DNA of 64,000 nucleotides, from NCBI RefSeq assembly GCF_020010925.1, contig NZ_JAGJBZ010000002.1:2542001-2606000 (forward strand), in the 5' to 3' direction. Positions within the stretch are counted from its first letter, which is position 1, and every line of letters starts with the position of its first letter. The stretch comes from Streptomyces griseiscabiei. GTDB lineage: Bacteria; Actinomycetota; Actinomycetes; Streptomycetales; Streptomycetaceae. Below the pieces are notes generated by a model, which was not told the DNA's origin, did no database searches, and worked only from the letters and a program-made list of their open reading frames with translations. Below, in pieces: positions 1-64,000 of this stretch. The translations under genes were made by a program, and so were the position numbers.

Positions 1-423
1 CACCGGGAACAACGTCCGTACGAAGTCGGCCCGTTCGGCGACCAGGGCCTTGTCGCGCAGGGTGTAGCCGCCGAGCAGGACGTTCTCGGCGACCGTCATC
101 TCCCGGAACACGCTGTGCCCTTGGAGGACATGGGCCACTCCGGCGGCGAGCAGCCGCTGGGGTCCCTGGCCGGTGACGTCCTCGCCGCCGACGAGGATCC
201 GGCCCGAGCGCGGGGCGAGGAGACCGCTGGCCACCTTCAGGACGGTCGACTTGCCCGCGCCGTTGGGGCCGACCAGACAGACGATCGCCCCGGCCGGCAC
301 GCGGACCGTCAGCCCGCGCAGGACCGGCGCCGACCGGCCGTACCCGGCGCGGATGTCGTCGAGTTCGAGGAGGAGGGGGGAGCCGGTGGTGGGAGAGCCG
401 GTGGTGGGAGAGTCAGACGCCAA
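1..423 (-). CDS. livF: Branched-chain amino acid-type ABC transporter ATPase LivF (C-terminus cut by window)
   Basis: Second ATPase of a LivFGHMK-type importer, acting on the cytoplasmic face. The visible N-terminal half contains a Walker A P-loop (GPNGAGKST, about residue 50) and reads on through the Q-loop side (VLQGHSVFREMTV). The rest, with signature and Walker B, lies before base 1. In this frame no ATG or GTG exists between the upstream stop and the first conserved residues; the only candidate is TTG at 423, which overlaps the end of livG by 11 bases. The N-terminal leader contains a duplicated SPTTG sequence from a 15-bp tandem repeat (381-410). It is the last visible gene of the pqq-liv operon. 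The transported substrate is not determined by sequence; the start is uncertain. Confidence 0.85.
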   Translation of the reverse strand, partial: MASDSPTTGSPTTGSPLLLELDDIRAGYGRSAPVLRGLTVRVPAGAIVCLVGPNGAGKSTVLKVASGLLAPRSGRILVGGEDVTGQGPQRLLAAGVAHVLQGHSVFREMTVAENVLLGGYTLRDKALVAERADFVRTLFPV

Positions 424-1198
424 GGTATGCCCCGAGGACTCGTTCGTCGGACTGGATCAGCGAGGGCGGGCCCTGGGCGATCGGCCGGCCGCGGTCGAAC
501 ACGACGATGTGGTCGCTGAGGCTCATGACCATCTCCATGTTGTGCTCGACGATCAGGAACGTCCGTCCCTCGGCGTTGAGTTCGCGCACCAGGTCGCCGA
601 TGCGGTCGATCAGCGCGGGGTTGACCCCGCCCGCGGGCTCGTCCAGCAGGATCAGCTCCGGCTCGCTCGTCAGCACGCCCGCCAGCTCCAGCAGCTTCTG
701 CTGCCCCCAGGAGAGGTGGCGGGCCTCGGCCCGCTCCAGGTGTTCGATGCCCATCCGGGTCAGCCAGTAGCGGGCCCGCTCGGTCTCCGCGCGGGTGCCC
801 GAACGCCCGAGCTGTCCGGCGAGGCCGCGCGGCCGGATCGCGGCCAGGAGGTTGTCCAGCACGGTCATCCGGGGGAAGACCCGGCAGAGCTGGAAGGAGC
901 GCCCGATCCCGGCGCGGGCGATCCGGTGCGGGGGCCGGCCCGTGAGGTCGTACCCGCGGTACACGACGCTCCCGGAGTCCGGGCGGATCATCCCGGTGAC
1001 ACAGTTGAAGAAGGTCGTCTTCCCCGAACCGTTGGGCCCGATCAGGGCGTTGACCTTGCCGTGGTGGAAGGTCACGGTGGCCGCGTCGAGCGCGGTGACC
1101 CCGCCGAAGGTCTTGGTGAGGCCGGTGGCCGCGAGGCTCGCCTCGGGCTCCGCCCCGGGTGCCGTCCCGGACACCGCTTCAGCTGCCGGTTCGCTCAT
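413..1198 (-). CDS. livG: Branched-chain amino acid-type ABC transporter ATPase LivG
   Basis: ATP-hydrolysing subunit, 261 aa, a normal LivG length. Walker A is GPNGSGKTT near residue 54, the signature region reads LSWGQQKLLELAG, and Walker B is LILLDEPAGGVNP followed by the H-loop IVEHNM. The LivG-type insertion after Walker A (NCVTGMIRPDSG) and the typical AGGVNP variant separate it from LivF. Its start overlaps the end of livM by 20 bases and its stop overlaps livF, so the genes are probably translated together. It should drive uptake by the LivH/LivM channel. The neighbouring PQQ genes suggest a cargo linked to quinoprotein metabolism rather than leucine; that is inference. Confidence 0.9.
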   Translation of the reverse strand: MSEPAAEAVSGTAPGAEPEASLAATGLTKTFGGVTALDAATVTFHHGKVNALIGPNGSGKTTFFNCVTGMIRPDSGSVVYRGYDLTGRPPHRIARAGIGRSFQLCRVFPRMTVLDNLLAAIRPRGLAGQLGRSGTRAETERARYWLTRMGIEHLERAEARHLSWGQQKLLELAGVLTSEPELILLDEPAGGVNPALIDRIGDLVRELNAEGRTFLIVEHNMEMVMSLSDHIVVFDRGRPIAQGPPSLIQSDERVLGAYLGV

Positions 1199-2255
1199 CG
1201 CTCCTCGCCTCCGTCCGGTCGCGTCCCTCGAACTCCCCGTCCCGCTCCCGCAGTTCGGCCGCGGTCACCTCCCGGATGGAGGTGTCGCCGGTGCGGCGGA
1301 ACCGGCGGAGCAGGGCTCCGGCTGCCGGGATGACACCGTCGGGCATGAGCGTCACCACGACGCCGAGCAGCAGCCCCGCCACGACCAGATGCAGCGGTGT
1401 GTCCCCGTACTCGACCTTGGAGTACTCCAGGGCGTACCCGACGATCAGCGCTCCGAGCAGCGGCCCGTACAACTGGCGTACGCCACCGAGCAGTGCCATC
1501 AGCACCATGTACGAGCCACCGAGGACGGAGAACTGGAAGACCGGGTCGAGGTCGCCGAACCACAGGGCGTACAACCCGCCCGCCAGCGCGGTGAAGGCGG
1601 CGGAGACGACGAAGACCACCAGCTTGTAGGTGAAGGTGGGGATGCCGAGCGACTGGGCCTTGTCCTCGTCCTCGCGGATCGCCTTGAGGCCCATGCCGAA
1701 CCGGGACCGGTCGATGGCCCACCAGACCAGCAGGGCCAGCGCGAGCAGTGCCAGGAAGAGGAAGTAGAAGGTCCGGTGGTGCTCGGCGCGCAGCATGCCG
1801 GGGAAGGGCCGGGGTACGACCAGACCCCGGGAACCGCCGGTGAGCGACGCCCAGCTCTGGAAGACCAGCAGGGTGATGAGGACGAGGGCGATGGAGACGA
1901 TCACGAAGGAGGCGCCGCGTACCCGCAGGGCGGCCCAGCCGACCGGGACGGCGAGTGCCGCCACCACCGCCGCGGCGGCGAACAGCGCGGCGAAGGGCGG
2001 GAGTTCGGCCCTGGCGACCAGCAGGCCGGTCGCGTAGGCGCCGAGCCCGGCGAACGCCCCGTGGCCGAGGGAGACATAGCCCGTGAAGCCGCCGACGAAG
2101 TTCCAGGAGGTGGAGAGGACCGCGTAGTTGAGGATGGCGATGCCGACGGTGATCTCGTAGGGGCTCGGGGCCGCCGACGGGAAACTGAGAGCGACGGCCG
2201 CCGCCACCAGGAGGGCACCGACATGTACGGGTCGGAGGTCAGAACCTCTGCGCAA
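1179..2255 (-). CDS. livM: Branched-chain amino acid-type ABC transporter permease LivM
   Basis: Membrane subunit, 358 aa. It is rich in predicted helices from residue 10 onwards and carries the LivM hallmark LNYAVLSTSWNFVGGFTGYVSLGHG (shown here only as its key words: LNYAVL, GFTGYVSLGHG) and the ATPase-contact loop around KAIREDEDKAQSLGI. The C-terminal 40 residues are charged (RDRTEARSDERTGS) and probably cytoplasmic. The start overlaps livH by 17 bases and the end overlaps livG by 20, a tightly packed operon. It pairs with LivH to form the translocation path for the ligand of the binding protein encoded at 3134-4360. Confidence 0.9.
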   Translation of the reverse strand: MRRGSDLRPVHVGALLVAAAVALSFPSAAPSPYEITVGIAILNYAVLSTSWNFVGGFTGYVSLGHGAFAGLGAYATGLLVARAELPPFAALFAAAAVVAALAVPVGWAALRVRGASFVIVSIALVLITLLVFQSWASLTGGSRGLVVPRPFPGMLRAEHHRTFYFLFLALLALALLVWWAIDRSRFGMGLKAIREDEDKAQSLGIPTFTYKLVVFVVSAAFTALAGGLYALWFGDLDPVFQFSVLGGSYMVLMALLGGVRQLYGPLLGALIVGYALEYSKVEYGDTPLHLVVAGLLLGVVVTLMPDGVIPAAGALLRRFRRTGDTSIREVTAAELRERDGEFEGRDRTEARSDERTGS

Positions 2256-3126
2256 GCCGCCCCCCGAAGAATCCCTGCGGCCTGACGGCCAGCGTGGCGA
2301 AGAGCGCGACGTAGAAGACGGTCTGCGCCCAGGTGGTGGACAGTTCGAGTTGCAGCAGGCTCTGCAGGATGCCCAGCGTCATGGCGGCGATGGCGGCGCC
2401 CGGCACGCTGCCCAGGCCGCCGACGACGATGATGGCCATCAGCGGGCCGATCCAGTGCCAGTGCAGCGAGGGGTAGATGGTGGTGTCGAGGGCGAGTGCC
2501 GTGCCGCCGACGGCCGCTGTGGCGAGGCCGAGGCCGAAGCCGTAGCCGGCGATCCGGTCGGTGTCGATGCCGAGCAGCCGGGCGGCGTCCCGGTGCTGGA
2601 TGGTGGCGCGCAGGGCCTGGCCGAACCGGCTGTGCTTCATGAGCAGGTAGAGGCCGAGCAGGGCGAGCGCGGCCAGGCCGAAGGCGATCAGCTTCACCAC
2701 CGCCACCCGCGCCCCGAGGAACTCCACACTCGTTGCGCTGTAGCCGAGCCGGATGCGGCGCTGGGTGCCGCTGAACACGTATCCGAGCAGCCCCTCGACG
2801 ACCAGCGCCACCGAGAAGGTCAGCAGGACGGACATCATGGTGAGCGTCGCCGGGCGCAGCCGGGTCAGGAGCAGGCGTTGCAGGGCGACCCCGGCGGCGA
2901 AGAACAGCGGCACGGTGACGATCAGGGTGAGGAGCGGGTCGACGCCGGTCTCCCGGTGCGCGAACCAGGCCAGGTAGGCGGCGAGGATCAGGAAGGCGGA
3001 GTGGGCGATCATCACGACGCGCATCACACCGAAGTAGAGGGTGAGGCCCGCCGCCAGGAGGGCGTACAGCCCGCCCAGCAGCACACCGAGGACCAGGCTC
3101 TGGAAGACGAGACTCGCGGAGGGCAC
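2239..3126 (-). CDS. livH: Branched-chain amino acid-type ABC transporter permease LivH
   Basis: Membrane subunit of 295 aa, standard for LivH. It begins with a helix (LVFQSLVLGVLLGGLYALLAA) and contains the family loop RATIQHRDAARLLGIDTDRI that docks to the ATPase, then the GGLGSVPGAAIAA motif near residue 230. It starts 7 bases after the stop of the periplasmic-type binding protein and overlaps livM. Together with LivM it makes the heterodimeric pore. It is transcribed downstream of pqqABCDE, apparently on the same message. Confidence 0.9.
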   Translation of the reverse strand: MPSASLVFQSLVLGVLLGGLYALLAAGLTLYFGVMRVVMIAHSAFLILAAYLAWFAHRETGVDPLLTLIVTVPLFFAAGVALQRLLLTRLRPATLTMMSVLLTFSVALVVEGLLGYVFSGTQRRIRLGYSATSVEFLGARVAVVKLIAFGLAALALLGLYLLMKHSRFGQALRATIQHRDAARLLGIDTDRIAGYGFGLGLATAAVGGTALALDTTIYPSLHWHWIGPLMAIIVVGGLGSVPGAAIAAMTLGILQSLLQLELSTTWAQTVFYVALFATLAVRPQGFFGGRLAQRF

Positions 3127-3133
3127 GCCCGCC

Positions 3134-4360
3134 TCACCACTTCGGCTTCGGATAGATCAGATCGGCTTCCTTCTGCGCCCCGGGGAGCACGATCTGGATC
3201 TCGCCGCCGACCCACTGCTGGATCATGTGAGCGCTCTTCGGCCGTCCCTTGTCGTCCCACTTCAGCGGCCCCACGACGGTGTCCACCTGGTTGCCGTGGA
3301 GCCACTCCACCAGCTTGCCCTGGCAGTCCGGGTCCGGGGAGGCGCACCGTGCGGCCTCGACGGCGGCGGCCACCACCTGACCGGTCGTGTACGCGTTGGC
3401 CTGGTCCTCCTCGGGCGCCTTGCCGAACTGCTCGGTGTACTTCTCGACGAACTCCTTGTTGGACGGATAGTCGGCCTTCTGGGTGTAGCCGGTGGGCGCG
3501 AGGACGCCCTCGGTCCTGTTGCCGATGGCCTTCGCGAACTCCGGCTCGGTCGGCGCGGTGGAGAACGCGGCCAGCTTCGGCTGGTAGTCCAGCTGCTGCA
3601 GGGCGACGATCAGGTTGACGCCGTCCTGGTACTGGGTGCCGCCCACCACGATGTCGGCCCCGGAGTCGGCGATCCGGGCGGCGATGCCGCCGAAGTCGGT
3701 GGTGTTGGGCGGATAGACCTCGTCGACGACCGTCCGCACGCCGCCCTTCTCCAGCCTCTCCTTCAGCCCGTACGCGGTTCCCTGCGCGAAGGGGTCGTCC
3801 ATGGCGGCGTACGCGGCCGTCTTCGGACGCTCGCTCGCCGGCATGGCCAGGATGTGGTCGGCCAGGAGGTTGTAGTGGTCGTCGGCGACGGCCGGAGCGG
3901 CGTAGAAGAGGTTCCCGAAGCCCTGCTCGAAGACCTCCGGGGCCGCGCCCGCCGGTTCCACGAAGAGCATTCCGTACTCCTCGGCCACCCGTGCGGACGG
4001 GACGACGAGCCGGGTGGAGAACGGCCCGAAGAGCAGGTCGACCTCGTCCCTGCCGATCAGCTGCTCGTAGTCGGAGACGACCCGGTCGGCGTTGGACTGG
4101 TCGTCGAGGATCTTCAACTCGACCTTGCGGCCCAGCAGTCCGCCCTTGTCGTTGACGATCTTCGCCCAGGCCCGGTAGCCCCGTTCGACGCCCTTGCCGG
4201 GTTCGGAGAAGTCCCCGGTGAGGGGGAGGGAGACGCCGATGACGATGGGGTCGTCGGCGGAGTCCTGGGCACCGGCGCCGGAGCCGCAGGCGCCGGCGGT
4301 GAGCATCAGGGCGAGGGCGCCGACGGTGATCCCTCCTGGTCCGCGGTGCGTTCTGGTCAT
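3134..4360 (-). CDS. ABC transporter substrate-binding lipoprotein (LivK/PBP type I family)
   Basis: Extracytoplasmic receptor, 408 aa. The start is ATG at 4360, forming an ATGA overlap with the pqqE stop; longer frames upstream are out of context. The N-terminus has a lipobox-like signal (LMLTAGACGSG, cysteine near residue 24), so the mature protein is probably a lipoprotein. The body starts DDPIVIGVSLPLTGDFS, the classic Peripla_BP_6 opening, and contains the hinge motifs GPFSTRLVVPSARVAEEYG and VVGGTQYQDGVNLI. Translational coupling to pqqE is unusual for a Liv system and suggests that the ligand belongs to PQQ or quinoprotein metabolism. Alternatives include an alcohol, acid, aromatic compound or urea receptor. 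Confidence 0.88.
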   Translation of the reverse strand: MTRTHRGPGGITVGALALMLTAGACGSGAGAQDSADDPIVIGVSLPLTGDFSEPGKGVERGYRAWAKIVNDKGGLLGRKVELKILDDQSNADRVVSDYEQLIGRDEVDLLFGPFSTRLVVPSARVAEEYGMLFVEPAGAAPEVFEQGFGNLFYAAPAVADDHYNLLADHILAMPASERPKTAAYAAMDDPFAQGTAYGLKERLEKGGVRTVVDEVYPPNTTDFGGIAARIADSGADIVVGGTQYQDGVNLIVALQQLDYQPKLAAFSTAPTEPEFAKAIGNRTEGVLAPTGYTQKADYPSNKEFVEKYTEQFGKAPEEDQANAYTTGQVVAAAVEAARCASPDPDCQGKLVEWLHGNQVDTVVGPLKWDDKGRPKSAHMIQQWVGGEIQIVLPGAQKEADLIYPKPKW

Positions 4361-5472
4361 CGCTTGGCACCCCTCGTGACGTCCGTTCGGTGGCTGTCGG
4401 GCCCGCGGTACACGTACTGCGAGGCATCGGCGCGCGGCGTCCGTGACAGAGCGCGTACGACTGCGTGGTCGGGCGAGAGCGCGCAGGCGGGGTCGGTGCG
4501 GGCGGCGTCCCCGGTGAGCGCGTGGGCCTGACAACGGCAGCCGCCGAAGTCGATCTCGCGGCGGGGACACTCACCGCAGGGCCCGGTCATCCACTCAGTG
4601 CCCCGATAGCGGTCGAAGGCCGGCGAGCTGTTCCAGATCCACTCCAGGGACCTCTCGCGTACGTTCGGTACGTCCGGGCCCAGCATGTCCCGGGACGCGG
4701 GGCACGGCAGGACGGCGCCGTCCGGGGCGACCGTCAGTGACACCGCGCCCCAGCCGCCCATGCACGGCTTCGGCACCCCGTCGAAGTAGTCCGGCACGAC
4801 CCACACCAGCTCGATCGTGCCCGCCAGCCGCTCCCGTCGGCGCTCGACCGTCTCCCGGGCGCGGGACACCTGGTCGCGGGTCGGCAGCAGCGCGGCGCGG
4901 TTGCGCAGGGCCCATCCGTGGAACTGCACGTTGGCCAGCTCGATCCGCTCCGCGCCCCAGGCCACGCCCAGGTCCACGATGTCGTCGACCGCATCCAGGT
5001 TGTCGTGGTGCAGGACGACGTTGAGGCCCAGCGGCAGGCCCGCGTCCCGGACGACAGCGGCGGCCCGTTCCTTCGCCGCGAACGACCGGCGACCGCCGAT
5101 CCGGTCGGAGGCCACGGGATCGGCGTGCTGCACGGACAGCTGGACGCTGCGCAGTCCGGCGGAGACGAGCGCGGACATCCTCGGCGCGCTCAACCCGACG
5201 CCGCTGGTGACCAGTTGGGTGTAGATCCCGGCCGACTCGGCGGCGGCGACCACGGCGGTGAGGTCGCGGCGCAGCCGAGGCTCGCCACCGGAGAGGTGTG
5301 TGTGGACGACGCCGAGGTCCGCCGCCTGCTGGAACACGTCGGTCCATTCCTCGGTGGAGAGTTCGAGTGAACGGCGGGTGAGTTCGAGGGGGTTGGAGCA
5401 GTAGGGGCAGTGCAGCGGGCAGGCGTGGGTGAGTTCGGCCAGCAGGGCCCAGGGCGGCGGGGGGCTCGTCAT
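4357..5472 (-). CDS. pqqE: PQQ biosynthesis radical SAM enzyme PqqE
   Basis: Radical SAM enzyme that makes the carbon-carbon bond between the conserved Glu and Tyr of PqqA. 371 aa. The SAM cluster motif CPLHCPYC (CxxxCxxC) lies near residue 17, with the glycine-rich HLSGGEP later. The C-terminal SPASM region has the cysteines of CMGGWG, LPCPAS and GPCGECPRREIDFGGCRC for auxiliary clusters. Start ATG at 5472 overlaps the pqqD stop (ATGA), and its own stop overlaps the binding protein start. It should work on PqqA delivered by PqqD. The order pqqA-B-C-D-E is intact here. Confidence 0.96.
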   Translation of the reverse strand: MTSPPPPWALLAELTHACPLHCPYCSNPLELTRRSLELSTEEWTDVFQQAADLGVVHTHLSGGEPRLRRDLTAVVAAAESAGIYTQLVTSGVGLSAPRMSALVSAGLRSVQLSVQHADPVASDRIGGRRSFAAKERAAAVVRDAGLPLGLNVVLHHDNLDAVDDIVDLGVAWGAERIELANVQFHGWALRNRAALLPTRDQVSRARETVERRRERLAGTIELVWVVPDYFDGVPKPCMGGWGAVSLTVAPDGAVLPCPASRDMLGPDVPNVRERSLEWIWNSSPAFDRYRGTEWMTGPCGECPRREIDFGGCRCQAHALTGDAARTDPACALSPDHAVVRALSRTPRADASQYVYRGPDSHRTDVTRGAKR

Positions 5473-5744
5473 CGCAGCCAGCCCTCCTCGCGTACCCGGT
5501 CGAGGAACCGGGGCACCTCCCGCGCCACGGGGGCGTCCGGGAAGCGGGCCGCCAGCACGGCCACGATCTCGGCGACCCGCCGCCGCCCGTCGCACAGGCG
5601 CAGGACGTCCGCCGCCCGGCCGTTGAGGACCACCACCCGTTCCGGCAGGACCAGCAGGTCCGCGCGGCGCACGCGGTCGTGGCGGAGCAGGACGGAGCGT
5701 GCCAGCGCCGGCCGCCATCCGGTCGCGGTCCCGGTCGTGGTCAC
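5469..5744 (-). CDS. pqqD: PQQ biosynthesis peptide chaperone PqqD
   Basis: Small RiPP-recognition-like protein, 91 aa, that holds PqqA and presents it to PqqE. Start taken as GTG at 5744, which overlaps the pqqC stop by 4 bases (GTGA); a longer frame exists but would lie inside pqqC. Typical features are the strand region LLVLPERVVVLNGRAADVLRLCDG and the helix segment RRVAEIVAVLAARFPDA. The C-terminal sequence VPRFLDRVREEGWL matches the usual PqqD end. It is separate from PqqC, unlike the PqqCD fusions of some methylotrophs. Confidence 0.94.
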   Translation of the reverse strand: MTTTGTATGWRPALARSVLLRHDRVRRADLLVLPERVVVLNGRAADVLRLCDGRRRVAEIVAVLAARFPDAPVAREVPRFLDRVREEGWLR

Positions 5745-6421
5745 CGGCGCTCCTTCCGGTCGCCGTGGTCGACTGCGTCGAGCAGCGACCACAGCACGTC
5801 GCACTTGAAGGCGAGGGCCGCCACGGCACGCTCCTGATCGGCCCCGGTGCGGGCCCAGTCCAGGACCAGACCCAGTGCCTCACCGCTGTCCTGCCGCCCC
5901 TGGGTCTCGCGGGACCGGAAGTAGGCGAGGCCGTCGGCGTCGATCCACCGGTAGTGACGCTCGAACGCGGCGATGCGCGTGCGCATGATGTCCGGCGCCG
6001 ACAGTTCGGTGAGGGACGCCGCGACGGCTTCCAGCGGGGAGCGGAGCCGGCAGAAGTTGACGTATCCGTCCACCGCCAGCCGCACCCCGGGCAGCACGTC
6101 CGCACCGGACAGCAGCTCGGACCGGTCGAGCCCCGCGGCCTCACCCAGCCTCAGCCACCGCTCGATGGCGCCCTCGCCCTCGGCCCGGCCGTCGTGCTCC
6201 TCGATCCGCCGCAGCCACATACGGCGCAGCCGGGAGGTGTCCAGCTTGGCCAGGACCAGGGCGTCCTTGACGGGGATGTGCCGCTGGTAGTGGAAGCGGT
6301 TGAGGATCCACCGGCGCAGCTCGTCCGGGGTCAACTCCCCTTGGTGCATGCGGATGTTGAAGGGATGGGTGTCGTGATAGCGGTCCCGGGCCACGGCCCG
6401 CAGCCGTTCCTCGAAGCTCAC
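5741..6421 (-). CDS. pqqC: Pyrroloquinoline-quinone synthase PqqC
   Basis: Cofactor-free oxidase that catalyses the last ring closure and multi-electron oxidation to PQQ. 226 aa, close to the usual 230-250. The GTG start at 6421 overlaps the pqqB stop. Recognisable motifs are YHDTHPFNIRMHQGEL at the N-terminus, RFHYQRHIPVKDALVLAK, RIEEHDG and FERHYRWIDADGLAYFRSR. These include the histidine, arginine and tyrosine residues expected in the PQQ pocket. The distal KCDVLWSLLDAV is also conserved. I see no disruption. Confidence 0.95.
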   Translation of the reverse strand: MSFEERLRAVARDRYHDTHPFNIRMHQGELTPDELRRWILNRFHYQRHIPVKDALVLAKLDTSRLRRMWLRRIEEHDGRAEGEGAIERWLRLGEAAGLDRSELLSGADVLPGVRLAVDGYVNFCRLRSPLEAVAASLTELSAPDIMRTRIAAFERHYRWIDADGLAYFRSRETQGRQDSGEALGLVLDWARTGADQERAVAALAFKCDVLWSLLDAVDHGDRKERR

Positions 6422-7326
6422 AGGTGGATCACCATTCCGTCTCCGGCCACCTCGATGCCCCGGTCGGCCAGCCGCTTGTGCTGCGGTGCGCTCGGATCGA
6501 CGAGGGGGTTGGTGTTGTTCAGATGGGTGTAGAGACAGCGGGCGCGCAGCGGCGCCAGGAGCTCGGCGGTGCCGCCCGGCCCGTCGATCGGGAGGTGTCC
6601 CATACCGGTCGCGGTGCGGGTGGAGACGCCGGTGCGCCGGGGTTCCTCGTCGTCCCAGAACGTGCCGTCGACGATCACGCAGTCGGCGTCGGTGACAGCG
6701 GCCTGCAGGGTGTCCGGCCAGGCGGCGAGGGCAGGGGCGTAGATGACCGTCGCCCCGGTGGCGCGGTCGGTGAGCAACAGGGCCACGACCCAGGAGTCCC
6801 CGTCGGGCACGGGTAACTCGGCCGCGTAGCGCGGGCGTTTGGCGGAGACGGGGATCGCGCTGATCGTGAGGGCCGAGTCCGCGGAGAGCGGTACGGGCCG
6901 CCGCGGGGGCAGTCGGCGCCAGGTGAGAGGGGTGTAGGGGCCGAGGACAGCGTCCAGGCGCAGCCCGGTGAGCAGTGCCTCGCGTACGGGGGCGGTGGCG
7001 AGCAACTCCAGTCCGCCGGGGCCGGCTTCGCGCAGCCGGGCGATGCCGAGCGTGTGGTCGAGTTCGGCGTCGGTCAGGATCAGCCCGGCGATCGGCGTCC
7101 GCCGCGAACCGGGAGGAGGCCGCAGGGGTGGGCAGTCCTCGATCTGGTCGCCGATGTCGGGGGTGGCGTTGATGACGTACCAGCGGTCGTCGGAGGCCTG
7201 TACGGCGAGAGAGGCGTGGCGGCGGCGCCAGTGCGGGTGTGTGCGTGCCCCGGAGCAGCCGGGACACGCACAGTTCCACTGGGGTACGCCACCGCCCGCC
7301 GCGCTGCCGAGCACGCGCAGCAGCAC
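6418..7326 (-). CDS. pqqB: PQQ biosynthesis protein PqqB (metallo-beta-lactamase fold hydroxylase)
   Basis: 302 aa, GTG start at 7326, 9 bases after pqqA. The N-terminus (RVLGSAAGGGVPQWNCACPGCSG) has the CxCxxC zinc knuckle of PqqB. The MBL-type metal region appears as LILTDAELDHTLGI, and late motifs are DGTFWDDEE, HLPIDGPGG and HLNNTNPLVD. PqqB hydroxylates the cross-linked tyrosine before PqqC acts. The degenerate HxHxDH motif (TDAELDH) is normal for PqqB and does not indicate loss of function. Confidence 0.95.
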   Translation of the reverse strand: MLLRVLGSAAGGGVPQWNCACPGCSGARTHPHWRRRHASLAVQASDDRWYVINATPDIGDQIEDCPPLRPPPGSRRTPIAGLILTDAELDHTLGIARLREAGPGGLELLATAPVREALLTGLRLDAVLGPYTPLTWRRLPPRRPVPLSADSALTISAIPVSAKRPRYAAELPVPDGDSWVVALLLTDRATGATVIYAPALAAWPDTLQAAVTDADCVIVDGTFWDDEEPRRTGVSTRTATGMGHLPIDGPGGTAELLAPLRARCLYTHLNNTNPLVDPSAPQHKRLADRGIEVAGDGMVIHL

Positions 7327-7335
7327 GGCGGCGGG

Positions 7336-7449
7336 CTAACGGTCGCTCAGGAAATAGGCGGTGACCTCCAGCGCGGTCTCGACGACCACGTAGTCGGGGG
7401 TCTGCCAGCTGGTCGCCTCTTCGTCTACCCGCTGTACGGATTCGGTCAT
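7336..7449 (-). CDS. pqqA: PQQ precursor peptide PqqA
   Basis: A 37-aa peptide too short for most gene callers. It begins MTESVQRVDEEATSWQTPDY and ends VETALEVTAYFLSDR. The essential E-x3-Y pair is E-VTA-Y at residues 28 and 32, the Glu and Tyr that are joined to become PQQ. The preceding W-x-x-P-D-Y segment resembles other PqqA peptides. It sits first in the operon, directly before pqqB, with a plausible promoter about 50 bases upstream. Product assignment follows from the motif plus the intact pqqBCDE operon. Confidence 0.93.
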   Translation of the reverse strand: MTESVQRVDEEATSWQTPDYVVVETALEVTAYFLSDR

Positions 7450-7499
7450 GTGCCGTACCTGCCTTCCAAGGGGGGAACCTGTGGTGCGGCTGTGGTGCA

Positions 7500-7528
7500 G
7501 CATCACCAGCATCTGCCAGCCGGGTCAA
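7500..7528 (-). promoter_or_regulatory. Candidate promoter of the pqq-liv operon
   Basis: Reading the minus strand, TTGACC (7528-7523) is followed after 17 bases by TGATGC (7505-7500), a reasonable -35/-10 pair for the main sigma factor. It lies about 50 bases upstream of the pqqA start. No other gene lies between. The -10 is weak, so this is a candidate only. Confidence 0.45.
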
Positions 7529-7681
7529 TGGGTCGGCGGCAAAGTGATCCGATCTCTGGGTGGCTGAAAACGAGAACATCAAGGTCGGTCCCTGTCGGCC
7601 CAGTTGGCAAAACCCCTGTTGAGATGGACATGGCCAAGTGATCCTTCGGGTGAAGGTATGAACCTTTGGCTTTAACGGCAC

Positions 7682-7710
7682 TTGACCCTCGAATACATAC
7701 CTCCTACCTT
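7682..7710 (+). promoter_or_regulatory. Candidate housekeeping promoter of the sugar dehydrogenase gene
   Basis: TTGACC (7682-7687), a 17-base spacer, and TACCTT (7705-7710) fit a HrdB-type promoter, about 30 bases before the ATG at 7741. A GAGGAG ribosome binding site lies at 7728-7733. A small dyad AAGGT-ATGA-ACCTT at 7653-7666 just upstream could bind a regulator. The 291 bases between pqqA and this gene hold only these signals and the pqqA promoter. Confidence 0.55.
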
Positions 7711-7740
7711 CCAGGCACCCCCACTGCGAGGAGTTCGCCC

Positions 7741-8808
7741 ATGCGCGCATTCCGAACCATCGCGACGGCCGCTGCCGTGGCCACGCTCACCACCGGTCTG
7801 CTCGGCGCGTCGCCGGGTGCCGACAGCGGTATCACCTCGGTCCCCTCGGACATCCGGACCGTCTCGTCCGGCTGGACCGTCCCCTGGGGCCTGAGCTGGC
7901 TGCCCGACGGGTCGGCGCTCATCACCGAGCGGGACTCCTTCAAGCTGTTCAAGCTCACCCGGGCCGGCACCCGGACCGAGATCGGCAGGGTCCCCAACGT
8001 CGTGACCACCGGCGGAGAGGGCGGCCTCCTCGGCGTCGCGGTCTCACCGACCTGGAACAGCGACCACCACGTCTATCTGATGCACTCGGCGGCCTCCGAC
8101 AACCGCATCGTCCGGATGACGTACGACGGCTCCTCGCTCAGCGGCTACACGGTCCTCGTCACCGGCATCGCCAAGAACAGGTACCACAACGGCGGGCGCA
8201 TCAAGTTCGGCCCGGACGGCCACCTCTACGCCACCACGGGCGACGCGCAGAACACCGCCCTAGCCCAGGACAGGAACTCCCTCAACGGGAAGATCCTGCG
8301 GATGACGAAGGACGGCAGGCCCGCCCCCGGCAACCCGTTCGGCACCCTCGTCTACTCCCTCGGCCACCGCAACCCCCAGGGCATCACCTGGGACGACCAG
8401 GGAAGGCTCTGGGAAGCCGAGTTCGGCAACAGCAGGTTCGACGAACTCAATCTGATCGAGCCCGGCAAGAACTACGGCTGGCCCACCTGCGAGGGCAGCT
8501 GTTCCACGTCCGGCATGACGAGCCCCAAGCGCCAGTGGACCGTCAGCGAGGCATCCCCGAGCGCGGTCGTGTACGCCGACGGAGCCCTCTACCTGGCGGC
8601 CCTGCGCGGCGAGCGCCTGTGGCGTGTCCCGGTCAGCGGCACGAGCGCCGGCACCCCCACCGCCTACTACACCACCCAGTACGGCCGGCTGCGCACGGTG
8701 GAGAAGGTCCCCGGCGGGAACTCCCTGTGGCTGTCCACCACCAACGCCGACAACAACGGGGGCGAGCCGGACGGCGCGGACAGGGTGTTCCAGGTCGATC
8801 TGCGGTAG
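7741..8808 (+). CDS. Secreted PQQ-dependent aldose sugar dehydrogenase-type protein (GdhB/Asd/YliI family)
   Basis: Soluble quinoprotein, 355 aa from ATG 7741 (good GAGGAG site); a longer frame upstream would cross the promoter. The signal peptide MRAFRTIATAAAVATLTTGL ends near ALGASPG-type residues, so the enzyme is exported. The six-bladed propeller shows family motifs: VPWGLSWLPDG, GGEGGLLGVAVSP, NGGRIKFGPDGHLYATTGD, LGHRNPQGITWD, LWEAEFG and GKNYGWP. The His-Arg of GHRNPQG and the aspartates and glutamates around EAEFG correspond to the PQQ- and calcium-binding region. It is divergent from pqqABCDE, so cofactor and a probable user sit together. Substrate is probably an aldose; exact sugar unknown. 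Confidence 0.9.
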   Translation: MRAFRTIATAAAVATLTTGLLGASPGADSGITSVPSDIRTVSSGWTVPWGLSWLPDGSALITERDSFKLFKLTRAGTRTEIGRVPNVVTTGGEGGLLGVAVSPTWNSDHHVYLMHSAASDNRIVRMTYDGSSLSGYTVLVTGIAKNRYHNGGRIKFGPDGHLYATTGDAQNTALAQDRNSLNGKILRMTKDGRPAPGNPFGTLVYSLGHRNPQGITWDDQGRLWEAEFGNSRFDELNLIEPGKNYGWPTCEGSCSTSGMTSPKRQWTVSEASPSAVVYADGALYLAALRGERLWRVPVSGTSAGTPTAYYTTQYGRLRTVEKVPGGNSLWLSTTNADNNGGEPDGADRVFQVDLR

Positions 8809-8864
8809 GACGCCGTGGCCGACCGCCGTGACGGGCTCCCGCCGTGACGGGCGGCTCGGGGCGG

Positions 8865-9878
8865 TCAGGTGCGCAGGGACTCCTGGAGCGCCGCGTCGGC
8901 GGCCTTGAGGACTTCGGCGGCCACGGCGACGCCCTCGACGGGGCCGAGTTCGGTGTCCTCGTGCTCGATGTTGACCAGCATGTCCGGGTCGACCTCGTGG
9001 AGGGCGCGCAGGAACTCGGTCCAGTAGGCGACGTCGTGGCCCTTGCCGAGGGCGACGAAGTCCCAGGCGGAGGCCTTGGGCCACTCATTGGCCCATTCGT
9101 CGCCGCCGAGGTTGGTGCGCGGCTCCTCGGGCGACAGACGGCGGAAGCTGTTGTCGAGCACACCGTTGAGGGCGGCGTGTCCGGGATTGATCCGGACGTC
9201 CTTGGCGGCGGCGTGGAAGACGAGTTCGCCGAGGTGGCGGACGACGGCGACGGGGTCCATCTGCTGCCAGAACAGATGGGAGGCGTCCAGTTCGACGCCG
9301 ACGTGGGTCGCCCCGGTGAGGTCGATGAGCCGGTGGACGTCGGCGGAGTTGAACACGACGTTCTGCGGGTGGAGTTCGAGGGCGATCCTGACGTCGTGGT
9401 CGCGGGCGAGCCGGTCGGTCTCGCGCCAGAAGTCCGCGGCGATCCTCCACTGGTGGTCCAGGACGTCCAGGGCCCCGGAGTTCCAGGCGTTGACGATCCA
9501 GTTCGGGCGGGTCGCGCCCGGTTCACCGCCGGGCAGGCCCGACATGGTCACGAGGCGGTGCTGTCCGAGCCGCTCGGCCAGACGGACGGAGCGGCGGACG
9601 TCCTCGGCGTGCTTCTCGCCGATGACGGGGTTGGGGTGCAGCGGGTTTCCGTTGGCGTTGAGGCCGGCGACGGAGACGCCGGTGCCCTCGAAGAGGCCGA
9701 GGAAGTCGTCCCGGGCGGTGTCGCTGACGAGGATGTCGTCGAACGTCGGTACGTGCACGGCGGGTAGGAAGCCACCGGTGTTGATCTCTATGCCGGTCAG
9801 GCCCAGGCCGGCGACGACCTTGATCGCCTCCGGCAGCGGCCGGTCGTGCAGGATCGCGTTGTACAGTCCCAGCTTCAT
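8865..9878 (-). CDS. Sugar phosphate isomerase/epimerase family protein (AP endonuclease 2-like TIM barrel)
   Basis: 337 aa from ATG 9878. Starts MKLGLYNAILHDRPLPEAIKV and shows the TIM-barrel motifs GLTGIEINTGGF, ALELHPQNVVFNS, GVELDASHLFWQQMDP and INIEHED-like VNIEHED. These carry the Glu, His and Asp metal ligands of xylose isomerase-like sugar or inosose isomerases. It is the last gene of a minus-strand set with an oxidoreductase, a second isomerase and a sugar-binding protein, which points to polyol, inositol-like or rare-sugar breakdown. The DNA between it and the convergent dehydrogenase contains short CCGTGACGGG repeats that may form a terminator. Confidence 0.85.
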   Translation of the reverse strand: MKLGLYNAILHDRPLPEAIKVVAGLGLTGIEINTGGFLPAVHVPTFDDILVSDTARDDFLGLFEGTGVSVAGLNANGNPLHPNPVIGEKHAEDVRRSVRLAERLGQHRLVTMSGLPGGEPGATRPNWIVNAWNSGALDVLDHQWRIAADFWRETDRLARDHDVRIALELHPQNVVFNSADVHRLIDLTGATHVGVELDASHLFWQQMDPVAVVRHLGELVFHAAAKDVRINPGHAALNGVLDNSFRRLSPEEPRTNLGGDEWANEWPKASAWDFVALGKGHDVAYWTEFLRALHEVDPDMLVNIEHEDTELGPVEGVAVAAEVLKAADAALQESLRT

Positions 9879-9978
9879 GTCGTGATGCCTCGGTCCTTCT
9901 CGAAGATGACGCCCGATGACGGCGGCGGGGCCGTCCGCTGCCGGCGAACCGGCGGGAACAGGGGAGTGCCCGGCCGGC

Positions 9979-11166
9979 TCACCGGACCGCGACGGCCTTG
10001 CCGTCGGCCTCGGAGGACTCGACGACGGCCTTGATGATCTCCATCGTGCGCAGCGCGTCGGCGAACGTGGCGCAGGCCGGCAGCGGCTCGGTGACACCGG
10101 CGACCTGGTCGAGGAAGGCGCGGGCCTGGTAGGTGAAGTTGTCGGCGTTGCTGGCGCCCACACCCGGTGCCTCCATCGGGACACCGCCCGCGAAGTACGG
10201 CAGGTTCGGGCCGGCGATGATCTGCCGGGCGCCGCGGGTACGGGCGTCGGGCTGGGCGTCGTCGAAGAGGTACTCGGCGGGCCGGTGCTGGTCGAACGCG
10301 GCCCGGCCGCCGAGCCCCAGGATGTCGAAGGACAGCCCGTTGGGCAGACCGAAGCCGGTGCGGGTCACGGAGAAGGTGCCGACGAGTCCCGACTCGAAGC
10401 GGGCGGTGAACGACGCGGTGTCCTCGTTCTCGACCTCGCCGAACTCGTCGGAGACGGGCGCCGCGTTGTGTCCGACGACCGCGCCCAGCGGCAGCGGACG
10501 CTTGCGGATCTGCGTCGATAGCGACGCGCCGGAGACCGAGGCGATGGGCCCGGCGACGTACTCGGCGGCGTCGATGATGTGCGAGCCGATGTCACCCAGC
10601 GCGCCGGAACCGGGGCCGCCCTTGAAACGCCAGCTCAGCGGGCCGTTCGGGTCGGTGGCGTAGTCGCACCAGTACCGGCCGCCGAACAGGGTGAGGTCGC
10701 CCAGCTCGCCGCGCCGCACATGGCCGCGGATGGCGGCGATGCCGGGGGAGCGGCGGAACGTGTAGCCGACGGACGTCACGACCTCGGCCGTGCGCTCCAA
10801 CTCGGCCATGGCACGGGCGTCTTCGAGCGACCCGGCGAGCGGCTTCTCGCACAGCACATGCTTGCCCGCCGCGACCAGCGCCTCCGCGATCGGCCGGTGC
10901 AGGGCGTTGCCGACGACGATGCTCACCGCGTCGATCGTCGGGTCCTCGACCACGGCCTCCCAGCCGGGCAGCGCCTTCTCGAACCCGTAGCGCCGCGCCG
11001 CGTCCGCACCGAGCGCGGTGTTGGCGTCGGCGATCGCGGCCAGCCGCACCGGCGGCAGACCGGCACCGAAGACGGTGTTGACGTTGCGGTAACCGGCGGC
11101 GTGGCTGCGGCCGGCCATACCGGCACCGATCACGGCGACGGACAGCGGCTTGGCGGAGGTGGTCAT
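9979..11166 (-). CDS. Gfo/Idh/MocA-family NAD(P)-dependent oxidoreductase
   Basis: 395 aa. Rossmann nucleotide site VAVIGAGMAGRSHAAGY near residue 9, the family signature HVLCEKPLAGSL around residue 110 with the catalytic-type Lys of EKP, and GDIGSHIIDAAEYV with the typical Asp/His pair near residue 210. The C-terminal part is the alpha/beta GFO domain ending in an EVVSSEADGKAVAV-like tail. Members oxidise sugars or inositols at a ring carbon. Position between two TIM-barrel isomerases fits a keto-sugar or keto-inositol pathway. Substrate unknown. Confidence 0.9.
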   Translation of the reverse strand: MTTSAKPLSVAVIGAGMAGRSHAAGYRNVNTVFGAGLPPVRLAAIADANTALGADAARRYGFEKALPGWEAVVEDPTIDAVSIVVGNALHRPIAEALVAAGKHVLCEKPLAGSLEDARAMAELERTAEVVTSVGYTFRRSPGIAAIRGHVRRGELGDLTLFGGRYWCDYATDPNGPLSWRFKGGPGSGALGDIGSHIIDAAEYVAGPIASVSGASLSTQIRKRPLPLGAVVGHNAAPVSDEFGEVENEDTASFTARFESGLVGTFSVTRTGFGLPNGLSFDILGLGGRAAFDQHRPAEYLFDDAQPDARTRGARQIIAGPNLPYFAGGVPMEAPGVGASNADNFTYQARAFLDQVAGVTEPLPACATFADALRTMEIIKAVVESSEADGKAVAVR

Positions 11167-11277
11167 GAGGGTGCCCTTCGAAGAGATCGAGGAATGTCGA
11201 GGTGTGTGATGTCAGCGGGTCGCCGGGCCTCATGGCCCCACGGCCTCATGGACCCAGGGCGCCATGACCAGGTGGCC

Positions 11278-12135
11278 TCAAGACCAGCTGGCCAGATACT
11301 CGTCGATCTTCTTCCGCATGAAGACGGACGACTCCTTCGCGCGGTCCTCCCAGGCGAAGACGCAGGAGGTGAGGGTGCCGTCGAAGCCGTTGGCGCGCAG
11401 CGCGCGGAAGAGTTCGTCGAAGTCGACCTCGCCCTGTCCGATGTCGAGGTGCTGGTGGACCCGGGCCGCCGAGCCCGGCGGATTGACGATGTAGCGATTG
11501 CCCGAGGAGGCCGTGTGGTTCAGCACGTCGGCCAGATGGACGTGGGTGAGCAGGTCGCCCGCGTGCTCGATGATGCCGGGGGCGTCGTCGCCGATGTGGA
11601 AGGTGTGCGGGGCGCAGTAGAGGAAGCCGACGTGGGGGTGGTTGATCCCGCGGATCAGGTTCACCGCGTCGTGGCCGTCCTCGATGAAGTCGTCCGGGTG
11701 CGGCTCCAGGGCCAGTTTGACGCCCTCCCGCTCGAAGACCGGGAGGAGTTCGTCCAGCGACTTCCAGAACTGGGCCTCGCTGCGGTCCGGGTCCTCGGGG
11801 CGCCCGTTGAACTCGGAGATCATGCTGTCCACGCCCAGGTCCGCGCAGATCTGGATGGACCGCTTCCAGTAGCGGACGGCGGCCTGCCGGGCGTCCTCGT
11901 CCGGACCGGACCAGCGGAAGAGCGGCAGGAGGGAGGAGATCCCGACGCCCGCGGAGTCCAGGGCCTTGCGGAACCTCCGTACGGTGGCGTCGTCCACACG
12001 CGGGTGACGGAAGAAGGGGATGAAGTCCTCGCGGGGGGACAGCTCGATCCACTCATAGCCCAACTCGGCGACCACGGCGGGCAGTTCGAGGAGCGGTATA
12101 TGGCGGATCATGTACGGGTCGAGGGCGATCTTCAC
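11278..12135 (-). CDS. Sugar phosphate isomerase/epimerase family protein (second TIM-barrel enzyme)
   Basis: 285 aa, MKIALDPYMIRHIPLLELPA at the start. Barrel motifs include WIELSPREDFIP, LALEPHPDDFI, GFLYCAPHTFHIGDD, THVHLADVLNHT and GQGEVDFDELFRAL, which hold the metal ligands Glu, Asp/His and Glu of this family. It resembles inosose or keto-sugar isomerases and would act with the Gfo/Idh/MocA enzyme next to it. The 112 bases between the two genes hold a run of short CATGGCCC-like repeats and nothing else recognisable. Confidence 0.86.
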   Translation of the reverse strand: MKIALDPYMIRHIPLLELPAVVAELGYEWIELSPREDFIPFFRHPRVDDATVRRFRKALDSAGVGISSLLPLFRWSGPDEDARQAAVRYWKRSIQICADLGVDSMISEFNGRPEDPDRSEAQFWKSLDELLPVFEREGVKLALEPHPDDFIEDGHDAVNLIRGINHPHVGFLYCAPHTFHIGDDAPGIIEHAGDLLTHVHLADVLNHTASSGNRYIVNPPGSAARVHQHLDIGQGEVDFDELFRALRANGFDGTLTSCVFAWEDRAKESSVFMRKKIDEYLASWS

Positions 12136-12201
12136 GACGGGGTGCCTTCCGGGGGGTCGGTCAGGGGGGGGGCGGTCAGGAGACCGTCAGGGGCGTGACG
12201 G

Positions 12202-12318
12202 TCAGGCGTCGAGGACGCCGGTCCACACGTTCACCGTCAGCGCCATGACGGGAACGCTGCGCGGTCCGGCGACGAGGAGGACCCCGCCGCCGGTGCCGTT
12301 GCACGGGTCATGTGCGGA
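12202..12318 (-). pseudogene. Possible remnant of deleted ABC transporter genes between the sugar-binding protein and the isomerase
   Basis: Only 183 bases separate these two genes, where related Streptomyces loci usually hold an ATPase and permease. Directly after the stop of the binding protein, an ATG at 12311 opens a 24-codon frame (MTRATAPAAGSSSS...) that looks like a permease or ATPase N-terminus. A second frame ends in VMALTVNVWTGVLDA-stop at 12202 and looks like a C-terminus. This would fit an internal deletion. The evidence is weak: no ribosome site is obvious and both pieces are short. Confidence 0.3.
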
Positions 12319-13338
12319 TCACCGGGTGCCCTTCGCGGCGAACTTGGCGATCTGGTCCACGTTGTCCTTGTCCACGAACGCCGGACCCGTCAGAACCGGA
12401 GCCTCGCCGCCACCGCTGTAGTTGCCGTTGTTCTTGTAGAGCCACAGCGAGTCCACCGCCAGGTAACCCTGCAGGTAGGGCTGCTGGTCCACCGCGAACT
12501 CGATGTCACCGGCCTTGATCGCGTCCGTCAGCTCCTTGTTCAGGTCGAACGTCGCCACCTTCGCCTCGCTGTCCGACTCCGACACCGACTCCGTGGCCGT
12601 GAGCGCGAACGGGGCGCCGAGGGTGACGACCTGGTCGATGGAGGAGTCCTGCTTGAGCTTGGCGGAGATGGTCGACTTGGTCGCGGGCATGTCGTTGCCG
12701 TTGACGTAGAGGTTCTCGGTCTCGCCCTTGAAGGTCTTCTTCACCCCGGCGCAGCGCGCCTCCAGACCCACGTGGCCCTGGACCTGGACGACACAGAGCG
12801 CGTGCTTCGCGCCGGTCGCGTTCAGCTTCTCGCCGAAGGCCTGGCCGGAGACCGACTCGTCCTGGCCGAAGAAGGAGAGCAGGCCCTGTTCCTTCCACAC
12901 GTCCATGCCGGAGTTGAATCCGACGACGGGGATGCCGGCCTTCTCCGCCTTGGCGATGGCGTCCTTGAGGGCGTCCGGCTTGGCGAGGGTGACGGCGATG
13001 CCGTCGACCTTCTGGTCGATCGCGTTCTGGATCAGGGTCGCCTGGCCACTGGCGCTCTCGTCGTTGGCGTAGACCAGCTCGACGTTGTCCTTCGCGGCGG
13101 CGGCCTCGGCGCCCTTGCGGATGATGTCCCAGAAGGTGTCGCCGGAGGGCGCGTGGGTGACCAGCGCGATCTTCATTCGGGGCGTGTCGGCCTTGCCGGC
13201 CGCGGCGTCCGCCCCGCCTTCCTCGGCCTCCTTGCCGCCGGAGCCGCTGGAACAGCCCGCCAGGACCAGGGTGACCGCGCCGGCCACGGCCATGACGGAG
13301 ACGGTTCTGCGGGAGCGGGCGATCGATGTGCGGTTCAT
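12319..13338 (-). CDS. Sugar ABC transporter substrate-binding lipoprotein (RbsB/Peripla_BP_4 family)
   Basis: 339 aa with a clear lipoprotein signal: MNRTSIARSRR, a hydrophobic stretch and the lipobox VLAGCSSGSG (Cys near residue 29). The mature part reads RMKIALVTHAPSGDTFWDIIRKGAE, a ribose/inositol-binding-protein opening, with GIAVTLAKPDALKDAI and the DQQPYLQGYLAVDSLWLY hinge near the C-terminus. It is the first gene of the LacI-controlled minus-strand operon, reading away from lacI. No permease or ATPase follows, so it must borrow a transporter from elsewhere or has lost its own. Confidence 0.9.
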   Translation of the reverse strand: MNRTSIARSRRTVSVMAVAGAVTLVLAGCSSGSGGKEAEEGGADAAAGKADTPRMKIALVTHAPSGDTFWDIIRKGAEAAAAKDNVELVYANDESASGQATLIQNAIDQKVDGIAVTLAKPDALKDAIAKAEKAGIPVVGFNSGMDVWKEQGLLSFFGQDESVSGQAFGEKLNATGAKHALCVVQVQGHVGLEARCAGVKKTFKGETENLYVNGNDMPATKSTISAKLKQDSSIDQVVTLGAPFALTATESVSESDSEAKVATFDLNKELTDAIKAGDIEFAVDQQPYLQGYLAVDSLWLYKNNGNYSGGGEAPVLTGPAFVDKDNVDQIAKFAAKGTR

Positions 13339-13439
13339 GATGCGTGCACCTCACTGTGCAACTGGGAGGGTGGGCGGAACGGCGGCCGTGGGGGATACCG
13401 CGGAGCGACGAGGTGACTTCGTCGGAACATCAGCACAAT

Positions 13440-13453
13440 TTAAAGCGCTTTAA
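13440..13453. promoter_or_regulatory. LacI-type operator, perfect 14-bp palindrome
   Basis: TTAAAGCGCTTTAA is a perfect palindrome with the central CG of LacI/GalR operators. It lies between the divergent binding-protein gene (start 13338) and the lacI gene (start 13529), in an AT-rich patch of otherwise GC-rich DNA. A TACTAT box at 13461-13466 could be the lacI -10, which would place the operator over its -35. Repression of both directions is likely. Confidence 0.75.
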
Positions 13454-13528
13454 GTTCTGGTACTATCGACGCGTTCCGTGGGCGTGTCAAGGGTGTCGCG
13501 CCGATGGACTTCCGCAGGGGAGGCGCAG

Positions 13529-14560
13529 GTGGGCGACGGGGATTCCGCACTCCATCGGAACGGCGCGGCCAGGCGCCCCCGGCTGGAGGACGTGGCCGCG
13601 CGCGTGGGCCTGTCCACCGCCTCGGTGTCCCTGGTGCTGCGCGGAGTGGCCGGCCCGAGCGAGCGGACGCGGCAGCGGGTGCTCAAGGCCGCCGCCGACC
13701 TCGGCTATCGGGTGGACCGTACGGCCAGCGTGCTCGCGAGCCGGCGCAGCCGCCTGCTGGGCGTCATGATCGACATCTACAGCCCCTTCCACGCCGAGCT
13801 GGTCGAGCATCTCCACATGGCGGCCGAGGAGGTCGGCTACGACCTCGTGCTCAGCACCCAGACGCGTACCCGCGACGAGCACACGGCCGTGGAGACACTG
13901 CTCGCCTACCGCAGCGAGGCCCTGATCCTGCTCGGCCCGACGGCCCCCACCGCGACCCTCGCCGCCCTGGACCGCAAGGCGCCGGTCATCGCGGTGGGAC
14001 GCCGGATCGCCGACGCGGCCCTGGACGTGGTCCGTACGGCCGACGACGACGGCGTCGGTCAGATCGTCGACCACCTCGCCGAGCTGGGCCACCGCGCGAT
14101 CACCTATGTCGACGGCGGCAAGGGCGTGATCGCCACCGACCGGCGGCGCGGCTACCGCGGCGCCATGCGCCGGCACGGCCTGGGCGAGTACGTCCGTGTG
14201 CTGCGCGGCGACCACACCGAGGCGGCGGGGGAGCGGGCCGCACGGCAGATGCTCGACGACGGCGAACCGCCCACGGCCGTCGTGGCCTTCAACGACCAGT
14301 GCGCCATCGGTGTCCTGGCCGCCCTGGCCCGCGCCGGGGTCGACGTCCCCGGCCGGGTCTCCGTGGCCGGCTACGACGACGACCCCCACTCCCGGCTGAG
14401 CTGCTTCAACCTGACCACCGTCAGCCAGAGAGCCGAGGAACAGGCCCGGCACGCGGTCACCGCCGCCGTGGAACGCCTCGACCAGAACCGCACGGAATCC
14501 CGCGAGGTCGTCCTCACTCCGCGTCTCGTCCTGCGGGGGACCACGGGGCGGCCCGCCTGA
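13529..14560 (+). CDS. LacI-family transcriptional repressor
   Basis: 343 aa from GTG 13529, chosen because AGGGGAGG stands 5 bases upstream; an in-frame GTG at 13478 is less likely. The N-terminal helix-turn-helix reads RLEDVAARVGLSTASVSLVLRG followed by the hinge helix VLKAAADLGYRVDRTASVLASRR. The effector domain begins LLGVMIDIYSPFHAELVEHL and contains AFNDQCAIGVLAALARAGVDVPGRVSVAGYDD, normal for the family. It should bind the palindrome at 13440 and respond to the sugar or polyol handled by the divergent operon. A strong hairpin follows its stop. Confidence 0.93.
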   Translation: MGDGDSALHRNGAARRPRLEDVAARVGLSTASVSLVLRGVAGPSERTRQRVLKAAADLGYRVDRTASVLASRRSRLLGVMIDIYSPFHAELVEHLHMAAEEVGYDLVLSTQTRTRDEHTAVETLLAYRSEALILLGPTAPTATLAALDRKAPVIAVGRRIADAALDVVRTADDDGVGQIVDHLAELGHRAITYVDGGKGVIATDRRRGYRGAMRRHGLGEYVRVLRGDHTEAAGERAARQMLDDGEPPTAVVAFNDQCAIGVLAALARAGVDVPGRVSVAGYDDDPHSRLSCFNLTTVSQRAEEQARHAVTAAVERLDQNRTESREVVLTPRLVLRGTTGRPA

Positions 14561-14569
14561 CACGCCGCA

Positions 14570-14604
14570 GGCGCGGCCCGTGCGGACTCCGCACGGGCCG
14601 CGCC
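14570..14604 (+). terminator. Strong hairpin terminator after lacI
   Basis: Two perfectly complementary 14-base arms (14570-14583 and 14591-14604) with a 7-base loop, followed by a T-rich tail (GGTTTCGGTTTCGG). It lies 10 bases after the lacI stop and may also serve the convergent gene. Confidence 0.8.
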
Positions 14605-14723
14605 CGGTTTCGGTTTCGGTCTCGACACCGGTCAGGAGACACGGGCGTCGCGGACCCACCCGTGGCGAGGAGACGCAGTCGGCCGACCCAGCGGCCGGGC
14701 AGAGGGGGGGCGAGCCGTCGATA

Positions 14724-15329
14724 TCACTGGCAGGTACGGGAGTTGTAGCGCATGGGATAGATCGATCCGTTGTCGTTCCGCAGGCTGACGAAGGACCAGC
14801 GGCCGTCGTCCCCGGCGCGGTACATCGCGAAGCTCTTGAGCTTGCCGTGGTACCTGGCGGTGATCTGGCCCTCGGAACTGGTGCCGATGTACTGCAGTTT
14901 GCCGCTGTACACGCCGCCGTCGACGTCCGGGAGATGGACCCGCTTCTCGTCCAGCTCGCCGAAGGTCTTCTCGCCGACCAGGCCGTCGTCGGCCAGGCCC
15001 CACCGCTTCTGCAGGGACTTCGTCGCGGCCTTGGAGTTGGCGCCGAAGACGCCGTCGATGTCGGAGCGGTCGACGACGGTGCCGTTGGACTCGATGGCGC
15101 CCTCGGCGTAGAGGACGTTCTGCCAGAAGCAGGCCAGGTTGGACGTCGCGTACGAGGACGTCGACAGGGTGCCTTCGTCACCGAAGTCGTCGTAGATGGA
15201 ACCGGCGCCGCGGACGTAGCCGTCCGAGGCGGCCGCCGAGGCCGGCGTCGCGCTGATCGCCAGGGTGGTGGCGGCCAGGGCGCCGAGCGCGGCGGTGGCC
15301 AGACGGCCATGGGCGGTACGGATGGTCAT
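14724..15329 (-). CDS. Secreted peptidoglycan-binding-like domain protein
   Basis: 201 aa from ATG 15329. Signal peptide with a hydrophobic core (RLATAALGALAATTLAISA) and cleavage after ATPASAAA, so it is exported. The middle carries a PG_binding_1-type three-helix domain: LACFWQNVLYAEGAIES, DIDGVFGANSKAATKSLQKRWGLADDGLVGEKTF. The C-terminal part, after GVYSGKLQYI, is a strand-rich region with a final Cys that could pair with the Cys of LACFW. Probable cell-wall-associated protein. Its upstream region holds two short tandem repeats (15353-15425) in the presumed promoter or leader. Confidence 0.82.
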   Translation of the reverse strand: MTIRTAHGRLATAALGALAATTLAISATPASAAASDGYVRGAGSIYDDFGDEGTLSTSSYATSNLACFWQNVLYAEGAIESNGTVVDRSDIDGVFGANSKAATKSLQKRWGLADDGLVGEKTFGELDEKRVHLPDVDGGVYSGKLQYIGTSSEGQITARYHGKLKSFAMYRAGDDGRWSFVSLRNDNGSIYPMRYNSRTCQ

Positions 15330-15352
15330 GGGTTTCTCCCCGTGGAGACGCG

Positions 15353-15376
15353 GTGTGCGGGTGTGCGGGTGTGCCG
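15353..15376. repeat. Three-copy 8-bp tandem repeat
   Basis: Two exact units GTGTGCGG (15353-15360, 15361-15368) and a third with one change, GTGTGCCG (15369-15376). It lies 24 bases upstream of the peptidoglycan-binding protein start codon and next to the pentanucleotide array. Confidence 0.8.
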
Positions 15377-15380
15377 TAAG

Positions 15381-15425
15381 AACGGAACGGAACGGAGCGG
15401 AGCGGAGCGGTGCGATGCGATGCGA
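15381..15425. repeat. Nine-unit pentanucleotide repeat tract (three by three)
   Basis: Three AACGG units (15381-15395), three AGCGG units (15396-15410) and three TGCGA units (15411-15425). The tract lies between the divergent wall protein gene and the HTH-glycosidase-like fusion gene, where promoters are expected. Such tracts change length by slippage. Confidence 0.85.
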
Positions 15426-15581
15426 TCCGTGACGCGGAGGTGCCGTCGGCCCGTCGTCGACGAGATCAACTGTGCTGTTCCGTACGGGCCGAGGGCCAGT
15501 GATCTCGCGTTCCACGTCGCCGTGGGACGCGCCTCGATCCGCTGACCTGGTGCGTCGCAGACGGAATGGGACGCGCATGGA

Positions 15582-17288
15582 ATGCTGGGAGCGGAGTCGC
15601 GGGCCGAGGTCACGGGGGTGAAGGGCTTGGACGGGCCAGAGGGTGCCCAGGAGTTGGCCCGCGTCCTGGCGGGGCTGAAGCGGCGCAGTGGCCTCAGCTA
15701 TCAGCAGCTGGGGCGGCGGGTCTTCACGAGCAGCTCCACCCTTCACCGGTACTGCAACGGGAAGGGGACACCGGCGGACTACGACGTCGTCATCCGTATC
15801 GCCAAGGAGTGCGGAGCAGACGCGGACGAACTCAATGTGCTCCTGCGAAGTTGGAGGGCCGCGACGGGCAACGGCCAGGCGGAGGGCCCGGGGAGCGCGG
15901 AGGGGCAGGCGTCCGGTTCGATGTCCGAGGAGGTCGGGGACGTCGGCCCGTCTTCCCTCACCGGTCGGGTGGCGGCGCGGCGCCCCCGGAGCGTACGGCT
16001 CGTCCTCGCCGTCGTCACGGCGTTCGTCGTGCTCTGCACCGCCGTCGCCAGCGCCCCGCACGAGGCGCGGACGGCGGCGGCCGTGCGTGTCCCGGCCGGG
16101 GCGACGAGCTGGGCGCAGCGACCGAAGCCCGTCGATCCGGAGCTGTTCGGTGTGACGATGAACAGCTCCAGCGGGGCCATGCCCACCTTCCGGACCGGCG
16201 CGCTCAGACTGTGGGACAGCGAGACCCGCTGGGCCCAGCTGGAGCCCGCGCGCGGGACGTACGACTGGTCCACGCTCGACCGGCTTCTCGACGGCGCCGC
16301 ACGGGAAGGCCTGCCCACGCTGTTCGTGTTCGGCGGTACGCCCGCCTGGGCCGCCCCGGAGGCACGGAAGGCCGCGTACCCCGACGGCTCCCGCGCCGCG
16401 CCGCCGGACGACCTCGACGACTGGGACGCCTTCGTACGGGCTCTCGTACGGCACGCGGGTGCCCGGATCGACGCGTACGAACTGTGGGTCATGGCCAACC
16501 ACGACCACCACTACAACGGCGGTGTCGGCACGCTCGTCGAGATGACCCGGCGGGCGAGCCGCATCATCCGGGAGGGCGACGGGGACGCGACCGTGGTGTG
16601 TCCCTCGATCACCGAGCTGTGGACGCCCGAGGCACACGAGTACCTGCTGCGGTTCGCCGAGGCGGGCGGCTACCAGTACTGCGACGTGGCCGGGATCAAG
16701 CTGTACCAGCGGCGGATCACCGACCCGCCGGAGACGATGCTCGAAGCGGTGCGCGACGTCGACCGGACGTTCCACCGCGCCGGGTACCACCTGCCGCTGT
16801 GGAGCACCGGCACCGTGCAGACCGTGACGCTCAACGATCCGCTGGAGGCGGAGACCGCGGCCGACCACGCGGTGCGCTTCTATCTGACCGGCCTGTACGC
16901 CCGCCCCCGGAACCTGGAGCGCATGTACTTCTACGCCTGGGGTAACGGCGGACTGCCCCTCGTGCTCCAGGCCGAGGGCCAACCACCCACCGAGGCCGCC
17001 CTGTTCGTCGCCCGGCTGCAACGGTGGCTGGCCGGCGCGGAACTCCGCTCCTGCGGCCGCGGCCCCCAGATCGGCCTGCCCGAGAACGTCTGGCAGTGCG
17101 CGTTCCTCGCCCCCGACGCACGAGGCACCCTCCGCCCGGCCCGCATCCGCTGGACCCACACGGGCACCGCCGACACCCGCGCCGGCACCGGCGCCCGCGC
17201 CGTCGAGCACCTGGACGGCACCACGCGCGAGGTCGACGGCCGGGACACCGTACGCGTCACGGAACGACCGGTACTGATCCGCTCCTGA
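15582..17288 (+). CDS. Membrane fusion protein: XRE-type HTH, one TM helix, glycosidase-like ectodomain without catalytic Glu
   Basis: 568 aa. Residues about 20-75 form an XRE-like helix-turn-helix (LARVLAGLKRRSGLSYQQLG, TLHRYCNGKGTPADY). After a linker, one hydrophobic helix follows at about 140-160 (LVLAVVTAFVVLCTAVAS). The rest is a clan GH-A/GH39-like barrel outside the cell (ARGTYDWSTLDRLLDGAAREGL, GGTPAWAAPE). In active relatives the acid/base lies in a WNEPN motif and the nucleophile in a WxTET-like motif. Here these read WVMAN (about residue 304) and WSTGT (about 406), so both catalytic glutamates are replaced. I infer a carbohydrate-sensing pseudoenzyme joined to a DNA-binding domain. 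Start uncertain. Confidence 0.75.
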   Translation: MLGAESRAEVTGVKGLDGPEGAQELARVLAGLKRRSGLSYQQLGRRVFTSSSTLHRYCNGKGTPADYDVVIRIAKECGADADELNVLLRSWRAATGNGQAEGPGSAEGQASGSMSEEVGDVGPSSLTGRVAARRPRSVRLVLAVVTAFVVLCTAVASAPHEARTAAAVRVPAGATSWAQRPKPVDPELFGVTMNSSSGAMPTFRTGALRLWDSETRWAQLEPARGTYDWSTLDRLLDGAAREGLPTLFVFGGTPAWAAPEARKAAYPDGSRAAPPDDLDDWDAFVRALVRHAGARIDAYELWVMANHDHHYNGGVGTLVEMTRRASRIIREGDGDATVVCPSITELWTPEAHEYLLRFAEAGGYQYCDVAGIKLYQRRITDPPETMLEAVRDVDRTFHRAGYHLPLWSTGTVQTVTLNDPLEAETAADHAVRFYLTGLYARPRNLERMYFYAWGNGGLPLVLQAEGQPPTEAALFVARLQRWLAGAELRSCGRGPQIGLPENVWQCAFLAPDARGTLRPARIRWTHTGTADTRAGTGARAVEHLDGTTREVDGRDTVRVTERPVLIRS

Positions 17289-17460
17289 TCCGCTCCTGAC
17301 CTTTGAGGGCGTCCCACTGCTTGTCCTTGCCCTTCTGGTACGGCGCGAGCAGCCGGTCCAGCCCGCCGTCGTACTCCGAGGAGAGACGGGCCGCCCCGGC
17401 CATCGGCACGTTCCAGGTGCCGGTGGGGGCGGGGGTGGTGTACAGCTCGTACGAACTCAA
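17257..17460 (-). pseudogene. Truncated 5' fragment of a conserved gene
   Basis: A TTG start at 17460 follows a textbook AAGGAGG site 8 bases upstream. The frame reads SSYELYTTPAPTGTWNVPMA, then ARLSSEYDGGLDRLLAPYQK and GKDKQWDALK, clearly protein-like. It then runs into the tail of the neighbouring glycosidase-like gene and stops. The good start and sudden end indicate that the 3' part was lost. It resembles the N-terminus of a conserved Streptomyces protein, possibly ferritin-like, but I am not certain of the family. An 11-bp tandem repeat TGATCCGCTCC lies at the probable break (about 17275-17296). Confidence 0.55.
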
Positions 17461-17504
17461 CGGAGCGGTCCTCCTTGGGGTCCTCGGCGATCGGCTGCGT
17501 GCGG

Positions 17505-18254
17505 CTACCTGTCGCTCTCGGTCAGCCGCGCCGCGAGGGCACGGATGATCTCGGTGCCGAGGACGGCCTGGCCACGGGCGTTGAGGTGGATGCCGTCGGA
17601 GCTCCACACCGATTCCTCGCGTCCTGTCGGATGGGTCTGCATGTCGACGTAGACCGCGTCCAGGCGCTCCGCCACGGACCGGGTGATCCGCGACAGGGCG
17701 GCGAGACGCTCACGGGCCAGGTCCCGGTACCGGGCGTCGAAGTGCGGGTTGCCGGTGATGTCGAAGAAGCCGGAGGTGACCAGCGTGCCGCCGGTCTCGC
17801 GCAACGGGGCGAACAGCGCTTCGAGTTCACGCTCGGCGGCCGCCGGGTCGAAGACCTTGCGCAGGCCGTCGTTGCCTCCGCACAGCGCGATCACCAGGTC
17901 CGGCTTGAAGTCCAGCGCGGGCCGCAGCTGGCTCTCCCGCACCTGTGCGGTCAGCAGATCGCGCTGCCCCAGGCCGAGGTGGACCAGCTCCGGCCGCACC
18001 TCGCGGAGCGCCTCGACCACCAGCGTCGACCAGGGCTCCGAGCGGTAGCCGGGGCGCGGCTCGCTGATGCCCTGGGCGACACTGTCGCCGACGATCACCA
18101 GCCGCGACCAGGGAGCGCCCCGCAGTAATTCCGCTCCCTCCGCCGACGAGAGCACATGGGGGTCGTTGCCCTCGGTCAGCTCGACCGCCGCCGCGTCCGC
18201 CACCACGCCCGCGGCGACGTCCGCCGGTACGCCCGCTTCCGTGTCTGTTCCCAT
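17505..18254 (-). CDS. SGNH/GDSL-family hydrolase
   Basis: 249 aa from ATG 18254. Catalytic block I is VIVGDSVAQGI near residue 52, with the nucleophile Ser in GDS. Block III is ALCGGNDGLR (GxND), and block V is SSDGIHLNARGQ (DxxH). No signal peptide: the N-terminus is an acidic, alanine-rich leader, so it probably acts inside the cell as an esterase or lipase-like enzyme. It stands alone between gene fragments. Confidence 0.88.
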   Translation of the reverse strand: MGTDTEAGVPADVAAGVVADAAAVELTEGNDPHVLSSAEGAELLRGAPWSRLVIVGDSVAQGISEPRPGYRSEPWSTLVVEALREVRPELVHLGLGQRDLLTAQVRESQLRPALDFKPDLVIALCGGNDGLRKVFDPAAAERELEALFAPLRETGGTLVTSGFFDITGNPHFDARYRDLARERLAALSRITRSVAERLDAVYVDMQTHPTGREESVWSSDGIHLNARGQAVLGTEIIRALAARLTESDR

Positions 18255-18289
18255 GCCCGAGTCCTTCCGTACGCCCTGTGTCCCGTCGA

Positions 18290-18598
18290 TCAACGGTGGC
18301 ACCGGGCCCGCGCGCGGCGCTGGCGGGAAAGCGACAACACCGCGTGTGCGGTTCCCGGGGGTCCGCGCTGATCCACGCCGGTCAGCCGTTCCCGGAACCG
18401 GCCGGGGTCCAGGACGTTCATGGCGTCGCCGAGGTGCAGCAGCCGGAACGGCAGCGTCGGCCGACTGTCGCTGCCGACGAAGACCCCTCCCGGCCGCAGC
18501 ACCCGGAACGCCTCGGCGAGCAGGCGGTTCTGAAGCGTGGCGGTCGGCACAACATGGAGCATCGTGAAGCACACCACGGCGGAGAGCGCTGAGGATCC
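18290..18598 (-). pseudogene. C-terminal fragment of a class I SAM-dependent methyltransferase
   Basis: The frame contains SALSAVVCFTMLHVVPTATLQNRLLAEAFRVLRPGGVFVGSD, a clear methyltransferase motif IV to VI segment (key parts: VVCFTMLH, RVLRPGG), then FRLLHLGDAMNVLDPGRF. The N-terminal half with the SAM-binding GxGxG loop is missing; upstream the frame fades into sequence without similarity, and a plus-strand frame in 18600-18720 also looks degraded. The end (QRRARARCHR) also seems frame-shifted. A non-functional remnant. Confidence 0.65.
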
Positions 18599-18719
18599 GC
18601 TGGGAGTACTTCCCCCGCACGGTGACCTGGAAGGTACGCCACGTACTGCTGCGCGAGCTACTGATCGCGGGCACCCTGCCGGCCTTTCGAGGCCGACACC
18701 AGGACAGTGCCGGTGATGA

Positions 18720-19016
18720 TCACGGCGTTCGGGGCGGCTCCCACACGACCGTCAACTCGTTGCGCCGGCCGAAGCGTTCGAGGTGGCCGCCCACCACGTC
18801 CCGGATGGTGGTGAGCGTGGCCGCGTCGGGGGCCGTCACCCGGATCAGGAGGTGGTCCTCGGCGGGCTGGAGCAGGACGTCGGTCTGCTGGAAGGTGAGG
18901 CGGTGGCCGCCGTCGGGGGTCTCCTCGGTGGGGATCTTCCGGCCGAAGTGCGAGGAGAGCTGCTTGGCGTAGCGCGGGGCGGCGTCGGTGGCGACGCGGC
19001 CGAGGGAGGTGGGCAT
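18720..19016 (-). CDS. DUF2218-family protein
   Basis: 98 aa from ATG 19016. It begins MPTSLGRVATDAAPRYAKQL and continues with SHFGRKIPTEETPDGGHRL, AEDHLLIRVTAPD and GGHLERFGRRNELTV, the usual DUF2218 pattern. The biochemical role is unknown; relatives are often next to MarR regulators or siderophore-interacting proteins. Two MarR-like palindromes stand directly upstream and are shared with the divergent dehydrogenase gene. Confidence 0.8.
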   Translation of the reverse strand: MPTSLGRVATDAAPRYAKQLSSHFGRKIPTEETPDGGHRLTFQQTDVLLQPAEDHLLIRVTAPDAATLTTIRDVVGGHLERFGRRNELTVVWEPPRTP

Positions 19017-19053
19017 GGGGTACTCCGGGGTGCGAGCGAACGGCAGGGGCGGT

Positions 19054-19069
19054 GCTTCACATTTGAAGC
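19054..19069. promoter_or_regulatory. MarR-like operator 1
   Basis: Perfect inverted repeat GCTTCA-CATT-TGAAGC upstream of the DUF2218 gene, 38 bases from its start codon. It matches the half-sites of the second palindrome 46 bases away (centre to centre), so one dimeric regulator probably binds both. Confidence 0.6.
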
Positions 19070-19097
19070 AGATCATCCGTGTCGATGATAGCCCTTA

Positions 19098-19117
19098 TTG
19101 CTTCAAGTTTGAATCAA
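19098..19117. promoter_or_regulatory. MarR-like operator 2
   Basis: TTGCTTCAAGTTTGAATCAA is a 20-bp dyad that is symmetrical except at one pair. It lies between the divergent DUF2218 and 2-hydroxyacid dehydrogenase genes. The TTCAA/TTGAA core is typical of MarR-family sites. No MarR gene is present in the window near it. Confidence 0.65.
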
Positions 19118-19172
19118 GAGTGCCGTCGCACCCCGCCCCACGCGGCAGCTGCGGCGGAGGCAGACTGTCCGC

Positions 19173-20138
19173 ATGACCCTCCACTGCGCTGTGCTGGACG
19201 ACTATCAGGGCGCCGCCCTGACCATGGCCGACTGGAGCCCCCTCGCGGGCCAGGTCGAGGTGCGCACCCTGCGCGAGAACATCACCGACCGGGACCGGCT
19301 CGTGGCCGAGCTGGCGGACTGCGAGATCGTCGTCGTCATGCGGGAGCGCACCCCCTTCGACGCCGAACTCCTGCGTCGGCTGCCCGCGCTGCGCCTGCTG
19401 GTGACCACCGGTATGCGCAACGCCTCGATCGACCTCGCCGCGGCGCGGGCCCAGGGGGTGACGGTGTGCGGTACGGCGAGCAGCCCCACCCCGCCCGTCG
19501 AGCTGACCTGGGCGCTGCTGCTCGGCCTCGCCCGGCACCTCACGGCCGAGAACCGGGGGCTGCGCGAGGGCGGGCCCTGGCAGTCCACCGTCGGCCAGGA
19601 CCTCCACGGCCGCACCCTGGGCCTGCTCGGCCTCGGCAGGATCGGCACCCGGGTGGCCCGGGTCGCCGGTGCCTTCGGCATGGAGGTCCTCGCCTGGAGC
19701 GAGAACCTGACCGCCGACCGGGCGGCCGAGTCGGGCGCCCGACTGGCCGACAGCAAGGAGGAGTTGCTCCGCCTCAGCGACTTCGTCTCCGTCCACCTCG
19801 TACTGTCCGACCGCACCCGGGGCCTGCTCGACGAGCCGGAACTGCGCGCCATGCGCCCGCACGCCTACCTCGTCAACACCTCCCGCGCCGCCATCGTCGA
19901 CCGCAGGGCACTCGTACGCGCCCTGCGGGAGGGCTGGATCGCCGGCGCCGGACTCGACGTCTTCGAGACCGAACCTCTCCCGGCCGACGACCCCCTGCGC
20001 ACCCTGCCGAACGTCCTCGCCACCCCCCACCTCGGCTACGTGACCGAGCGGAACTACCGCACCTTCTACTCGGAGGCCGTGGAGGACATCACGGCATTCC
20101 TGGCCGGCGCCCCCGTCCGAACCCTGACGAACGGCTGA
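19173..20138 (+). CDS. D-2-hydroxyacid dehydrogenase family protein
   Basis: 321 aa NAD-dependent enzyme. The Rossmann motif GLLGLGRIGTRVARVAGAFGM is at about residues 150-170. The catalytic triad can be assigned as Arg in NTSRAAIVD, Glu in GLDVFETEPL and His in TPHLGYV. N-terminal catalytic-domain segments are VVVMRERTPFDAELLRRLP and LVTTGMRNASID. Substrate is unknown; related proteins act on 2-keto acids such as hydroxypyruvate or phenylpyruvate. Divergent from the DUF2218 gene over the MarR-like sites, so probably controlled with it. Confidence 0.9.
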   Translation: MTLHCAVLDDYQGAALTMADWSPLAGQVEVRTLRENITDRDRLVAELADCEIVVVMRERTPFDAELLRRLPALRLLVTTGMRNASIDLAAARAQGVTVCGTASSPTPPVELTWALLLGLARHLTAENRGLREGGPWQSTVGQDLHGRTLGLLGLGRIGTRVARVAGAFGMEVLAWSENLTADRAAESGARLADSKEELLRLSDFVSVHLVLSDRTRGLLDEPELRAMRPHAYLVNTSRAAIVDRRALVRALREGWIAGAGLDVFETEPLPADDPLRTLPNVLATPHLGYVTERNYRTFYSEAVEDITAFLAGAPVRTLTNG

Positions 20139-20171
20139 CCTCCGCACCGCTCCTCCGCCCCACCCCCTGTG

Positions 20172-20188
20172 ACGCGTGCCACACGCGT
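20172..20188. promoter_or_regulatory. Dyad ACGCGTG-CCA-CACGCGT upstream of copper operon promoter
   Basis: Perfect 7-base arms around a 3-base centre, ending 5 bases before the ECF -35 element at 20194. Either an operator for a second regulator of the copper operon or part of the terminator of the dehydrogenase gene that ends at 20138. There is no T-rich tail, which favours an operator. Confidence 0.4.
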
Positions 20189-20193
20189 GCTCC

Positions 20194-20223
20194 GGAACTC
20201 CGTTCGCGGCCGTCCCGACTACT
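20194..20223 (+). promoter_or_regulatory. ECF sigma promoter A (copper operon)
   Basis: GGAACT at 20194-20199, exactly 16 bases, then CGACTACT at 20216-20223, 57 bases before the first ATG of the copper operon. The same two blocks with the same spacing occur at 25890 and 37241. GGAAC is the typical -35 of ECF sigma promoters. Since the operon contains an ECF sigma gene, autoregulation is likely. Confidence 0.8.
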
Positions 20224-20280
20224 GCTTCGGTACGGCGCGATCCGAGTGACGCCGTACGACGTGACCTGGAGACGCGGTTG

Positions 20281-20565
20281 ATGGACGAGTCCCGGCAATC
20301 CCCCTTACCCGGCGCGGGAGCGCCCCGGCGGTGGGCGGTTCCCCCGCCCGCGCTCTGCGGCTTCCTCCTGCTGCTGGCGCTGATCTTCACGGTGTCCTAC
20401 GCCGTGGGCGCCGCCGCCGGCCCCGTGGCACCCGGGATGCGTGGAACCGGCACCGGCGGCGACAGCGGGGGAGCGGAGAACACGGGGGACTCCGGCGGCA
20501 TGGGTGACATGGGTGCGACCGGCGGCATGCGGGACATGGGCGGCATGGACGAGGGAGGCCGCTGA
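20281..20565 (+). CDS. Small membrane protein with Gly/Met-rich tail (probable copper-responsive)
   Basis: 94 aa from ATG 20281. Residues about 20-48 form one hydrophobic helix (LCGFLLLLALIFTVSYAVGAAAG). The outer C-terminal tail is glycine-rich with repeated methionines (GGMGDMGATGGMRDMGGMD), the kind of thioether-rich segment that binds Cu(I). It is the first gene of the operon under ECF promoter A, and its TGA overlaps the CopA start (TGATG). Family not recognised. Role inferred: copper binding or sensing at the membrane. Confidence 0.7.
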   Translation: MDESRQSPLPGAGAPRRWAVPPPALCGFLLLLALIFTVSYAVGAAAGPVAPGMRGTGTGGDSGGAENTGDSGGMGDMGATGGMRDMGGMDEGGR

Positions 20566-22871
20566 TGGGCGCGGAGCCCGTGACCGCCCTGGTGACCACC
20601 GATCTGACCGTCGGCGGCATGACGTGCGCGGCCTGTGTGAACCGGGTCGAGAAGAAGCTCGCCAGGCTGGAGGGCGTCACGGCGACCGTCAACCTGGCCA
20701 CGGGGACGGCACGTGTGAGCCACCCGGCGGACATCCGACCGGACGAACTCGTCGCGACCGTGGAGAAGGCCGGCTACACGGCCACCGTGCCCGAGCCGCC
20801 CCGGCGTACGGAGGCCGCGGACACCGAAGCCGCCGACGAGGCCGACGACCTGCGGCCCGAGCGGGACCGGCTGATCGTCACCGCCCTCCTCGCGGTGCCC
20901 GTGCTCGTGCTGTCGATGGTGCCCGACCTGCAGTTCCGCAACTGGCAGTGGCTGTGCTTCACCCTCACCGCGCCCGTCGCCGTCTGGGGCTCCCGGCCCT
21001 TCCACGTCCGGGCCGTACGGGGACTGCGGCACTCCGCGGCGACCATGGACACCCTCGTCTCGCTGGGCGTGGCGGCCTCCTTCTGCTGGTCGGCGTACGC
21101 CCTCTTCCTCGGCGGAGCGGGCGACCCCGGGATGCGGATGCCGTTCTCGCTCCTGCCCACCGCCCCGGACGGCACGGCGCACATCTATCTCGAAGCGGCC
21201 GTCGGCGTACCGCTGTTCGTCCTGGCGGGCCGATACCTGGAGGCGCGGGCCCGCCGGGGGACCGGTGCGGCCCTGCGGTCGCTGGCCCGGCTCGCCGCGA
21301 AGGAGGTGTCGGTCCGCGCCGAGGACGGCACCGAACGCCTGCTCCCCATCGAGGAGTTGAGGTCCGGACAGGTCTTCGTCGTACGGCCGGGGGAGCGGGT
21401 CGCCACCGACGGTGAGGTGACGGAGGGCAGTTCCGCCGTCGATCTGTCCCTGGTGACCGGGGAGAGCGAACCGGTCGAGGTCGGGCCCGGCTCGGCCGTG
21501 GTCGGCGGGGCCGTCAACGCCGGGGGGCTGCTGCTCGTCCGGGCCACCGCCGTGGGCGCGGACACTCAACTGGCGCGCATCACCCGGCTGGTGACGGACG
21601 CCCAGGCCGGGAAGGCGCGCGCCCAGCGGCTGGCCGACACCGTGGCCGGGGTCTTCGTCCCGGTCGTGCTGGCGCTGGCCGCCACCACGCTCGGGTTCTG
21701 GCTGGGCGCCGGCGCCGACCCGCAGGCGGCGATCACCGCGGGGGTGGCCGTCCTGGTGGTGGCCTGCCCCTGCGCGCTGGGCCTCGCCACCCCCACCGCG
21801 CTGATGGCGGCGACCGGACGCGGTGCCCAGCTGGGCGTCCTCGTCACCGGACCGCAGGCCCTGGAGGGGCTGCGGCACGTCGACGCCGTCGTCCTGGACA
21901 AGACCGGCACCCTCACCACCGGGCACATGAGCGTCGCGAGGGTCACCGTCGTACCGGACGGCCTCGGCCGCGACACCGTCCTGCGGCTGGCCGCGGCCGT
22001 GGAACAGGGCTCGGAGCATCCGCTCGGCCGCGCCGTCGTCACCTACGCCCGACGGGAGCCGGACGCGCGGCGGGAGGCCGACGCGGGACGCCGGTCGGGC
22101 GGGCGGCGGCTGCCGGAGGTCAGCGGGTTCGCCGCGCTGCCGGGACGCGGGGTGAGGGGCCGGGTCGAGGGGCGGCTCGTCGAAGTGCTCGCCCCGGGCG
22201 ACGAACTGCCCGCCGTCCTCGCCGACGCGCTGGCGGCGGCCGAAGCCGCCGCCCGCACCCCCGTGGTGGTGCGCGTGGACGGCACCCTCGAGGCGCTGAT
22301 CGAGATAGGCGACGTCGTCCGCCCCGGCAGCTACCGGGCCGTGGAGCGGCTGCGCGGGCTCGGCGTACGGCCGGTGCTCGCCACCGGTGACCGCGAGGCA
22401 CCCGCCCGGGCCGTCGCGTCCACGCTGGGCATCGAGGAGGTGCACGCCCGCCGCACCCCCGAGGACAAGGCCGAACTCGTCCTGGAACTGCAGGAACAGG
22501 GATACCGGGTCGCGGTCGTCGGCGACGGCGTCAACGACGCCGCCGCGCTGGCCGGCGCCGACCTCGGGATCGCGATGGGCACGGGGACGGACGTGGCCAT
22601 CGGCGCCGCCGACGTCACGCTCGTCCGCGGTGACATCGAGGCCCTCGCGGACGCGGTCCTGCTGGCCCGGCGCACGCTGGGCACGATCCGCGTCAACCTC
22701 GTCTGGGCGTTCGGCTACAACGCCGTCACCGTGCCGCTCGCCATGGCCGGCCTCCTCAACCCGATGCTCGCCGCGGCGGCCATGTCGGCCAGCTCGGTGC
22801 TGGTCGTCGCCAACAGCCTCCGGCTGCGCGCCTGGCAGCCCAGCCCCACGACCCGGAGCCGTACCCGATGA
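20565..22871 (+). CDS. copA: Copper-translocating P-type ATPase (CopA, P1B-1)
   Basis: 768 aa. One N-terminal heavy-metal-binding domain with GGMTCAAC (about residues 16-23). Cu(I) signature: CPC in TM6 (VACPCALG, about 400), YN in TM7 (FGYNAV) and MxxSS in TM8 (MSASSV). Phosphorylation motif DKTGT about 445, hinge GDGVNDAA about 652. It moves Cu(I) out of the cytoplasm. Because it is co-transcribed with PCu(A)C chaperones and shares an ECF promoter with chalkophore genes, I infer delivery of copper to exported cuproenzymes rather than only detoxification. Start overlaps the Met-rich gene; the end overlaps the next gene by ATGA. Confidence 0.95.
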   Translation: MGAEPVTALVTTDLTVGGMTCAACVNRVEKKLARLEGVTATVNLATGTARVSHPADIRPDELVATVEKAGYTATVPEPPRRTEAADTEAADEADDLRPERDRLIVTALLAVPVLVLSMVPDLQFRNWQWLCFTLTAPVAVWGSRPFHVRAVRGLRHSAATMDTLVSLGVAASFCWSAYALFLGGAGDPGMRMPFSLLPTAPDGTAHIYLEAAVGVPLFVLAGRYLEARARRGTGAALRSLARLAAKEVSVRAEDGTERLLPIEELRSGQVFVVRPGERVATDGEVTEGSSAVDLSLVTGESEPVEVGPGSAVVGGAVNAGGLLLVRATAVGADTQLARITRLVTDAQAGKARAQRLADTVAGVFVPVVLALAATTLGFWLGAGADPQAAITAGVAVLVVACPCALGLATPTALMAATGRGAQLGVLVTGPQALEGLRHVDAVVLDKTGTLTTGHMSVARVTVVPDGLGRDTVLRLAAAVEQGSEHPLGRAVVTYARREPDARREADAGRRSGGRRLPEVSGFAALPGRGVRGRVEGRLVEVLAPGDELPAVLADALAAAEAAARTPVVVRVDGTLEALIEIGDVVRPGSYRAVERLRGLGVRPVLATGDREAPARAVASTLGIEEVHARRTPEDKAELVLELQEQGYRVAVVGDGVNDAAALAGADLGIAMGTGTDVAIGAADVTLVRGDIEALADAVLLARRTLGTIRVNLVWAFGYNAVTVPLAMAGLLNPMLAAAAMSASSVLVVANSLRLRAWQPSPTTRSRTR

Positions 22872-23443
22872 CCGGCGGACCCCCGGCGGCCCCCGTCCGC
22901 CCGACGGAGCCCCGGCCGGCCGCCCGCGCCGCCGACCCGTGGCGGCCCACGCGCCGCCGTCTCACCGACACCCTGCTCGCCGCCGTCGCGCCCGTCGTCG
23001 TCTGCGCCCTAGCCCTCAGCGGTCTGACCCTGTGGACCGTGTACGGCAACGCGGGCACTCCGCCGCGCATCGCCGTGACCGAGGGCCGGGTGTTCCTGCC
23101 GACCGGTGACACCCCGCAGACGGCGGCGTTCTTCCGGGTCACCAACAGCGGTGGCTCGGCCGACCGGCTGGTGAAGGTGACCTCCGCCGACGTCGACGGC
23201 CCCGGCAGCCTCAGCCGGCACCGTATGACCGGTACCGCCTCCGCCGTCGCCGAGACGGTGGCCTCGGTCGCCGTACCGGCGGGCGGCACCCTCGCCATGA
23301 CCCCGACCGGCCTCGACGTGATCGTGCCGGTGAACACGGACTGGCGGTTCGGCGACCTCGTCGACTTCACCCTGCACTTCGAACACAGCGGAGCCGTACG
23401 GGCCCTCGCGGTGGTGGACCGGCCCGGCGGGGAGGCCGAGTGA
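22868..23443 (+). CDS. PCu(A)C-type periplasmic copper chaperone, membrane anchored
   Basis: 191 aa. An N-terminal cytoplasmic part is followed by a TM helix at about 36-58 (LLAAVAPVVVCALALSGLTLW). The exported domain shows PCu(A)C features: TAAFFRVTNSGGSADRLVKVTS, the RHRM ligand segment (H-x-M) and LAMTPTGLDVIV. Such proteins pass copper to Cu-A centres of cytochrome oxidase. It is translationally coupled to copA (ATGA), which supports a handover from CopA outside the membrane. The distal methionine of LAM is probably also a ligand. Confidence 0.85.
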   Translation: MTGGPPAAPVRPTEPRPAARAADPWRPTRRRLTDTLLAAVAPVVVCALALSGLTLWTVYGNAGTPPRIAVTEGRVFLPTGDTPQTAAFFRVTNSGGSADRLVKVTSADVDGPGSLSRHRMTGTASAVAETVASVAVPAGGTLAMTPTGLDVIVPVNTDWRFGDLVDFTLHFEHSGAVRALAVVDRPGGEAE

Positions 23444-23503
23444 ACCCGCGAGCGCCCCGGACCGGGCGTGGCCGCCGGGCCCGGGCATGGGGATGAGGCC
23501 GTC

Positions 23504-24583
23504 ATGACCGCCGGGCGGGGTGTGCGCACGCTCAGGGCGGTGGTGTTCGCGGCCGTCTGCGTGCTGCTCGCCGCCCTCGGCCATCTCCTGATGTCGGGCT
23601 TCCCTGTGCCCTGGTGGACGACGGCCGCCGGGTTCGCCGCCACGGCCGGCGCCGGCTGGTGTCTGGCGGGCCGCGAACGCGGGCTCCCCCTCGTCCTGTC
23701 CGTCGCCGTCCTGGCGCAGGGCGCGCTCCACCGTGCCTTCGCCCTGACCGGCGGAGGGTCTGCCGACCCGTCGGCCGGCATGAGCGGCGCAGGGGGAGCG
23801 GGCACGGGCGGCGGGGGCGCTGCGGGTCTCATGGGCGGTGTGGGCCACGCGGCGCACATGGGCCACGCCGCGCATCCGGGGCCCGCCGCGCATCTGGGGC
23901 TCTCGGCCCACCCGGGGCACGGCACGGACGGCGGTTCGTCGTCGCTCGGGATGCTCGCCGCCCACACCCTGGCCGCGCTGTTGAGCGGGCTGTGGCTGGG
24001 CCACGGGGAACGGGCGGCGTTCCGGGTGCTGCGGGCGGTCGCCGGGTGGCTGGCCGCGCCGTTGCGGCGGCCGGCCTCCGCAACGGCCGTGCCGGCGCCC
24101 CGGCCGGGTCCGGGACCTTCGCGTGAACGCACGGTACGGGTGCCGCGGCCGGCGCTCGCCCACACGATCGTGTCCCGTGGCCCCCCGGCCGGGACCGCTG
24201 TCGTCCGAGACAGCCGGTGTCCCGAGCCCGTCCGCCTCTTCCCCGGACACCGCACAGCCGGTGCCCGGGCCGGGGGCAGACCCTCGGGCCGGAGTCGTGC
24301 GCGTCGCCACGTGTACGGCCTCTCCCCTCTCCCTCCCGTTCCGGGACGTCTCCGCGGCGCCCACCGTGCCGCCCCGTGTGTTCGGCATGCCGGGGCGCGA
24401 CCGGGGCCGCCGCCGCGCCTCCGCGCGCCGCCGCACCTTCCGTCGGGCCCGTCCGTGTCCTCGGCCGGGCGCCGGGTGCCGCCGCGCCGGATCCCGGACC
24501 TTCCGACAGGACATCCAGGTGATCACTTCTGTTCAGCCCGTCCCGCACACGACGCGCGACGAGGCGCACCGGTCGAGCCGTGA
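23504..24583 (+). CDS. Membrane protein with His-rich loop, encoded before the ECF sigma gene
   Basis: 359 aa from ATG 23504. Helices at about 9-30 (VVFAAVCVLLAALGHLLMSG), 35-50 and 60-75, then a Gly-rich, Met- and His-rich segment (MGGVGHAAHMGHAAHPG and more histidines to about residue 150), then another helix (LAAHTLAALLSGLWLGHG). The final 140 residues (after about 24130) are Arg/Pro-rich and look like read-through of non-coding DNA; relatives as I remember them end near IVSRGPP, so the stop may have been lost. Probable copper-binding or sensing membrane protein. Its reading frame overlaps the start of the sigma gene. Function inferred only. Confidence 0.6.
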   Translation: MTAGRGVRTLRAVVFAAVCVLLAALGHLLMSGFPVPWWTTAAGFAATAGAGWCLAGRERGLPLVLSVAVLAQGALHRAFALTGGGSADPSAGMSGAGGAGTGGGGAAGLMGGVGHAAHMGHAAHPGPAAHLGLSAHPGHGTDGGSSSLGMLAAHTLAALLSGLWLGHGERAAFRVLRAVAGWLAAPLRRPASATAVPAPRPGPGPSRERTVRVPRPALAHTIVSRGPPAGTAVVRDSRCPEPVRLFPGHRTAGARAGGRPSGRSRARRHVYGLSPLPPVPGRLRGAHRAAPCVRHAGARPGPPPRLRAPPHLPSGPSVSSAGRRVPPRRIPDLPTGHPGDHFCSARPAHDARRGAPVEP

Positions 24584-25178
24584 CGAGTCGGCCACCGCCT
24601 GGGCGCTGGCCGCCCGTGGCGGCGACCCGGCCGCTCTCGACCGGTTCGTGCGGGCCCTGCACCCCGATGTCGTCCGCTACATCACCCATCTCTCCTCCGA
24701 CCGTCAGCTCGCCGACGACCTCGCGCAGGACACGTTCCTGAGGGCGCTCGGCAGTCTGCACCGGTTCGAGGGCCGCTCCTCGGCGCGCACCTGGCTGCTG
24801 TCCATCGCGCGCCGCACGGTCGTCGACAGCCTGCGCCATGCCGCCGCCCGGCCCCGGTCGGCCGACGCGGACGACTGGACGACGTGCGCCGAACGGGCCC
24901 GGCCGGCCGGACTGCCCGGGTTCGAGGACGGCGTGGCCCTGCTCGACCTGCTGGACGCGCTCCCCGCCGAGCGCCGCCAGGCCTTCGTCCTCACCCAACT
25001 GGCGGGGCTGCCCTACGAGGAGGCCGCCGAGGTCAGCGGCTGCCCCGTGGGGACCATCCGCTCCCGGGTGGCACGCGCGCGGGCGACCCTCGTGCGGCTG
25101 CTGATCGAGGCGGAGTCCGAGCCCGCGAGCGGCGCCTCGGCCGAGAGACGGCACCTGCCGTCCCCGGCAGCCGCGTAG
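24519..25178 (+). CDS. ECF-family RNA polymerase sigma factor (copper/chalkophore regulon)
   Basis: 219 aa from GTG 24519, chosen because sigma-70 region 2 begins soon after; the longer frame upstream has no conservation. Region 2 reads DPAALDRFVRALHPDVVRYI and DRQLADDLAQDTFLRALGSLHRFEG with RTWLLSIARRTVVDSLR. Region 4 reads LDLLDALPAERRQAFVLTQLAGLPYEEAAEV and GCPVGTIRSRVARARATL. No classical zinc-binding anti-sigma gene follows. It sits last in the operon driven by promoter A and would read the three identical GGAACT-N16-CGACTACT sites. As I recall, mycobacterial SigC, which lacks a known anti-sigma, controls copper-acquisition genes of the same type. Confidence 0.9.
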   Translation: MITSVQPVPHTTRDEAHRSSRDESATAWALAARGGDPAALDRFVRALHPDVVRYITHLSSDRQLADDLAQDTFLRALGSLHRFEGRSSARTWLLSIARRTVVDSLRHAAARPRSADADDWTTCAERARPAGLPGFEDGVALLDLLDALPAERRQAFVLTQLAGLPYEEAAEVSGCPVGTIRSRVARARATLVRLLIEAESEPASGASAERRHLPSPAAA

Positions 25179-25277
25179 GGGACACAGCGGCCGGCGCCCG
25201 CGCCGCCCCACCGGTGCTCAGCGCCATCCGCGGCCACCGTGGCAACGGCCCGTCGTCGCCTCCGACGCCCCCGGCCC

Positions 25278-25769
25278 TCATGGCTGCCGTACGGCGTCGG
25301 TCACCGTCGCCCGCACCACCACCCGGCCGCTCCGGCGGAACCACAGGGTGTACGGCACGGTCTGTCCGGACGTCAGCACCGGCGGGTCCAGGATCACGAC
25401 CCCGAGCCCGCCCGGCGCCATACGGACCGTGCCGCCGGGCGGGACGTCGACGGCCCAGGCCGGTTCCGTGCGGCCCGTCCCGGTCCGGCGGACGGTGCGG
25501 CGCAGGACGCTGACGCCGAGTTCCGTCGAGTCGGCGTACAGCAGGGTGTCCCGCGACGCCCCGGTGTTGCGGATCTCGAAGTACGCGGCGGTCGAGTCGG
25601 CGCCCTCGGGCGCCGGGACGATACGCGCGTACCCGACCGTGATCCGGGGCGGCGCGTCACCGGCCGCGCCGGTCGCCGTGTACGCCACCAGCAGGGCCAG
25701 CGCGCAGAGGGAGGCCGCCGAGGGCGCCGCGGCGGCCCGCAGGACGTGTCTCAGGGTTTCGTGCTCCAT
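25278..25769 (-). CDS. PCu(A)C-like exported protein with degenerate copper ligands
   Basis: 163 aa from ATG 25769. One N-terminal hydrophobic helix (PSAASLCALALLVAYTAT) anchors or exports it. The beta-sandwich matches the PCu(A)C pattern and the paralogue at 22868: TAAYFEIRNTGASRDTLLYA, VPPGGTVRMAPGGLGVVIL. The H-x-M segment of the paralogue is replaced by VLRRTVRRTG, so at least the His and one Met are missing. Convergent with the sigma gene and divergent from the biosynthetic operon. It may bind a different metal or the isonitrile complex, or assist the other chaperone. Confidence 0.7.
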   Translation of the reverse strand: MEHETLRHVLRAAAAPSAASLCALALLVAYTATGAAGDAPPRITVGYARIVPAPEGADSTAAYFEIRNTGASRDTLLYADSTELGVSVLRRTVRRTGTGRTEPAWAVDVPPGGTVRMAPGGLGVVILDPPVLTSGQTVPYTLWFRRSGRVVVRATVTDAVRQP

Positions 25770-25889
25770 GGCCCATTGGTCGGCGGGCGCTCCCGCCGGG
25801 TTCCCCGCCGGTGCCGGGCCGACCGGTTCCGGAGGGTGGTGGCGGGAATCAACTCGCCCTGAAGAAAAGGGAATTGGCGCGAACTCACG

Positions 25890-25919
25890 GGAACTCACCC
25901 GCACTCCGGTCCGACTACT
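25890..25919 (+). promoter_or_regulatory. ECF sigma promoter B (isonitrile biosynthesis operon)
   Basis: GGAACT at 25890-25895, 16 bases, CGACTACT at 25912-25919, 42 bases before the ATG at 25962. The -35 region is part of a direct repeat GAACTCAC (25881-25888 and 25891-25898), and a GTCCGAC direct repeat flanks the -10 (25909-25915 and 25921-25927). Identical core to promoters A and C. Confidence 0.82.
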
Positions 25920-25961
25920 AGTCCGACAGCACACCCCACGACCACCCGCACGGAGACCGCT

Positions 25962-26714
25962 ATGACGCCGGAGATCGAGGACGCCTTCGCCGCCGTCCGG
26001 GCCGAGTACGGCGCCGCGTCGATCACCCGTGTCGAACGGATGCTGCAGCCGGGCGCGGACACCCGGCATCCGCTGCAGCGGGCGGCCAAGTGGATCATGC
26101 CGGGTCTCTCCCCGACCCCTTGGCACGACCCCTGTGCCCACGCCGAGCTGGTGCCCGTCGTCCGCGCGCTGGAGGAAGGCCACGAGGCGATCAAGAAGGA
26201 GCTGACGGTCGCCTGGGCGTCCCACCGGGACGCGTTCTCGGACTACGAGCACTATCTGACCCGCCAGGAGAACTGGCAGGCCCTCCACCTCTTCCGCGAC
26301 GGGCACCTCGTCGCGGAGTCGGCCGCCACGGCACCCACCGCGCACCGGATCCTGAAGGAGACGGCCGTCGACACGGAGAAGATCTGCCCTCTCCTCGAAA
26401 GCCACTTCTCCACCCTGCTGCCGGGCGCGGTCGTCGAACCCCACTGCGATCTCTGGAACTTCAGCATCAACCTGCATCTCGCCGTGGACATCCCCGACGG
26501 GTGCTCGCTCACGGTCGCCGGGGAGACCCGCGCCTGGGAGGAGGGGCGCTGTCTGCTCTTCGACTACTCCTTCGAGCACGAGGCCCGCAACGAGGGCACC
26601 CGCCCCCGGACCTGTCTGCTCGTCGACCTCTGGCACCCGGAGACCACCGTCCCCGAACGCCGGGCGCTGGTGGCCCTGTTCACGGAGATCCGCCGGCTCA
26701 TGGGGGTGGACTGA
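25962..26714 (+). CDS. Aspartyl/asparaginyl beta-hydroxylase-like Fe(II)/2-oxoglutarate oxygenase
   Basis: 250 aa, first gene after promoter B. The C-terminal half has the Asp_Arg_Hydrox pattern: VVEPHCDLWNFSINLHLAV (His161, Asp163), the loop GETRAWEEGRCLLFDYSFEHEARNEG with a second metal-type His206, and RTCLLVDLWHPE, where the Arg fits the 2-oxoglutarate-binding position. The N-terminal half (to about residue 110) is not recognised. Family members hydroxylate peptidyl or free Asp/Asn or lipid chains. Its place at the head of the isonitrile operon suggests tailoring of the lipopeptide or of a precursor; it has no counterpart in the canonical ScoA-E set. Confidence 0.8.
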   Translation: MTPEIEDAFAAVRAEYGAASITRVERMLQPGADTRHPLQRAAKWIMPGLSPTPWHDPCAHAELVPVVRALEEGHEAIKKELTVAWASHRDAFSDYEHYLTRQENWQALHLFRDGHLVAESAATAPTAHRILKETAVDTEKICPLLESHFSTLLPGAVVEPHCDLWNFSINLHLAVDIPDGCSLTVAGETRAWEEGRCLLFDYSFEHEARNEGTRPRTCLLVDLWHPETTVPERRALVALFTEIRRLMGVD

Positions 26715-26720
26715 GCGACG

Positions 26721-28136
26721 ATGCCCCTGCTGATCCTGGCGCTCGGCCAGCTCGTCATCTCCCTCGACCACAGCATCGTGTACGTCGCCCTGCCCGACAT
26801 CGGCGGCGGGCTCGGCTTCTCCGACCACGACCTCCAGTGGGTGGTGAGCGCCTACGTCGTGGCCACCGGCGGCTTCCTGCTGCTCGGCGGCCGGGCCGCC
26901 GACCTGCTGGGCCGACGGCGGATGTTCGTCCTGGCCGCACTGCTGTACGCCGGCTCGTCCCTCGTCGGCGGCTTCGCCGGCTCACCCGGCGTCCTGGTCG
27001 CCGTCCGGGCGGTCCAGGGCATCGGCGGCGCGCTGCTGTTCCCGGCGACGCTGTCCCTGATCACCACCCTGTACGACGAGGGGCCGGCCCGGAACCGTGC
27101 CCTCGCGGTGTGGGGGGCCGCCGGGGCCGGCGGGCTCTGCTTCGGGTCGCTGCTCGGCGGGGTCCTGGTGGAGGCGTTCGGCTGGCCCTCGGTGTTCTTC
27201 GTCAACGTGCCCGTCGCCGGCGCCCTCGCGGTGGCCGGACGGCTGCTGTTCCCGGCGGACGGGCCCCGGGACCGCTCGCGCCGATTCGACGTGGCGGGCG
27301 CGCTGACGGCGACGGGCGGGACGACGCTTCTGGTGTTCCTGCTGGTCCAGGCCCCGGCGGAGGGGTGGACCACCCCGACGGCCCTGGTCGGCGCGGTGGC
27401 GGCCGTCGGACTGCTGGCGCTGTTCGCCGTGGTCGAGCGCCGGGCACGTGAACCGCTGGTACCGGCAAGGCTGTTCGCCCACCGGGGCCTGCTGGTGACG
27501 ATGGTGGTGACCGCGCTGTTCAGTGCCACGTTCAGTTCGGTGCCGTACTTCCTCACCCTGTACTTCCGGTCGGTGCACGGCTACAGCGCGGTCGCGACCG
27601 GCCTCGCGTTCCTCGTGCCCGCCGTGGTCGTCGCCCTGGGCACGCGGGTGGGCGAACGGGCCGTGGCCGCCTTCGGGGTGCGCCGCACGCTGGTGGGCGG
27701 CATGGCGCTGGGCGCCGCCGGAGCCGGGGCGCTCGGCCCGGCCCTCACCTCGGACGGCCCGTACGCCGCGCTGCTGCCGGGGATCGTGCTGCTGGGCCTC
27801 GGCCAGGGCGCCGCGTGGACCGGGATGTGGATCGCCGCGTCTGCCGGGGTCGCCCCGGGCGACCAGGGCATCGCCTCCGGAACGGCGTCGACGACACTCC
27901 AGGTGGGCGGCGCGGTGGGCCTCGCCCTGCTCGTCGCGGTCGCCGGGGGCGTGGGCCAGAACGCGTCCGGACCCGGGCTCCTCGACGGCATCCGCACCGC
28001 CGTCCTGACGATCGCGGCCGGTATCGGGTGCGGGGCGCTGGCGCTGGCTGCGGGGTGGAGGGCGAGCGGTGGAGCCGGCCTCACCGGGGCCGGGGCCACC
28101 GCCGTGACCGAGGCCGAGGGGGCGGGCGGTCCCTAG
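26721..28136 (+). CDS. MFS transporter, DHA2 (EmrB/QacA-like) family
   Basis: 471 aa with about 14 hydrophobic helices. Starts 6 bases after the oxygenase gene. Motifs: LDHSIVYVALPDIGGGLGF in TM1, GRAADLLGRRRMFV (motif A), VQGIGGALLFPATLSLI, and GAAGAGGLCFGSLLGGVLVEAFGWPSVFFVNVPVA (motif C region, key part GGVLVE and FFVNVP). These pumps use the proton gradient to export drugs or natural products. It probably exports the isonitrile lipopeptide. TM1 begins almost at the N-terminus, so the upstream start choice seems right. Confidence 0.9.
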   Translation: MPLLILALGQLVISLDHSIVYVALPDIGGGLGFSDHDLQWVVSAYVVATGGFLLLGGRAADLLGRRRMFVLAALLYAGSSLVGGFAGSPGVLVAVRAVQGIGGALLFPATLSLITTLYDEGPARNRALAVWGAAGAGGLCFGSLLGGVLVEAFGWPSVFFVNVPVAGALAVAGRLLFPADGPRDRSRRFDVAGALTATGGTTLLVFLLVQAPAEGWTTPTALVGAVAAVGLLALFAVVERRAREPLVPARLFAHRGLLVTMVVTALFSATFSSVPYFLTLYFRSVHGYSAVATGLAFLVPAVVVALGTRVGERAVAAFGVRRTLVGGMALGAAGAGALGPALTSDGPYAALLPGIVLLGLGQGAAWTGMWIAASAGVAPGDQGIASGTASTTLQVGGAVGLALLVAVAGGVGQNASGPGLLDGIRTAVLTIAAGIGCGALALAAGWRASGGAGLTGAGATAVTEAEGAGGP

Positions 28137-28188
28137 GCCCCGCTCCGGTGCCGGGCGTCCCTCCCTGACCGGCCTTCCGTCCGTACGG

Positions 28189-28226
28189 CTTCCCTCCCCT
28201 TCCCTCTCTCCCTCGCCCCTTCCCTC
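28189..28226 (+). other. Pyrimidine-rich tract inside the biosynthetic operon
   Basis: In the 137-base gap between the MFS gene and the KASIII gene, 37 of 38 bases of the plus strand are C or T, with CCTTCC-type repeats; the only purine is G at 28215. A GGAG ribosome site at 28264-28267 follows before the ATG at 28274. No hairpin or promoter is obvious. Confidence 0.6.
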
Positions 28227-28273
28227 ACGTGTCCGGGCCGTCCGCCCGTCCTCCGCCATGTCTGGAGAACCTC

Positions 28274-29323
28274 ATGTCCCCTGTCGGCGCCGGTGTTTCC
28301 GCCCCTCCCGCGGCCGTCCTGTGCGGGCTGGCCGGATGGGTGCCGTCCCGTACGGTGACCAACGAGCAGCTCGCGGGACGGCTCGGCACGGACGACGCCT
28401 GGATCCGTGCCCGGACCGGAATCCGCACCCGCCACGCCGTCGAGCCCGGACAGGCGACCTCCGATCTGGCCGTCGAGGCGGGCCGCCGGGCACTGGCCTC
28501 GGCGGGGCCGGGCGGGGCCGACGCCGTCCTCCTCGCCACGACCACCCCGGACCACCCGTGCCCGGCCACCGCGCCCGCGGTCGCCGCCCGGCTGGGGCTG
28601 ACGGGAGCGGCCGCCTTCGACATCGGCGCGGTCTGCGCCGGCTTCGTCCACGGGCTGGCCTCGGCCGCCGGGCTGATCGCGGCCGGGATCGCGCGACGGG
28701 TCCTGCTCATCGGGGCGGACACGTACTCCACGATCGTGGACCCCCTGGACCGGGGCAACGCGATCCTCTTCGGCGACGGCGCCGGAGCCGTCGTCCTGCG
28801 CGCCGGACACCCCGACGAGCCCGGCGCCGTCGGCCACTTCGACCTCGGCAGCGACGGCACGCACGAGGACCTGATCACGGTCGCGGCCGGCGGTTCCCGA
28901 GGGCGGTCCCGGCCCGGTGAACCGAGCCGCGAGGAACGGCACTTCGCGATGCGGGGGCGGGAGGTCTACCGCCACGCCGTGACGCGGATGGCCGAGTCGG
29001 CGCGCACCACCCTGACCCGGGCCGGCCGGAAGACCGACGACGTCGACCACTTCGTACCCCACCAGGCCAACCTGCGGATCCTGTACGCGGTGGCCGACGA
29101 CCTCGGCCTCCCCCGGGAGCGCTGTGCGACGCATGTCGAGTCCGTCGGCAACACGGGCGCCGCCTCCATCCCGCTCGCCCTCGCCGACGCCGCCTCCCGC
29201 GGGGTGCTCCGGCCCGGCGACCGGCTGCTCCTCACCGCCTTCGGCGGCGGCCTCACCTGGGGCTCCTGCCTGCTGACCTGGCCCGCACCCCCGCAACCGC
29301 CACAAGAACGGACGACGTCATGA
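28274..29323 (+). CDS. 3-oxoacyl-ACP synthase III (FabH/KASIII) family enzyme
   Basis: 349 aa from ATG 28274. Complete catalytic triad: Cys121 in GAVCAGF, His263 in VPHQAN and Asn293 in SVGNTGAAS. The start VLCGLAGWVPSRTVTNEQLA and WIRARTGIRTRH are typical of FabH. It could extend or start an acyl chain on the ACP encoded next, with which it overlaps by ATGA, to supply an unsaturated or branched acid for isonitrile formation; an acyltransferase role (CerJ-like) is also possible. The canonical sco/Rv0097-0101 set lacks such an enzyme. Confidence 0.92.
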   Translation: MSPVGAGVSAPPAAVLCGLAGWVPSRTVTNEQLAGRLGTDDAWIRARTGIRTRHAVEPGQATSDLAVEAGRRALASAGPGGADAVLLATTTPDHPCPATAPAVAARLGLTGAAAFDIGAVCAGFVHGLASAAGLIAAGIARRVLLIGADTYSTIVDPLDRGNAILFGDGAGAVVLRAGHPDEPGAVGHFDLGSDGTHEDLITVAAGGSRGRSRPGEPSREERHFAMRGREVYRHAVTRMAESARTTLTRAGRKTDDVDHFVPHQANLRILYAVADDLGLPRERCATHVESVGNTGAASIPLALADAASRGVLRPGDRLLLTAFGGGLTWGSCLLTWPAPPQPPQERTTS

Positions 29324-29559
29324 GCACCACCTACGAGCAGCTCGTCGAGATCCTCACCCGGCTGCACGACACCCCGGCGGACCGGATCCGTCCCGAGGCG
29401 ACCCTCGGCGCACTGGACGTCGACTCGCTGACGACGGTCGAGATCAGCATCCGTATCGAGCGCGACCTCGGCGCGGCCGTCGGCGACGACGAACTCGAAC
29501 CCGACCTCACGCTCGGCGACGTGGCCCGGCTCATCGACGCCCGCCGCACCACCGTCTGA
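29320..29559 (+). CDS. Acyl carrier protein (partner of the KASIII enzyme)
   Basis: 79 aa. Phosphopantetheine site Ser36 in [11 protein letters not shown]. Helix II follows ([16 protein letters not shown]), and the C-terminus [15 protein letters not shown] is normal. Start overlaps the KASIII stop by four bases, so the two are likely made in equal amounts. It is distinct from the second carrier protein at 32609, so this operon has two separate ACPs. Probably carries the acyl chain made by the KASIII enzyme. Confidence 0.9.
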
Positions 29560-29581
29560 ACCCGCGGAAGGACACACCGAC

Positions 29582-30472
29582 ATGAAGATCGAGGAACAGC
29601 CCGGCGGCACGATGGGCGCCGTCGTGGAGGGCTTCGACCACACCACCGCACCGGACACGGACATCGCGGCCCTCAAGCACACCGTCTACACGAAGAAGAT
29701 CGCCGTACTGAAGGGCCAGGACCTCTCCCCGGAGGAATTCCTCGCGCTGGGCCAGCGGTTGGGCCGCCCGGAGACGTACTACGAGCCGATGTACCAGCAC
29801 CCGGAAGTCCCGGAGATATTCGTCTCCTCCAACGTCCCGAAGGACGGCAGGCAGATCGGTGTACCGAAGACGGGGAAGTTCTGGCACGCCGACTACCAAT
29901 TCATGCCCGACCCCTTCGGAATCACCCTGATCCACCCCCGGGTCGTCCCGGAGAGGAACCGGGGAACCTATTTCATCGACATGGGCCGGGCCTACGGGAA
30001 ACTGCCCGAGGACCTGAAGAAGGACATCGCGGGAACGTACTGCAGACACTCGGTGCGCAAGTACTTCAAAATACGGCCCGACGACGTCTACCGCCCCCTG
30101 AGCGAGATCATCGACGAGGTCGAGCGGAAGACCCCGGCGGTCCGGCAGCCGACCACGATCACCCACCCCATGACCGGCGAGACGATCCTCTACATCAGCG
30201 AGGGCTTCACCGTCGGCATCGAGGACGCGGACGGTGCGCCGCTCGACGAGGAACTGCTCAAGCGGCTGTTCGACGCCACCGGCCAGCTCGACGAGACCTT
30301 CGCGCACGAGGGCGTCCACCTGCAGGGCTTCGAACCCGGCGATCTGCTGATCTGGGACAACCGCAGCCTGGTCCACCGCGCCCGGCACACCACCACACCC
30401 GAGCCGACCGTCTCCCATCGCGTCACCGTCCACGACGAGCGGAGGCTGCACGACGGGATCGCGGCGACATGA
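29582..30472 (+). CDS. scoE: Isonitrile-forming Fe(II)/2-oxoglutarate decarboxylase-oxidase (ScoE / Rv0097-like)
   Basis: 296 aa, TauD fold. It converts a 3-(carboxymethylamino) acid (glycine adduct) to a beta-isonitrile acid. Metal ligands are His102 and Asp104 (WHADYQ) and His265 (LVHRARH); Arg280 is placed for 2-oxoglutarate. Substrate residues that I remember from ScoE (Tyr96, Tyr97, Tyr101, Arg157, Lys193, His132, Asp134, His295, Arg310) are all present here at a constant offset of 30: Tyr66, Tyr67, Tyr71, Arg127, Lys163 and so on. That makes an isonitrile synthase much likelier than a generic TauD. It overlaps scoD by ATGA. Confidence 0.93.
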
Positions 30473-31041
30473 CGGACGAGGCACTGCTGGCGCGCGTGCT
30501 GAGACCGTACAAGGAGCACTGCAGATATCTGCGTTCGGCCGTCGTCACCGAGAACGCGGACGGCAACGCCGTCGCCCACGGCGAGTTCGAGATCCCCGAG
30601 TCGTGCTACATCGACGACACCGGCCATCTGAATTCCGTCGAGGCGAACATCTGCTACAACCAGCTGATGTACTGCCTCGTCGCCAGGTCCGTACGGGACG
30701 GGCTGGGGACGGCATTCGCCGACTGGACGCTGGACGAATTCTTCGAGCGCCAGCTCCCGGACATTCTCATCGCCCGGTTCTCCACGCGGTTCCGGCGCCC
30801 GGTCGATCCCCGCTCCTTCTCGGGCGAGCTGGAGTTCCGCTCCGTCACCCGGCGCACCCCGGCCGGCGGCACTCCTTTCCTGTACGCCGAGACCGCCTTC
30901 CGCTACCGCGACGCCGCGTCCGGCCGCTGCGACGGCGAGGCGACCCTCGCGTTCGTCGACCTCCCCGGAGCCACGTCCCCCGAGCCACGTCCCGAGCCAC
31001 GTCCCCCGACCACCGAGACGACCCGAAGGCGCCGCCCATGA
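30469..31041 (+). CDS. scoD: FcoT/ScoD-like thioesterase of the isonitrile pathway
   Basis: 190 aa, hot-dog-type. It matches the mycobacterial Rv0098 (FcoT) pattern: [42 protein letters not shown] and [14 protein letters not shown] text ([13 protein letters not shown]). In the known pathway this enzyme helps add glycine to the alpha,beta-unsaturated acyl-ACP and releases the product as free acid for ScoE. The C-terminal 30 residues are Pro/Arg-rich and probably disordered. It overlaps scoE and scoC by 4 bases each. Confidence 0.88.
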
Positions 31042-32570
31042 GGACACTCGCCCGGACCACCCGTCAGCACGCCGAGCGGCGCCCCGACCTCCCGGCCGTG
31101 CTCTGCGAAGGCCGCACCCTGACGTACGGGCAACTGCACCGCGAGAGCAACCGGATCGCCCACGCCCTGCGGGAGGCGGGGCTCGTCCCGGGGGACCGGG
31201 TCGCCTACCTCGGCAAGGAGTCCGAGCACTACTACGAGATCCTCTTCGGCTGTGCGAAGAGCGGCACCGTCCTCGTCCCCGTCAACTGGCGGCTCGCCGC
31301 ACCCGAGGTCGGCCACATCCTCCGGGACTCCGGGACCCGACTGCTGTTCCTGGAGGACGAGTTCGCGCCGATCGTGAGGCGGATGCCGACCGCCCCGCCC
31401 GAGACGACGGTGGCGCTCGGAGCGGACTTCGCCACCTGGAAGGCGGCCCGCCCCGACACCGACCCGCCGGACACCGCCACCCCGGACACCCCGGTCGCGC
31501 AGCTGTACACCAGCGGAACCACCGGACTGCCCAAGGGCGTCGTCCTCGCCCACCGCAGTTTCTTCGCGATCCGTGACGCCCTGGCGAGCGAGGGACTGGA
31601 CTGGATCGACTGGCGGCCCGGCGACATCGCGCTGATCGGCATCCCCGGCTTCCACATCGGCGGCCTGTGGTGGGCGACGCAGAATCTCGACGCCGGCACC
31701 ACGGTGGTCGCCCTGCGCGCCTTCGACGCCCGTACGGCCGTGAACCTCATCCGGGACCTCCGCGTCACCACCGCCTGTGTCGTCCCGGCCATGCTCCGCA
31801 TGATGCTCACCGAACCCGGCGTCGGCCCCGAGGACTTCACCACCCTGCGCAAGACCGTCTACGGCGGCTCCCCGATCTCCGAGGCGCTGCTGGAGGAGAG
31901 CCTCGCCGTCCTGGACTGCGAGTTCGCCCAGATCTACGGCCTCACCGAGACCGGCAACACCGCCGTGTGCCTGCCACCCGCCGCCCATGTCCCCGGCGGC
32001 CCCCTCATGCAGGCGGCCGGACGCCCGTACCCCGGGGTACGGGCCAAGGTGATCGACGGCGAGGGGCGCGAACTGCCGCCCGGCGAGGTCGGGGAGGTCT
32101 GCCTCGCCACCCCCGCGCGCATGGTCGAGTACTGGAGGCTGCCCGACCGGACCGCCGAGACCCTCGTCGACGGCTGGATCCACACCGGGGACGCCGGACA
32201 CCTCGACGAGGACGGCCATGTCTTCATCCGCGACCGGATCAAGGACGCCGTCCTCGTGGCCGGGGAGAACGTCTACCCGGCCGAGATCGAGAACGTACTC
32301 GAAGCACATCCCGGCGTCGCCGAGGCCGTCGTCGTCGGCGCCCCCGACGAACGCTGGGGCGAGTACGTGCACGCCTTCGTCGTCCCCGTGCCCGGCGCCC
32401 GGCCACGCCCCCGTGATCTGCACAGCTTCCTCGTCCCACGGCTCGCGGCCTTCAAGCTGCCCGCCCGCTACGAGTTCATCGACGCCGTACCCCGCAACCC
32501 CAGCGGCAAGATCCTCCGCCGCGAACTGCGCGACCGCTTCTGGGGCGACCGCGCGCGCGGGGTCAACTGA
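31038..32570 (+). CDS. scoC: Fatty acyl-AMP ligase (ScoC / FadD10-like)
   Basis: 510 aa from ATG 31038, overlapping the scoD stop. Adenylating-enzyme motifs: YTSGTTGLPKGVV (from about residue 155), GFHIGGLWW, IYGLTETGNT, WIHTGDAGHLDEDG and the C-terminal Lys in PSGKILRREL. It activates the medium-chain or unsaturated acid as acyl-AMP and loads it on the carrier protein ScoB, first to start and again after isonitrile formation. The order scoE-D-C-B-A is the same as Rv0097-Rv0101. Confidence 0.92.
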   Translation: MRTLARTTRQHAERRPDLPAVLCEGRTLTYGQLHRESNRIAHALREAGLVPGDRVAYLGKESEHYYEILFGCAKSGTVLVPVNWRLAAPEVGHILRDSGTRLLFLEDEFAPIVRRMPTAPPETTVALGADFATWKAARPDTDPPDTATPDTPVAQLYTSGTTGLPKGVVLAHRSFFAIRDALASEGLDWIDWRPGDIALIGIPGFHIGGLWWATQNLDAGTTVVALRAFDARTAVNLIRDLRVTTACVVPAMLRMMLTEPGVGPEDFTTLRKTVYGGSPISEALLEESLAVLDCEFAQIYGLTETGNTAVCLPPAAHVPGGPLMQAAGRPYPGVRAKVIDGEGRELPPGEVGEVCLATPARMVEYWRLPDRTAETLVDGWIHTGDAGHLDEDGHVFIRDRIKDAVLVAGENVYPAEIENVLEAHPGVAEAVVVGAPDERWGEYVHAFVVPVPGARPRPRDLHSFLVPRLAAFKLPARYEFIDAVPRNPSGKILRRELRDRFWGDRARGVN

Positions 32571-32608
32571 CCGGGCCCTGCCACCGGGTCCACTGGAGAG
32601 AGAACACC

Positions 32609-32857
32609 ATGCCTGCTCCCCTCACACCGGAGGCCTTCCGCGCGGACCTCGCGGAGTTCCTGTTCCTGCGGCCCGACGAGGTCGACCTCGAAGACCACCC
32701 CGTGTACGCGGGCCTCGACTCCCTGCGCATCGTCACCCTCGTCGAACGCTGGCGGGACAGCGGCGCGGACGTGACCTTCGTCGACCTCGCCGAGTGCACC
32801 TCGTTCGCCCAGTGGTGGCGACTGCTCTCCCCCTCGGGCGAGGAGGGAGCCGCGTGA
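32609..32857 (+). CDS. scoB: Acyl carrier protein (ScoB / Rv0100-like)
   Basis: 82 aa. The phosphopantetheine attachment is Ser38 in YAGLDSLRIV. The surrounding FLFLRPDEVDLEDHPVYAGLDSLR and the TFVDLAECTSFAQWWRLL end resemble the aryl-carrier/ISP type and Rv0100 rather than fatty-acid ACPs. Its GTGA overlap with the NRPS gene supports direct delivery of the isonitrile acyl group to the condensation domain. Confidence 0.9.
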   Translation: MPAPLTPEAFRADLAEFLFLRPDEVDLEDHPVYAGLDSLRIVTLVERWRDSGADVTFVDLAECTSFAQWWRLLSPSGEEGAA

Positions 32858-35800
32858 CCGCCTCCCACGCCCTGCTGGCCGCGCAGGAAGGCATCTGGAC
32901 CGGCCAGCAGCTCGACACGGCCAGCCCCGCCTACAACACGGCCGAGTACGTGCACATCCACGGGCCGGTGGACACCTCCCTCTTCGAGGCGGCGCTGCGC
33001 CGGGTGGTCGGGGAGACCGAGGCGCTGCACGTCTCCTACGCCGTCGACGGCCGGGGGCGGCCCCGGGAGACGGTCACCCCGGCCGGCGGCCGGCGGCCCC
33101 ACACGGCCGACCTCACCACCCGCCCCGATCCGCACGCGGCGGCGCTGGCCTGGATGGACCGGGACATGGCCCGCCCCGTCGACCTCACCGAGGGCCCCGT
33201 CTTCGGCCACGCCCTGCTGCGGATCGCCCCGGAGGAGTACCTCTGGTACCACCGGGTGCACCACATCGCCCTCGACGGGTTCGGCCTCGCCCTGGTCGCG
33301 CGCCGGGTCGCCGACGTCTACACGGCCCTCGTGGCGGGGCGACCACCGGGGGACAGCGGCTTCGGCACCCTGGCCTCGGTACGCGAGGAGGAGCGCGCCT
33401 ACCGGGAGTCGCCACGCCACGCCGAGGACGGCGCGTACTGGGCCGCCCGGTACGCGGACCGGCCGCCCGTGCCCACGCCCGCCGGCCGCACGGCCCTGCC
33501 CGCCCGCACCTTCCGCCGACGGGTGGCCGACCTCGACGCCGGACGGACGGAGGCCCTGCGCACGGTCGCCCGCGACATCGGGGTGACCTGGTCCGAGATC
33601 CTGCTCGCCGTGGCCGCGGCCCGGCTGCACCGGCTGACGGGCGCCCCCGAGATCGTCCTCAGCCTGCCGGCGATGGGACGCCTCGGCTCCGTCGCGCTGC
33701 GCGTCCCCTGCACGGTCCGCAACATCCTGCCCCTGCGCGTCCCGGTCACCGCCTCGGACACCCCGCGCGACCTGGCCGTCCGTGTCTCCCGGGAACTCCG
33801 CGCCGGACTGCCGCACCAGCGCTACCGCTACGAACGGCTGCGGCGCGACCTCGGCCTGGTCGGCGGCCGGCGCCGGTTGTCCGGGCCGGGCGTCAACATC
33901 ATGCCCTTCGCCTACGACCTCCGCTTCGCCGGACACCGCAGCACCGTCCACAACGTCTCCGCCGGCCCGGTCGACGACCTGTCCGTCAACGTCTACGACC
34001 GCTCCGAGGGCACGGGACTCCGTATCGCCGTGGACGCCCACCCCGAGCTGTACGCCGAGCGGGAAGTCGCCGCGTTCCAGGAGGGGTTGCTCGCCCTGCT
34101 GGAGGAGGCCGCGGCCCACCCCGACCGGCCGCTCGGCGCCGCACCGCGCCCGGTGCCACCGCGTGCGGGGCCGGTGACCGCCACCCCCGCCCCCGACGTC
34201 GCTCCCGCCTCCCTCGCCGTCCTCGACGGCGGCCCCCTGCCGGGCACCGCGCGTCCCGTGCTCGACCTCATCGCCGCGCACGCCGCCCGGCACGGCGGTT
34301 CCGTAGCCGTGGAACACCAGGGGCGTACGGTCACCTACGCCCAACTCCTCGCCTCAGCACAGGAGGTGGCACATCGGCTGACCGCCCGCCAGGTCGGCCC
34401 GGGCGACCTGGTGACCGTCGCCCTGCCGCGCGGCGTCGACGCCGTCACCGCCGTCCTGGGCGTCCTGTCCGCCGGCGCCGCCTACAGCCCACTGGACCCG
34501 GCGGCCCCTCCGGCGCGCAGGAGGGCACTGCTGGCCGACACCCGTCCCGCGCTCGTCCTGACCACCCGGGCCCACGCCACCGGCTTCCCCGGCCACCCCG
34601 TCCTCCCGCTGGACGAGCCGCACCCCCGGCCCGGTCCGGCGGCCCGCCCGCAGGCGCCCGCACCGGACGGCCTCGCCTACGTCATGCACACCTCGGGTTC
34701 CACCGGCCGCCCCAAGGGCGTCGAGATCGGCCACCGCGCCCTCGCGCACTTCGTCGCCGGCGCCCTGCCCCGGTACGGCATCCGGCGCGGCGACCGCGTC
34801 CTGCAGTTCGCGCCGCTCACCTTCGACACATGCGTCGAGGAGGTCTTCCTCACCCTGTGCGCGGGCGCCACCCTCGTCGTACGGACCGACGACATGACCG
34901 AGTCGGTGCCCGGCTTCCTGGACGCCTGCGCCCGGCTGCGGATCAGCGTCCTGGACCTGCCCACCGCCTACTGGCACGAACTCGCCCACACCGTCTCGAC
35001 CGGCACCGCCGCACTTCCGCCCGGGGTGCGCACGGTCGTCATCGGCGGCGAGACGGCCCTGCCCGAACGGGTCGACCGCTGGCGCGCGGCGGTGGGCCCC
35101 TCGGTGCGGCTGCTCAACACCTACGGGCCGACCGAGGCCACCGTGGTCGCCACCGTCGCCGACCTGCACGATCCGGCCCTCGCCCCCGGGGACGTGCCCA
35201 TCGGACGGCCGCTCCCGGGCACCCGGGCCGCCGTCGTCGACGGTGAACTGCACCTCCTGGGCCCCCACCTGGCAGACGGCTACCGGGGAGACCCGGGGCC
35301 GGACGCCGCCCGCTTCGCCCCGCTCGACCGGCTTCCCGGAGCGCCGCGCGCCTACCGCACCGGCGACCTGGCACGGATCGGTGCGGACGGACAGCTGCGC
35401 CATCTGGGCCGCTCCGACGCCGAGTTCAAGATCAGTGGGCATCGGGTGCACCCCGCCGAGGTCGAGAGCGTGCTGCTGGCCCATCCCGGGGTCCGTGACA
35501 CCGCCGTCGTGGGACAGGTGGCGGCGGACGGGACGCGACGGCTGGTCGCCTACGTGGTCCCGGACGGGCCCGCCCCGGCCGTCTCCCACCTCAGGGAGCG
35601 GCTGCGGGCCGCCCTGCCCGCCGCGATGGTCCCCTCGGCCGTCGAGTTCCTGGACCGCCTGCCCCGCACCGCTTCGGGGAAGACGGACAGGAACGCGCTG
35701 GCCGTGCCCCGGGAGCGACCGGACCGGGAGACCGCCGCGCACGGCTCGCCGGAGGCCACCATCGCCGCCGTGTGGCGGGACGTGCTCGGCGTGGCGGCCG

Positions 35801-37227
35801 TGTCCGCCGAGGACGACGTCTTCGACCTCGGCGCCCACTCCCTCCAGGCCATCCAGGTCACCAACCGACTGAGCGCCGAACTCGGCCGTGATCTGAAGGT
35901 CGCCTGGCTGTTCCAGCATCCGACGCCCGCCGAACTGGCCCGGTTCCTGGACCGGGCGCCCCGGGAGGGCGACGACCCGGCGAAACCCCCGCCGGCCGGC
36001 CCCGCCCTCCCGGACACCCTGCTCGCGGACGCCGTCCTGGACCCCGCCGTCCGTATCGCCGCCCGCCCCCGCGCCACCACCGGCCCACCCGACCGGATCC
36101 TGCTCACCGGGGCCACCGGTTTCGTCGGCGCGCATCTGCTCGCGGAGCTGCTGAAGGCCACCGGTGCCGAGATCGTCTGCCCCGTCCGCGCCCCGGGCCC
36201 CGCCGAGGCCGCCGCCCGGGTCCGACAGGCCCTGCGCACACACGGGTTGAGCCCGGCGGCCGGGGCGGGCGCACGCGTCACGGCGATCCCCGCCGACCTC
36301 GCCCGCCCCCATCTGGGCCTGGACGAGGAGACGTTCGCCGAACTGGCCCGCACCTGCGGGGCGATCGTCCACAACGCGGCCACCGTCAGCATCCTGCGCG
36401 AGTACGCCACCCTCCGCGCCGCCAACACCGAGTCCACGAGACACCTGGTGCGCATGGCCGCCGTACGGGCGACGCCCCTGCATCTCGTCTCGACGCTCTC
36501 CGTCGCCCCGCCCCTCGCCCTGAGCCCCGAAGTGCCGGAGGCGTTCCTCCCGCCGCACCCCGGACTGCGGTACGGCTACCAGCGGTCGAAGTGGGCGGCC
36601 GAGCGACTGGTGGAGCAGGCCGCCGAGCGGGGGCTGCCGGTCACCGTGCACCGGCTCGGCCGGGTGGTCGGCCCGGCCTCGACCGGTTACGTCGACCAGC
36701 GGGACTTCCTGTGGAGCGTGCTGCGGGCGGGAGTGCCCGCGGGAGTCGTCCCCGACCTGTTCGAGGAGGAGATCTGGACGCCGGTCGACCAGGTGGCCCG
36801 CACGCTCGTCCATCTCTGCCTCGGCCGCCACCCCGCCGGCGCGACCGTCTTCAACCACGCGGCCGGCGCCCCGGTGCGACTGGCGGACCTCTACGACTGG
36901 CTGGAGGAGTACGGCTACCCGCTGCGCCGCGTCCCGGCGCACCGATGGCGGGCGGAGCTGCCGGTCTCCTCCGACGCGGCGGCGACCACACTGGCCTTCC
37001 TCGACTCCTGGGGAGCGGACGCCGGCGAGACCGGGGGCGCGGACCTGCGTCTCGGCCGGGTCCGCGCCGACAACGTCGTGAACGGCCTCCGCGGCAGCGG
37101 CATCACCTGCCCGCCCGTCGACCGGGACCTCGTCCTGCGCTACCTCGACCACTGCGTCACCACCGGCGCACTGCCCGCCCCCGCGGACCGCCGGAGCCGG
37201 GCCCATCTCCCCCTCCCCGCCGAGTAG
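32854..37227 (+). CDS. scoA: Nonribosomal peptide synthetase C-A-T-R (ScoA-like, isonitrile lipopeptide)
   Basis: 1457 aa from GTG 32854; the longer open frame upstream is out of phase with real genes. Condensation domain about 1-430 with HHIALDG (137). Adenylation domain about 470-930: [15 protein letters not shown] and RTGDLARIG. The specificity residues I extract, D-T-E-D-V-G-T-V-V plus Lys, include an acidic pair that fits lysine or ornithine. Carrier domain Ser996 (LGAHSLQAI). Terminal thioester reductase about 1080-1457 with [14 protein letters not shown] and YQRSK. A single module would acylate both amines of lysine and release the product reductively, as in ScoA; mycobacterial Nrp has two modules. 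Confidence 0.92.
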
Positions 37228-37240
37228 TCGAGGCCCGGCG

Positions 37241-37270
37241 GGAACTCCCGCGGCCCACCGTCCGACTACT
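37241..37270 (+). promoter_or_regulatory. ECF sigma promoter C (metallophore importer operon)
   Basis: GGAACT at 37241-37246, 16 bases, CGACTACT at 37263-37270, 56 bases before the ATG at 37327. It starts 14 bases after the NRPS stop. Its flank CGACTACTGC also matches promoter A. It gives the importer genes their own start site within the same regulon. Confidence 0.8.
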
Positions 37271-37326
37271 GCAACGGAACCCACCGCACGACCCCGCACC
37301 CCGCACCCCGCACCAAGGAGCCCCGA

Positions 37327-38367
37327 ATGCCGAAGAAACGGCCGGTCGCCGTCGCCCTGGCCGGCGCCCTCTGTCTGGTCACCACGGCCTGCGCCGACGC
37401 GACCGGGACAGCGGGCGCGGACGACGGCGACGCCTCCGCGGCCGCCGCGGGGTCCGGATATCCGGTGACCCTCGACAACTGCGGGGTCTCCGAGAAGTTC
37501 ACCGAGGCACCCGGCCGGGTCGTCGTGATGAACGGTGCCTCGGTCGCCGAGGTCTCCACCCTGCTCGCCCTCGGCCTGGGCGACCGGATCGTCGCCAACC
37601 AGCAGAGCTACGGCATGTCCGAGACCGAGGGCCGGGCGGAGGCCATCAAGAGGCTCCCCACCGGTGGCGTCGAACTCAACGACGCCTACGACATCCCGCG
37701 CGAGGCGATGATCGGGCTCCGCCCCGACCTGGTGCTCTCCACCACCTCGTACGGCTTCGACGAGAAGAACGGCTTCGCCACCCGCGAGCAGCTGGGGGAC
37801 GTCGGCGCCCACTCCTATGTCTCCCCGCAGGGCTGCGACCAGGACACCTCGAAGATGACCGTCGAGGACAGCTACACACTGCTGCGGGACATGGGGAAGA
37901 TCTTCGACAGGGGTGACGAGGCCGAGAAGCTGATCGCCGCCTCGGAGAAGCGGATCGCCGACGTCACCGCGAAGGTGAAGGGCGAGAAGCGGCCCGAGGT
38001 CATGGTCCTGTTCTCCCACATGACCATGGGCGGCAACGACTTCAGCTCGGTCGTCGCCAAGGGCATCTACAACGACATCCTCGCCAGGGCCGGCGGCTCC
38101 AACGCCTTCGAGAACGCCTCGACGACGTCCTTCGCCGACCTGAGCAAGGAGAAGGTGGCCGCCACCGACGTCGACGCCCTCGTCGTCATCGGCTACAACG
38201 ACCCCGACCCGGCGGCCTACGCCGAGAAACTGCTGAAGGAGTTCCCCCAGTGGCCGGCGGCGAAGAACAAGACGTACGTGGCGCTGTCGGACTCGATGTA
38301 CCTCGGCCCCAGCAACGACCTGGCCGTGGCGAAGATCGCCGGGATGCTGCACCCCGACAAGGTCTGA
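37327..38367 (+). CDS. Metallophore ABC transporter substrate-binding lipoprotein (FecB/Peripla_BP_2 family)
   Basis: 346 aa. Lipoprotein signal with a hydrophobic stretch and LVTTACADATG (Cys near residue 22). Family III features: YPVTLDNCGVSEKF, RVVVMNGASVAEVSTLLALGLGDRIV, IGLRPDLVLSTTSYG and a single long helix before FSHMTMGGNDF. Methionines are frequent (SHMTMGG, SDSMYLG). Promoter C and the neighbouring sco genes indicate that it binds the copper-loaded isonitrile lipopeptide. A paralogue at 49770 sits with a B12 riboswitch, so the two receptors have separate ligands. Confidence 0.88.
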   Translation: MPKKRPVAVALAGALCLVTTACADATGTAGADDGDASAAAAGSGYPVTLDNCGVSEKFTEAPGRVVVMNGASVAEVSTLLALGLGDRIVANQQSYGMSETEGRAEAIKRLPTGGVELNDAYDIPREAMIGLRPDLVLSTTSYGFDEKNGFATREQLGDVGAHSYVSPQGCDQDTSKMTVEDSYTLLRDMGKIFDRGDEAEKLIAASEKRIADVTAKVKGEKRPEVMVLFSHMTMGGNDFSSVVAKGIYNDILARAGGSNAFENASTTSFADLSKEKVAATDVDALVVIGYNDPDPAAYAEKLLKEFPQWPAAKNKTYVALSDSMYLGPSNDLAVAKIAGMLHPDKV

Positions 38368-39398
38368 ACGGCCTGCGGCTGTCCCTCGCTGTCGGTGTCC
38401 TGTCCGTCGTGCTCGTCGCCGTGATGGTGATGGCGGTGAGCATCGGCGCGGTGAACATCCCGGTCGGCGACGTATGGCGGGTCCTGCTGCACCACATCAC
38501 CGGACGGGGCGCCCCCGGCGACCCCGCGCTGGACCAGATCGTGTGGACGTTCCGGGCACCCCGGGTCGCGCTCGCCGCCCTGGTCGGCGCGGGCCTCGCG
38601 GTCACCGGAGCGGTGCTCCAGACACTGGTCGCCAACCCGCTTGCCGACCCCGTCGTGCTGGGCTTCTCCTACGGCGCCTCCCTGGGCGCCGTCCTGGTCA
38701 TCACCCTCGGCGGGGCCACCCTCGCGGGCTTCGGCGGCCTCGGGGTGTCGGGCGCGGCCTTCGTCGGCGCGCTCACGGCCGGTGCCCTCGCCTTCGCCCT
38801 GGGCCGGCGCGGCGGCAGGCTGGCCCCGACCCGGCTGGTCCTGGCCGGGGTCGTCGTCGGCTCCGTCTTCCTCTCCCTCACCAGCTTCGTCCAGCTGATG
38901 GCGACACCCACCGAGCTGCGGACCGTGATGTTCTGGATGCTCGGCAGCGTCGCCGGCGCCCAGTGGGACCAACTCCCCGTCGTCACCGTGGTGGTGGTGA
39001 CCGGCACGGTCGTGCTGACCCTGTTCGGACGGCGGCTCGACGCCCTGCTCGCCGGGGACGAGTCGGCCACCGCGCTCGGCGTGGACGTCAGCCGGCTGCG
39101 GGCGGTCCTGCTGATCCTCAGCGCGCTGCTCACCGGCACCGTCATCGCCGTCGCGGGCGGCATCGGCTTCGTCGGCCTGATGATCCCCCATCTGGTCCGC
39201 CTCACCGCGGGCGCCGGCCACCGCAGGCTGCTGCCCCTGACCGCGCTGCTGGGCGCCGTCTACCTGGTCGCCGTGGACCTGCTCTCCCGCACCCTCAACC
39301 GCCCCAACGAACTCCCGCTGGGCATCCTCACCGTCCTGCTCGGCGCCCCCTTCTTCCTGTGGCTGCTGCGCCGCGACAAGGGCCTGGACACCGCATGA
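38364..39398 (+). CDS. Metallophore ABC transporter permease (FecCD family)
   Basis: About 344 aa. Motifs: RAPRVALAALVGAGLAVTGAVLQTLVANPLADPVVLGFSYGAS (key parts: RAPRV, NPLADP, GFSYGAS), the ATPase loop ESATALGVDVSRLR and GGIGFVGLMIPHLVR. Predicted translation start is a problem: in this frame there is no ATG or GTG near the beginning; the nearest upstream GTG (38250) is deep inside the previous gene. The best choice is CTG at 38364, which overlaps the stop of the binding protein as CTGA, similar to ATGA coupling. A sequencing error is the alternative. Confidence 0.82.
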   Translation: MNGLRLSLAVGVLSVVLVAVMVMAVSIGAVNIPVGDVWRVLLHHITGRGAPGDPALDQIVWTFRAPRVALAALVGAGLAVTGAVLQTLVANPLADPVVLGFSYGASLGAVLVITLGGATLAGFGGLGVSGAAFVGALTAGALAFALGRRGGRLAPTRLVLAGVVVGSVFLSLTSFVQLMATPTELRTVMFWMLGSVAGAQWDQLPVVTVVVVTGTVVLTLFGRRLDALLAGDESATALGVDVSRLRAVLLILSALLTGTVIAVAGGIGFVGLMIPHLVRLTAGAGHRRLLPLTALLGAVYLVAVDLLSRTLNRPNELPLGILTVLLGAPFFLWLLRRDKGLDTA

Positions 39399-39429
39399 AC
39401 AACCGTATGAACAACAGCCCGGACACCGT

Positions 39430-40227
39430 ATGAAACTGACCGTGGACCAGCTCCACATCACCCTGGACCGCACCCCGATCCTCCGGGCGGTGAACCTGGC
39501 GGCGGGCAAGGGCGACGTCGTCGGGCTCGTCGGCCCCAACGGCAGCGGCAAGTCCACCCTCCTGCGCGCCGTCTACCGCTCGCTGCGCCCCGCCGGGGGA
39601 GTGGTCAGGGTGGGCGGAGACGACGTGTGGGAGCTGCCCGCGCGGACGGCGGCCCGCCGCACGGCGGCCGTGCTCCAGGACTCCGGCACCACCACCGGGC
39701 TGAGTGTGCGGGAGATCGTGGCCCTCGGGCGTACGCCCCACCACGGGCTGCTCGGGCGGGACGGTGCCGAGGACCGGGAGGCCGTCGCCGACGCGATCGC
39801 CCGCTGCGGTGTCGAACCCTTCGCGGACCGCGACCACGCCACCCTCTCCGGCGGCGAACGCCAACGCGTGCTGCTGGCCCGCGCCCTCGCCCAGCGACCC
39901 CGGCTGCTGGTCCTGGACGAACTCACCAACCACCTCGACATCCGCGCCCGGTTCGAACTCCTGGACCTGATCCGCTCCACCGGCATCACCACCCTGGCCG
40001 TCCTGCACGACCTGGACCTCGCCGCCCGCCTCTGCGACCACCTCGCCGTCCTCGACGGCGGCGAGGTGGTCGCGGCGGGCCCGGTCCTGGAGGTCCTGAC
40101 GCCGGACCTCCTCAGGGACGTGTTCGGCGTGCTCGGCCACACGGAACGGCACGCCGACGGGGTCGTCCGCATCACCTACGCGGCCCGGCCGCTGGCCGGC
40201 GACCGGGCCGGGGAGGCTCAGCGGTAG
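39430..40227 (+). CDS. Metallophore ABC transporter ATPase (FecE/FepC family)
   Basis: 265 aa. Walker A GPNGSGKST (about 37-45), signature LSGGERQRVLLARAL, H-loop AVLHDLDLA. Walker B with D-loop reads LLVLDELTNHLD: the usual DEPTNHLD proline is leucine, while the catalytic Asp-Glu pair is kept. It completes the importer under promoter C. The short spacer before it repeats ATGAACAAC twice, giving three closely spaced ATGA sites; ATG 39430 is the one followed by family sequence. Confidence 0.9.
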   Translation: MKLTVDQLHITLDRTPILRAVNLAAGKGDVVGLVGPNGSGKSTLLRAVYRSLRPAGGVVRVGGDDVWELPARTAARRTAAVLQDSGTTTGLSVREIVALGRTPHHGLLGRDGAEDREAVADAIARCGVEPFADRDHATLSGGERQRVLLARALAQRPRLLVLDELTNHLDIRARFELLDLIRSTGITTLAVLHDLDLAARLCDHLAVLDGGEVVAAGPVLEVLTPDLLRDVFGVLGHTERHADGVVRITYAARPLAGDRAGEAQR

Positions 40228-42116
40228 CAGGTGGTGACCCCCGGGCGCCAGGGGCAGGCGAGGCCGGCGAAGCCGCCGTTCGTGGTCACGTCGACGGTGA
40301 ACGCGTCGCCGCCGCGCAGCACCCGCCGGTCCTGGACGAGGCCGTCGGCGCCGTCCCGGATCGTCTCGACGAGCCACTTGCCCGTTCCGAGGGTCAGCGG
40401 GACCTCGGCGGTGCGGGCCGCTCCCGCGTACACCCCGCCCAGGAACCAGCGGTCACCGCTGCGGCGCGCGAGCACCGCCTCCTGTCCGGGCTCCCCGGCG
40501 AGCAGCCGGGTGTCGTCCCAGGCGGCGGGGACCTGGTCGAAGTAGGCACGGGCGAGCGGCCGGGCGTCGTACGACTCGGGGGTGCCCGCGAACATCTGCA
40601 GGCCCGACTCGTAGGCGACGGCGAGCCCGACCTCGGCCGCGTCGGAGTTGGGGCGCAGCCCCACGCGGTGGAAGGCGCCGGGGGTGAAGTCCATGGAGCC
40701 GATGACGTTGCGGGTGAACGGCAGCGTGGTGAGGTGGGCGGCGGTGTTGGTGCGCTTCTCCTCGCCCGCGACGCCCTCCAGGGTCATCACATGCGGCCAG
40801 GTGCGCTGGATGCCCTTGGGGATCGTGGAGCCGTGGAAGTTGACCAGGAGGTGGTGGGCGGCGGTCTCCGGGAGGATCGCGTCGTACCACTTGAGCGTGG
40901 CCTGCGCCTCCGAGTCCATGAAGTCGATCTTGACGCCCTTGACGCCCCAGCGTTCCAGGGTGGGCAGCCACCGCGCACGCTCCTCGGCGGTGTCGAGGTC
41001 GCGCTGATGGATCCAGACGATGATGCCGACGCCCTTGGCCCGCGCGTACTCCACGAGTTCGGGCATCCAGCTGGTGGTCTGCCAGTCGGGGTCGGTGGTG
41101 TCCCAGGCGTCGGACCGGAAGTACCAGCCCGCGTCGACCGCCTCGTACGGCCAGCCGCGCTCGGCGGCGTAGTCGACGTACGCCTTCTGCGCGGTGAGAC
41201 TCTGGCCCGCCGGCCGGCCACCGGCCAGCCAGGTCCACAGGGCGGTGCCGGGGCGGATCCAGGAGCGGTCGCGGACCTGGGAGGCGGGCGCGAGGTCGTC
41301 GGTGAAGGTGGAGCGGGTGACGGTCGCGAGATCGCCGGTGACCATGGCCCGCCAGGGCGTGGCCAGCGGGCCCCCGCCGGTCGTCACCCGGTCGTCGGCG
41401 AGCTTGATCCGGTAGGTGCCGGTGCCCTGTTCATGGGTGAGCCGGGCACCGGAGTAGGCGCCGGTGAGGTCGGACTCGGCGAGCAGCGTGTAGCCGCCGT
41501 CGGTGCGGAACAGCGCCTGGTCCGAGTACGCGCCGGTCGGGGCGCCCGCGGCCGTGTACCGGACGAACTGCCCCTCGTTGTCGGCCCGGTAGGCGCCGAG
41601 CCAGGCGCTCGCGTCCGCCGGGAGGTTGAACGCGGAGGTCTCGCCGAGCACATCGCCGTGGCCGGCGGGCAGGACGTACCGGTAGGCGACCCCGTCGGCG
41701 GAGGCGCGGACGACGAGGTCGAGCCGGGCACCGGCGGCGGTCGTGAACGACAGCCGGCTCTCGTTCATCCGCACCCGGCGTTCCAGCCGCTTGCCGGCCC
41801 GGGTCCGGTACCGCTCGTCGATCGTCCGGTCCCTGCGGTGCAGGAAACGCAACCCCTGGGACAGGTCGGCCTGTTCGGTGACGAGGCCGACGGGTGAGGG
41901 TTCGACGACCGTCCGGCCGCCGCGGGACACCGCCAGACGCAGAGCGCCGGTGCCGGAGTCCAGGGACACCCGTGCGCGGGGCACGTGCGCGGACGCCGAG
42001 GCGGACACCGACCAGGCGCGGTCGTGCGGCTCGGCCCGCGCGGGCACGGTCGTGAGAAGGGTGGCCACCAGCCCGGCGCAGAGCCCGGCGACCGTGGTCC
42101 TGATCGGAACAGCCAT
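40218..42116 (-). CDS. Secreted glycoside hydrolase family 97-like enzyme
   Basis: 632 aa. Signal peptide VAGLCAGLVATLLTTVPARA. The N-terminal beta-supersandwich (VSLDSGTGALRLAVSRGGRTVVEPSPVG) is followed by a TIM barrel: YEAVDAGWYF, GIIVWIHQRDLDT, GVKGVKIDFMDSEAQ with the Asp that acts as nucleophile in retaining GH97 members, and VNFHGSTIPKGIQRTWPHVMTLEGVAGEE with Glu residues near the metal/acid site. Activity would be alpha-glucosidase or alpha-galactosidase. Its end overlaps the convergent ABC ATPase gene by 10 bases. Confidence 0.87.
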   Translation of the reverse strand: MAVPIRTTVAGLCAGLVATLLTTVPARAEPHDRAWSVSASASAHVPRARVSLDSGTGALRLAVSRGGRTVVEPSPVGLVTEQADLSQGLRFLHRRDRTIDERYRTRAGKRLERRVRMNESRLSFTTAAGARLDLVVRASADGVAYRYVLPAGHGDVLGETSAFNLPADASAWLGAYRADNEGQFVRYTAAGAPTGAYSDQALFRTDGGYTLLAESDLTGAYSGARLTHEQGTGTYRIKLADDRVTTGGGPLATPWRAMVTGDLATVTRSTFTDDLAPASQVRDRSWIRPGTALWTWLAGGRPAGQSLTAQKAYVDYAAERGWPYEAVDAGWYFRSDAWDTTDPDWQTTSWMPELVEYARAKGVGIIVWIHQRDLDTAEERARWLPTLERWGVKGVKIDFMDSEAQATLKWYDAILPETAAHHLLVNFHGSTIPKGIQRTWPHVMTLEGVAGEEKRTNTAAHLTTLPFTRNVIGSMDFTPGAFHRVGLRPNSDAAEVGLAVAYESGLQMFAGTPESYDARPLARAYFDQVPAAWDDTRLLAGEPGQEAVLARRSGDRWFLGGVYAGAARTAEVPLTLGTGKWLVETIRDGADGLVQDRRVLRGGDAFTVDVTTNGGFAGLACPWRPGVTTCYR

Positions 42117-42151
42117 GGGAACCTTCCTGTGGTGCGGGTGGGTGAGCGTGG

Positions 42152-44485
42152 TTACGGCAGTCCCCAGGCCGCGCCCGGTTCGCTGATGCCGACCGGCGCG
42201 ATGACGAGGTCGGGCCGGGCACCGGAGTGGACCAGCACCTCGCGGCCCTCGGGCAGATCGATGGAGAGGGTGCCGTCGCCCGGGTCGTGGGTGCGGGCCG
42301 GGGTGCCGTCGTCGAGGAGCACGGTGAGCCGGCCGGTGAGTCCGTGCCGGAGCTTCAGCGGCTCGCCCGCCAGGCTCCTGATCCGGATGAACCGGGTGGT
42401 CCCGCCCTCACGGACGGCGCTCACCAGGAAGGCGCCCTGGGTACGGAAGTCGTGCAGGGTGACGTCGGCCCAGGCGGACGGGACGGCCGGGAAGACCCGG
42501 ATCACCCCGCCCCAGCTCTGGCAGAACATGTCGTGCAGCGACTGCGAGGCGGACAGCGGAGTCTCGATGACCGGACCGGCCTCGGTGTAGTGGGTGTTGG
42601 CCTGGCAGGGGTAGCGGGTGCTCGGGTCGAAGAACTTCCGCAGATAGCCGATCGCGGTGTCGCCGTCGCCGGTCATCGCGTACATCGACGCGGCCCCGGT
42701 GTAGCTGTACCCCCGGTGCGCGCTCGGCAGTGCGTGCCAGCGGACCACCGACCTGGTGATCAGCTCGCGGTTCTCCGGCTGCTCCCAGTTGACGAGGCAC
42801 AGCGGATAGATCATCAGCAGATGCGAGTAGTGCCGGTGGGACTGCGCGTACGGGGTGTCGGCGCCGATCATGTAGCCGTTGTCGTCGACCGGGTACGGGG
42901 TGAGTCTGGCCAGCACCTCCTGCCAGCGCGGGGTCAACTCGTCGTCGACACCGAGGAGTTCGGCGGAGTCGATGAGTGTCCGGCAGCCCCAGCGGATCAG
43001 CGCCAGGTCGTAGGTGGTGTCCTGCGGCGGTACGACCGGGTACTCGGGGGAGAGCGTGCTCGGCAGATGCAGTCTGCCGTCGCTGCCGGGGGTGAGGAAG
43101 TGCAGGTAGTAGTTGATCGCCCGGCGCAGTACGGGGAAGACCGTGTCCCGCAGCAGGGACTCGTCCATGGAGTGCCGGTAGGTCAGCCAGACGTTGTGCA
43201 GCGCCCAGGTGAGGTCGCCCACCTCGGCGCCGGTGCCGGGTCTGCCCACGTTCCGGTTGGCGAACATGTCGGAGCTGCGGCCGACGCCGGAGCTGTCCGC
43301 GCGGTAGGCGGCGGGCACGTTGGCGATCAGCTGTTCCTGGTTCTGCCGCACGGTGGTGGCGAGCGAGTCGAGCTCCAGGTGGTTGGAGCCGTGGACGAGC
43401 CAGTACTCCAGCTGGATGTTGAGGTTCCACCAGACCGCGGGCCAGGGGGTCGGCTCCAGCCAGGGCCCGCAGGTGGCCATGACGGGGCCGCCCGCGCGGC
43501 TGGCGGAGGCGACCTTGTAGAGCTGGATCCAGTGGAAGCTCTGCAGCCGCTCGTCGGGGAACGACACGAAGCTCTTCGGGTAGAAGGCGTGCCACCAGCG
43601 GCGGTGCCGCCGCCGGAGCGCGTCGTACGACCGGGCGCGCCGCAGGCGCCGTAACGAGTCGGCCTCGGCGGCGGTGGTCGAGGGCGCGCTGTGGCCCACG
43701 GCGAGCAGCAGTTCGGCGCCGTCGCGGCGGTAGGCGGTGGCGGTCTGGCCGGTGAGCAGGGGCTGGAGCACCTGTTCGGTGCCGTCGTCGGCGGTGCGGG
43801 TGGTCCAGGGCGGGTTGGGGGTGTAGCCGGCGGGCGGTGCCTCGCTGATCTTCCGGGGGCTGACGGCCTCCTCGGGGTGGAAGGTCCAGACGACGCGTTC
43901 GCCGCCCCGGGCCGTCACTCTGGTGGCCAGCACCTCGTCGTGGATCAGGGCGGCGAGGGTGAGGGTGCCGGCGGTGGTGGTGACGGTGCCGGTCAGTTCG
44001 GCGTTCCACAGGCTCAGCCGCCAGTCGACGGCGGTGATCGTGCCGACCGGGTCGAGCGTGAGGTGCCCGACCGGCAGCCGGCAGGTGCCCCAGCCGCTGC
44101 CGAACTCGGGCCGGTGGTCCTGGACCTCGCCGTGCTGCACGGTGAACCGGATCCGGTTGGCGCCCGGCTCCTGGTAGACCATGCTGCCGAGCAGCCCGTC
44201 ACCGAGGAACGGGCCCTCGTACCAGCGGGTGGGCAGTCTGCTCCAGCGCAGGTCCTGGCCGCGCAGGAACCGCTCCCAGGAGCGGTCGGTGGTCATGGTG
44301 TCGCGGAGCTTCCAGGGGCGTCTGTCCCCGGAGACCGCCGCTTCGGTCCCGGTGGACGCCGTCGGGAGGGACGGTCCCGCGTGGGCCGTCCCGGGCAGGG
44401 CCGCCACCGCCGCACCGCCCAGCGCGGTACCGAGCACGGAACGGCGGGGCAGGGGTAAGTGCCTCCCCGAATGAGAGGTCATCAT
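42152..44485 (-). CDS. Tat-exported glycoside hydrolase, GH95-like
   Basis: 777 aa from the first ATG at 44485 (a second ATG is at 44482; GGAGG lies upstream). Twin-arginine signal PLPRRSVLGTALGGAAVAAL. N-terminal beta domain with WYEGPFLGDGLLGSMVYQ, then an (alpha/alpha)6 barrel: WNLNIQLEYWLVHGSNH, ANVPAAYRADSSG, LPSTLSPEYP and HRHYSHLLMIYPL with conserved aromatic and acidic residues of alpha-L-fucosidase/galactosidase-like enzymes. It follows the GH97 gene order and may share its regulation through the palindrome at 44505. Confidence 0.8.
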   Translation of the reverse strand: MMTSHSGRHLPLPRRSVLGTALGGAAVAALPGTAHAGPSLPTASTGTEAAVSGDRRPWKLRDTMTTDRSWERFLRGQDLRWSRLPTRWYEGPFLGDGLLGSMVYQEPGANRIRFTVQHGEVQDHRPEFGSGWGTCRLPVGHLTLDPVGTITAVDWRLSLWNAELTGTVTTTAGTLTLAALIHDEVLATRVTARGGERVVWTFHPEEAVSPRKISEAPPAGYTPNPPWTTRTADDGTEQVLQPLLTGQTATAYRRDGAELLLAVGHSAPSTTAAEADSLRRLRRARSYDALRRRHRRWWHAFYPKSFVSFPDERLQSFHWIQLYKVASASRAGGPVMATCGPWLEPTPWPAVWWNLNIQLEYWLVHGSNHLELDSLATTVRQNQEQLIANVPAAYRADSSGVGRSSDMFANRNVGRPGTGAEVGDLTWALHNVWLTYRHSMDESLLRDTVFPVLRRAINYYLHFLTPGSDGRLHLPSTLSPEYPVVPPQDTTYDLALIRWGCRTLIDSAELLGVDDELTPRWQEVLARLTPYPVDDNGYMIGADTPYAQSHRHYSHLLMIYPLCLVNWEQPENRELITRSVVRWHALPSAHRGYSYTGAASMYAMTGDGDTAIGYLRKFFDPSTRYPCQANTHYTEAGPVIETPLSASQSLHDMFCQSWGGVIRVFPAVPSAWADVTLHDFRTQGAFLVSAVREGGTTRFIRIRSLAGEPLKLRHGLTGRLTVLLDDGTPARTHDPGDGTLSIDLPEGREVLVHSGARPDLVIAPVGISEPGAAWGLP

Positions 44486-44504
44486 CGTCCTCCAGGCCTG
44501 AGAG

Positions 44505-44523
44505 CGATACATCGGGTGTATCG
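44505..44523. promoter_or_regulatory. Inverted repeat CGATACA-TCGGG-TGTATCG (probable operator)
   Basis: Perfect 7-base arms, 20 bases before the GH95-like start codon on the minus strand and also upstream of the divergent Tat-exported protein. AT-rich core in GC-rich DNA. GntR or LacI-type regulators are possible; no regulator gene is adjacent. The rest of the 211-base gap holds no other clear signal. Confidence 0.55.
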
Positions 44524-44696
44524 GCGAACCTAGCAGGGCTCGTGTACCTGTCAATGGTGACGACGGTGGCGAGTTTCCATGCAAGGCAGGCTGAAAATAG
44601 GCTGTTTGCGGGGTGGATTGGCCTCCATGCTCGCTCTGGCAACATGGTCCAGACGTTTTCACCCATCCGATGTTTCCTGTACGGGAGGACATTCCG

Positions 44697-45350
44697 ATGA
44701 AGAGACGCACGGTCCTGCAGGCCGGAGCGGGCCTACTGGCCGGCAGCACCGTCGCCGCCGCCCCGGCCGCCGATCCGACCGACGGCTGGACACGCACCTC
44801 GTTCACCCACAGCTGGCAGAAGCCCTGGAACCTCGACCTGAGCGACCGCCACAGCTCCACCGGAGGCGTCCACCGCATGTGGGTGTACGCCACCGACGAG
44901 CCGTTCGAGGAGGGCAGCTCCACCGACCCCCGCACCGAGATGCGCTGGAAGAACGACTACAGCACCGGCGGCCACATGTGGGACGCCGATGTCTACCTCC
45001 CGGCCGGCACCGACGGCGCGTCCTTCGTCCAGACCCTGCGCACCCGGCGCCCCTCCGGCACCCCGGCCACCGACATCATGCTCAACGTGTACGACACCGG
45101 CGGCGGGACCGTGCGCCGCTACGACGGCACGGTCCTCAGAACCGGCGCCTATGACACCTGGTTCAACGTGAAGATCGCCCACCAGGCGAGCAGCGGGACC
45201 GGCACGATCAAGGTCTACCTCGACGACTCCCTCGTCCTCACCGTCGCCGACCGGGGCCCCGCCACCCGCTACTTCAAGAACGGCGTCTACCACCACGGCT
45301 CCGGCCGCGCCGAGGCCCGCTTCCGCGACATCACCTACTGGAGGCGCTGA
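44697..45350 (+). CDS. Tat-exported polysaccharide lyase/lectin-like jelly-roll protein
   Basis: 217 aa from ATG 44697 (GGGAGGAC upstream). Twin-arginine signal MKRRTVLQAGAGLLAGSTVA. The mature part is a strand-rich jelly roll: RTEMRWKNDYSTGGHMWDADVYLPAG, VQTLRTRRPSG, DTWFNVKIAHQASSGTGTIKVYLDD and YFKNGVYHHGSGRAEARFRDITYW. This resembles alginate-lyase-2 or concanavalin-like families, especially RTEMR and YFKNGVY. Likely acts on an extracellular polysaccharide with the nearby GH97 and GH95 enzymes. Exact activity not assignable. Confidence 0.7.
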   Translation: MKRRTVLQAGAGLLAGSTVAAAPAADPTDGWTRTSFTHSWQKPWNLDLSDRHSSTGGVHRMWVYATDEPFEEGSSTDPRTEMRWKNDYSTGGHMWDADVYLPAGTDGASFVQTLRTRRPSGTPATDIMLNVYDTGGGTVRRYDGTVLRTGAYDTWFNVKIAHQASSGTGTIKVYLDDSLVLTVADRGPATRYFKNGVYHHGSGRAEARFRDITYWRR

Positions 45351-45506
45351 CCGCGGCCCACCGCCGGACCGTATCGGGCGGCGGACGCGCACCCGGGCAC
45401 GACCACGCAGGTCACCGCCCAGTAGAGTGCGCGTCTGTCGCCTCCGGGAGCCGCCCCGCGGGAGCGGCGCCCGAGCACCGCCCCCGAACCACCGAGGTAC
45501 CGCGCA

Positions 45507-46790
45507 GTGACCCCCGCACCCCCCGGACCGCCGCACGCCGTCACCGTCACCGTCGTCGGGCTCGGCGCCGACGGCTGGCGAGGCGTCCCCGACACCTCCC
45601 GGGCGGCCCTGCGCGACGCCGAGGTCCTGATCGGCGGCCCCCGCCAGCTCGACCTGCTGCCCCCGGAGTGCACGGGCGAACGCGTCGCCTGGCCCTCGCC
45701 CCTGCGCCCCGCCGTCCCCGCCCTGCTCGCCGCGCACACCGGCCGCCGCATCGCCGTCCTGGCCAGCGGCGACCCCATGTTCTACGGCATCGGCCGCGCC
45801 CTCGCCGAGGAGGCCGGCGACCGGCTGCGCGTCCTGCCGCACCCCTCCTCCGTCTCCTACGCCGCCGCCCGCCTCGGCTGGCCGCTGGAGGACACCGAGG
45901 TCGTCACCCTCGTCGGCAGGCCCGCCGCCCGTCTCGCCGCCGCCCTGCACGACGGCCGCCGGCTCCTCGTGCTCAGCGCGGACGCCGGCACACCCGCCGA
46001 GGTCGCCGCCCTGCTCCGGGACCGCGGCTTCGGGCCGAGCCGGCTGCGCGTCCTGGAACAGCTCGGCGGCGAGAAGGAACGGACGGGCGTAGAGACCACC
46101 GCCGACGACTGGGAACCCGCGCACCCGCCCGGCGACCCCCTCAACATCGTCGCCGTCGAGTGCCGGCGGGCCCCGGACGCCCTCCGCCTCGGCGCCGTCC
46201 CCGGCCTCCCCGACGAGGCGTACGAGCACGACGGACAGCTCACCAAGCGGTATGTGCGCGCCGCCACGCTGGCCGCGCTGGCCCCGGCACCCGGCGAACT
46301 CCTCTGGGACATCGGCGGCGGATCGGGCTCGATCGCGATCGAGTGGATGCGTACCCACCCCTCCTGCCGGGCGCTCACCGTCGAACGCGACCCGGTGCGC
46401 GCCGCACGCATCACCCGCAACGCCGAACGGCTCGGCGTGCCCGGACTACGGGTCGTCACCGGGGCCGCGCCCGCCGCGCTGGCCGAACTGCCGCCGCCGG
46501 ACGCCGTGTTCATCGGCGGCGGGCTCACCGCGCCCGGTCTCCTCGACGCCTGCCGACAGGCCCTTCCGGTGGGCGGACGGCTCGTCGCCAACACCGTGAC
46601 GCTGGAGTCCGAGGCCGTCCTCGCCGCCGCCCACCGCCGCCACGGCGGGGAGCTGGTGCGGCTCGCGGTGGCGCACGCCGTGCCCGTGGGCGGCTTCACC
46701 GGGTGGCGGCAGGCGATGCCGGTGACCCAGTGGGCCGTACGCACGACCCCCCTCGACACCGCCGACCACGCTTCGGGAGCAGACAGATGA
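45507..46790 (+). CDS. cobL: Precorrin-6Y C5,15-methyltransferase (decarboxylating) CobL/CbiET
   Basis: 427 aa, a fusion. Residues about 10-210 are the CbiE methyltransferase (VTVVGLGADGWRG, VLASGDPMFYGIGRAL). Residues about 230-415 are the CbiT part with LLWDIGGGSGSIAIEWMRTHP as SAM motif I and VFIGGGLTAPGLLDAC later. It methylates C5 and C15 of the corrin ring and removes the acetate carboxylate. GTG start; its stop overlaps the cobM start (ATGA). Confidence 0.95.
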   Translation: MTPAPPGPPHAVTVTVVGLGADGWRGVPDTSRAALRDAEVLIGGPRQLDLLPPECTGERVAWPSPLRPAVPALLAAHTGRRIAVLASGDPMFYGIGRALAEEAGDRLRVLPHPSSVSYAAARLGWPLEDTEVVTLVGRPAARLAAALHDGRRLLVLSADAGTPAEVAALLRDRGFGPSRLRVLEQLGGEKERTGVETTADDWEPAHPPGDPLNIVAVECRRAPDALRLGAVPGLPDEAYEHDGQLTKRYVRAATLAALAPAPGELLWDIGGGSGSIAIEWMRTHPSCRALTVERDPVRAARITRNAERLGVPGLRVVTGAAPAALAELPPPDAVFIGGGLTAPGLLDACRQALPVGGRLVANTVTLESEAVLAAAHRRHGGELVRLAVAHAVPVGGFTGWRQAMPVTQWAVRTTPLDTADHASGADR

Positions 46791-47536
46791 CCGTGTACTT
46801 CATCGGCGCCGGCCCCGGTGCCGCCGACCTGATCACGGTCCGCGGCGCCCGCACCCTCGCCGCCTGTCAGGTCTGCCTGTACGCCGGCAGCCTCGTCCCC
46901 CGCGAACTGCTCGCCGAATGCCCGCCGGACGCGCGGCTCGTGGACACCGCGCAGCTCGATCTCGACCGGATCACCGCCGAGTTGGTCCGCGCGCACGAGG
47001 AGGGCCACGACGTCGCCCGGCTGCACTCCGGCGACCCCTCCGTGTTCAGCGCGGTCGCCGAGCAGATGCGACGGCTGGACGCGGCCGGGGTGCCGTACGA
47101 GGTGGTGCCGGGCGTACCGGCCTTCGCGGCGGCTGCCGCCGCGCTGAAGCGGGAGCTGACCGTGCCGACGGTCGGCCAGACCGTCATCCTCACGCGGATC
47201 GCCCAGCAGGCCACCGCCATGCCGGACGGCGAGGACCTCGCCACGCTCGGCCGCAGCGGGGCGCTGATCGTGCTCCACCTCGCCGCGCGGTACGTCGACC
47301 GCGTCGTCGAGGAACTCCTTCCGCACTACGGCGCCGACTGCCCGGCCGCGGTCGTGGCGTATGCCTCGCGGCCCGAGGAACTGATCATCCGGGGGTCCCT
47401 GGACGAAATCGCCGACCAGGTGAAGGCGGCGGGTGTGCTGCGCACGGCCGTCATCATGGTCGGCCGCACGTTGGGTGCGCGGCAGTTCCGGGACAGCCAC
47501 CTGTACTCGCCCGAGCGGGATCGTCACGGGTGTTGA
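46787..47536 (+). CDS. cobM: Precorrin-4 C11-methyltransferase CobM
   Basis: 249 aa. Tetrapyrrole methylase motifs: VYFIGAGPGAADLITVRGA at the N-terminus, ARLHSGDPSVFSAVAEQM for SAM and substrate contact, YEVVPGVPAFAAAAAALKREL and RTAVIMVGRTLG near the end. It acts just before the CobL-type step in corrin synthesis. Translationally coupled to cobL. A long inverted repeat follows its stop. Confidence 0.95.
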   Translation: MTVYFIGAGPGAADLITVRGARTLAACQVCLYAGSLVPRELLAECPPDARLVDTAQLDLDRITAELVRAHEEGHDVARLHSGDPSVFSAVAEQMRRLDAAGVPYEVVPGVPAFAAAAAALKRELTVPTVGQTVILTRIAQQATAMPDGEDLATLGRSGALIVLHLAARYVDRVVEELLPHYGADCPAAVVAYASRPEELIIRGSLDEIADQVKAAGVLRTAVIMVGRTLGARQFRDSHLYSPERDRHGC

Positions 47537-47545
47537 GGGCCGGGT

Positions 47546-47668
47546 GGGGTGCGTGGTCGGGTGCGGGTGCGTGGGGCTTCTCGAAGGCACGGGGCGCAGC
47601 CCCGGCTTTAGGGGCGCGGGGAACTGCGCGACCAGCCCCCACCGGACCCGCACCCGACCACGCACCCC
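47546..47668. repeat. Intergenic long inverted repeat element (23-bp perfect arms)
   Basis: The arms 47546-47568 and 47646-47668 are exact reverse complements over 23 bases and enclose 77 bases. Inside are further hairpins (GGGGCGCAGCCCC) and a GGGGCGCGGGGAACTGCGCG segment that I remember as frequent between Streptomyces genes. It starts 10 bases after the cobM stop. It probably ends transcription and may be a dispersed palindromic repeat. Confidence 0.8.
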
Positions 47669-47671
47669 CCG

Positions 47672-47800
47672 TTTGTTAGGCTCCCCTCGCCTCCCGCGGG
47701 GGAAGTCCGGTGAGAACCCGGCGCTGACCCGCAACGGTGTGCACGACGGCCGAGCCGGACCCGTCGTGCGAGCCCGATCGCCCGTGGGTGGTGCGACCCG
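47672..47800 (+). ncRNA. Cobalamin riboswitch upstream of the B12 importer
   Basis: The conserved core GGGGAAGTCCGGTGAGAA, then CCCGGCGCTGACCCGCAACGG (47699-47736), matches the aptamer consensus. Next is a hairpin with arms GCACGACGG (47741-47749) and CCGTCGTGC (47761-47769), and a variant B12 box AGCCCGATCGCC (47771-47782). Further on, ACGGCA-GGCG-TGCCGT (47837-47852) could be the expression-platform hairpin before the btuC-like start at 47912. Vitamin B12 should turn the importer off. The 376-base gap between cobM and btuC holds this element and the inverted repeat only. Confidence 0.88.
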
Positions 47801-47911
47801 TTGAACGCTCGCCGTGGACTGCGAGAGGGGGACCGCACGGCAGGCGTGCCGTACGGGCCGCTTCCGACCGAGGTCCGACCAGGCGGCCCCAGGTGAAGGA
47901 CCGCCCCGACC

Positions 47912-48961
47912 GTGCGCCGCACCCCCAGCCGAATACCCCTGCCCCCGCTCGTCACCGGCCTCGCGCTGCTCCTCCTGCTGTCGCTGATCGGCGGCACGGG
48001 CCTCGGCGCCGCCGGCATCGGCTGGCCGGACGTCCTGCGCTTCCTGTGGGCCGGCCTCACCGGCGGCACCGTGCATGCCGCCGACGCCGCCCCGTACACG
48101 ATCGTCTGGGAGATCCGCCTGCCCCGGGTCGTGCTGGGCGCCGTCGTCGGCGCCGGACTCGCGGCCGTCGGCGTGGCCGTCCAGGCGATCGTGCGCAACG
48201 CGCTCGGCGACCCCTTCGTCCTCGGCATCTCCTCGGGCGCGGCGGTCGGCGCCAACGCCGTGATCCTGCTCGGCGCCTTCGCCGGTCTCGGCGTCTGGGC
48301 GCTGTCCGCGTCGGCGTTCCTGTCGGCCCTCGGAGCCATGGCCCTGGTGTACGCGGTGGCCCGCTCCCCGCACGGCCTGACCCCGCTGCGGCTGGTCCTC
48401 ACCGGCACGGCACTGGCGTACGGCTTCGAGGCGGTCACCACGGTCATGGTGTTCGGCGCCGCCCGGGGCGAGGCGGCCCGGTCGGCGCTGATGTGGCTGC
48501 TGGGCAGTCTCGGCGGGGCGACCTGGGCGCAGGTGCCGCTCGTCGCCGTGACCGTGACGGCGGGCTGGGCGTGGCTGCGGCGGCGGGCCGAGTCGCTGAA
48601 CGCCCTCGCCATGGGCGACGAGACCTCGGCCGCGCTCGGCGTCCGGCCCGAGCGGCTGCGCCGGGAGCTGTTCCTCGTCACCGCCGCCGTGACCGGGACC
48701 GTCGTCGCGGTCAGCGGGGCCATCGGGTTCGTCGGGCTGATGGTGCCGCACGTCGTACGGATGCTGGTCGGCGCCGACCACCGCCGGGTGCTGGCCGTGG
48801 CCCCGCTGGTCGGCGCCGTGCTGCTGGTGTGGGCGGACGTGCTGTCCCGGCTGCTGCTCGCCCCCGCCGAACTGCCCGTCGGAGTCATCACCGCCGTGGT
48901 GGGCGTGCCCGCCTTCCTGCTGCTGATGCGGCGCGGCGGCTACGCGTTCGGAGGCCGCTGA
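47912..48961 (+). CDS. btuC: Cobalamin-type ABC transporter permease (BtuC/FecCD family)
   Basis: 349 aa, GTG start. About ten helices with the family motifs RLPRVVLGAVVGAGLAAVGVAVQAIVRNALGDPFVLGISSGAA (key parts: RLPRV, NALGDP, GISSGA), the ATPase loop ETSAALGVRPERLR and GAIGFVGLMVPHVVR. It follows the cobalamin riboswitch, so B12 or a corrinoid is the likely cargo. The ATPase gene starts 2 bases downstream. Confidence 0.88.
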   Translation: MRRTPSRIPLPPLVTGLALLLLLSLIGGTGLGAAGIGWPDVLRFLWAGLTGGTVHAADAAPYTIVWEIRLPRVVLGAVVGAGLAAVGVAVQAIVRNALGDPFVLGISSGAAVGANAVILLGAFAGLGVWALSASAFLSALGAMALVYAVARSPHGLTPLRLVLTGTALAYGFEAVTTVMVFGAARGEAARSALMWLLGSLGGATWAQVPLVAVTVTAGWAWLRRRAESLNALAMGDETSAALGVRPERLRRELFLVTAAVTGTVVAVSGAIGFVGLMVPHVVRMLVGADHRRVLAVAPLVGAVLLVWADVLSRLLLAPAELPVGVITAVVGVPAFLLLMRRGGYAFGGR

Positions 48962-48963
48962 CC

Positions 48964-49731
48964 ATGCGACTGGACATCGACGGGGTGACGGTCGAGGTGG
49001 CCGGCGCACGGCTGGTCGACGACATCCGCCTCACCGCGGACAGCGGGGCGTTCGTCGGGCTCGTCGGCCCCAACGGCAGCGGCAAATCGACCCTGCTGCG
49101 CTGTGTGTACCGGGCGCTGCGCCCGGCCGCCGGCACGGTACGGCTGGACGGCGACGACGCGCACGCCATGGACTCCCGGGCCGCCGCCCGGCTGCTGGCC
49201 GCACTGCCGCAGGAGTCGTCCGCGGAGTTCGACTTCACGGTCGCCGAGGTCGTCGCCATGGGACGGCTGCCGCACCGGGAGCGCACGGCCGCCTCCGACA
49301 CGGAGATCTGCGCGCGGGCCATGAGCCGGACGGGGGTGGACCATCTCGCCGACCGGGGGTTCCTGGCCCTGTCCGGCGGTGAGAAACAGCGCGTCCTGCT
49401 GGCCCGCGCCCTCGCCCAGCAGCCCCGGGTGCTCGTCCTCGACGAACCCACCAACCACCTCGACATCGCCCACCAGCTGGATGTGCTGTCCCTGGTCCGC
49501 GACAGCGGCGTCACCGTGCTCGCCGCCCTGCACGACCTCAACCTCGCCGCCGCGCACTGCGATGTGCTGTATGTGGTCGCGGGCGGCCGGATCGTCGCCT
49601 CGGGCCCGCCCCACGACGTCCTCCACCCCGACCTGCTGGCCGAGGTGTTCGGGGTCCGCGCCCATCCCGTACGGCACCCGGAGACCGGCGCCGTCCAACT
49701 CCTGTTCGACCTGCTCCCGCCCACCACCTGA
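48964..49731 (+). CDS. btuD: Cobalamin-type ABC transporter ATPase (BtuD/FecE family)
   Basis: 255 aa. Walker A GPNGSGKST near residue 35, signature LSGGEKQRVLLARAL, canonical Walker B VLVLDEPTNHLD and H-loop AALHDLNLA. Similar throughout to the ATPase at 39430, so the two importers are paralogues with different control: riboswitch here, ECF promoter there. Two bases separate it from btuC. Confidence 0.9.
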   Translation: MRLDIDGVTVEVAGARLVDDIRLTADSGAFVGLVGPNGSGKSTLLRCVYRALRPAAGTVRLDGDDAHAMDSRAAARLLAALPQESSAEFDFTVAEVVAMGRLPHRERTAASDTEICARAMSRTGVDHLADRGFLALSGGEKQRVLLARALAQQPRVLVLDEPTNHLDIAHQLDVLSLVRDSGVTVLAALHDLNLAAAHCDVLYVVAGGRIVASGPPHDVLHPDLLAEVFGVRAHPVRHPETGAVQLLFDLLPPTT

Positions 49732-49769
49732 GGACACCCGTCCGCCACCCCCTTGAGGAACCCACGCCC

Positions 49770-50783
49770 ATGCGCAAGCTGCTCGCCGCCGCCCTCTGCC
49801 TCGCCGCGACCGTCACCGCCACCGGCTGCGGCGCGACCGTCGAACCGGCCGAGGACGGCACGTCCCCGTCCACCTCCGCCGCGAAGCCGATCACCCTCAC
49901 CAACTGCGGACAGAAGATCACCTTCGACAAGGCCCCCGAACGCGTCGTCACCAACGACGTGGGGATCACCGAGCTGATGTTCGCCCTCGGCCTGGAGGAC
50001 CGGATGGCCGGGTTCGCCATGCCCGACGACAAGGGCGATCTCAGCGGCGTGCCGTGGAAGGACGGCTACGACAAGGTCAAGTGGCTGTCGAAGGACCAGC
50101 TCACCAAGGAGAACGTCCTCGACGCCAAGGCCGACCTCGTCTTCGCCGGCTGGAACTACGGGTTCCGCGAGGACGCCGGGTTCACCCCCGACGCCCTGAA
50201 GAAGCTCGGCGTCCCCTCGTACATCCTCACCGAGTCCTGCCGCAACGGCCGTACCGAGACCTCGCGCGGCATCATGCCGCCCCTCGACGCCCTCTACACC
50301 GACCTCACCAACCTCGGAAAGCTGTTCGGCGTCGAGAAGCGGGCCGCGACCCTCGTCGCCGACTTCAAGAAGCAGATCGCCGACGTCAGGAGCAAGGCAC
50401 CCGCGAAGAGCCCCAAGGTCTTCCTCTACGACAGCGGCCAGGACCAGCCCTTCACCTCCGGCCGCTTCGCCGCCCCCGAGCAGATCATCACCGAGGCCGG
50501 CGGGGTCAACGTCATGCACGACGTCGAGGACTCCTGGACCACCGTCGGCTGGGAGAGCGTCGTCCAGCGCGACCCCGACGTCATCGTGATCTGCGACTAC
50601 GGGGACGTCAGCGCCGAGCAGAAGAAGAAGTTCCTGCTCTCCTACGCCCCGCTGCGCGGCGTCTCCGCGATCAAGCACAAGCGGATCTTCGTCCTCGACT
50701 ACGTCGACCTGGTCGAGAGCCCCCGCAACCCGTCGGCCATCGCCCGCCTCGCCGCCTACCTGCGGACGGCCTCCAAGAGCTAA
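49770..50783 (+). CDS. btuF: Cobalamin-type ABC transporter substrate-binding lipoprotein (BtuF-like)
   Basis: 337 aa. Lipobox VTATGCGATV (Cys near residue 21). The mature part ITLTNCGQKITFDKAPERVVTNDVGITELMFALGLEDRMA (key parts: TNCGQK, PERVV) is of the FecB/BtuF type. It also has a YVDLVESPRNPSAI end. It follows btuD in the riboswitch operon. Shares the NCG motif after the linker with the metallophore receptor at 37327. Its stop overlaps the convergent cbiD gene by 4 bases. Confidence 0.86.
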   Translation: MRKLLAAALCLAATVTATGCGATVEPAEDGTSPSTSAAKPITLTNCGQKITFDKAPERVVTNDVGITELMFALGLEDRMAGFAMPDDKGDLSGVPWKDGYDKVKWLSKDQLTKENVLDAKADLVFAGWNYGFREDAGFTPDALKKLGVPSYILTESCRNGRTETSRGIMPPLDALYTDLTNLGKLFGVEKRAATLVADFKKQIADVRSKAPAKSPKVFLYDSGQDQPFTSGRFAAPEQIITEAGGVNVMHDVEDSWTTVGWESVVQRDPDVIVICDYGDVSAEQKKKFLLSYAPLRGVSAIKHKRIFVLDYVDLVESPRNPSAIARLAAYLRTASKS

Positions 50784-51937
50784 CGGACCGTACTGCGCCC
50801 CACAACCGTGCCCGCGCGGTCGATGCAGATGACGTCGACCGCGACGGGCGCGCCCCGCAGCACGGCCAGGGCCTCGTCACGGGCCGTCTCCGCCACCAGG
50901 TCACCGAGCGGCACCCCGGCCGCCGCGCACAGCTGGAGCGCGGCGAGCCCGGTGTTGGCGCCCGCGACCTCGGCGGCCAGTGCCTCGTCGGCGCCGCCGC
51001 GCCGGGCCAGTTCGGCGAGGAAGCCCTTGTCGACCTGGGAGCGGGCGGAGTGCAGATCGAGATGGCCGGCGGCGAGCTTGGAGAGCTTGGCGAAGCCGCC
51101 GCAGATCGTCAGGCGGCCGACGGGATGCCGGCGTACGTACTTGAGGACCGCGCCCGCGAAGTCGCCCATGTCGAGCAGCGCGTCCTCGGGCAGGTCGTAC
51201 TCGGCGACGACCGTCTTCTCCGACGTCGACCCCGTGCACCCGGCGACATGCGTGCGCCCGGCCGCCCGCGCCACGTCCACGCCCCGCCGGATGGAGTCGA
51301 TCCACGCCGAGCAGGAGTACGGGACGACGATCCCGGTGGTGCCGAGGATCGACAGACCGCCGAGGATGCCCAGGCGGGGATTCCAGGTGGAGCGGGCGAT
51401 CTCCTCGCCGTGGTCGACGGAGACGGTGATCTCGACGTCCCCGGTGCCGCCGTGGCGGGCGGCGACCTCGGCGACGTGGTCCCGCATCATCTGCCGGGGG
51501 ACCGGGTTCACCGCCGGCTCGCCGACCGGGAGGGGCAGCCCGGGGCGGGTGACCGTCCCGACGCCGGGCCCGGCCCGGAACACCACGCCCGCCCCGGCGG
51601 GCAGCCGCCGCACCGTGGCCCGGACCAGCGCGCCGTGCGTGACGTCCGGATCGTCGCCCGCGTCCTTCACGATCCCCGCCATCGCGCTGCCGTCGGTCAG
51701 CTCCTCGGCCGCCAGCGCGAACGCCGGGGTCTGCCCCTTCGGCAGGGTGATGGTCACCGGGTCCGGGAACTCGCCGGTCAGCAGCGCGGTGTACGCGGCC
51801 GTCGTCGCCGCCGTCGCACAGGCACCGGTGGTCCAGCCGTGCCGCAGACCGGTGTGCTTCAGTTGGGCGGCACGACCACCCTTGGCCGCGCCGGCCCCCT
51901 GCGCCGTGTTGTCGCTGTCGCTGCTGTCGCTGCTCAT
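50780..51937 (-). CDS. cbiD: Cobalt-precorrin-5B C1-methyltransferase CbiD
   Basis: 385 aa from ATG 51937. Family motifs: LRHGWTTGACATAATTAAY near the start, GEFPDPVTITLPKGQ, KDAGDDPDVTHGALV and GTTGIVVPYSCSAW. CbiD is typical of the early-cobalt route but occurs in Streptomyces together with CobG; both are present here (cobG at 55147). Divergent from cobK with only 18 bases between the start codons, so at least one of the two must use a promoter inside its neighbour. Confidence 0.93.
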   Translation of the reverse strand: MSSDSSDSDNTAQGAGAAKGGRAAQLKHTGLRHGWTTGACATAATTAAYTALLTGEFPDPVTITLPKGQTPAFALAAEELTDGSAMAGIVKDAGDDPDVTHGALVRATVRRLPAGAGVVFRAGPGVGTVTRPGLPLPVGEPAVNPVPRQMMRDHVAEVAARHGGTGDVEITVSVDHGEEIARSTWNPRLGILGGLSILGTTGIVVPYSCSAWIDSIRRGVDVARAAGRTHVAGCTGSTSEKTVVAEYDLPEDALLDMGDFAGAVLKYVRRHPVGRLTICGGFAKLSKLAAGHLDLHSARSQVDKGFLAELARRGGADEALAAEVAGANTGLAALQLCAAAGVPLGDLVAETARDEALAVLRGAPVAVDVICIDRAGTVVGRSTVR

Positions 51938-51955
51938 GAACGGACCCGGATTTCC

Positions 51956-52705
51956 ATGCACGTACTGATCCTCGGCGGAACCACGGAGGCCCGCCGCCTG
52001 GCCGAGCTGCTGCACGCCACCCCCGGCCTGCGGCTGACCAGCTCACTGGCCGGCCGGGTCGCCAGCCCCCGGCTGCCCCCGGGCGAGGTCCGCGTCGGCG
52101 GCTTCGGCGGGGCCGAGGGGCTGGCCGCCTGGCTGCGCGAGCACGGGGTGGACGCGCTCATCGACGCCACGCATCCTTTCGCCGGGACCATGAGTTTCCA
52201 CGCGGCACGGGCTGCCGCCACCTCCCATGTTCCCCTGCTCGCGCTGCGCCGCCCCGGCTGGGCCCCGGCCCCGGACGACGACTGGCACGACGCCGGCTCG
52301 CTGGACGAGGCCGCCCGGCTGCTGCCCACGCTCGGCCGGCGGGTGTTCCTGACCACCGGGCGGATGGGCCTGGCCGCCTTCGCCGCCCTGGACGACCTGT
52401 GGTTCCTCGTCCGGTCCGTCGACCCGCCCGAGGCCCCGTACCCGGCCCGGCTGGAGGTGCTGCTCGACCGGGGCCCCTTCACCCTCGACGGTGAACGGGA
52501 ACTGCTCCGCCGCCACCGCGTCGACGTCGTCGTGACCAAGGACAGCGGCGGAGCGGCCACCGCGCCGAAGCTCACCGCCGCCCGGGAGGCGGGGCTGCCG
52601 GTGGTCGTGGTGCGCCGCCCGCCCGTGCCCGAGGACGTCCCCGTGGTGCCGGACCCCGAGGCGGCCGCCCGGTGGGTACGGGAGCGCTCGCGCACCCCGC
52701 ACTGA
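51956..52705 (+). CDS. cobK: Precorrin-6A reductase CobK/CbiJ
   Basis: 249 aa from ATG 51956. Motifs: HVLILGGTTEARRLAELL, the dinucleotide-type region SLAGRVASPRLP, DALIDATHPFAGTMSFHAA, and VFLTTGRMGLAAFAAL. VVVTKDSGGAATAPKLTAAREAGLPVVVVRRPP (key part TKDSGG) closes the active site. It reduces precorrin-6A with NADPH, between the CobM/CbiD and CobL steps. It is alone on the plus strand; its convergent neighbour ends 208 bases further. Confidence 0.93.
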   Translation: MHVLILGGTTEARRLAELLHATPGLRLTSSLAGRVASPRLPPGEVRVGGFGGAEGLAAWLREHGVDALIDATHPFAGTMSFHAARAAATSHVPLLALRRPGWAPAPDDDWHDAGSLDEAARLLPTLGRRVFLTTGRMGLAAFAALDDLWFLVRSVDPPEAPYPARLEVLLDRGPFTLDGERELLRRHRVDVVVTKDSGGAATAPKLTAAREAGLPVVVVRRPPVPEDVPVVPDPEAAARWVRERSRTPH

Positions 52706-52913
52706 GCCTCCGGCCCGGCCGCGCCGCGGACGGCACGGCGCGCCCGCGACGGTCGGCCCTCCTGGACGGGGCGTGGCGCCCGCCCGGAGGCCCGGCGCCC
52801 GCCTGCTGATCCTCGCCGGACGGAGTCCGCGCACGTCGGAGCGGTCCGCTCCGGGCCGTCCGGCCCTCGTCGGCGCGGCACGGAGCGCGTCCGTCGAGCC
52901 GGCCCCGCCCCGC
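52706..52913. other. Convergent intergenic gap without recognised gene
   Basis: The 208 bases between the cobK and cobIJ stops are very GC-rich with several imperfect inverted repeats (for example around CCGCGCCGCGGACGGCACGGCGCG). They may end both transcripts. I see no coding frame with a normal start. Confidence 0.4.
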
Positions 52914-54434
52914 TCACCCCTCCGGATACCGGCGCGGTGTCCAGACGATCTCCTCGCCGTCCCCACGCCGTACGACCCGGGTCTGCGAGGAGCCGATCAG
53001 CAGGATCGTGCGCATGTCGACCTCGGACGGGTCCAGGTCGGCCAGCCGTACGATCCGTACGCGCTCGCCGGCACCGCCCACGTCCCGCGCGACGACGACC
53101 GGGGTGTCCGGAGCCCGGTGCTCCAGCAGCAGTTCACGCGCCTTGCCCACCTGCCAGGTACGGCTGTGCGAACCGGGGTTGTAGAGCGCCAGCACCAGAT
53201 CAGCCGAGGCCGCCGCGCGAAGCCGTTCGGCGATGACCTCCCAGGGCTTGAGCCGGTCGGAGAGGGAGATCGTGGCGTAGTCGTGGCCGAGCGGGGCGCC
53301 CGCGCGGGCGGCGGCGGCGTTCGCCGCGGTCACCCCCGGCAGCACCCGCACCGGGACGTCCGCGTACTCCTCCTGCGCGGCGACCTCCAGCACGGCCGTC
53401 GCCATGGCGAAGACCCCCGGGTCACCGCCGGAGACCACCGCGACCCGCCGCCCGCGCCGGGCCAGATCGAGGGCGAACTCGGCGCGCTCCGACTCGACCC
53501 GGTTGTCCGAGCCGTGCCGCACCTGCCCGGCACGCTTCGGCACCCGGTCCAGATAGGTGGTGTAGCCGACCAGGTCGTCGGCGGCGGCCAGCGCGCCCCG
53601 CGTCTCGGGCGTCAGCCACAGCGGACCGGCGGGCCCGGTCCCGACCACCACGACCTCGCCCCGCTCCCGCGCCTCGGGCCGCTCGGCGTCGACCTGGCTG
53701 GGCAGCACCGCCACCGCGAAGTACGGCACCGACTCCGGGTCCACGTCCGCCAGTTCGCCGACCCGCTCCCCGGCCATGGTGGCCCGCTCGACATACCGGG
53801 CCTCGTCCAGCCGGCCCGAACGCTCCAGCGCGCTCCGCACCTTGGTGAACGTCCGCCCCAGCTTCATCACCACGGCCACGTCCGTCGCGGCGAGCCGTGC
53901 CGTCAGCTCCTCCTCGGGCAGGGTGCCCGGCAGGATCGTCAGCACCTCCTCGCCCTCCACCAGCGGGGTGCCGAGCCGCGCGGCGGCGGCGGACACGGAC
54001 GTCACACCGGGGACGACCTCGGTGTCGTAACGGTCCACGAGCCGCTTGTGCATGTGCATGTAGGAGCCGTAGAAGAGCGGATCGCCCTCCGCGAGGACCG
54101 CGACCGTGCGCCCCGCGTCGAGATGCGCCGCCAGCCGCGCCGACGCCTCCGCGTAGAACTCCTCCATCGCGCCCTTGTAGCCGCCGGGATGGTCGGTGGT
54201 CTCCGTCGTCAGCGGATACATCAGCCGTTCCTCGATCTGGTCGGCGCGCAGATGCCGCGCCGCGATCGAGCGGGCGATGGAACGCCCGTGCCGGGCGCAG
54301 TGATACGCGATCACGTCCGCCCCGGAGATGACCTCGACGGCCCGCACCGTCATCAGGGACGGGTCACCGGGGCCGAGCCCCACCCCGTACAGCTTGCCGC
54401 GCACCGTCTCGTCGCGCACTGCCTCGCCGCTCAC
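52914..54434 (-). CDS. cobIJ: Fused precorrin-2 C20- / precorrin-3B C17-methyltransferase CobIJ
   Basis: 506 aa from GTG 54434. The first half is Cob[45 protein letters not shown] and [16 protein letters not shown]. The second half, from about residue 245, is Cob[39 protein letters not shown] and [29 protein letters not shown] (key parts: [15 protein letters not shown]). One protein thus performs two methylations around the CobG step. GTGA overlap with cobH. Confidence 0.95.
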
Positions 54435-55150
54435 TCTTCCTCGCTCGCGATCGCGTTGAGCGCGGCGGCGGCGATGGCGCTCCCGCCGCGACGGCCGCGT
54501 ACGACGATGTGGTCCAGGCCCGACGGATGCGCGGCCAGCGCGTCCTTGGACTCGGCGGCGCCCACGAACCCGACCGGCACCCCGATGACGGCGGCGGGCC
54601 GGGGCGCGCCCTCGTCGATCATCTCCAGCAGCCGGAACAGCGCGGTGGGCGCGTTGCCGACGGCCACCACCGAGCCCTCCAGCCGGTCCCGCCACAGCTC
54701 CAGGGCGGCGGCGCTGCGGGTGGTGCCCAGCTTCGCCGCAAGCTCGGGGACGGCCGGGTCGGAGAGCGTGCACAGCACGTCGTTGCCGGCGGGCAGCCGC
54801 TTGCGGGTCACCCCGCTGGCGACCATCCGGACGTCCGTGAAGATGGGCGCCCCGGCGCGCAGGGCCGCACGGGCACGGGCCACCGCGTCCGGTGTGTACA
54901 CCAGGTCCCGTACCAGGTCGACCATTCCGCAGGCGTGGATCATCCGGACCGCGACCTGGCTGACGTCGGCGGGCAGGGCCGCGAGGTCCGCCTCCGCGCG
55001 GATGGTGGCGAAGGACTGCCGGTAGATCGCCGGGCCGTCCTTCTCGTAGTCGTAGGTGGTCACGGTGGTCTTCTCGCTGCTCTCGGTCGTCGTACGGGTG
55101 TCGTTGGCGCGGGTGTCGTTCGTCGTGCGGATGCCGTGCGTGCCGCTCAT
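54431..55150 (-). CDS. cobH: Precorrin-8X methylmutase CobH/CbiC
   Basis: 239 aa. After a Thr/Asn-rich leader of about 30 residues the protein reads [22 protein letters not shown]. It continues with [20 protein letters not shown] (His of the active site in MIHACG), [14 protein letters not shown], and [15 protein letters not shown]. It moves the C11 methyl group to C12 to give hydrogenobyrinate. It overlaps cobG upstream and cobIJ downstream by four bases each, so cobG-cobH-cobIJ form one operon. Confidence 0.94.
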
Positions 55151-56463
55151 GAGGTGATCGCCGCCAGGGCGGTGGCGAGGCGGCCCGGGTCGGTCATGTG
55201 GGTGGTGCGGGGCTCGGGTCCGGTGGTGGTGCGGGTCAGTTCGTAGCCGCCGCCCTCCACCGCCACCACGTCGACCCGGTCACCCGGGGGCCGGCCGCAG
55301 CGGCGCTCGCAGCCGGACCAGTACAGGGGGAGTCCCGCGCGCCCGGCCGCCTCCAGGCTTCCGGTCGCGTCCGCCCGTACGTCCGCCAGGGACTTGGCGC
55401 AGCCGGGCCGCCCGATACAGGCGCCGACCCGCCGCCAGGGCGAGGCGGGGTCGGTGACGAGGCCGGTCACGGAGAGCCGGGCCAGCGCCTCGCCCGTCCG
55501 CTCCTCGCCCAGGCCGGGCGCCGGGACGACGACTCCCCGCCAGGGGGTCAGGCGCAGTTCCCGGTACGGGGTCGTGGCCGCGAGTGCGGTCAACTCCCGC
55601 CACTGGAGGCCGGTGAGGCGCCCGAGGGGGACATGGACGGAGAGGGCGTCGCCGACGGCTCCGGGCGGCGGCCCCTCGGCTCCGGCCGGGGGTGTCTTCG
55701 CAGGGGTCCGGGACTCGGCGGCGATCCCGTCGGCGGCCAGCCGGTCACGGACCGGGCCGGACAAGGCCTCCCGCTGCGGGAGTTCGGTCACCCGCCAGAC
55801 CCGGGCCCCGCTCTCCCGCGCCGCCGACAGGAAGGTCTCGGCGGCGGCCAGAGCCGCGTGAGCGGCGTCCGCGCCCGGCACCCACAGGACCTCGTCGGCC
55901 GCTCCGAGACTCAGCAGCGCACCGCCGTCCCCGGCGGCCCGTACGGTCACATCGGCGTCGAGCCCGGCCACATCGCCCCGCCCGTCGTCGAGCGCGAACA
56001 GGAACCGGCCCGACAACTCCCGTGCCGCCGTGCTCGCGCACAGCTCCGCGTCGAGCGCCGACAGCCAGGGCCGTACGTCGTACAGACCCCGCCCGTCGAG
56101 GCCGGACAGCGGCGAGGCCACGATGTTGCGCACCCGCTCGTGCCCGGCGGACGGCAGCAGCCCGGCCGCCGCCAGCGACCCGGCCAGCTCGCCCCCGCAG
56201 CCCCCGGCCAGCCCCCGCAGCTGCACATTGCCGCGCGAGGTGAGGTGAAGATCACCGTCACCGAACCGCCGGGCGGCCTCCGCGAGCGCCTCGGCCTGGC
56301 GGACGGTCAGCACACCACCGGGGACCCGGACCCGGGCGAGCGCCCCGTCGTCCGCCGTGTGCAGCCTGAGCGTCCCCGGGCAGGCGTCGCCCCGGTCCCG
56401 TGGTGCCACTGTGGCCTGGGACGATGACGGAAGGGGAGACGCGGAGGACATGGCCGCGAGCAT
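55147..56463 (-). CDS. cobG: Precorrin-3B synthase CobG
   Basis: About 438 aa; ATG 56463 used, though ATG 56451 and an upstream GTG 56493 are possible. Sulfite/nitrite-reductase-like repeats: [16 protein letters not shown] in the first half, [15 protein letters not shown] in the second. The [4Fe-4S] cysteines are in [18 protein letters not shown] and [15 protein letters not shown]. It uses oxygen for ring contraction, the mark of the aerobic route. Divergent from cobN; no riboswitch is visible on its own side. Confidence 0.92.
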
Positions 56464-56559
56464 ACCTATCGGTACTCCGGGCGTACCCCCCACCCTTTTG
56501 AGGGGACCCTTACTATGCTGCTTGGCGGATCATCCGGTCCGCCGACGCCACAAGGCAAC

Positions 56560-56660
56560 GCCACCAGGCGACAGGGGAGGAAGCCGGTGTGAGTCCGGCG
56601 CGGTCCCGCCACTGTGAGCCCGCCCCCGGAAGGGCGGGCGAGTCAGGAACTCCCTTCCCC
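56560..56660 (+). ncRNA. Cobalamin riboswitch upstream of cobN
   Basis: Conserved core GGGGAGGAAGCCGGTGTGAG, TCCGGCGCGGTCCCGCCACTGTGA (56573-56616), a hairpin GCCCGCCC-CCGGAA-GGGCGGGC (56617-56638) and the B12 box GAGTCAGGAACTCCC (56639-56653). A second hairpin CTCGGT-CCCG-ACCGAG within CCCC/GGGG arms (56663-56688) probably forms the switching element before the ATG at 56745. It should reduce cobaltochelatase synthesis when B12 is abundant. Confidence 0.92.
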
Positions 56661-56744
56661 GTACCCCTCGGTCCCGACCGAGCAGGGGAGCCCGAAGATC
56701 CGACACCGCCCGGGGCGCGGACCCCGAGGAAGGCCAGCAGCCGC

Positions 56745-59700
56745 ATGCAGCCATCGTCCGGGGAGCGCTCCGCGCAGCCCCACATCCTGCTCCTGTCGAC
56801 GTCCGACACCGACCTGCTCAGCGCCCGCGCGGCCGGCGGCCCGGTCCCGTACCGCTTCGCCAACCCCTCCCGTCTCCCGCTGGAGGACCTCCCGGCCCTC
56901 CTCGACGGCGCCGGCCTGGTCGTCGTCCGCCTCCTCGGCGGCATCCGCGCCTGGCAGGAAGGTCTCGATCTGCTGCTCGCCGACGGCCGCCCGGTCGTCG
57001 TCCTCACCGGTGAACAGGCGCCCGATGCCCAGCTGATGGCCGCCTCCACGGTCCCCGTCGGCATCGCCGCCGAGGCACACGCCTATCTCGCCCACGGCGG
57101 CCCCGCCAACCTGGAGCAGCTGGCCCGCTTCCTCTCCGACACGGTCCTGCTCACCGGCCACGGCTTCGACGCCCCCGCGCCCGCCCCGTCCTGGGGCCCG
57201 CTGCCCCGGGAGGCGAGGGAGACCGACGGCCCGACCGTCGCCGTGCTCTACTACCGGGCCCACCACATGAGCGGCAACACCGCCTTCGTGGGCGCCCTGT
57301 GCGAGGCGATCGAGGACACCGGCGCCCGCGCGCTCCCCCTGTACGTGGCCTCCCTGCGCGCCCCCGAGCCCGAGCTGATCGAGGAACTGCGCGCCGCCGA
57401 CGCCATCGTGACCACCGTCCTCGCCGCGGGCGGCACCAAGCCCGCCGAGGCCTCGGCCGGCGGCGACGACGAGTCCTGGGACGCGGGCGCCCTCACCGGC
57501 CTGGACGTGCCGATCCTCCAGGCCCTGTGCCTGACCGGTTCGCGTTCCGCCTGGGAGGAGAGCGACGAGGGTGTCTCCCCGCTCGACGCGGCCAGCCAGA
57601 TCGCGGTCCCCGAGTTCGACGGCCGCCTGATCACCGTCCCGTTCTCCTTCAAGGAGATCGACGAGGACGGCCTCCCCGCCTACGTCGCCGACCCCGAGCG
57701 CGCCGCCCGGGTCGCCGGGATCGCCGTACGCCACGCACGTCTGCGCCACATCGCAGGCGCCGACAAGCGCCTCGCGCTCGTCCTGTCCGCCTACCCGACC
57801 AAGCACTCCCGCATCGGCAACGCGGTCGGCCTGGACACCCCGGCCAGCGCGGTCGCCCTGCTGCGCCGACTGCTCGACGAGGGCTACGACTTCGGGGGCG
57901 CCGACGTCCCCGGTCTCGCCTCCGGCGACGGCGACGAACTGATCCGCGCCCTCATCGAGGCCGGCGGCCACGACCAGGACTGGCTGACCGAGGAGCAGCT
58001 GGCCCGCAACCCGGTCCGTATCCCGGCGGCCGACTACCGCCGCTGGTACGCCGGACTCCCCGAGGAGCTGCGCACCTCCGTCGAGGAGCACTGGGGCCCG
58101 CCGCCCGGCGAGATGTTCGTCGACCGCAGCGCCAACCCGGAGGGCGACATCGTCCTCGCGGCCCTGCGCTTCGGCAATCTGCTGATCCTCATCCAGCCGC
58201 CGCGCGGCTTCGGCGAGAACCCGATCGCGATCTACCACGACCCCGATCTCCCGCCCTCCCACCACTACCTGGCCGCCTACCGCTGGATCGCGGCCCGCGC
58301 CGACGACGGCGGCTTCGGCGCCGACGCGATGATCCACCTCGGCAAGCACGGCAACCTGGAGTGGCTGCCCGGCAAGAACGCGGGCCTGTCCGCCGCCTGC
58401 GGCCCCGACGCCGCCCTCGGCGACCTGCCGCTGATCTACCCCTTCCTGGTCAACGACCCGGGCGAGGGCACCCAGGCCAAGCGCCGCGTCCACGCCACCC
58501 TCGTCGACCACCTCGTGCCCCCGATGGCCCGCGCGGACTCCTACGGCGACATCGCGCGCCTGGAGCAACTCCTCGACGAGTACGCCCAGATCTCCTCCAT
58601 GGACCCGGCCAAGCTCCCGGCGATCCGCGCCCAGATCTGGACCCTCATCCAGGCCGCCAAGCTCGATCACGACCTCGGTCTGAACGACCGCCCCGAGGAC
58701 GACGGCTTCGACGACTTCCTGCTCCACGTCGACGGCTGGCTCTGCGAGGTCAAGGACGCCCAGATCCGCGACGGTCTGCACGTCCTCGGCAACCCGCCGG
58801 CCGACGCCGACCGCGTCAACCTGGTCCTCGCCATCCTGCGGGCCCGGCAGATCTGGGGCGGCACCACCGCCCTGCCCGGTCTGCGCGAGGCCCTCGGCCT
58901 CGACGAGTCCGCCGCCACCCGTACGACCGCCGACGAGGCGGAGGCCAAGGCCCGCGCCCTGGTCGAACGTATGGAGGAGCTGGGCTGGGACCCGGACTCC
59001 GTGCCCGACGAGCACGGCGAACAGGTCACCGCCATCCTGGAGTTCGCCGCCCGCGAGGTCGTCCCGCGCCTGAAGGCCACCACCGCCGAACTCCACCACG
59101 TCGTCCACGCCCTGAACGGCGGCTTCGTCCCCGCCGGCCCCTCCGGCTCCCCGCTCCGGGGCCTGGTGAACGTCCTGCCGACCGGCCGGAACTTCTACTC
59201 CGTCGACCCCAAGGCCGTCCCCTCCCGCCTCGCGTGGGAGACCGGGCAGGCCCTCGCGGACTCCCTGCTGGAGCGCTACCGCGCCGACAACGGCGAATGG
59301 CCCACCTCCGTGGGCCTCTCCCTGTGGGGCACCAGCGCCATGCGCACGTCCGGCGACGACGTGGCCGAGGCCCTGGCCCTGCTCGGCGTCCGCCCGGTCT
59401 GGGACGACGCCTCCCGCCGTGTCACCGGCCTGGAGGCCGTTCCCGCCGAGGAACTGGGCCGCCCCCGCGTCGATGTCACCCTGCGCATCTCGGGCTTCTT
59501 CCGCGACGCGTTCCCGCACACCATCGGGCTGCTCGACGACGCCGTACGGCTGGCCGCGTCGCTCGACGAGCCCGCCGAGGTCAACCACGTACGGGCCCAC
59601 GTCCAGGCGGACCTGGCCTCCCACGGCGACGAACGCCGGGCCACCACCCGGATCTTCGGCTCCCGGCCCGGCACGTACGGCGCGGGCCTGCTCCAGCTCA

Positions 59701-60371
59701 TCGACTCCCGCGACTGGCGCACCGACGCCGACCTCGCCGAGGTCTACACGGTGTGGGGCGGTTACGCCTACGGCCGGGAACTGGACGGCCGCCCGGCCCG
59801 CGAGGAGATGGAGACCGCGTACAAGCGGATCGAGGTGGCAGCGAAGAACACCGACACCCGTGAGCACGACATCGCCGACTCCGACGACTACTTCCAGTAC
59901 CACGGCGGCATGGTGGCCACCGTCCGCGCCCTGCGCGGCACGGCTCCCGAGGCGTACATCGGCGACTCCACCCGCCCGGAGACGGTCCGCACCCGCACCC
60001 TCGTCGAGGAGACGTCGAGGGTCTTCCGGGCCCGTGTGGTCAACCCCAAGTGGATCGAGGCGATGCGCCGCCACGGCTACAAGGGCGCCTTCGAACTCGC
60101 CGCCACCGTCGACTACCTGTTCGGCTACGACGCCACCACGGGCGTGATCGCCGACTGGATGTACGACAAGCTCACCGAGACCTACGTCCTCGACGAGACC
60201 AACCGCGAGTTCCTCCAGCAGGCCAACCCCTGGGCCCTGCACGGCATCGCCGAGCGGCTGCTGGAGGCGGAGTCGCGCGGTATGTGGGAGAAGCCGGACC
60301 CGGCGGTGCTGGAGGGGCTGCGTCAGGTCTACCTGGAGGCCGAGGGGGACCTGGAGGGCGGCGAGGACTGA
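56745..60371 (+). CDS. cobN: Aerobic cobaltochelatase large subunit CobN
   Basis: 1208 aa from ATG 56745, after GAGGAAGG; the open frame before it is the riboswitch. Motifs: RLLGGIRAWQEGLDLL near the start, ALVLSAYPTKHSRIGNAVGLDTPASAV, MIHLGKHGNLEWLPGKNAGLS, and GFFRDAFPHTIGLLDDAVRL, RARVVNPKWIEAMRRHGYKGAFE at the end. CobN with CobS and CobT inserts cobalt into hydrogenobyrinate diamide; ChlI/D-like partners are not in the window. The last 43 bases overlap the convergent puuD-like gene. Confidence 0.96.
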   Translation: MQPSSGERSAQPHILLLSTSDTDLLSARAAGGPVPYRFANPSRLPLEDLPALLDGAGLVVVRLLGGIRAWQEGLDLLLADGRPVVVLTGEQAPDAQLMAASTVPVGIAAEAHAYLAHGGPANLEQLARFLSDTVLLTGHGFDAPAPAPSWGPLPREARETDGPTVAVLYYRAHHMSGNTAFVGALCEAIEDTGARALPLYVASLRAPEPELIEELRAADAIVTTVLAAGGTKPAEASAGGDDESWDAGALTGLDVPILQALCLTGSRSAWEESDEGVSPLDAASQIAVPEFDGRLITVPFSFKEIDEDGLPAYVADPERAARVAGIAVRHARLRHIAGADKRLALVLSAYPTKHSRIGNAVGLDTPASAVALLRRLLDEGYDFGGADVPGLASGDGDELIRALIEAGGHDQDWLTEEQLARNPVRIPAADYRRWYAGLPEELRTSVEEHWGPPPGEMFVDRSANPEGDIVLAALRFGNLLILIQPPRGFGENPIAIYHDPDLPPSHHYLAAYRWIAARADDGGFGADAMIHLGKHGNLEWLPGKNAGLSAACGPDAALGDLPLIYPFLVNDPGEGTQAKRRVHATLVDHLVPPMARADSYGDIARLEQLLDEYAQISSMDPAKLPAIRAQIWTLIQAAKLDHDLGLNDRPEDDGFDDFLLHVDGWLCEVKDAQIRDGLHVLGNPPADADRVNLVLAILRARQIWGGTTALPGLREALGLDESAATRTTADEAEAKARALVERMEELGWDPDSVPDEHGEQVTAILEFAAREVVPRLKATTAELHHVVHALNGGFVPAGPSGSPLRGLVNVLPTGRNFYSVDPKAVPSRLAWETGQALADSLLERYRADNGEWPTSVGLSLWGTSAMRTSGDDVAEALALLGVRPVWDDASRRVTGLEAVPAEELGRPRVDVTLRISGFFRDAFPHTIGLLDDAVRLAASLDEPAEVNHVRAHVQADLASHGDERRATTRIFGSRPGTYGAGLLQLIDSRDWRTDADLAEVYTVWGGYAYGRELDGRPAREEMETAYKRIEVAAKNTDTREHDIADSDDYFQYHGGMVATVRALRGTAPEAYIGDSTRPETVRTRTLVEETSRVFRARVVNPKWIEAMRRHGYKGAFELAATVDYLFGYDATTGVIADWMYDKLTETYVLDETNREFLQQANPWALHGIAERLLEAESRGMWEKPDPAVLEGLRQVYLEAEGDLEGGED

Positions 60372-61078
60372 CGGCGGGCCCCGGCCGCCGCCACGAGCGC
60401 CCCGAAGAGGGCCTGTTGTACCGGGTCCTCTTCGGCGGTGTCCTCCGGATGCCACTGGACGGCGGTGAACCAGCCGGGCGCGCCCGGGAGTTCGAGCCCT
60501 TCGACGGTGCCGTCGGCGGCGCGGGCGGTGACCTGAAGCCCCTCGCCCGGCCGGTCCACGCGCTGGTGGTGGTAGCAGGAGGCCTCCACCTTCTGCGCCC
60601 CGGTGGCGCGCTCCACCAGGGTCTCGCGCCGGAGCGCCACCGGGTGCACGAGGTGGCGGTGCTCCCGGTCCGGGCCGCCCATGTCCTGTTCCAGGGTGCC
60701 GCCGAGGGCGACGTTGACGACCTGGAGGCCCCGGCAGACCGCGAGCAGCGGGATGCCCGACTCCAGGGCGGTGCGGGCGACGTCGAGATCGAAGGCGTCC
60801 TGTGTCTCGTCCACGTCGTAGACGCTGGAGTGGGTGTCGGTGGCGCCGTACCGGTGCGGGGCGAGGTCGCCGCCGCCGGGGAGCAGGACCCCGTCGAAGC
60901 GGGCGAGGCGCGCGGCCACGTCCTCGGGGGCCGGATGGATGGAGGCGGGCTCGCCGCCCGCCCGCCAGACGGCCTCGATCAGCGCGCGGGCGTTGACCTC
61001 GGCGGCGTACCGCAGCGCGGAGGTCGTGGCGGCGAAGCGGGCGGGGACGGCGATCAGCGGTCGTACGGGCGTGGTCAC
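60329..61078 (-). CDS. puuD: Gamma-glutamyl-gamma-aminobutyrate hydrolase-like class I amidotransferase (PuuD-like)
   Basis: 249 aa from GTG 61078. Peptidase C26 motifs: FDGVLLPGGGDLAPHRYG, the nucleophile elbow IPLLAVCRGLQVVNVALGG with Cys about 118, the substrate His of CYHHQRVDRP and the catalytic WFTAVQWHPEDTAEED (His-x-Glu). It would release GABA or a related amine from its gamma-glutamyl form. GTGA overlap with the aldehyde dehydrogenase upstream places it in a putrescine-type pathway. C-terminus rich in Ser/Pro. Confidence 0.88.
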   Translation of the reverse strand: MTTPVRPLIAVPARFAATTSALRYAAEVNARALIEAVWRAGGEPASIHPAPEDVAARLARFDGVLLPGGGDLAPHRYGATDTHSSVYDVDETQDAFDLDVARTALESGIPLLAVCRGLQVVNVALGGTLEQDMGGPDREHRHLVHPVALRRETLVERATGAQKVEASCYHHQRVDRPGEGLQVTARAADGTVEGLELPGAPGWFTAVQWHPEDTAEEDPVQQALFGALVAAAGARRQSSPPSRSPSASR

Positions 61079-62571
61079 AGCTGGATCCAGGTCGTCTTCA
61101 GTTCGGTGTACTTCTCGATGGCGTGGGCGGACTTGTCCCGGCCGTTGCCCGACTGCTTCATGCCGCCGAAGGGGACGGTCAGGTCGCCCTCCTCGTAGCA
61201 GTTCACCCAGACCGTCCCGGCCTTCAGCGCGCGCGAGACCTTGTGGGCGGTGGCCAGGTCGGAGGTCCACAGGCCGGCGGCGAGGCCGTACTCGGTGGCG
61301 TTGGCGAGCGTCACGGCCTCGTCGAGGTCGTCGAAGGCGAGGACCGACAGGACGGGGCCGAAGATCTCCTCGCGGGCCAGCCGCATACCGGGGTCCACCC
61401 GGTCGAAGACGGTGGGCTCCAGATAGCTGCCGCCGGTCTCGGCGCGGGTCCGGGAGCCGCCCGCGCGCAGGCGGGCCCCCTCGCTCAGACCGGTGGCGAC
61501 ATGGTCCCGCACCCGCTCCAGGTGGCTCTCGCCGACCAGGGCGCCCATCTCGGTGGCCGGGTCGAGCGGATCGCCGACGCGCAGCTCCCGGGCGCGGGCC
61601 ACGATCGCCTCGGTGACGCGTTCGGCGACGGAGGAGTGCACCAGGAGCCGGGAGGGGGCGGTGCACATCTCGCCCTGGTTGAAGAAGATGCCCCAGGCGG
61701 CGGTGGCGGCGGCCTTCTCCAGGTCGGGGGCGTCGGGGAGGATGATGTTCGGTGACTTGCCGCCCAGTTCGAGCCAGACGCGCTTGAGGTTGGAGTCGGC
61801 GGAGTAGCGCAGGAAGTGCCGGCCGACGGCCGTGGAGCCGGTGAAGGCGAGCACGTCCACGTCGGGGTGGAGGCCGAGGGCCCGCCCGGCGGTCGGTCCG
61901 TCACCGGTGACGACGTTGAGGACACCGGGCGGCAGTCCGGCCTCGGTGCCGATCCGGCCGAGGAGCAGTGCGGAGAGCGGTGAGTTCTCGGACGGCTTCA
62001 GGACGACCGTGCAGCCGGCCGCGAGCGCCGGGGCGACCTTCCAACTCGCCAGTGTCAGCGGGAAGTTCCATGGTACGACCGCGCCCACCACCCCGGCGGG
62101 CTCCCGGGTGACGAGGGCCAGGGAGTCGGGGGCGGTGTGCGGCGACTCGTCGGTGAGCTTGTCGGCCAGCTGCCCGTACCAGCGGAACGTGGTGATCGCG
62201 GCGCGCAGTTCGATGTCGTGCGCCTCCGTGTACGGCTTGCCCATCTCCAGAGTGATGGTCAGGGCGAGCCTCTCCCGCTGCTCTTCGAGGAGTTCGGCGA
62301 CCCGGAGCAGGACGCGGCCCCGGTCGGCGGGGGCCAGACGCGGCCAGGGGCCGGAGTCGAAGGCGCGGCGGGCGGCGGCCACGGCGAGGCCGACCTCGGC
62401 GTCGCCGGCGTCGGCGACCTCGACGAGGACCTGCCCGTCGCGGGGGGACACGACGGCGAAGGAGGCGCCCCCGCCCGCTTCGTCCACCCCGTCGATGTGG
62501 TGCCTGCCGGGCAGGTCCAGCTCCTTGGCGCGACGGAGCAGTACGTCGTGTGCGGGGGCGGGGGCGGGCAT
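61075..62571 (-). CDS. puuC: NAD(P)-dependent aldehyde dehydrogenase (PuuC-like)
   Basis: 498 aa. NAD-binding and catalytic motifs: PWNFPLTLASWKVAPALAAGCTVVLKPSE (Asn of PWNFP and Lys of KPSE), FTGSTAVGRHFL, LELGGKSPNII with the general base Glu, and FNQGEMCTAPSRLLV with the nucleophile Cys. EIFGPVLSVLAFDD and SGNGRDKSAHAIEKYTELKTTW close the fold. The SGNGRDKS-YTELKTTW end is typical of gamma-glutamyl-gamma-aminobutyraldehyde dehydrogenases. Coupled to the puuD-like gene. Confidence 0.92.
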   Translation of the reverse strand: MPAPAPAHDVLLRRAKELDLPGRHHIDGVDEAGGGASFAVVSPRDGQVLVEVADAGDAEVGLAVAAARRAFDSGPWPRLAPADRGRVLLRVAELLEEQRERLALTITLEMGKPYTEAHDIELRAAITTFRWYGQLADKLTDESPHTAPDSLALVTREPAGVVGAVVPWNFPLTLASWKVAPALAAGCTVVLKPSENSPLSALLLGRIGTEAGLPPGVLNVVTGDGPTAGRALGLHPDVDVLAFTGSTAVGRHFLRYSADSNLKRVWLELGGKSPNIILPDAPDLEKAAATAAWGIFFNQGEMCTAPSRLLVHSSVAERVTEAIVARARELRVGDPLDPATEMGALVGESHLERVRDHVATGLSEGARLRAGGSRTRAETGGSYLEPTVFDRVDPGMRLAREEIFGPVLSVLAFDDLDEAVTLANATEYGLAAGLWTSDLATAHKVSRALKAGTVWVNCYEEGDLTVPFGGMKQSGNGRDKSAHAIEKYTELKTTWIQL

Positions 62572-62616
62572 GGGCGCTCCTCTTCTTGTCGTTTCTCGGT
62601 GGTTCCTGGACCGGGG

Positions 62617-64000
62617 TCAGTCCGTGGCCGGCCGGCCGCCCCGGGTCACCCGTGCCGCGACGAGACCCAGGACCAGCACCACCGGCACGGTCAGCTGCAG
62701 CCACATCGCGGTGGTGCTGTCGCCGCCGATGAGGGTGGTGAAGTTCACGATGATCAGCCAGATCGCCCCGGCGATGCCGAGCGCGCCGAGCACCGGTGCG
62801 ATCAGTGTGTTCCAGGGCCGGGTGTCGGCGCGGGTGCGGCGGAAGAAGACGACCACGGAGACGGAGGTCAGGAAGTACAGCAGCATCATCGCGAGGACGG
62901 CCACACCGCTGAACCAGGAGAACAGCGTCAGCACGGGATCCTTGCCCAGCACGGCGAACGGGACGATCAGGGCCGCCGCGATCACGGTCTGGACGACACC
63001 GGCCGCCCAGGGGGAGTGGCGGCTGTTGAGCGTGGTCAGCCCGCGCGGCAGCAGACCCTCGCGGCCCAGGGAGAACAGATAGCGGTTGGCGGAGTTGTGG
63101 AACGCCAGGATGCCGGCGAACAGGGAGGTGGCCAGCAGCACGGGCAGGACGTCGCCGGTCCAGGCGCCGAACTCCGCCGCGATGGGGGCGAAGACCCAGC
63201 CCGCCGCGTCGCCGCCCTCCAGCGCCTTGCCCGCCTCCGCCGTGGCCTGGGACGCGCCGTGCGCGGAGACCAGCATCCAGGAGGTGAAGGCGAAGAAGCC
63301 GGTGACCACCGCGACCGACAGATAGGTGGCGCGCGGCACCGTCTTCCTGGGCTCCCGGGCCTCCTCGCCGTAGATGGCGGTCGCCTCGAAGCCGAACATC
63401 GACGCCACGGCGAACATCAGCGCCACCCCGGGGGCGCCCTGGAGCGCCGCGTCGGGCGAGAAGCTGTCGGCGAGGCCGAGCCCCTCGGGGCCGCCGCCCT
63501 TGACGAAGGTCACCACGGCGAAGGCGATCAGGATGCTGAACTCCGCCAGCACGAACACGGCCAGCACCTTGGCGCCCATCTCGATCCCGGCGGCGCCGAG
63601 GACCTGGACGACCACCATCGTCACCAGCGCCCACACCCACCAGGCGATGCTGACATCGGCGTAGTGCTCGACGAGACCGCTCACCGTGGCGCCGTAGAGC
63701 CCGTACATCGCGGCCTGGATGGCGCAGTACGCGAAGAGCGCGACACCGGCGCTGCCGGAGCCGGCCGACCGGCCGAGTCCCTTGCCGATGTAGGTGTAGA
63801 AGGCGCCGGCGTCGACGACATGGCGGCCCATGGTGACGAAGCCGATGGAGAAGAGCAGGATCACGACGCCGGCCGCGATGTACGCGGCGGGGACCCCGGC
63901 GCCGTTGCCGATGACGACGGCGATGGGGACGGCGCCGGCGATGCCCGTCAGCGGGGCCTGGGCGGAAAGGACGAAGAAGAGGATGCCCAGGACACCGAGC
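62617..64000 (-). CDS. puuP: APC-family amino acid/polyamine permease (PuuP-like), N-terminus beyond window
   Basis: At least 461 residues; the frame remains open to base 64000 (AQAPLTGIAGAVPIAVVIGNG continues upstream). It has about 11-12 helices with APC features: GAFYTYIGKGLGR, AGSGSAGVALFAYC, FGFEATAIYGEEAREPRKTVPRATYLSV (key part FEATAIYGEEA) and FAGILAFHNSANRYLFSLGREGLLP. The EEAREPRKTVPRA loop is typical of AAT/polyamine transporters. It lies 45 bases upstream of the aldehyde dehydrogenase and should bring in the amine that this operon degrades. Confidence 0.88.
   Translation of the reverse strand, partial: LGVLGILFFVLSAQAPLTGIAGAVPIAVVIGNGAGVPAAYIAAGVVILLFSIGFVTMGRHVVDAGAFYTYIGKGLGRSAGSGSAGVALFAYCAIQAAMYGLYGATVSGLVEHYADVSIAWWVWALVTMVVVQVLGAAGIEMGAKVLAVFVLAEFSILIAFAVVTFVKGGGPEGLGLADSFSPDAALQGAPGVALMFAVASMFGFEATAIYGEEAREPRKTVPRATYLSVAVVTGFFAFTSWMLVSAHGASQATAEAGKALEGGDAAGWVFAPIAAEFGAWTGDVLPVLLATSLFAGILAFHNSANRYLFSLGREGLLPRGLTTLNSRHSPWAAGVVQTVIAAALIVPFAVLGKDPVLTLFSWFSGVAVLAMMLLYFLTSVSVVVFFRRTRADTRPWNTLIAPVLGALGIAGAIWLIIVNFTTLIGGDSTTAMWLQLTVPVVLVLGLVAARVTRGGRPATD

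Follow-up and report, generated by a model that had tools for sequence, protein, structure and literature searches.

A putative SigC-type promoter motif shared by predicted copper and chalkophore operons around an embedded sigma factor gene in Streptomyces griseiscabiei

A 64,000-nt stretch of the Streptomyces griseiscabiei genome (here called the window) carries a copper operon, an isonitrile operon and a metallophore importer operon, each preceded by the same two-part motif, and the copper operon includes the gene for an ECF sigma factor. The question raised by this locus is whether the three operons form one regulon, and whether the embedded sigma factor controls it. The first-pass annotation had proposed both, from three identical motifs with a constant spacer standing 42–57 nt before start codons. 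A motif scan of the window confirmed this arrangement: GGAACT-N16-CGACTACT occurs exactly at 20194, 25890 and 37241, in all cases on the forward strand, and the distances from the end of the motif to the ATG codons at 20281, 25962 and 37327 are 57, 42 and 56 nt respectively. Pfam and NCBIfam matches support the nature of the three operons, whose features are as follows.

20194..20223, forward: putative SigC-type promoter 1 (−35 GGAACT, −10 CGACTACT; exact motif), heading the copper operon with the embedded sigma gene
20281..20565, forward: 94-aa peptide, first gene of the operon (from the translation, one hydrophobic stretch and a Met/Gly-rich tail)
20565..22871, forward: Cu-type P1B ATPase with HMA domain (Pfam; TIGR01511 496 bits, cut-off 397)
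22868..23443, forward: PCu(A)C copper chaperone (PF04314)
23504..24583, forward: Met/His-rich membrane protein that may act as a copper sensor (conservation extends to about 24205)
24519..25178, forward: SigC-like ECF sigma factor (Pfam; NCBIfam SigC; tree)
25278..25769, reverse: second PCu(A)C chaperone (PF04314)
25775..25804, reverse: weaker putative SigC-type site GGAACC-N16-CGACCAAT (3 mismatches), preceding the second PCu(A)C gene
25890..25919, forward: putative SigC-type promoter 2 (exact motif), heading the isonitrile operon
25962..26714, forward: aspartyl/asparaginyl hydroxylase-type protein (PF05118)
26721..28136, forward: MFS transporter (PF07690)
28274..29323, forward: ketosynthase III-type protein (PF08541, PF08545)
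29320..29559, forward: acyl carrier protein (PF00550)
29582..30472, forward: ScoE, isonitrile-forming oxygenase/decarboxylase (NF049937 519.5 bits, cut-off 400)
30469..31041, forward: ScoD, enoyl-ACP glycyltransferase (NF049938 276 bits, cut-off 250)
31038..32570, forward: acyl-ACP ligase, ScoC-type (PF00501)
32218..37227, forward: NRPS, C-A-T-reductase (Pfam; actual start probably near 32570)
37241..37270, forward: putative SigC-type promoter 3 (exact motif), heading the importer operon
37327..38367, forward: metallophore-type substrate-binding protein (PF01497)
38409..39398, forward: FecCD-type permease, start uncertain (PF01032)
39430..40227, forward: ABC ATPase (PF00005)

Both ScoE and ScoD score above their NCBIfam equivalog cut-offs, which marks the second operon as an isonitrile lipopeptide pathway, and from its genes the product is predicted to be an isonitrile lipopeptide chalkophore. 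The 94-aa peptide has no match in Pfam; its relatives precede the ATPase gene in other loci.

The exact motif was absent from 100 dinucleotide-preserving shuffles, compared with three copies in the window. Allowing up to three mismatches gives 10 matches (2.57 expected), and all seven of the non-exact matches carry three mismatches, so that the window has no further copy at two or fewer. In the whole genome (10.6 Mb), a scan with spacers of 15–17 found five exact copies, compared with two for a reversed-pattern control. Four of these are intergenic and stand before genes, while the fifth (L005) falls within a SAM-methyltransferase gene, probably by chance. The fourth intergenic copy (C2:2489015, or L001:1501) is 53 kb before the window, 43 nt upstream of the ATG of a gene for a 470-aa PepSY_TM protein. 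The earlier statement that no other copy exists is thus correct for the window and incorrect for the genome. Relaxing the pattern to GGAACY-N16-CGACYNCT added one genomic site (L160, GGAACC...CGACCGCT), also judged probably a chance match.

GGAACT and CGACTA are present in all four sites (the three in the window and the fourth intergenic copy), and three of the four have an extra leading G, the exception being 20194, which has C there. These are the elements GGGAACT and CGACTA that are given for sigma-C of Corynebacterium glutamicum in the available text of PMC5483222, where they are attributed to Toyoda and Inui 2016; the introduction of the same paper instead gives GGAAAC and CGACT. The same source shows that cg2556, an "iron-regulated membrane protein", is sigma-C dependent in vitro and in vivo.

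The sigma factor itself scores 174 bits against the NCBIfam SigC equivalog, under the cut-off of 219. Its best model is PRK12535 (181 bits, short of the cut-off of 290), with SigC second and the next model at 100 bits; two mycobacterial relatives exceed the SigC cut-off, with 254 and 224 bits. In a tree with three ECF rows as outgroup and long branches, the Streptomyces sigmas group with five mycobacterial proteins apart from other ECF factors (support 100/98). Region 4 is nearly identical between the window and mycobacterial proteins. By sequence, the window gene is therefore assigned to the SigC branch, though it lies below the equivalog cut-off.

Conservation was assessed in 39 Streptomyces sigma loci of 16–20 kb each, selected by their match to the sigma factor and not by the motif. 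The ATPase gene is also present in 16 of them (operon-linked), and the remaining 23 are standalone. A site with at most two mismatches, spacer 16 and within 700 nt precedes the operon in 15 of the 16 operon-linked loci, L068 being the sole one without it, and is found within 700 nt of the membrane-protein gene in none of the 23 standalone loci. As background, 27 of 2000 random 300-nt stretches of the sigma loci, true sites included, contain a match at this threshold. Judged from these promoter positions, autoregulation appears to be optional in the family: a putative promoter stands before the operon of the embedded sigma, such a site occurs in only part of the family, and the claim of an autoregulated sigma was not upheld as first worded. 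A division of operon-linked and standalone sigmas into two clean clades was ruled out, as the tree requires 12 label changes.

The site likewise precedes the isonitrile operon in all six Streptomyces loci that show the operon start (L038, L040, L041, L043, L123 and L127), of which L123 and L127 had been selected by motif or ScoE matches; in L038 (598 nt away), L040, L041 and L043 it has zero or one mismatch. ScoE was found in eight of 345 genomes across the class, and in none of 14 control genomes.

Co-occurrence was analysed in 245 other Streptomyces genomes, in which the sigma was scored as present at a best E below 1e-50 (175 genomes) and absent at a best E above 1e-23 (70 genomes). The exact motif occurs in 93 of the 175 and in five of the 70 (Fisher p = 2e-12, uncorrected for kinship or genome size); scoring the exact pattern only, 82 sigma-bearing genomes have no copy. 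The motif gives 148 matches in sigma-bearing and five in sigma-lacking genomes, compared with 131 and 47 for the reversed pattern, which is a poor background given its 47 matches against five in the 70 sigma-lacking genomes. The shuffles, the conservation and the co-occurrence with the sigma family together rule out a chance origin of the motif set.

The PepSY_TM gene was followed up as a target outside the window. Among 28 new loci (drawn from 63 motif places in 20 genomes), a PepSY_TM gene lies behind the site in 10. In 30 Streptomyces genomes picked by sigma status alone, a close orthologue (68–74% identity) is present in five of the 15 sigma-bearing genomes, in all five cases with a site of 0–2 mismatches 44–59 nt upstream. 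Seven of these 15 have only a distant relative, with a site in one, and three have none; among the 15 sigma-lacking genomes, three have a distant relative, none with a site, and 12 have none. A SigC-type promoter is not a general property of PepSY_TM genes, and this idea was ruled out: only 10 of 80 named loci have a site at up to three mismatches (Streptomyces 5/5, Mycolicibacterium 3/4, Mycobacterium 1/3 and weak, Tsukamurella 1/7, others 0/61), compared with a background of 36 in 3800 random 400-nt stretches. The cg2556 product of C. glutamicum is, we assume, a PepSY_TM protein like this fourth target. In Bordetella, a CrpH-type PepSY_TM protein is induced by copper starvation and proposed to be a heme-dependent reductase, according to the available text of PMC13038864; it resembles the Streptomyces protein in its PepSY_TM domain and in the copper-starvation response predicted for the latter, and differs in its host.

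A further target is suggested by the weaker site GGAACC-N16-CGACCAAT, which ends 5 nt upstream of the ATG of the minus-strand PCu(A)C gene (25769). In L038, L040 and L051, the orthologues of this gene are preceded at 50–86 nt by a variant site with 1–2 mismatches, and the window gene is probably a fifth member of the regulon. The shared ECF-type promoter and the copper and chalkophore character of the regulon are strongly supported as first described; its restriction to three operons was not upheld.

Regulons of this class, and their promoter, are already known from mycobacteria and Corynebacterium. In Mycobacterium tuberculosis, SigC drives ctpB, a copper ATPase gene, as well as the chalkophore operon nrp, and cells need it to grow without copper; the growth defect of a sigC mutant is reversed by copper (PMC7924339, in the text available); a role of ctpB and nrp in copper acquisition is also supported by the accessible parts of PMC9147137 and PMC9600254. 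S. griseiscabiei shares with it a SigC-type ECF sigma, and an isonitrile NRPS operon and a Cu-type P1B ATPase as targets, direct in M. tuberculosis (PMC7924339, PMC9147137, as far as their available text goes) and predicted in S. griseiscabiei; related promoter elements are present in mycobacterial loci. The gene set ScoE, ScoD, acyl ligase and C-A-T-R NRPS is likewise that of the SF2768-type isonitrile lipopeptide clusters of Streptomyces and mycobacteria (PMC9600254, available text). However, M. tuberculosis sigC is monocistronic and is described, in the portions of the literature consulted, as not autoregulated and as having no known anti-SigC factor, whereas in S. griseiscabiei the sigma gene follows a conserved membrane-protein gene in an operon that is itself a predicted target, and the predicted targets include a dedicated ABC importer. 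The C. glutamicum regulon shares the promoter elements, but is described as responding to respiratory defects, and the available text of PMC5483222 mentions no chalkophore cluster. What is new is the Streptomyces version, in which the sigma gene sits in one of its predicted target operons, alongside a constantly associated membrane-protein gene, and the predicted target set is wider and includes an importer. A search of the open-access literature, with subscription papers mostly outside it, found no report of sigma control of a Streptomyces isonitrile or chalkophore cluster.

The mycobacterial genomes compared show PPE genes adjoining ScoE. Genes for the ATPase, a SigC-like sigma, a PepSY_TM protein and the NRPS are neighbours in [Mycobacterium] fortunisiensis, Mycolicibacterium peregrinum, M. 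setense and M. senegalense, and GGGAACT-N16-CGACCACT is upstream of the PepSY_TM gene in three of the four species, with a weak, distant match in the other. Of five mycobacterial ScoE loci, four have sites with 1–3 mismatches ahead of PPE, ScoE or ATPase genes; none was found in the fifth (L114). Two other actinobacterial ScoE genomes (family f18) have only unlike sigma matches (31–34% identity) and no spacer-16 site near ScoE, which fits the pairing of sigma and site. In one mycobacterial genome (G559), an exact GGAACT-N16-CGACTACT at L144:222-251 is near a Cu-type ATPase gene but faces the end of the contig and not that gene.

Conservation, co-occurrence and the published sigma-C elements together strongly support a copper and chalkophore regulon that includes the embedded sigma gene, and we consider it highly probable that the three sites are SigC-type ECF promoters that jointly switch on copper scavenging, uptake and delivery when copper is scarce. 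Sequence, conservation, co-occurrence and kinship are the observed part of this reading; promoter use, the copper signal and feedback are inferred. In the proposed scheme, copper scarcity would release or activate the SigC-like factor, and transcription by RNA polymerase bound to this factor or to its paralog would start at GGAACT-N16-CGACTACT. The targets would be the copper-loading operon encoding the sigma itself, giving positive feedback; the isonitrile lipopeptide operon; the metallophore ABC importer; the PepSY_TM protein encoded outside the window, with a possible role in reducing the metal complex; and, as a probable fifth target, the second PCu(A)C chaperone. On this reading Streptomyces would join mycobacteria and Corynebacterium in having a SigC copper-starvation response, and the promoter sequence would be a handle for finding copper-responsive metallophore and copper genes in genomes.

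The paralog is the main complication. A second SigC-like sigma is encoded on contig C3 of the same genome (L036); it is 68% identical to the window sigma and has a similar region 4, which means that regulation at the genome level cannot be assigned to one sigma factor, and the original picture of a single controlling sigma was not upheld. There is an appreciable chance, somewhat short of even, that this paralog also recognises the promoters or is their main reader, so that the embedded sigma would be one of two inputs and not the sole regulator. Apart from the likeness of the two proteins, this would agree with genome G226, where the motif stands before PepSY_TM, importer and ATPase units and the best sigma match is a standalone locus; on the other hand, it is the embedded sigma whose gene lies among those of a predicted target operon, and the motif is absent from the unit of the paralog.

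Alternatively, the cells could be responding to impaired aerobic respiration or some other stress that the copper genes serve to relieve; in C. glutamicum the sigma-C regulon is described as induced when aerobic respiration is defective (PMC5483222, available text). We regard this alternative as unlikely, because the motif-headed genes with a recognisable role in S. griseiscabiei point to copper or metallophore handling, and because copper cures the growth defect of M. tuberculosis sigC (PMC7924339, in its accessible part). That the motif is instead the target of a DNA-binding regulator, either a repressor or an activator, and not a promoter specific to a sigma factor, is very improbable: it has two parts separated by an unvarying 16 bases, stands at a fixed distance from start codons, is identical to the published sigma-C elements and co-occurs with the sigma family.

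Under the preferred reading of SigC-type promoters that respond to copper scarcity, the membrane protein is the likeliest carrier of the signal to the sigma, and is hypothesised to be a copper sensor. Its gene is immediately 5′ of the sigma gene on the same strand in all 39 Streptomyces loci. The protein (23504) has no Pfam match and hence no recognised anti-sigma domain. A structure model of low confidence (mean pLDDT 62.7, pTM 0.39) has four predicted helices; the segment that joins the third and fourth is variable and rich in Met and His. H27, M30, H76, M148 and H152 (numbering of the L040 protein) are invariant in 37 sequences, and an SRGPP motif is conserved at the C-terminus. Among the scored candidates, 2863 relatives fall at or below an E of 1e-5; of these, the 120 listed are, where named, hypothetical, uncharacterised, integral-membrane or PE-PGRS proteins, and come from Streptomyces wherever an organism is given. 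A tblastn search found no homologue near mycobacterial sigma genes. As a tentative proposal, which we hold to be possible with the balance somewhat against it, the protein would be an undescribed type of copper sensor, in which the copper-loaded outer loop inhibits the SigC-like factor and copper depletion frees it. If so, Streptomyces would possess a partner of the kind so far missing for SigC of M. tuberculosis. How copper deficiency is sensed in M. tuberculosis is a question posed in PMC7924339, which also states that no anti-SigC factor is known; the Streptomyces protein would make that question testable, as a concrete sensor candidate from a harmless genus.

Several observations concern this gene pair. 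In 22 aligned relatives the membrane protein ends at a conserved GTAVV-like end, and the frame in the window continues for about 125 residues; this extension (24206-24583) overlaps the sigma start, and its GC content by codon position does not resemble that of coding DNA. It could stem from a lost stop or from a sequencing error. In some other loci, an extra SigC-type site just before the membrane-protein gene faces the opposite way and reads into the end of the PCuAC gene (L074:8613, L124:10823, L127:14759, L129:5557, L130:11149, L131:9905); the window has no such opposite-facing site before the gene. The second sigma/membrane-protein pair of S. griseiscabiei (L036:9826-11457, C3) has no ATPase nearby and no promoter. 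Tandem duplications of the pair occur at L067:8677-11839 and L131:8205-12088.

Importers of the window type are present in two of the 39 loci (L068, L074), both with a site upstream. A different ABC importer (permease 45–51% identical) is present in 10 of the 39, with an upstream site at up to two mismatches in eight; L048 and L053 have none. In these eight loci (L046, L047, L049, L050, L051, L052, L054 and L059) the promoter and the different importer are mostly accompanied by an MFS gene, and the importer, which may belong to another copper-binding metallophore, occupies the position that the chalkophore cluster has in the window.
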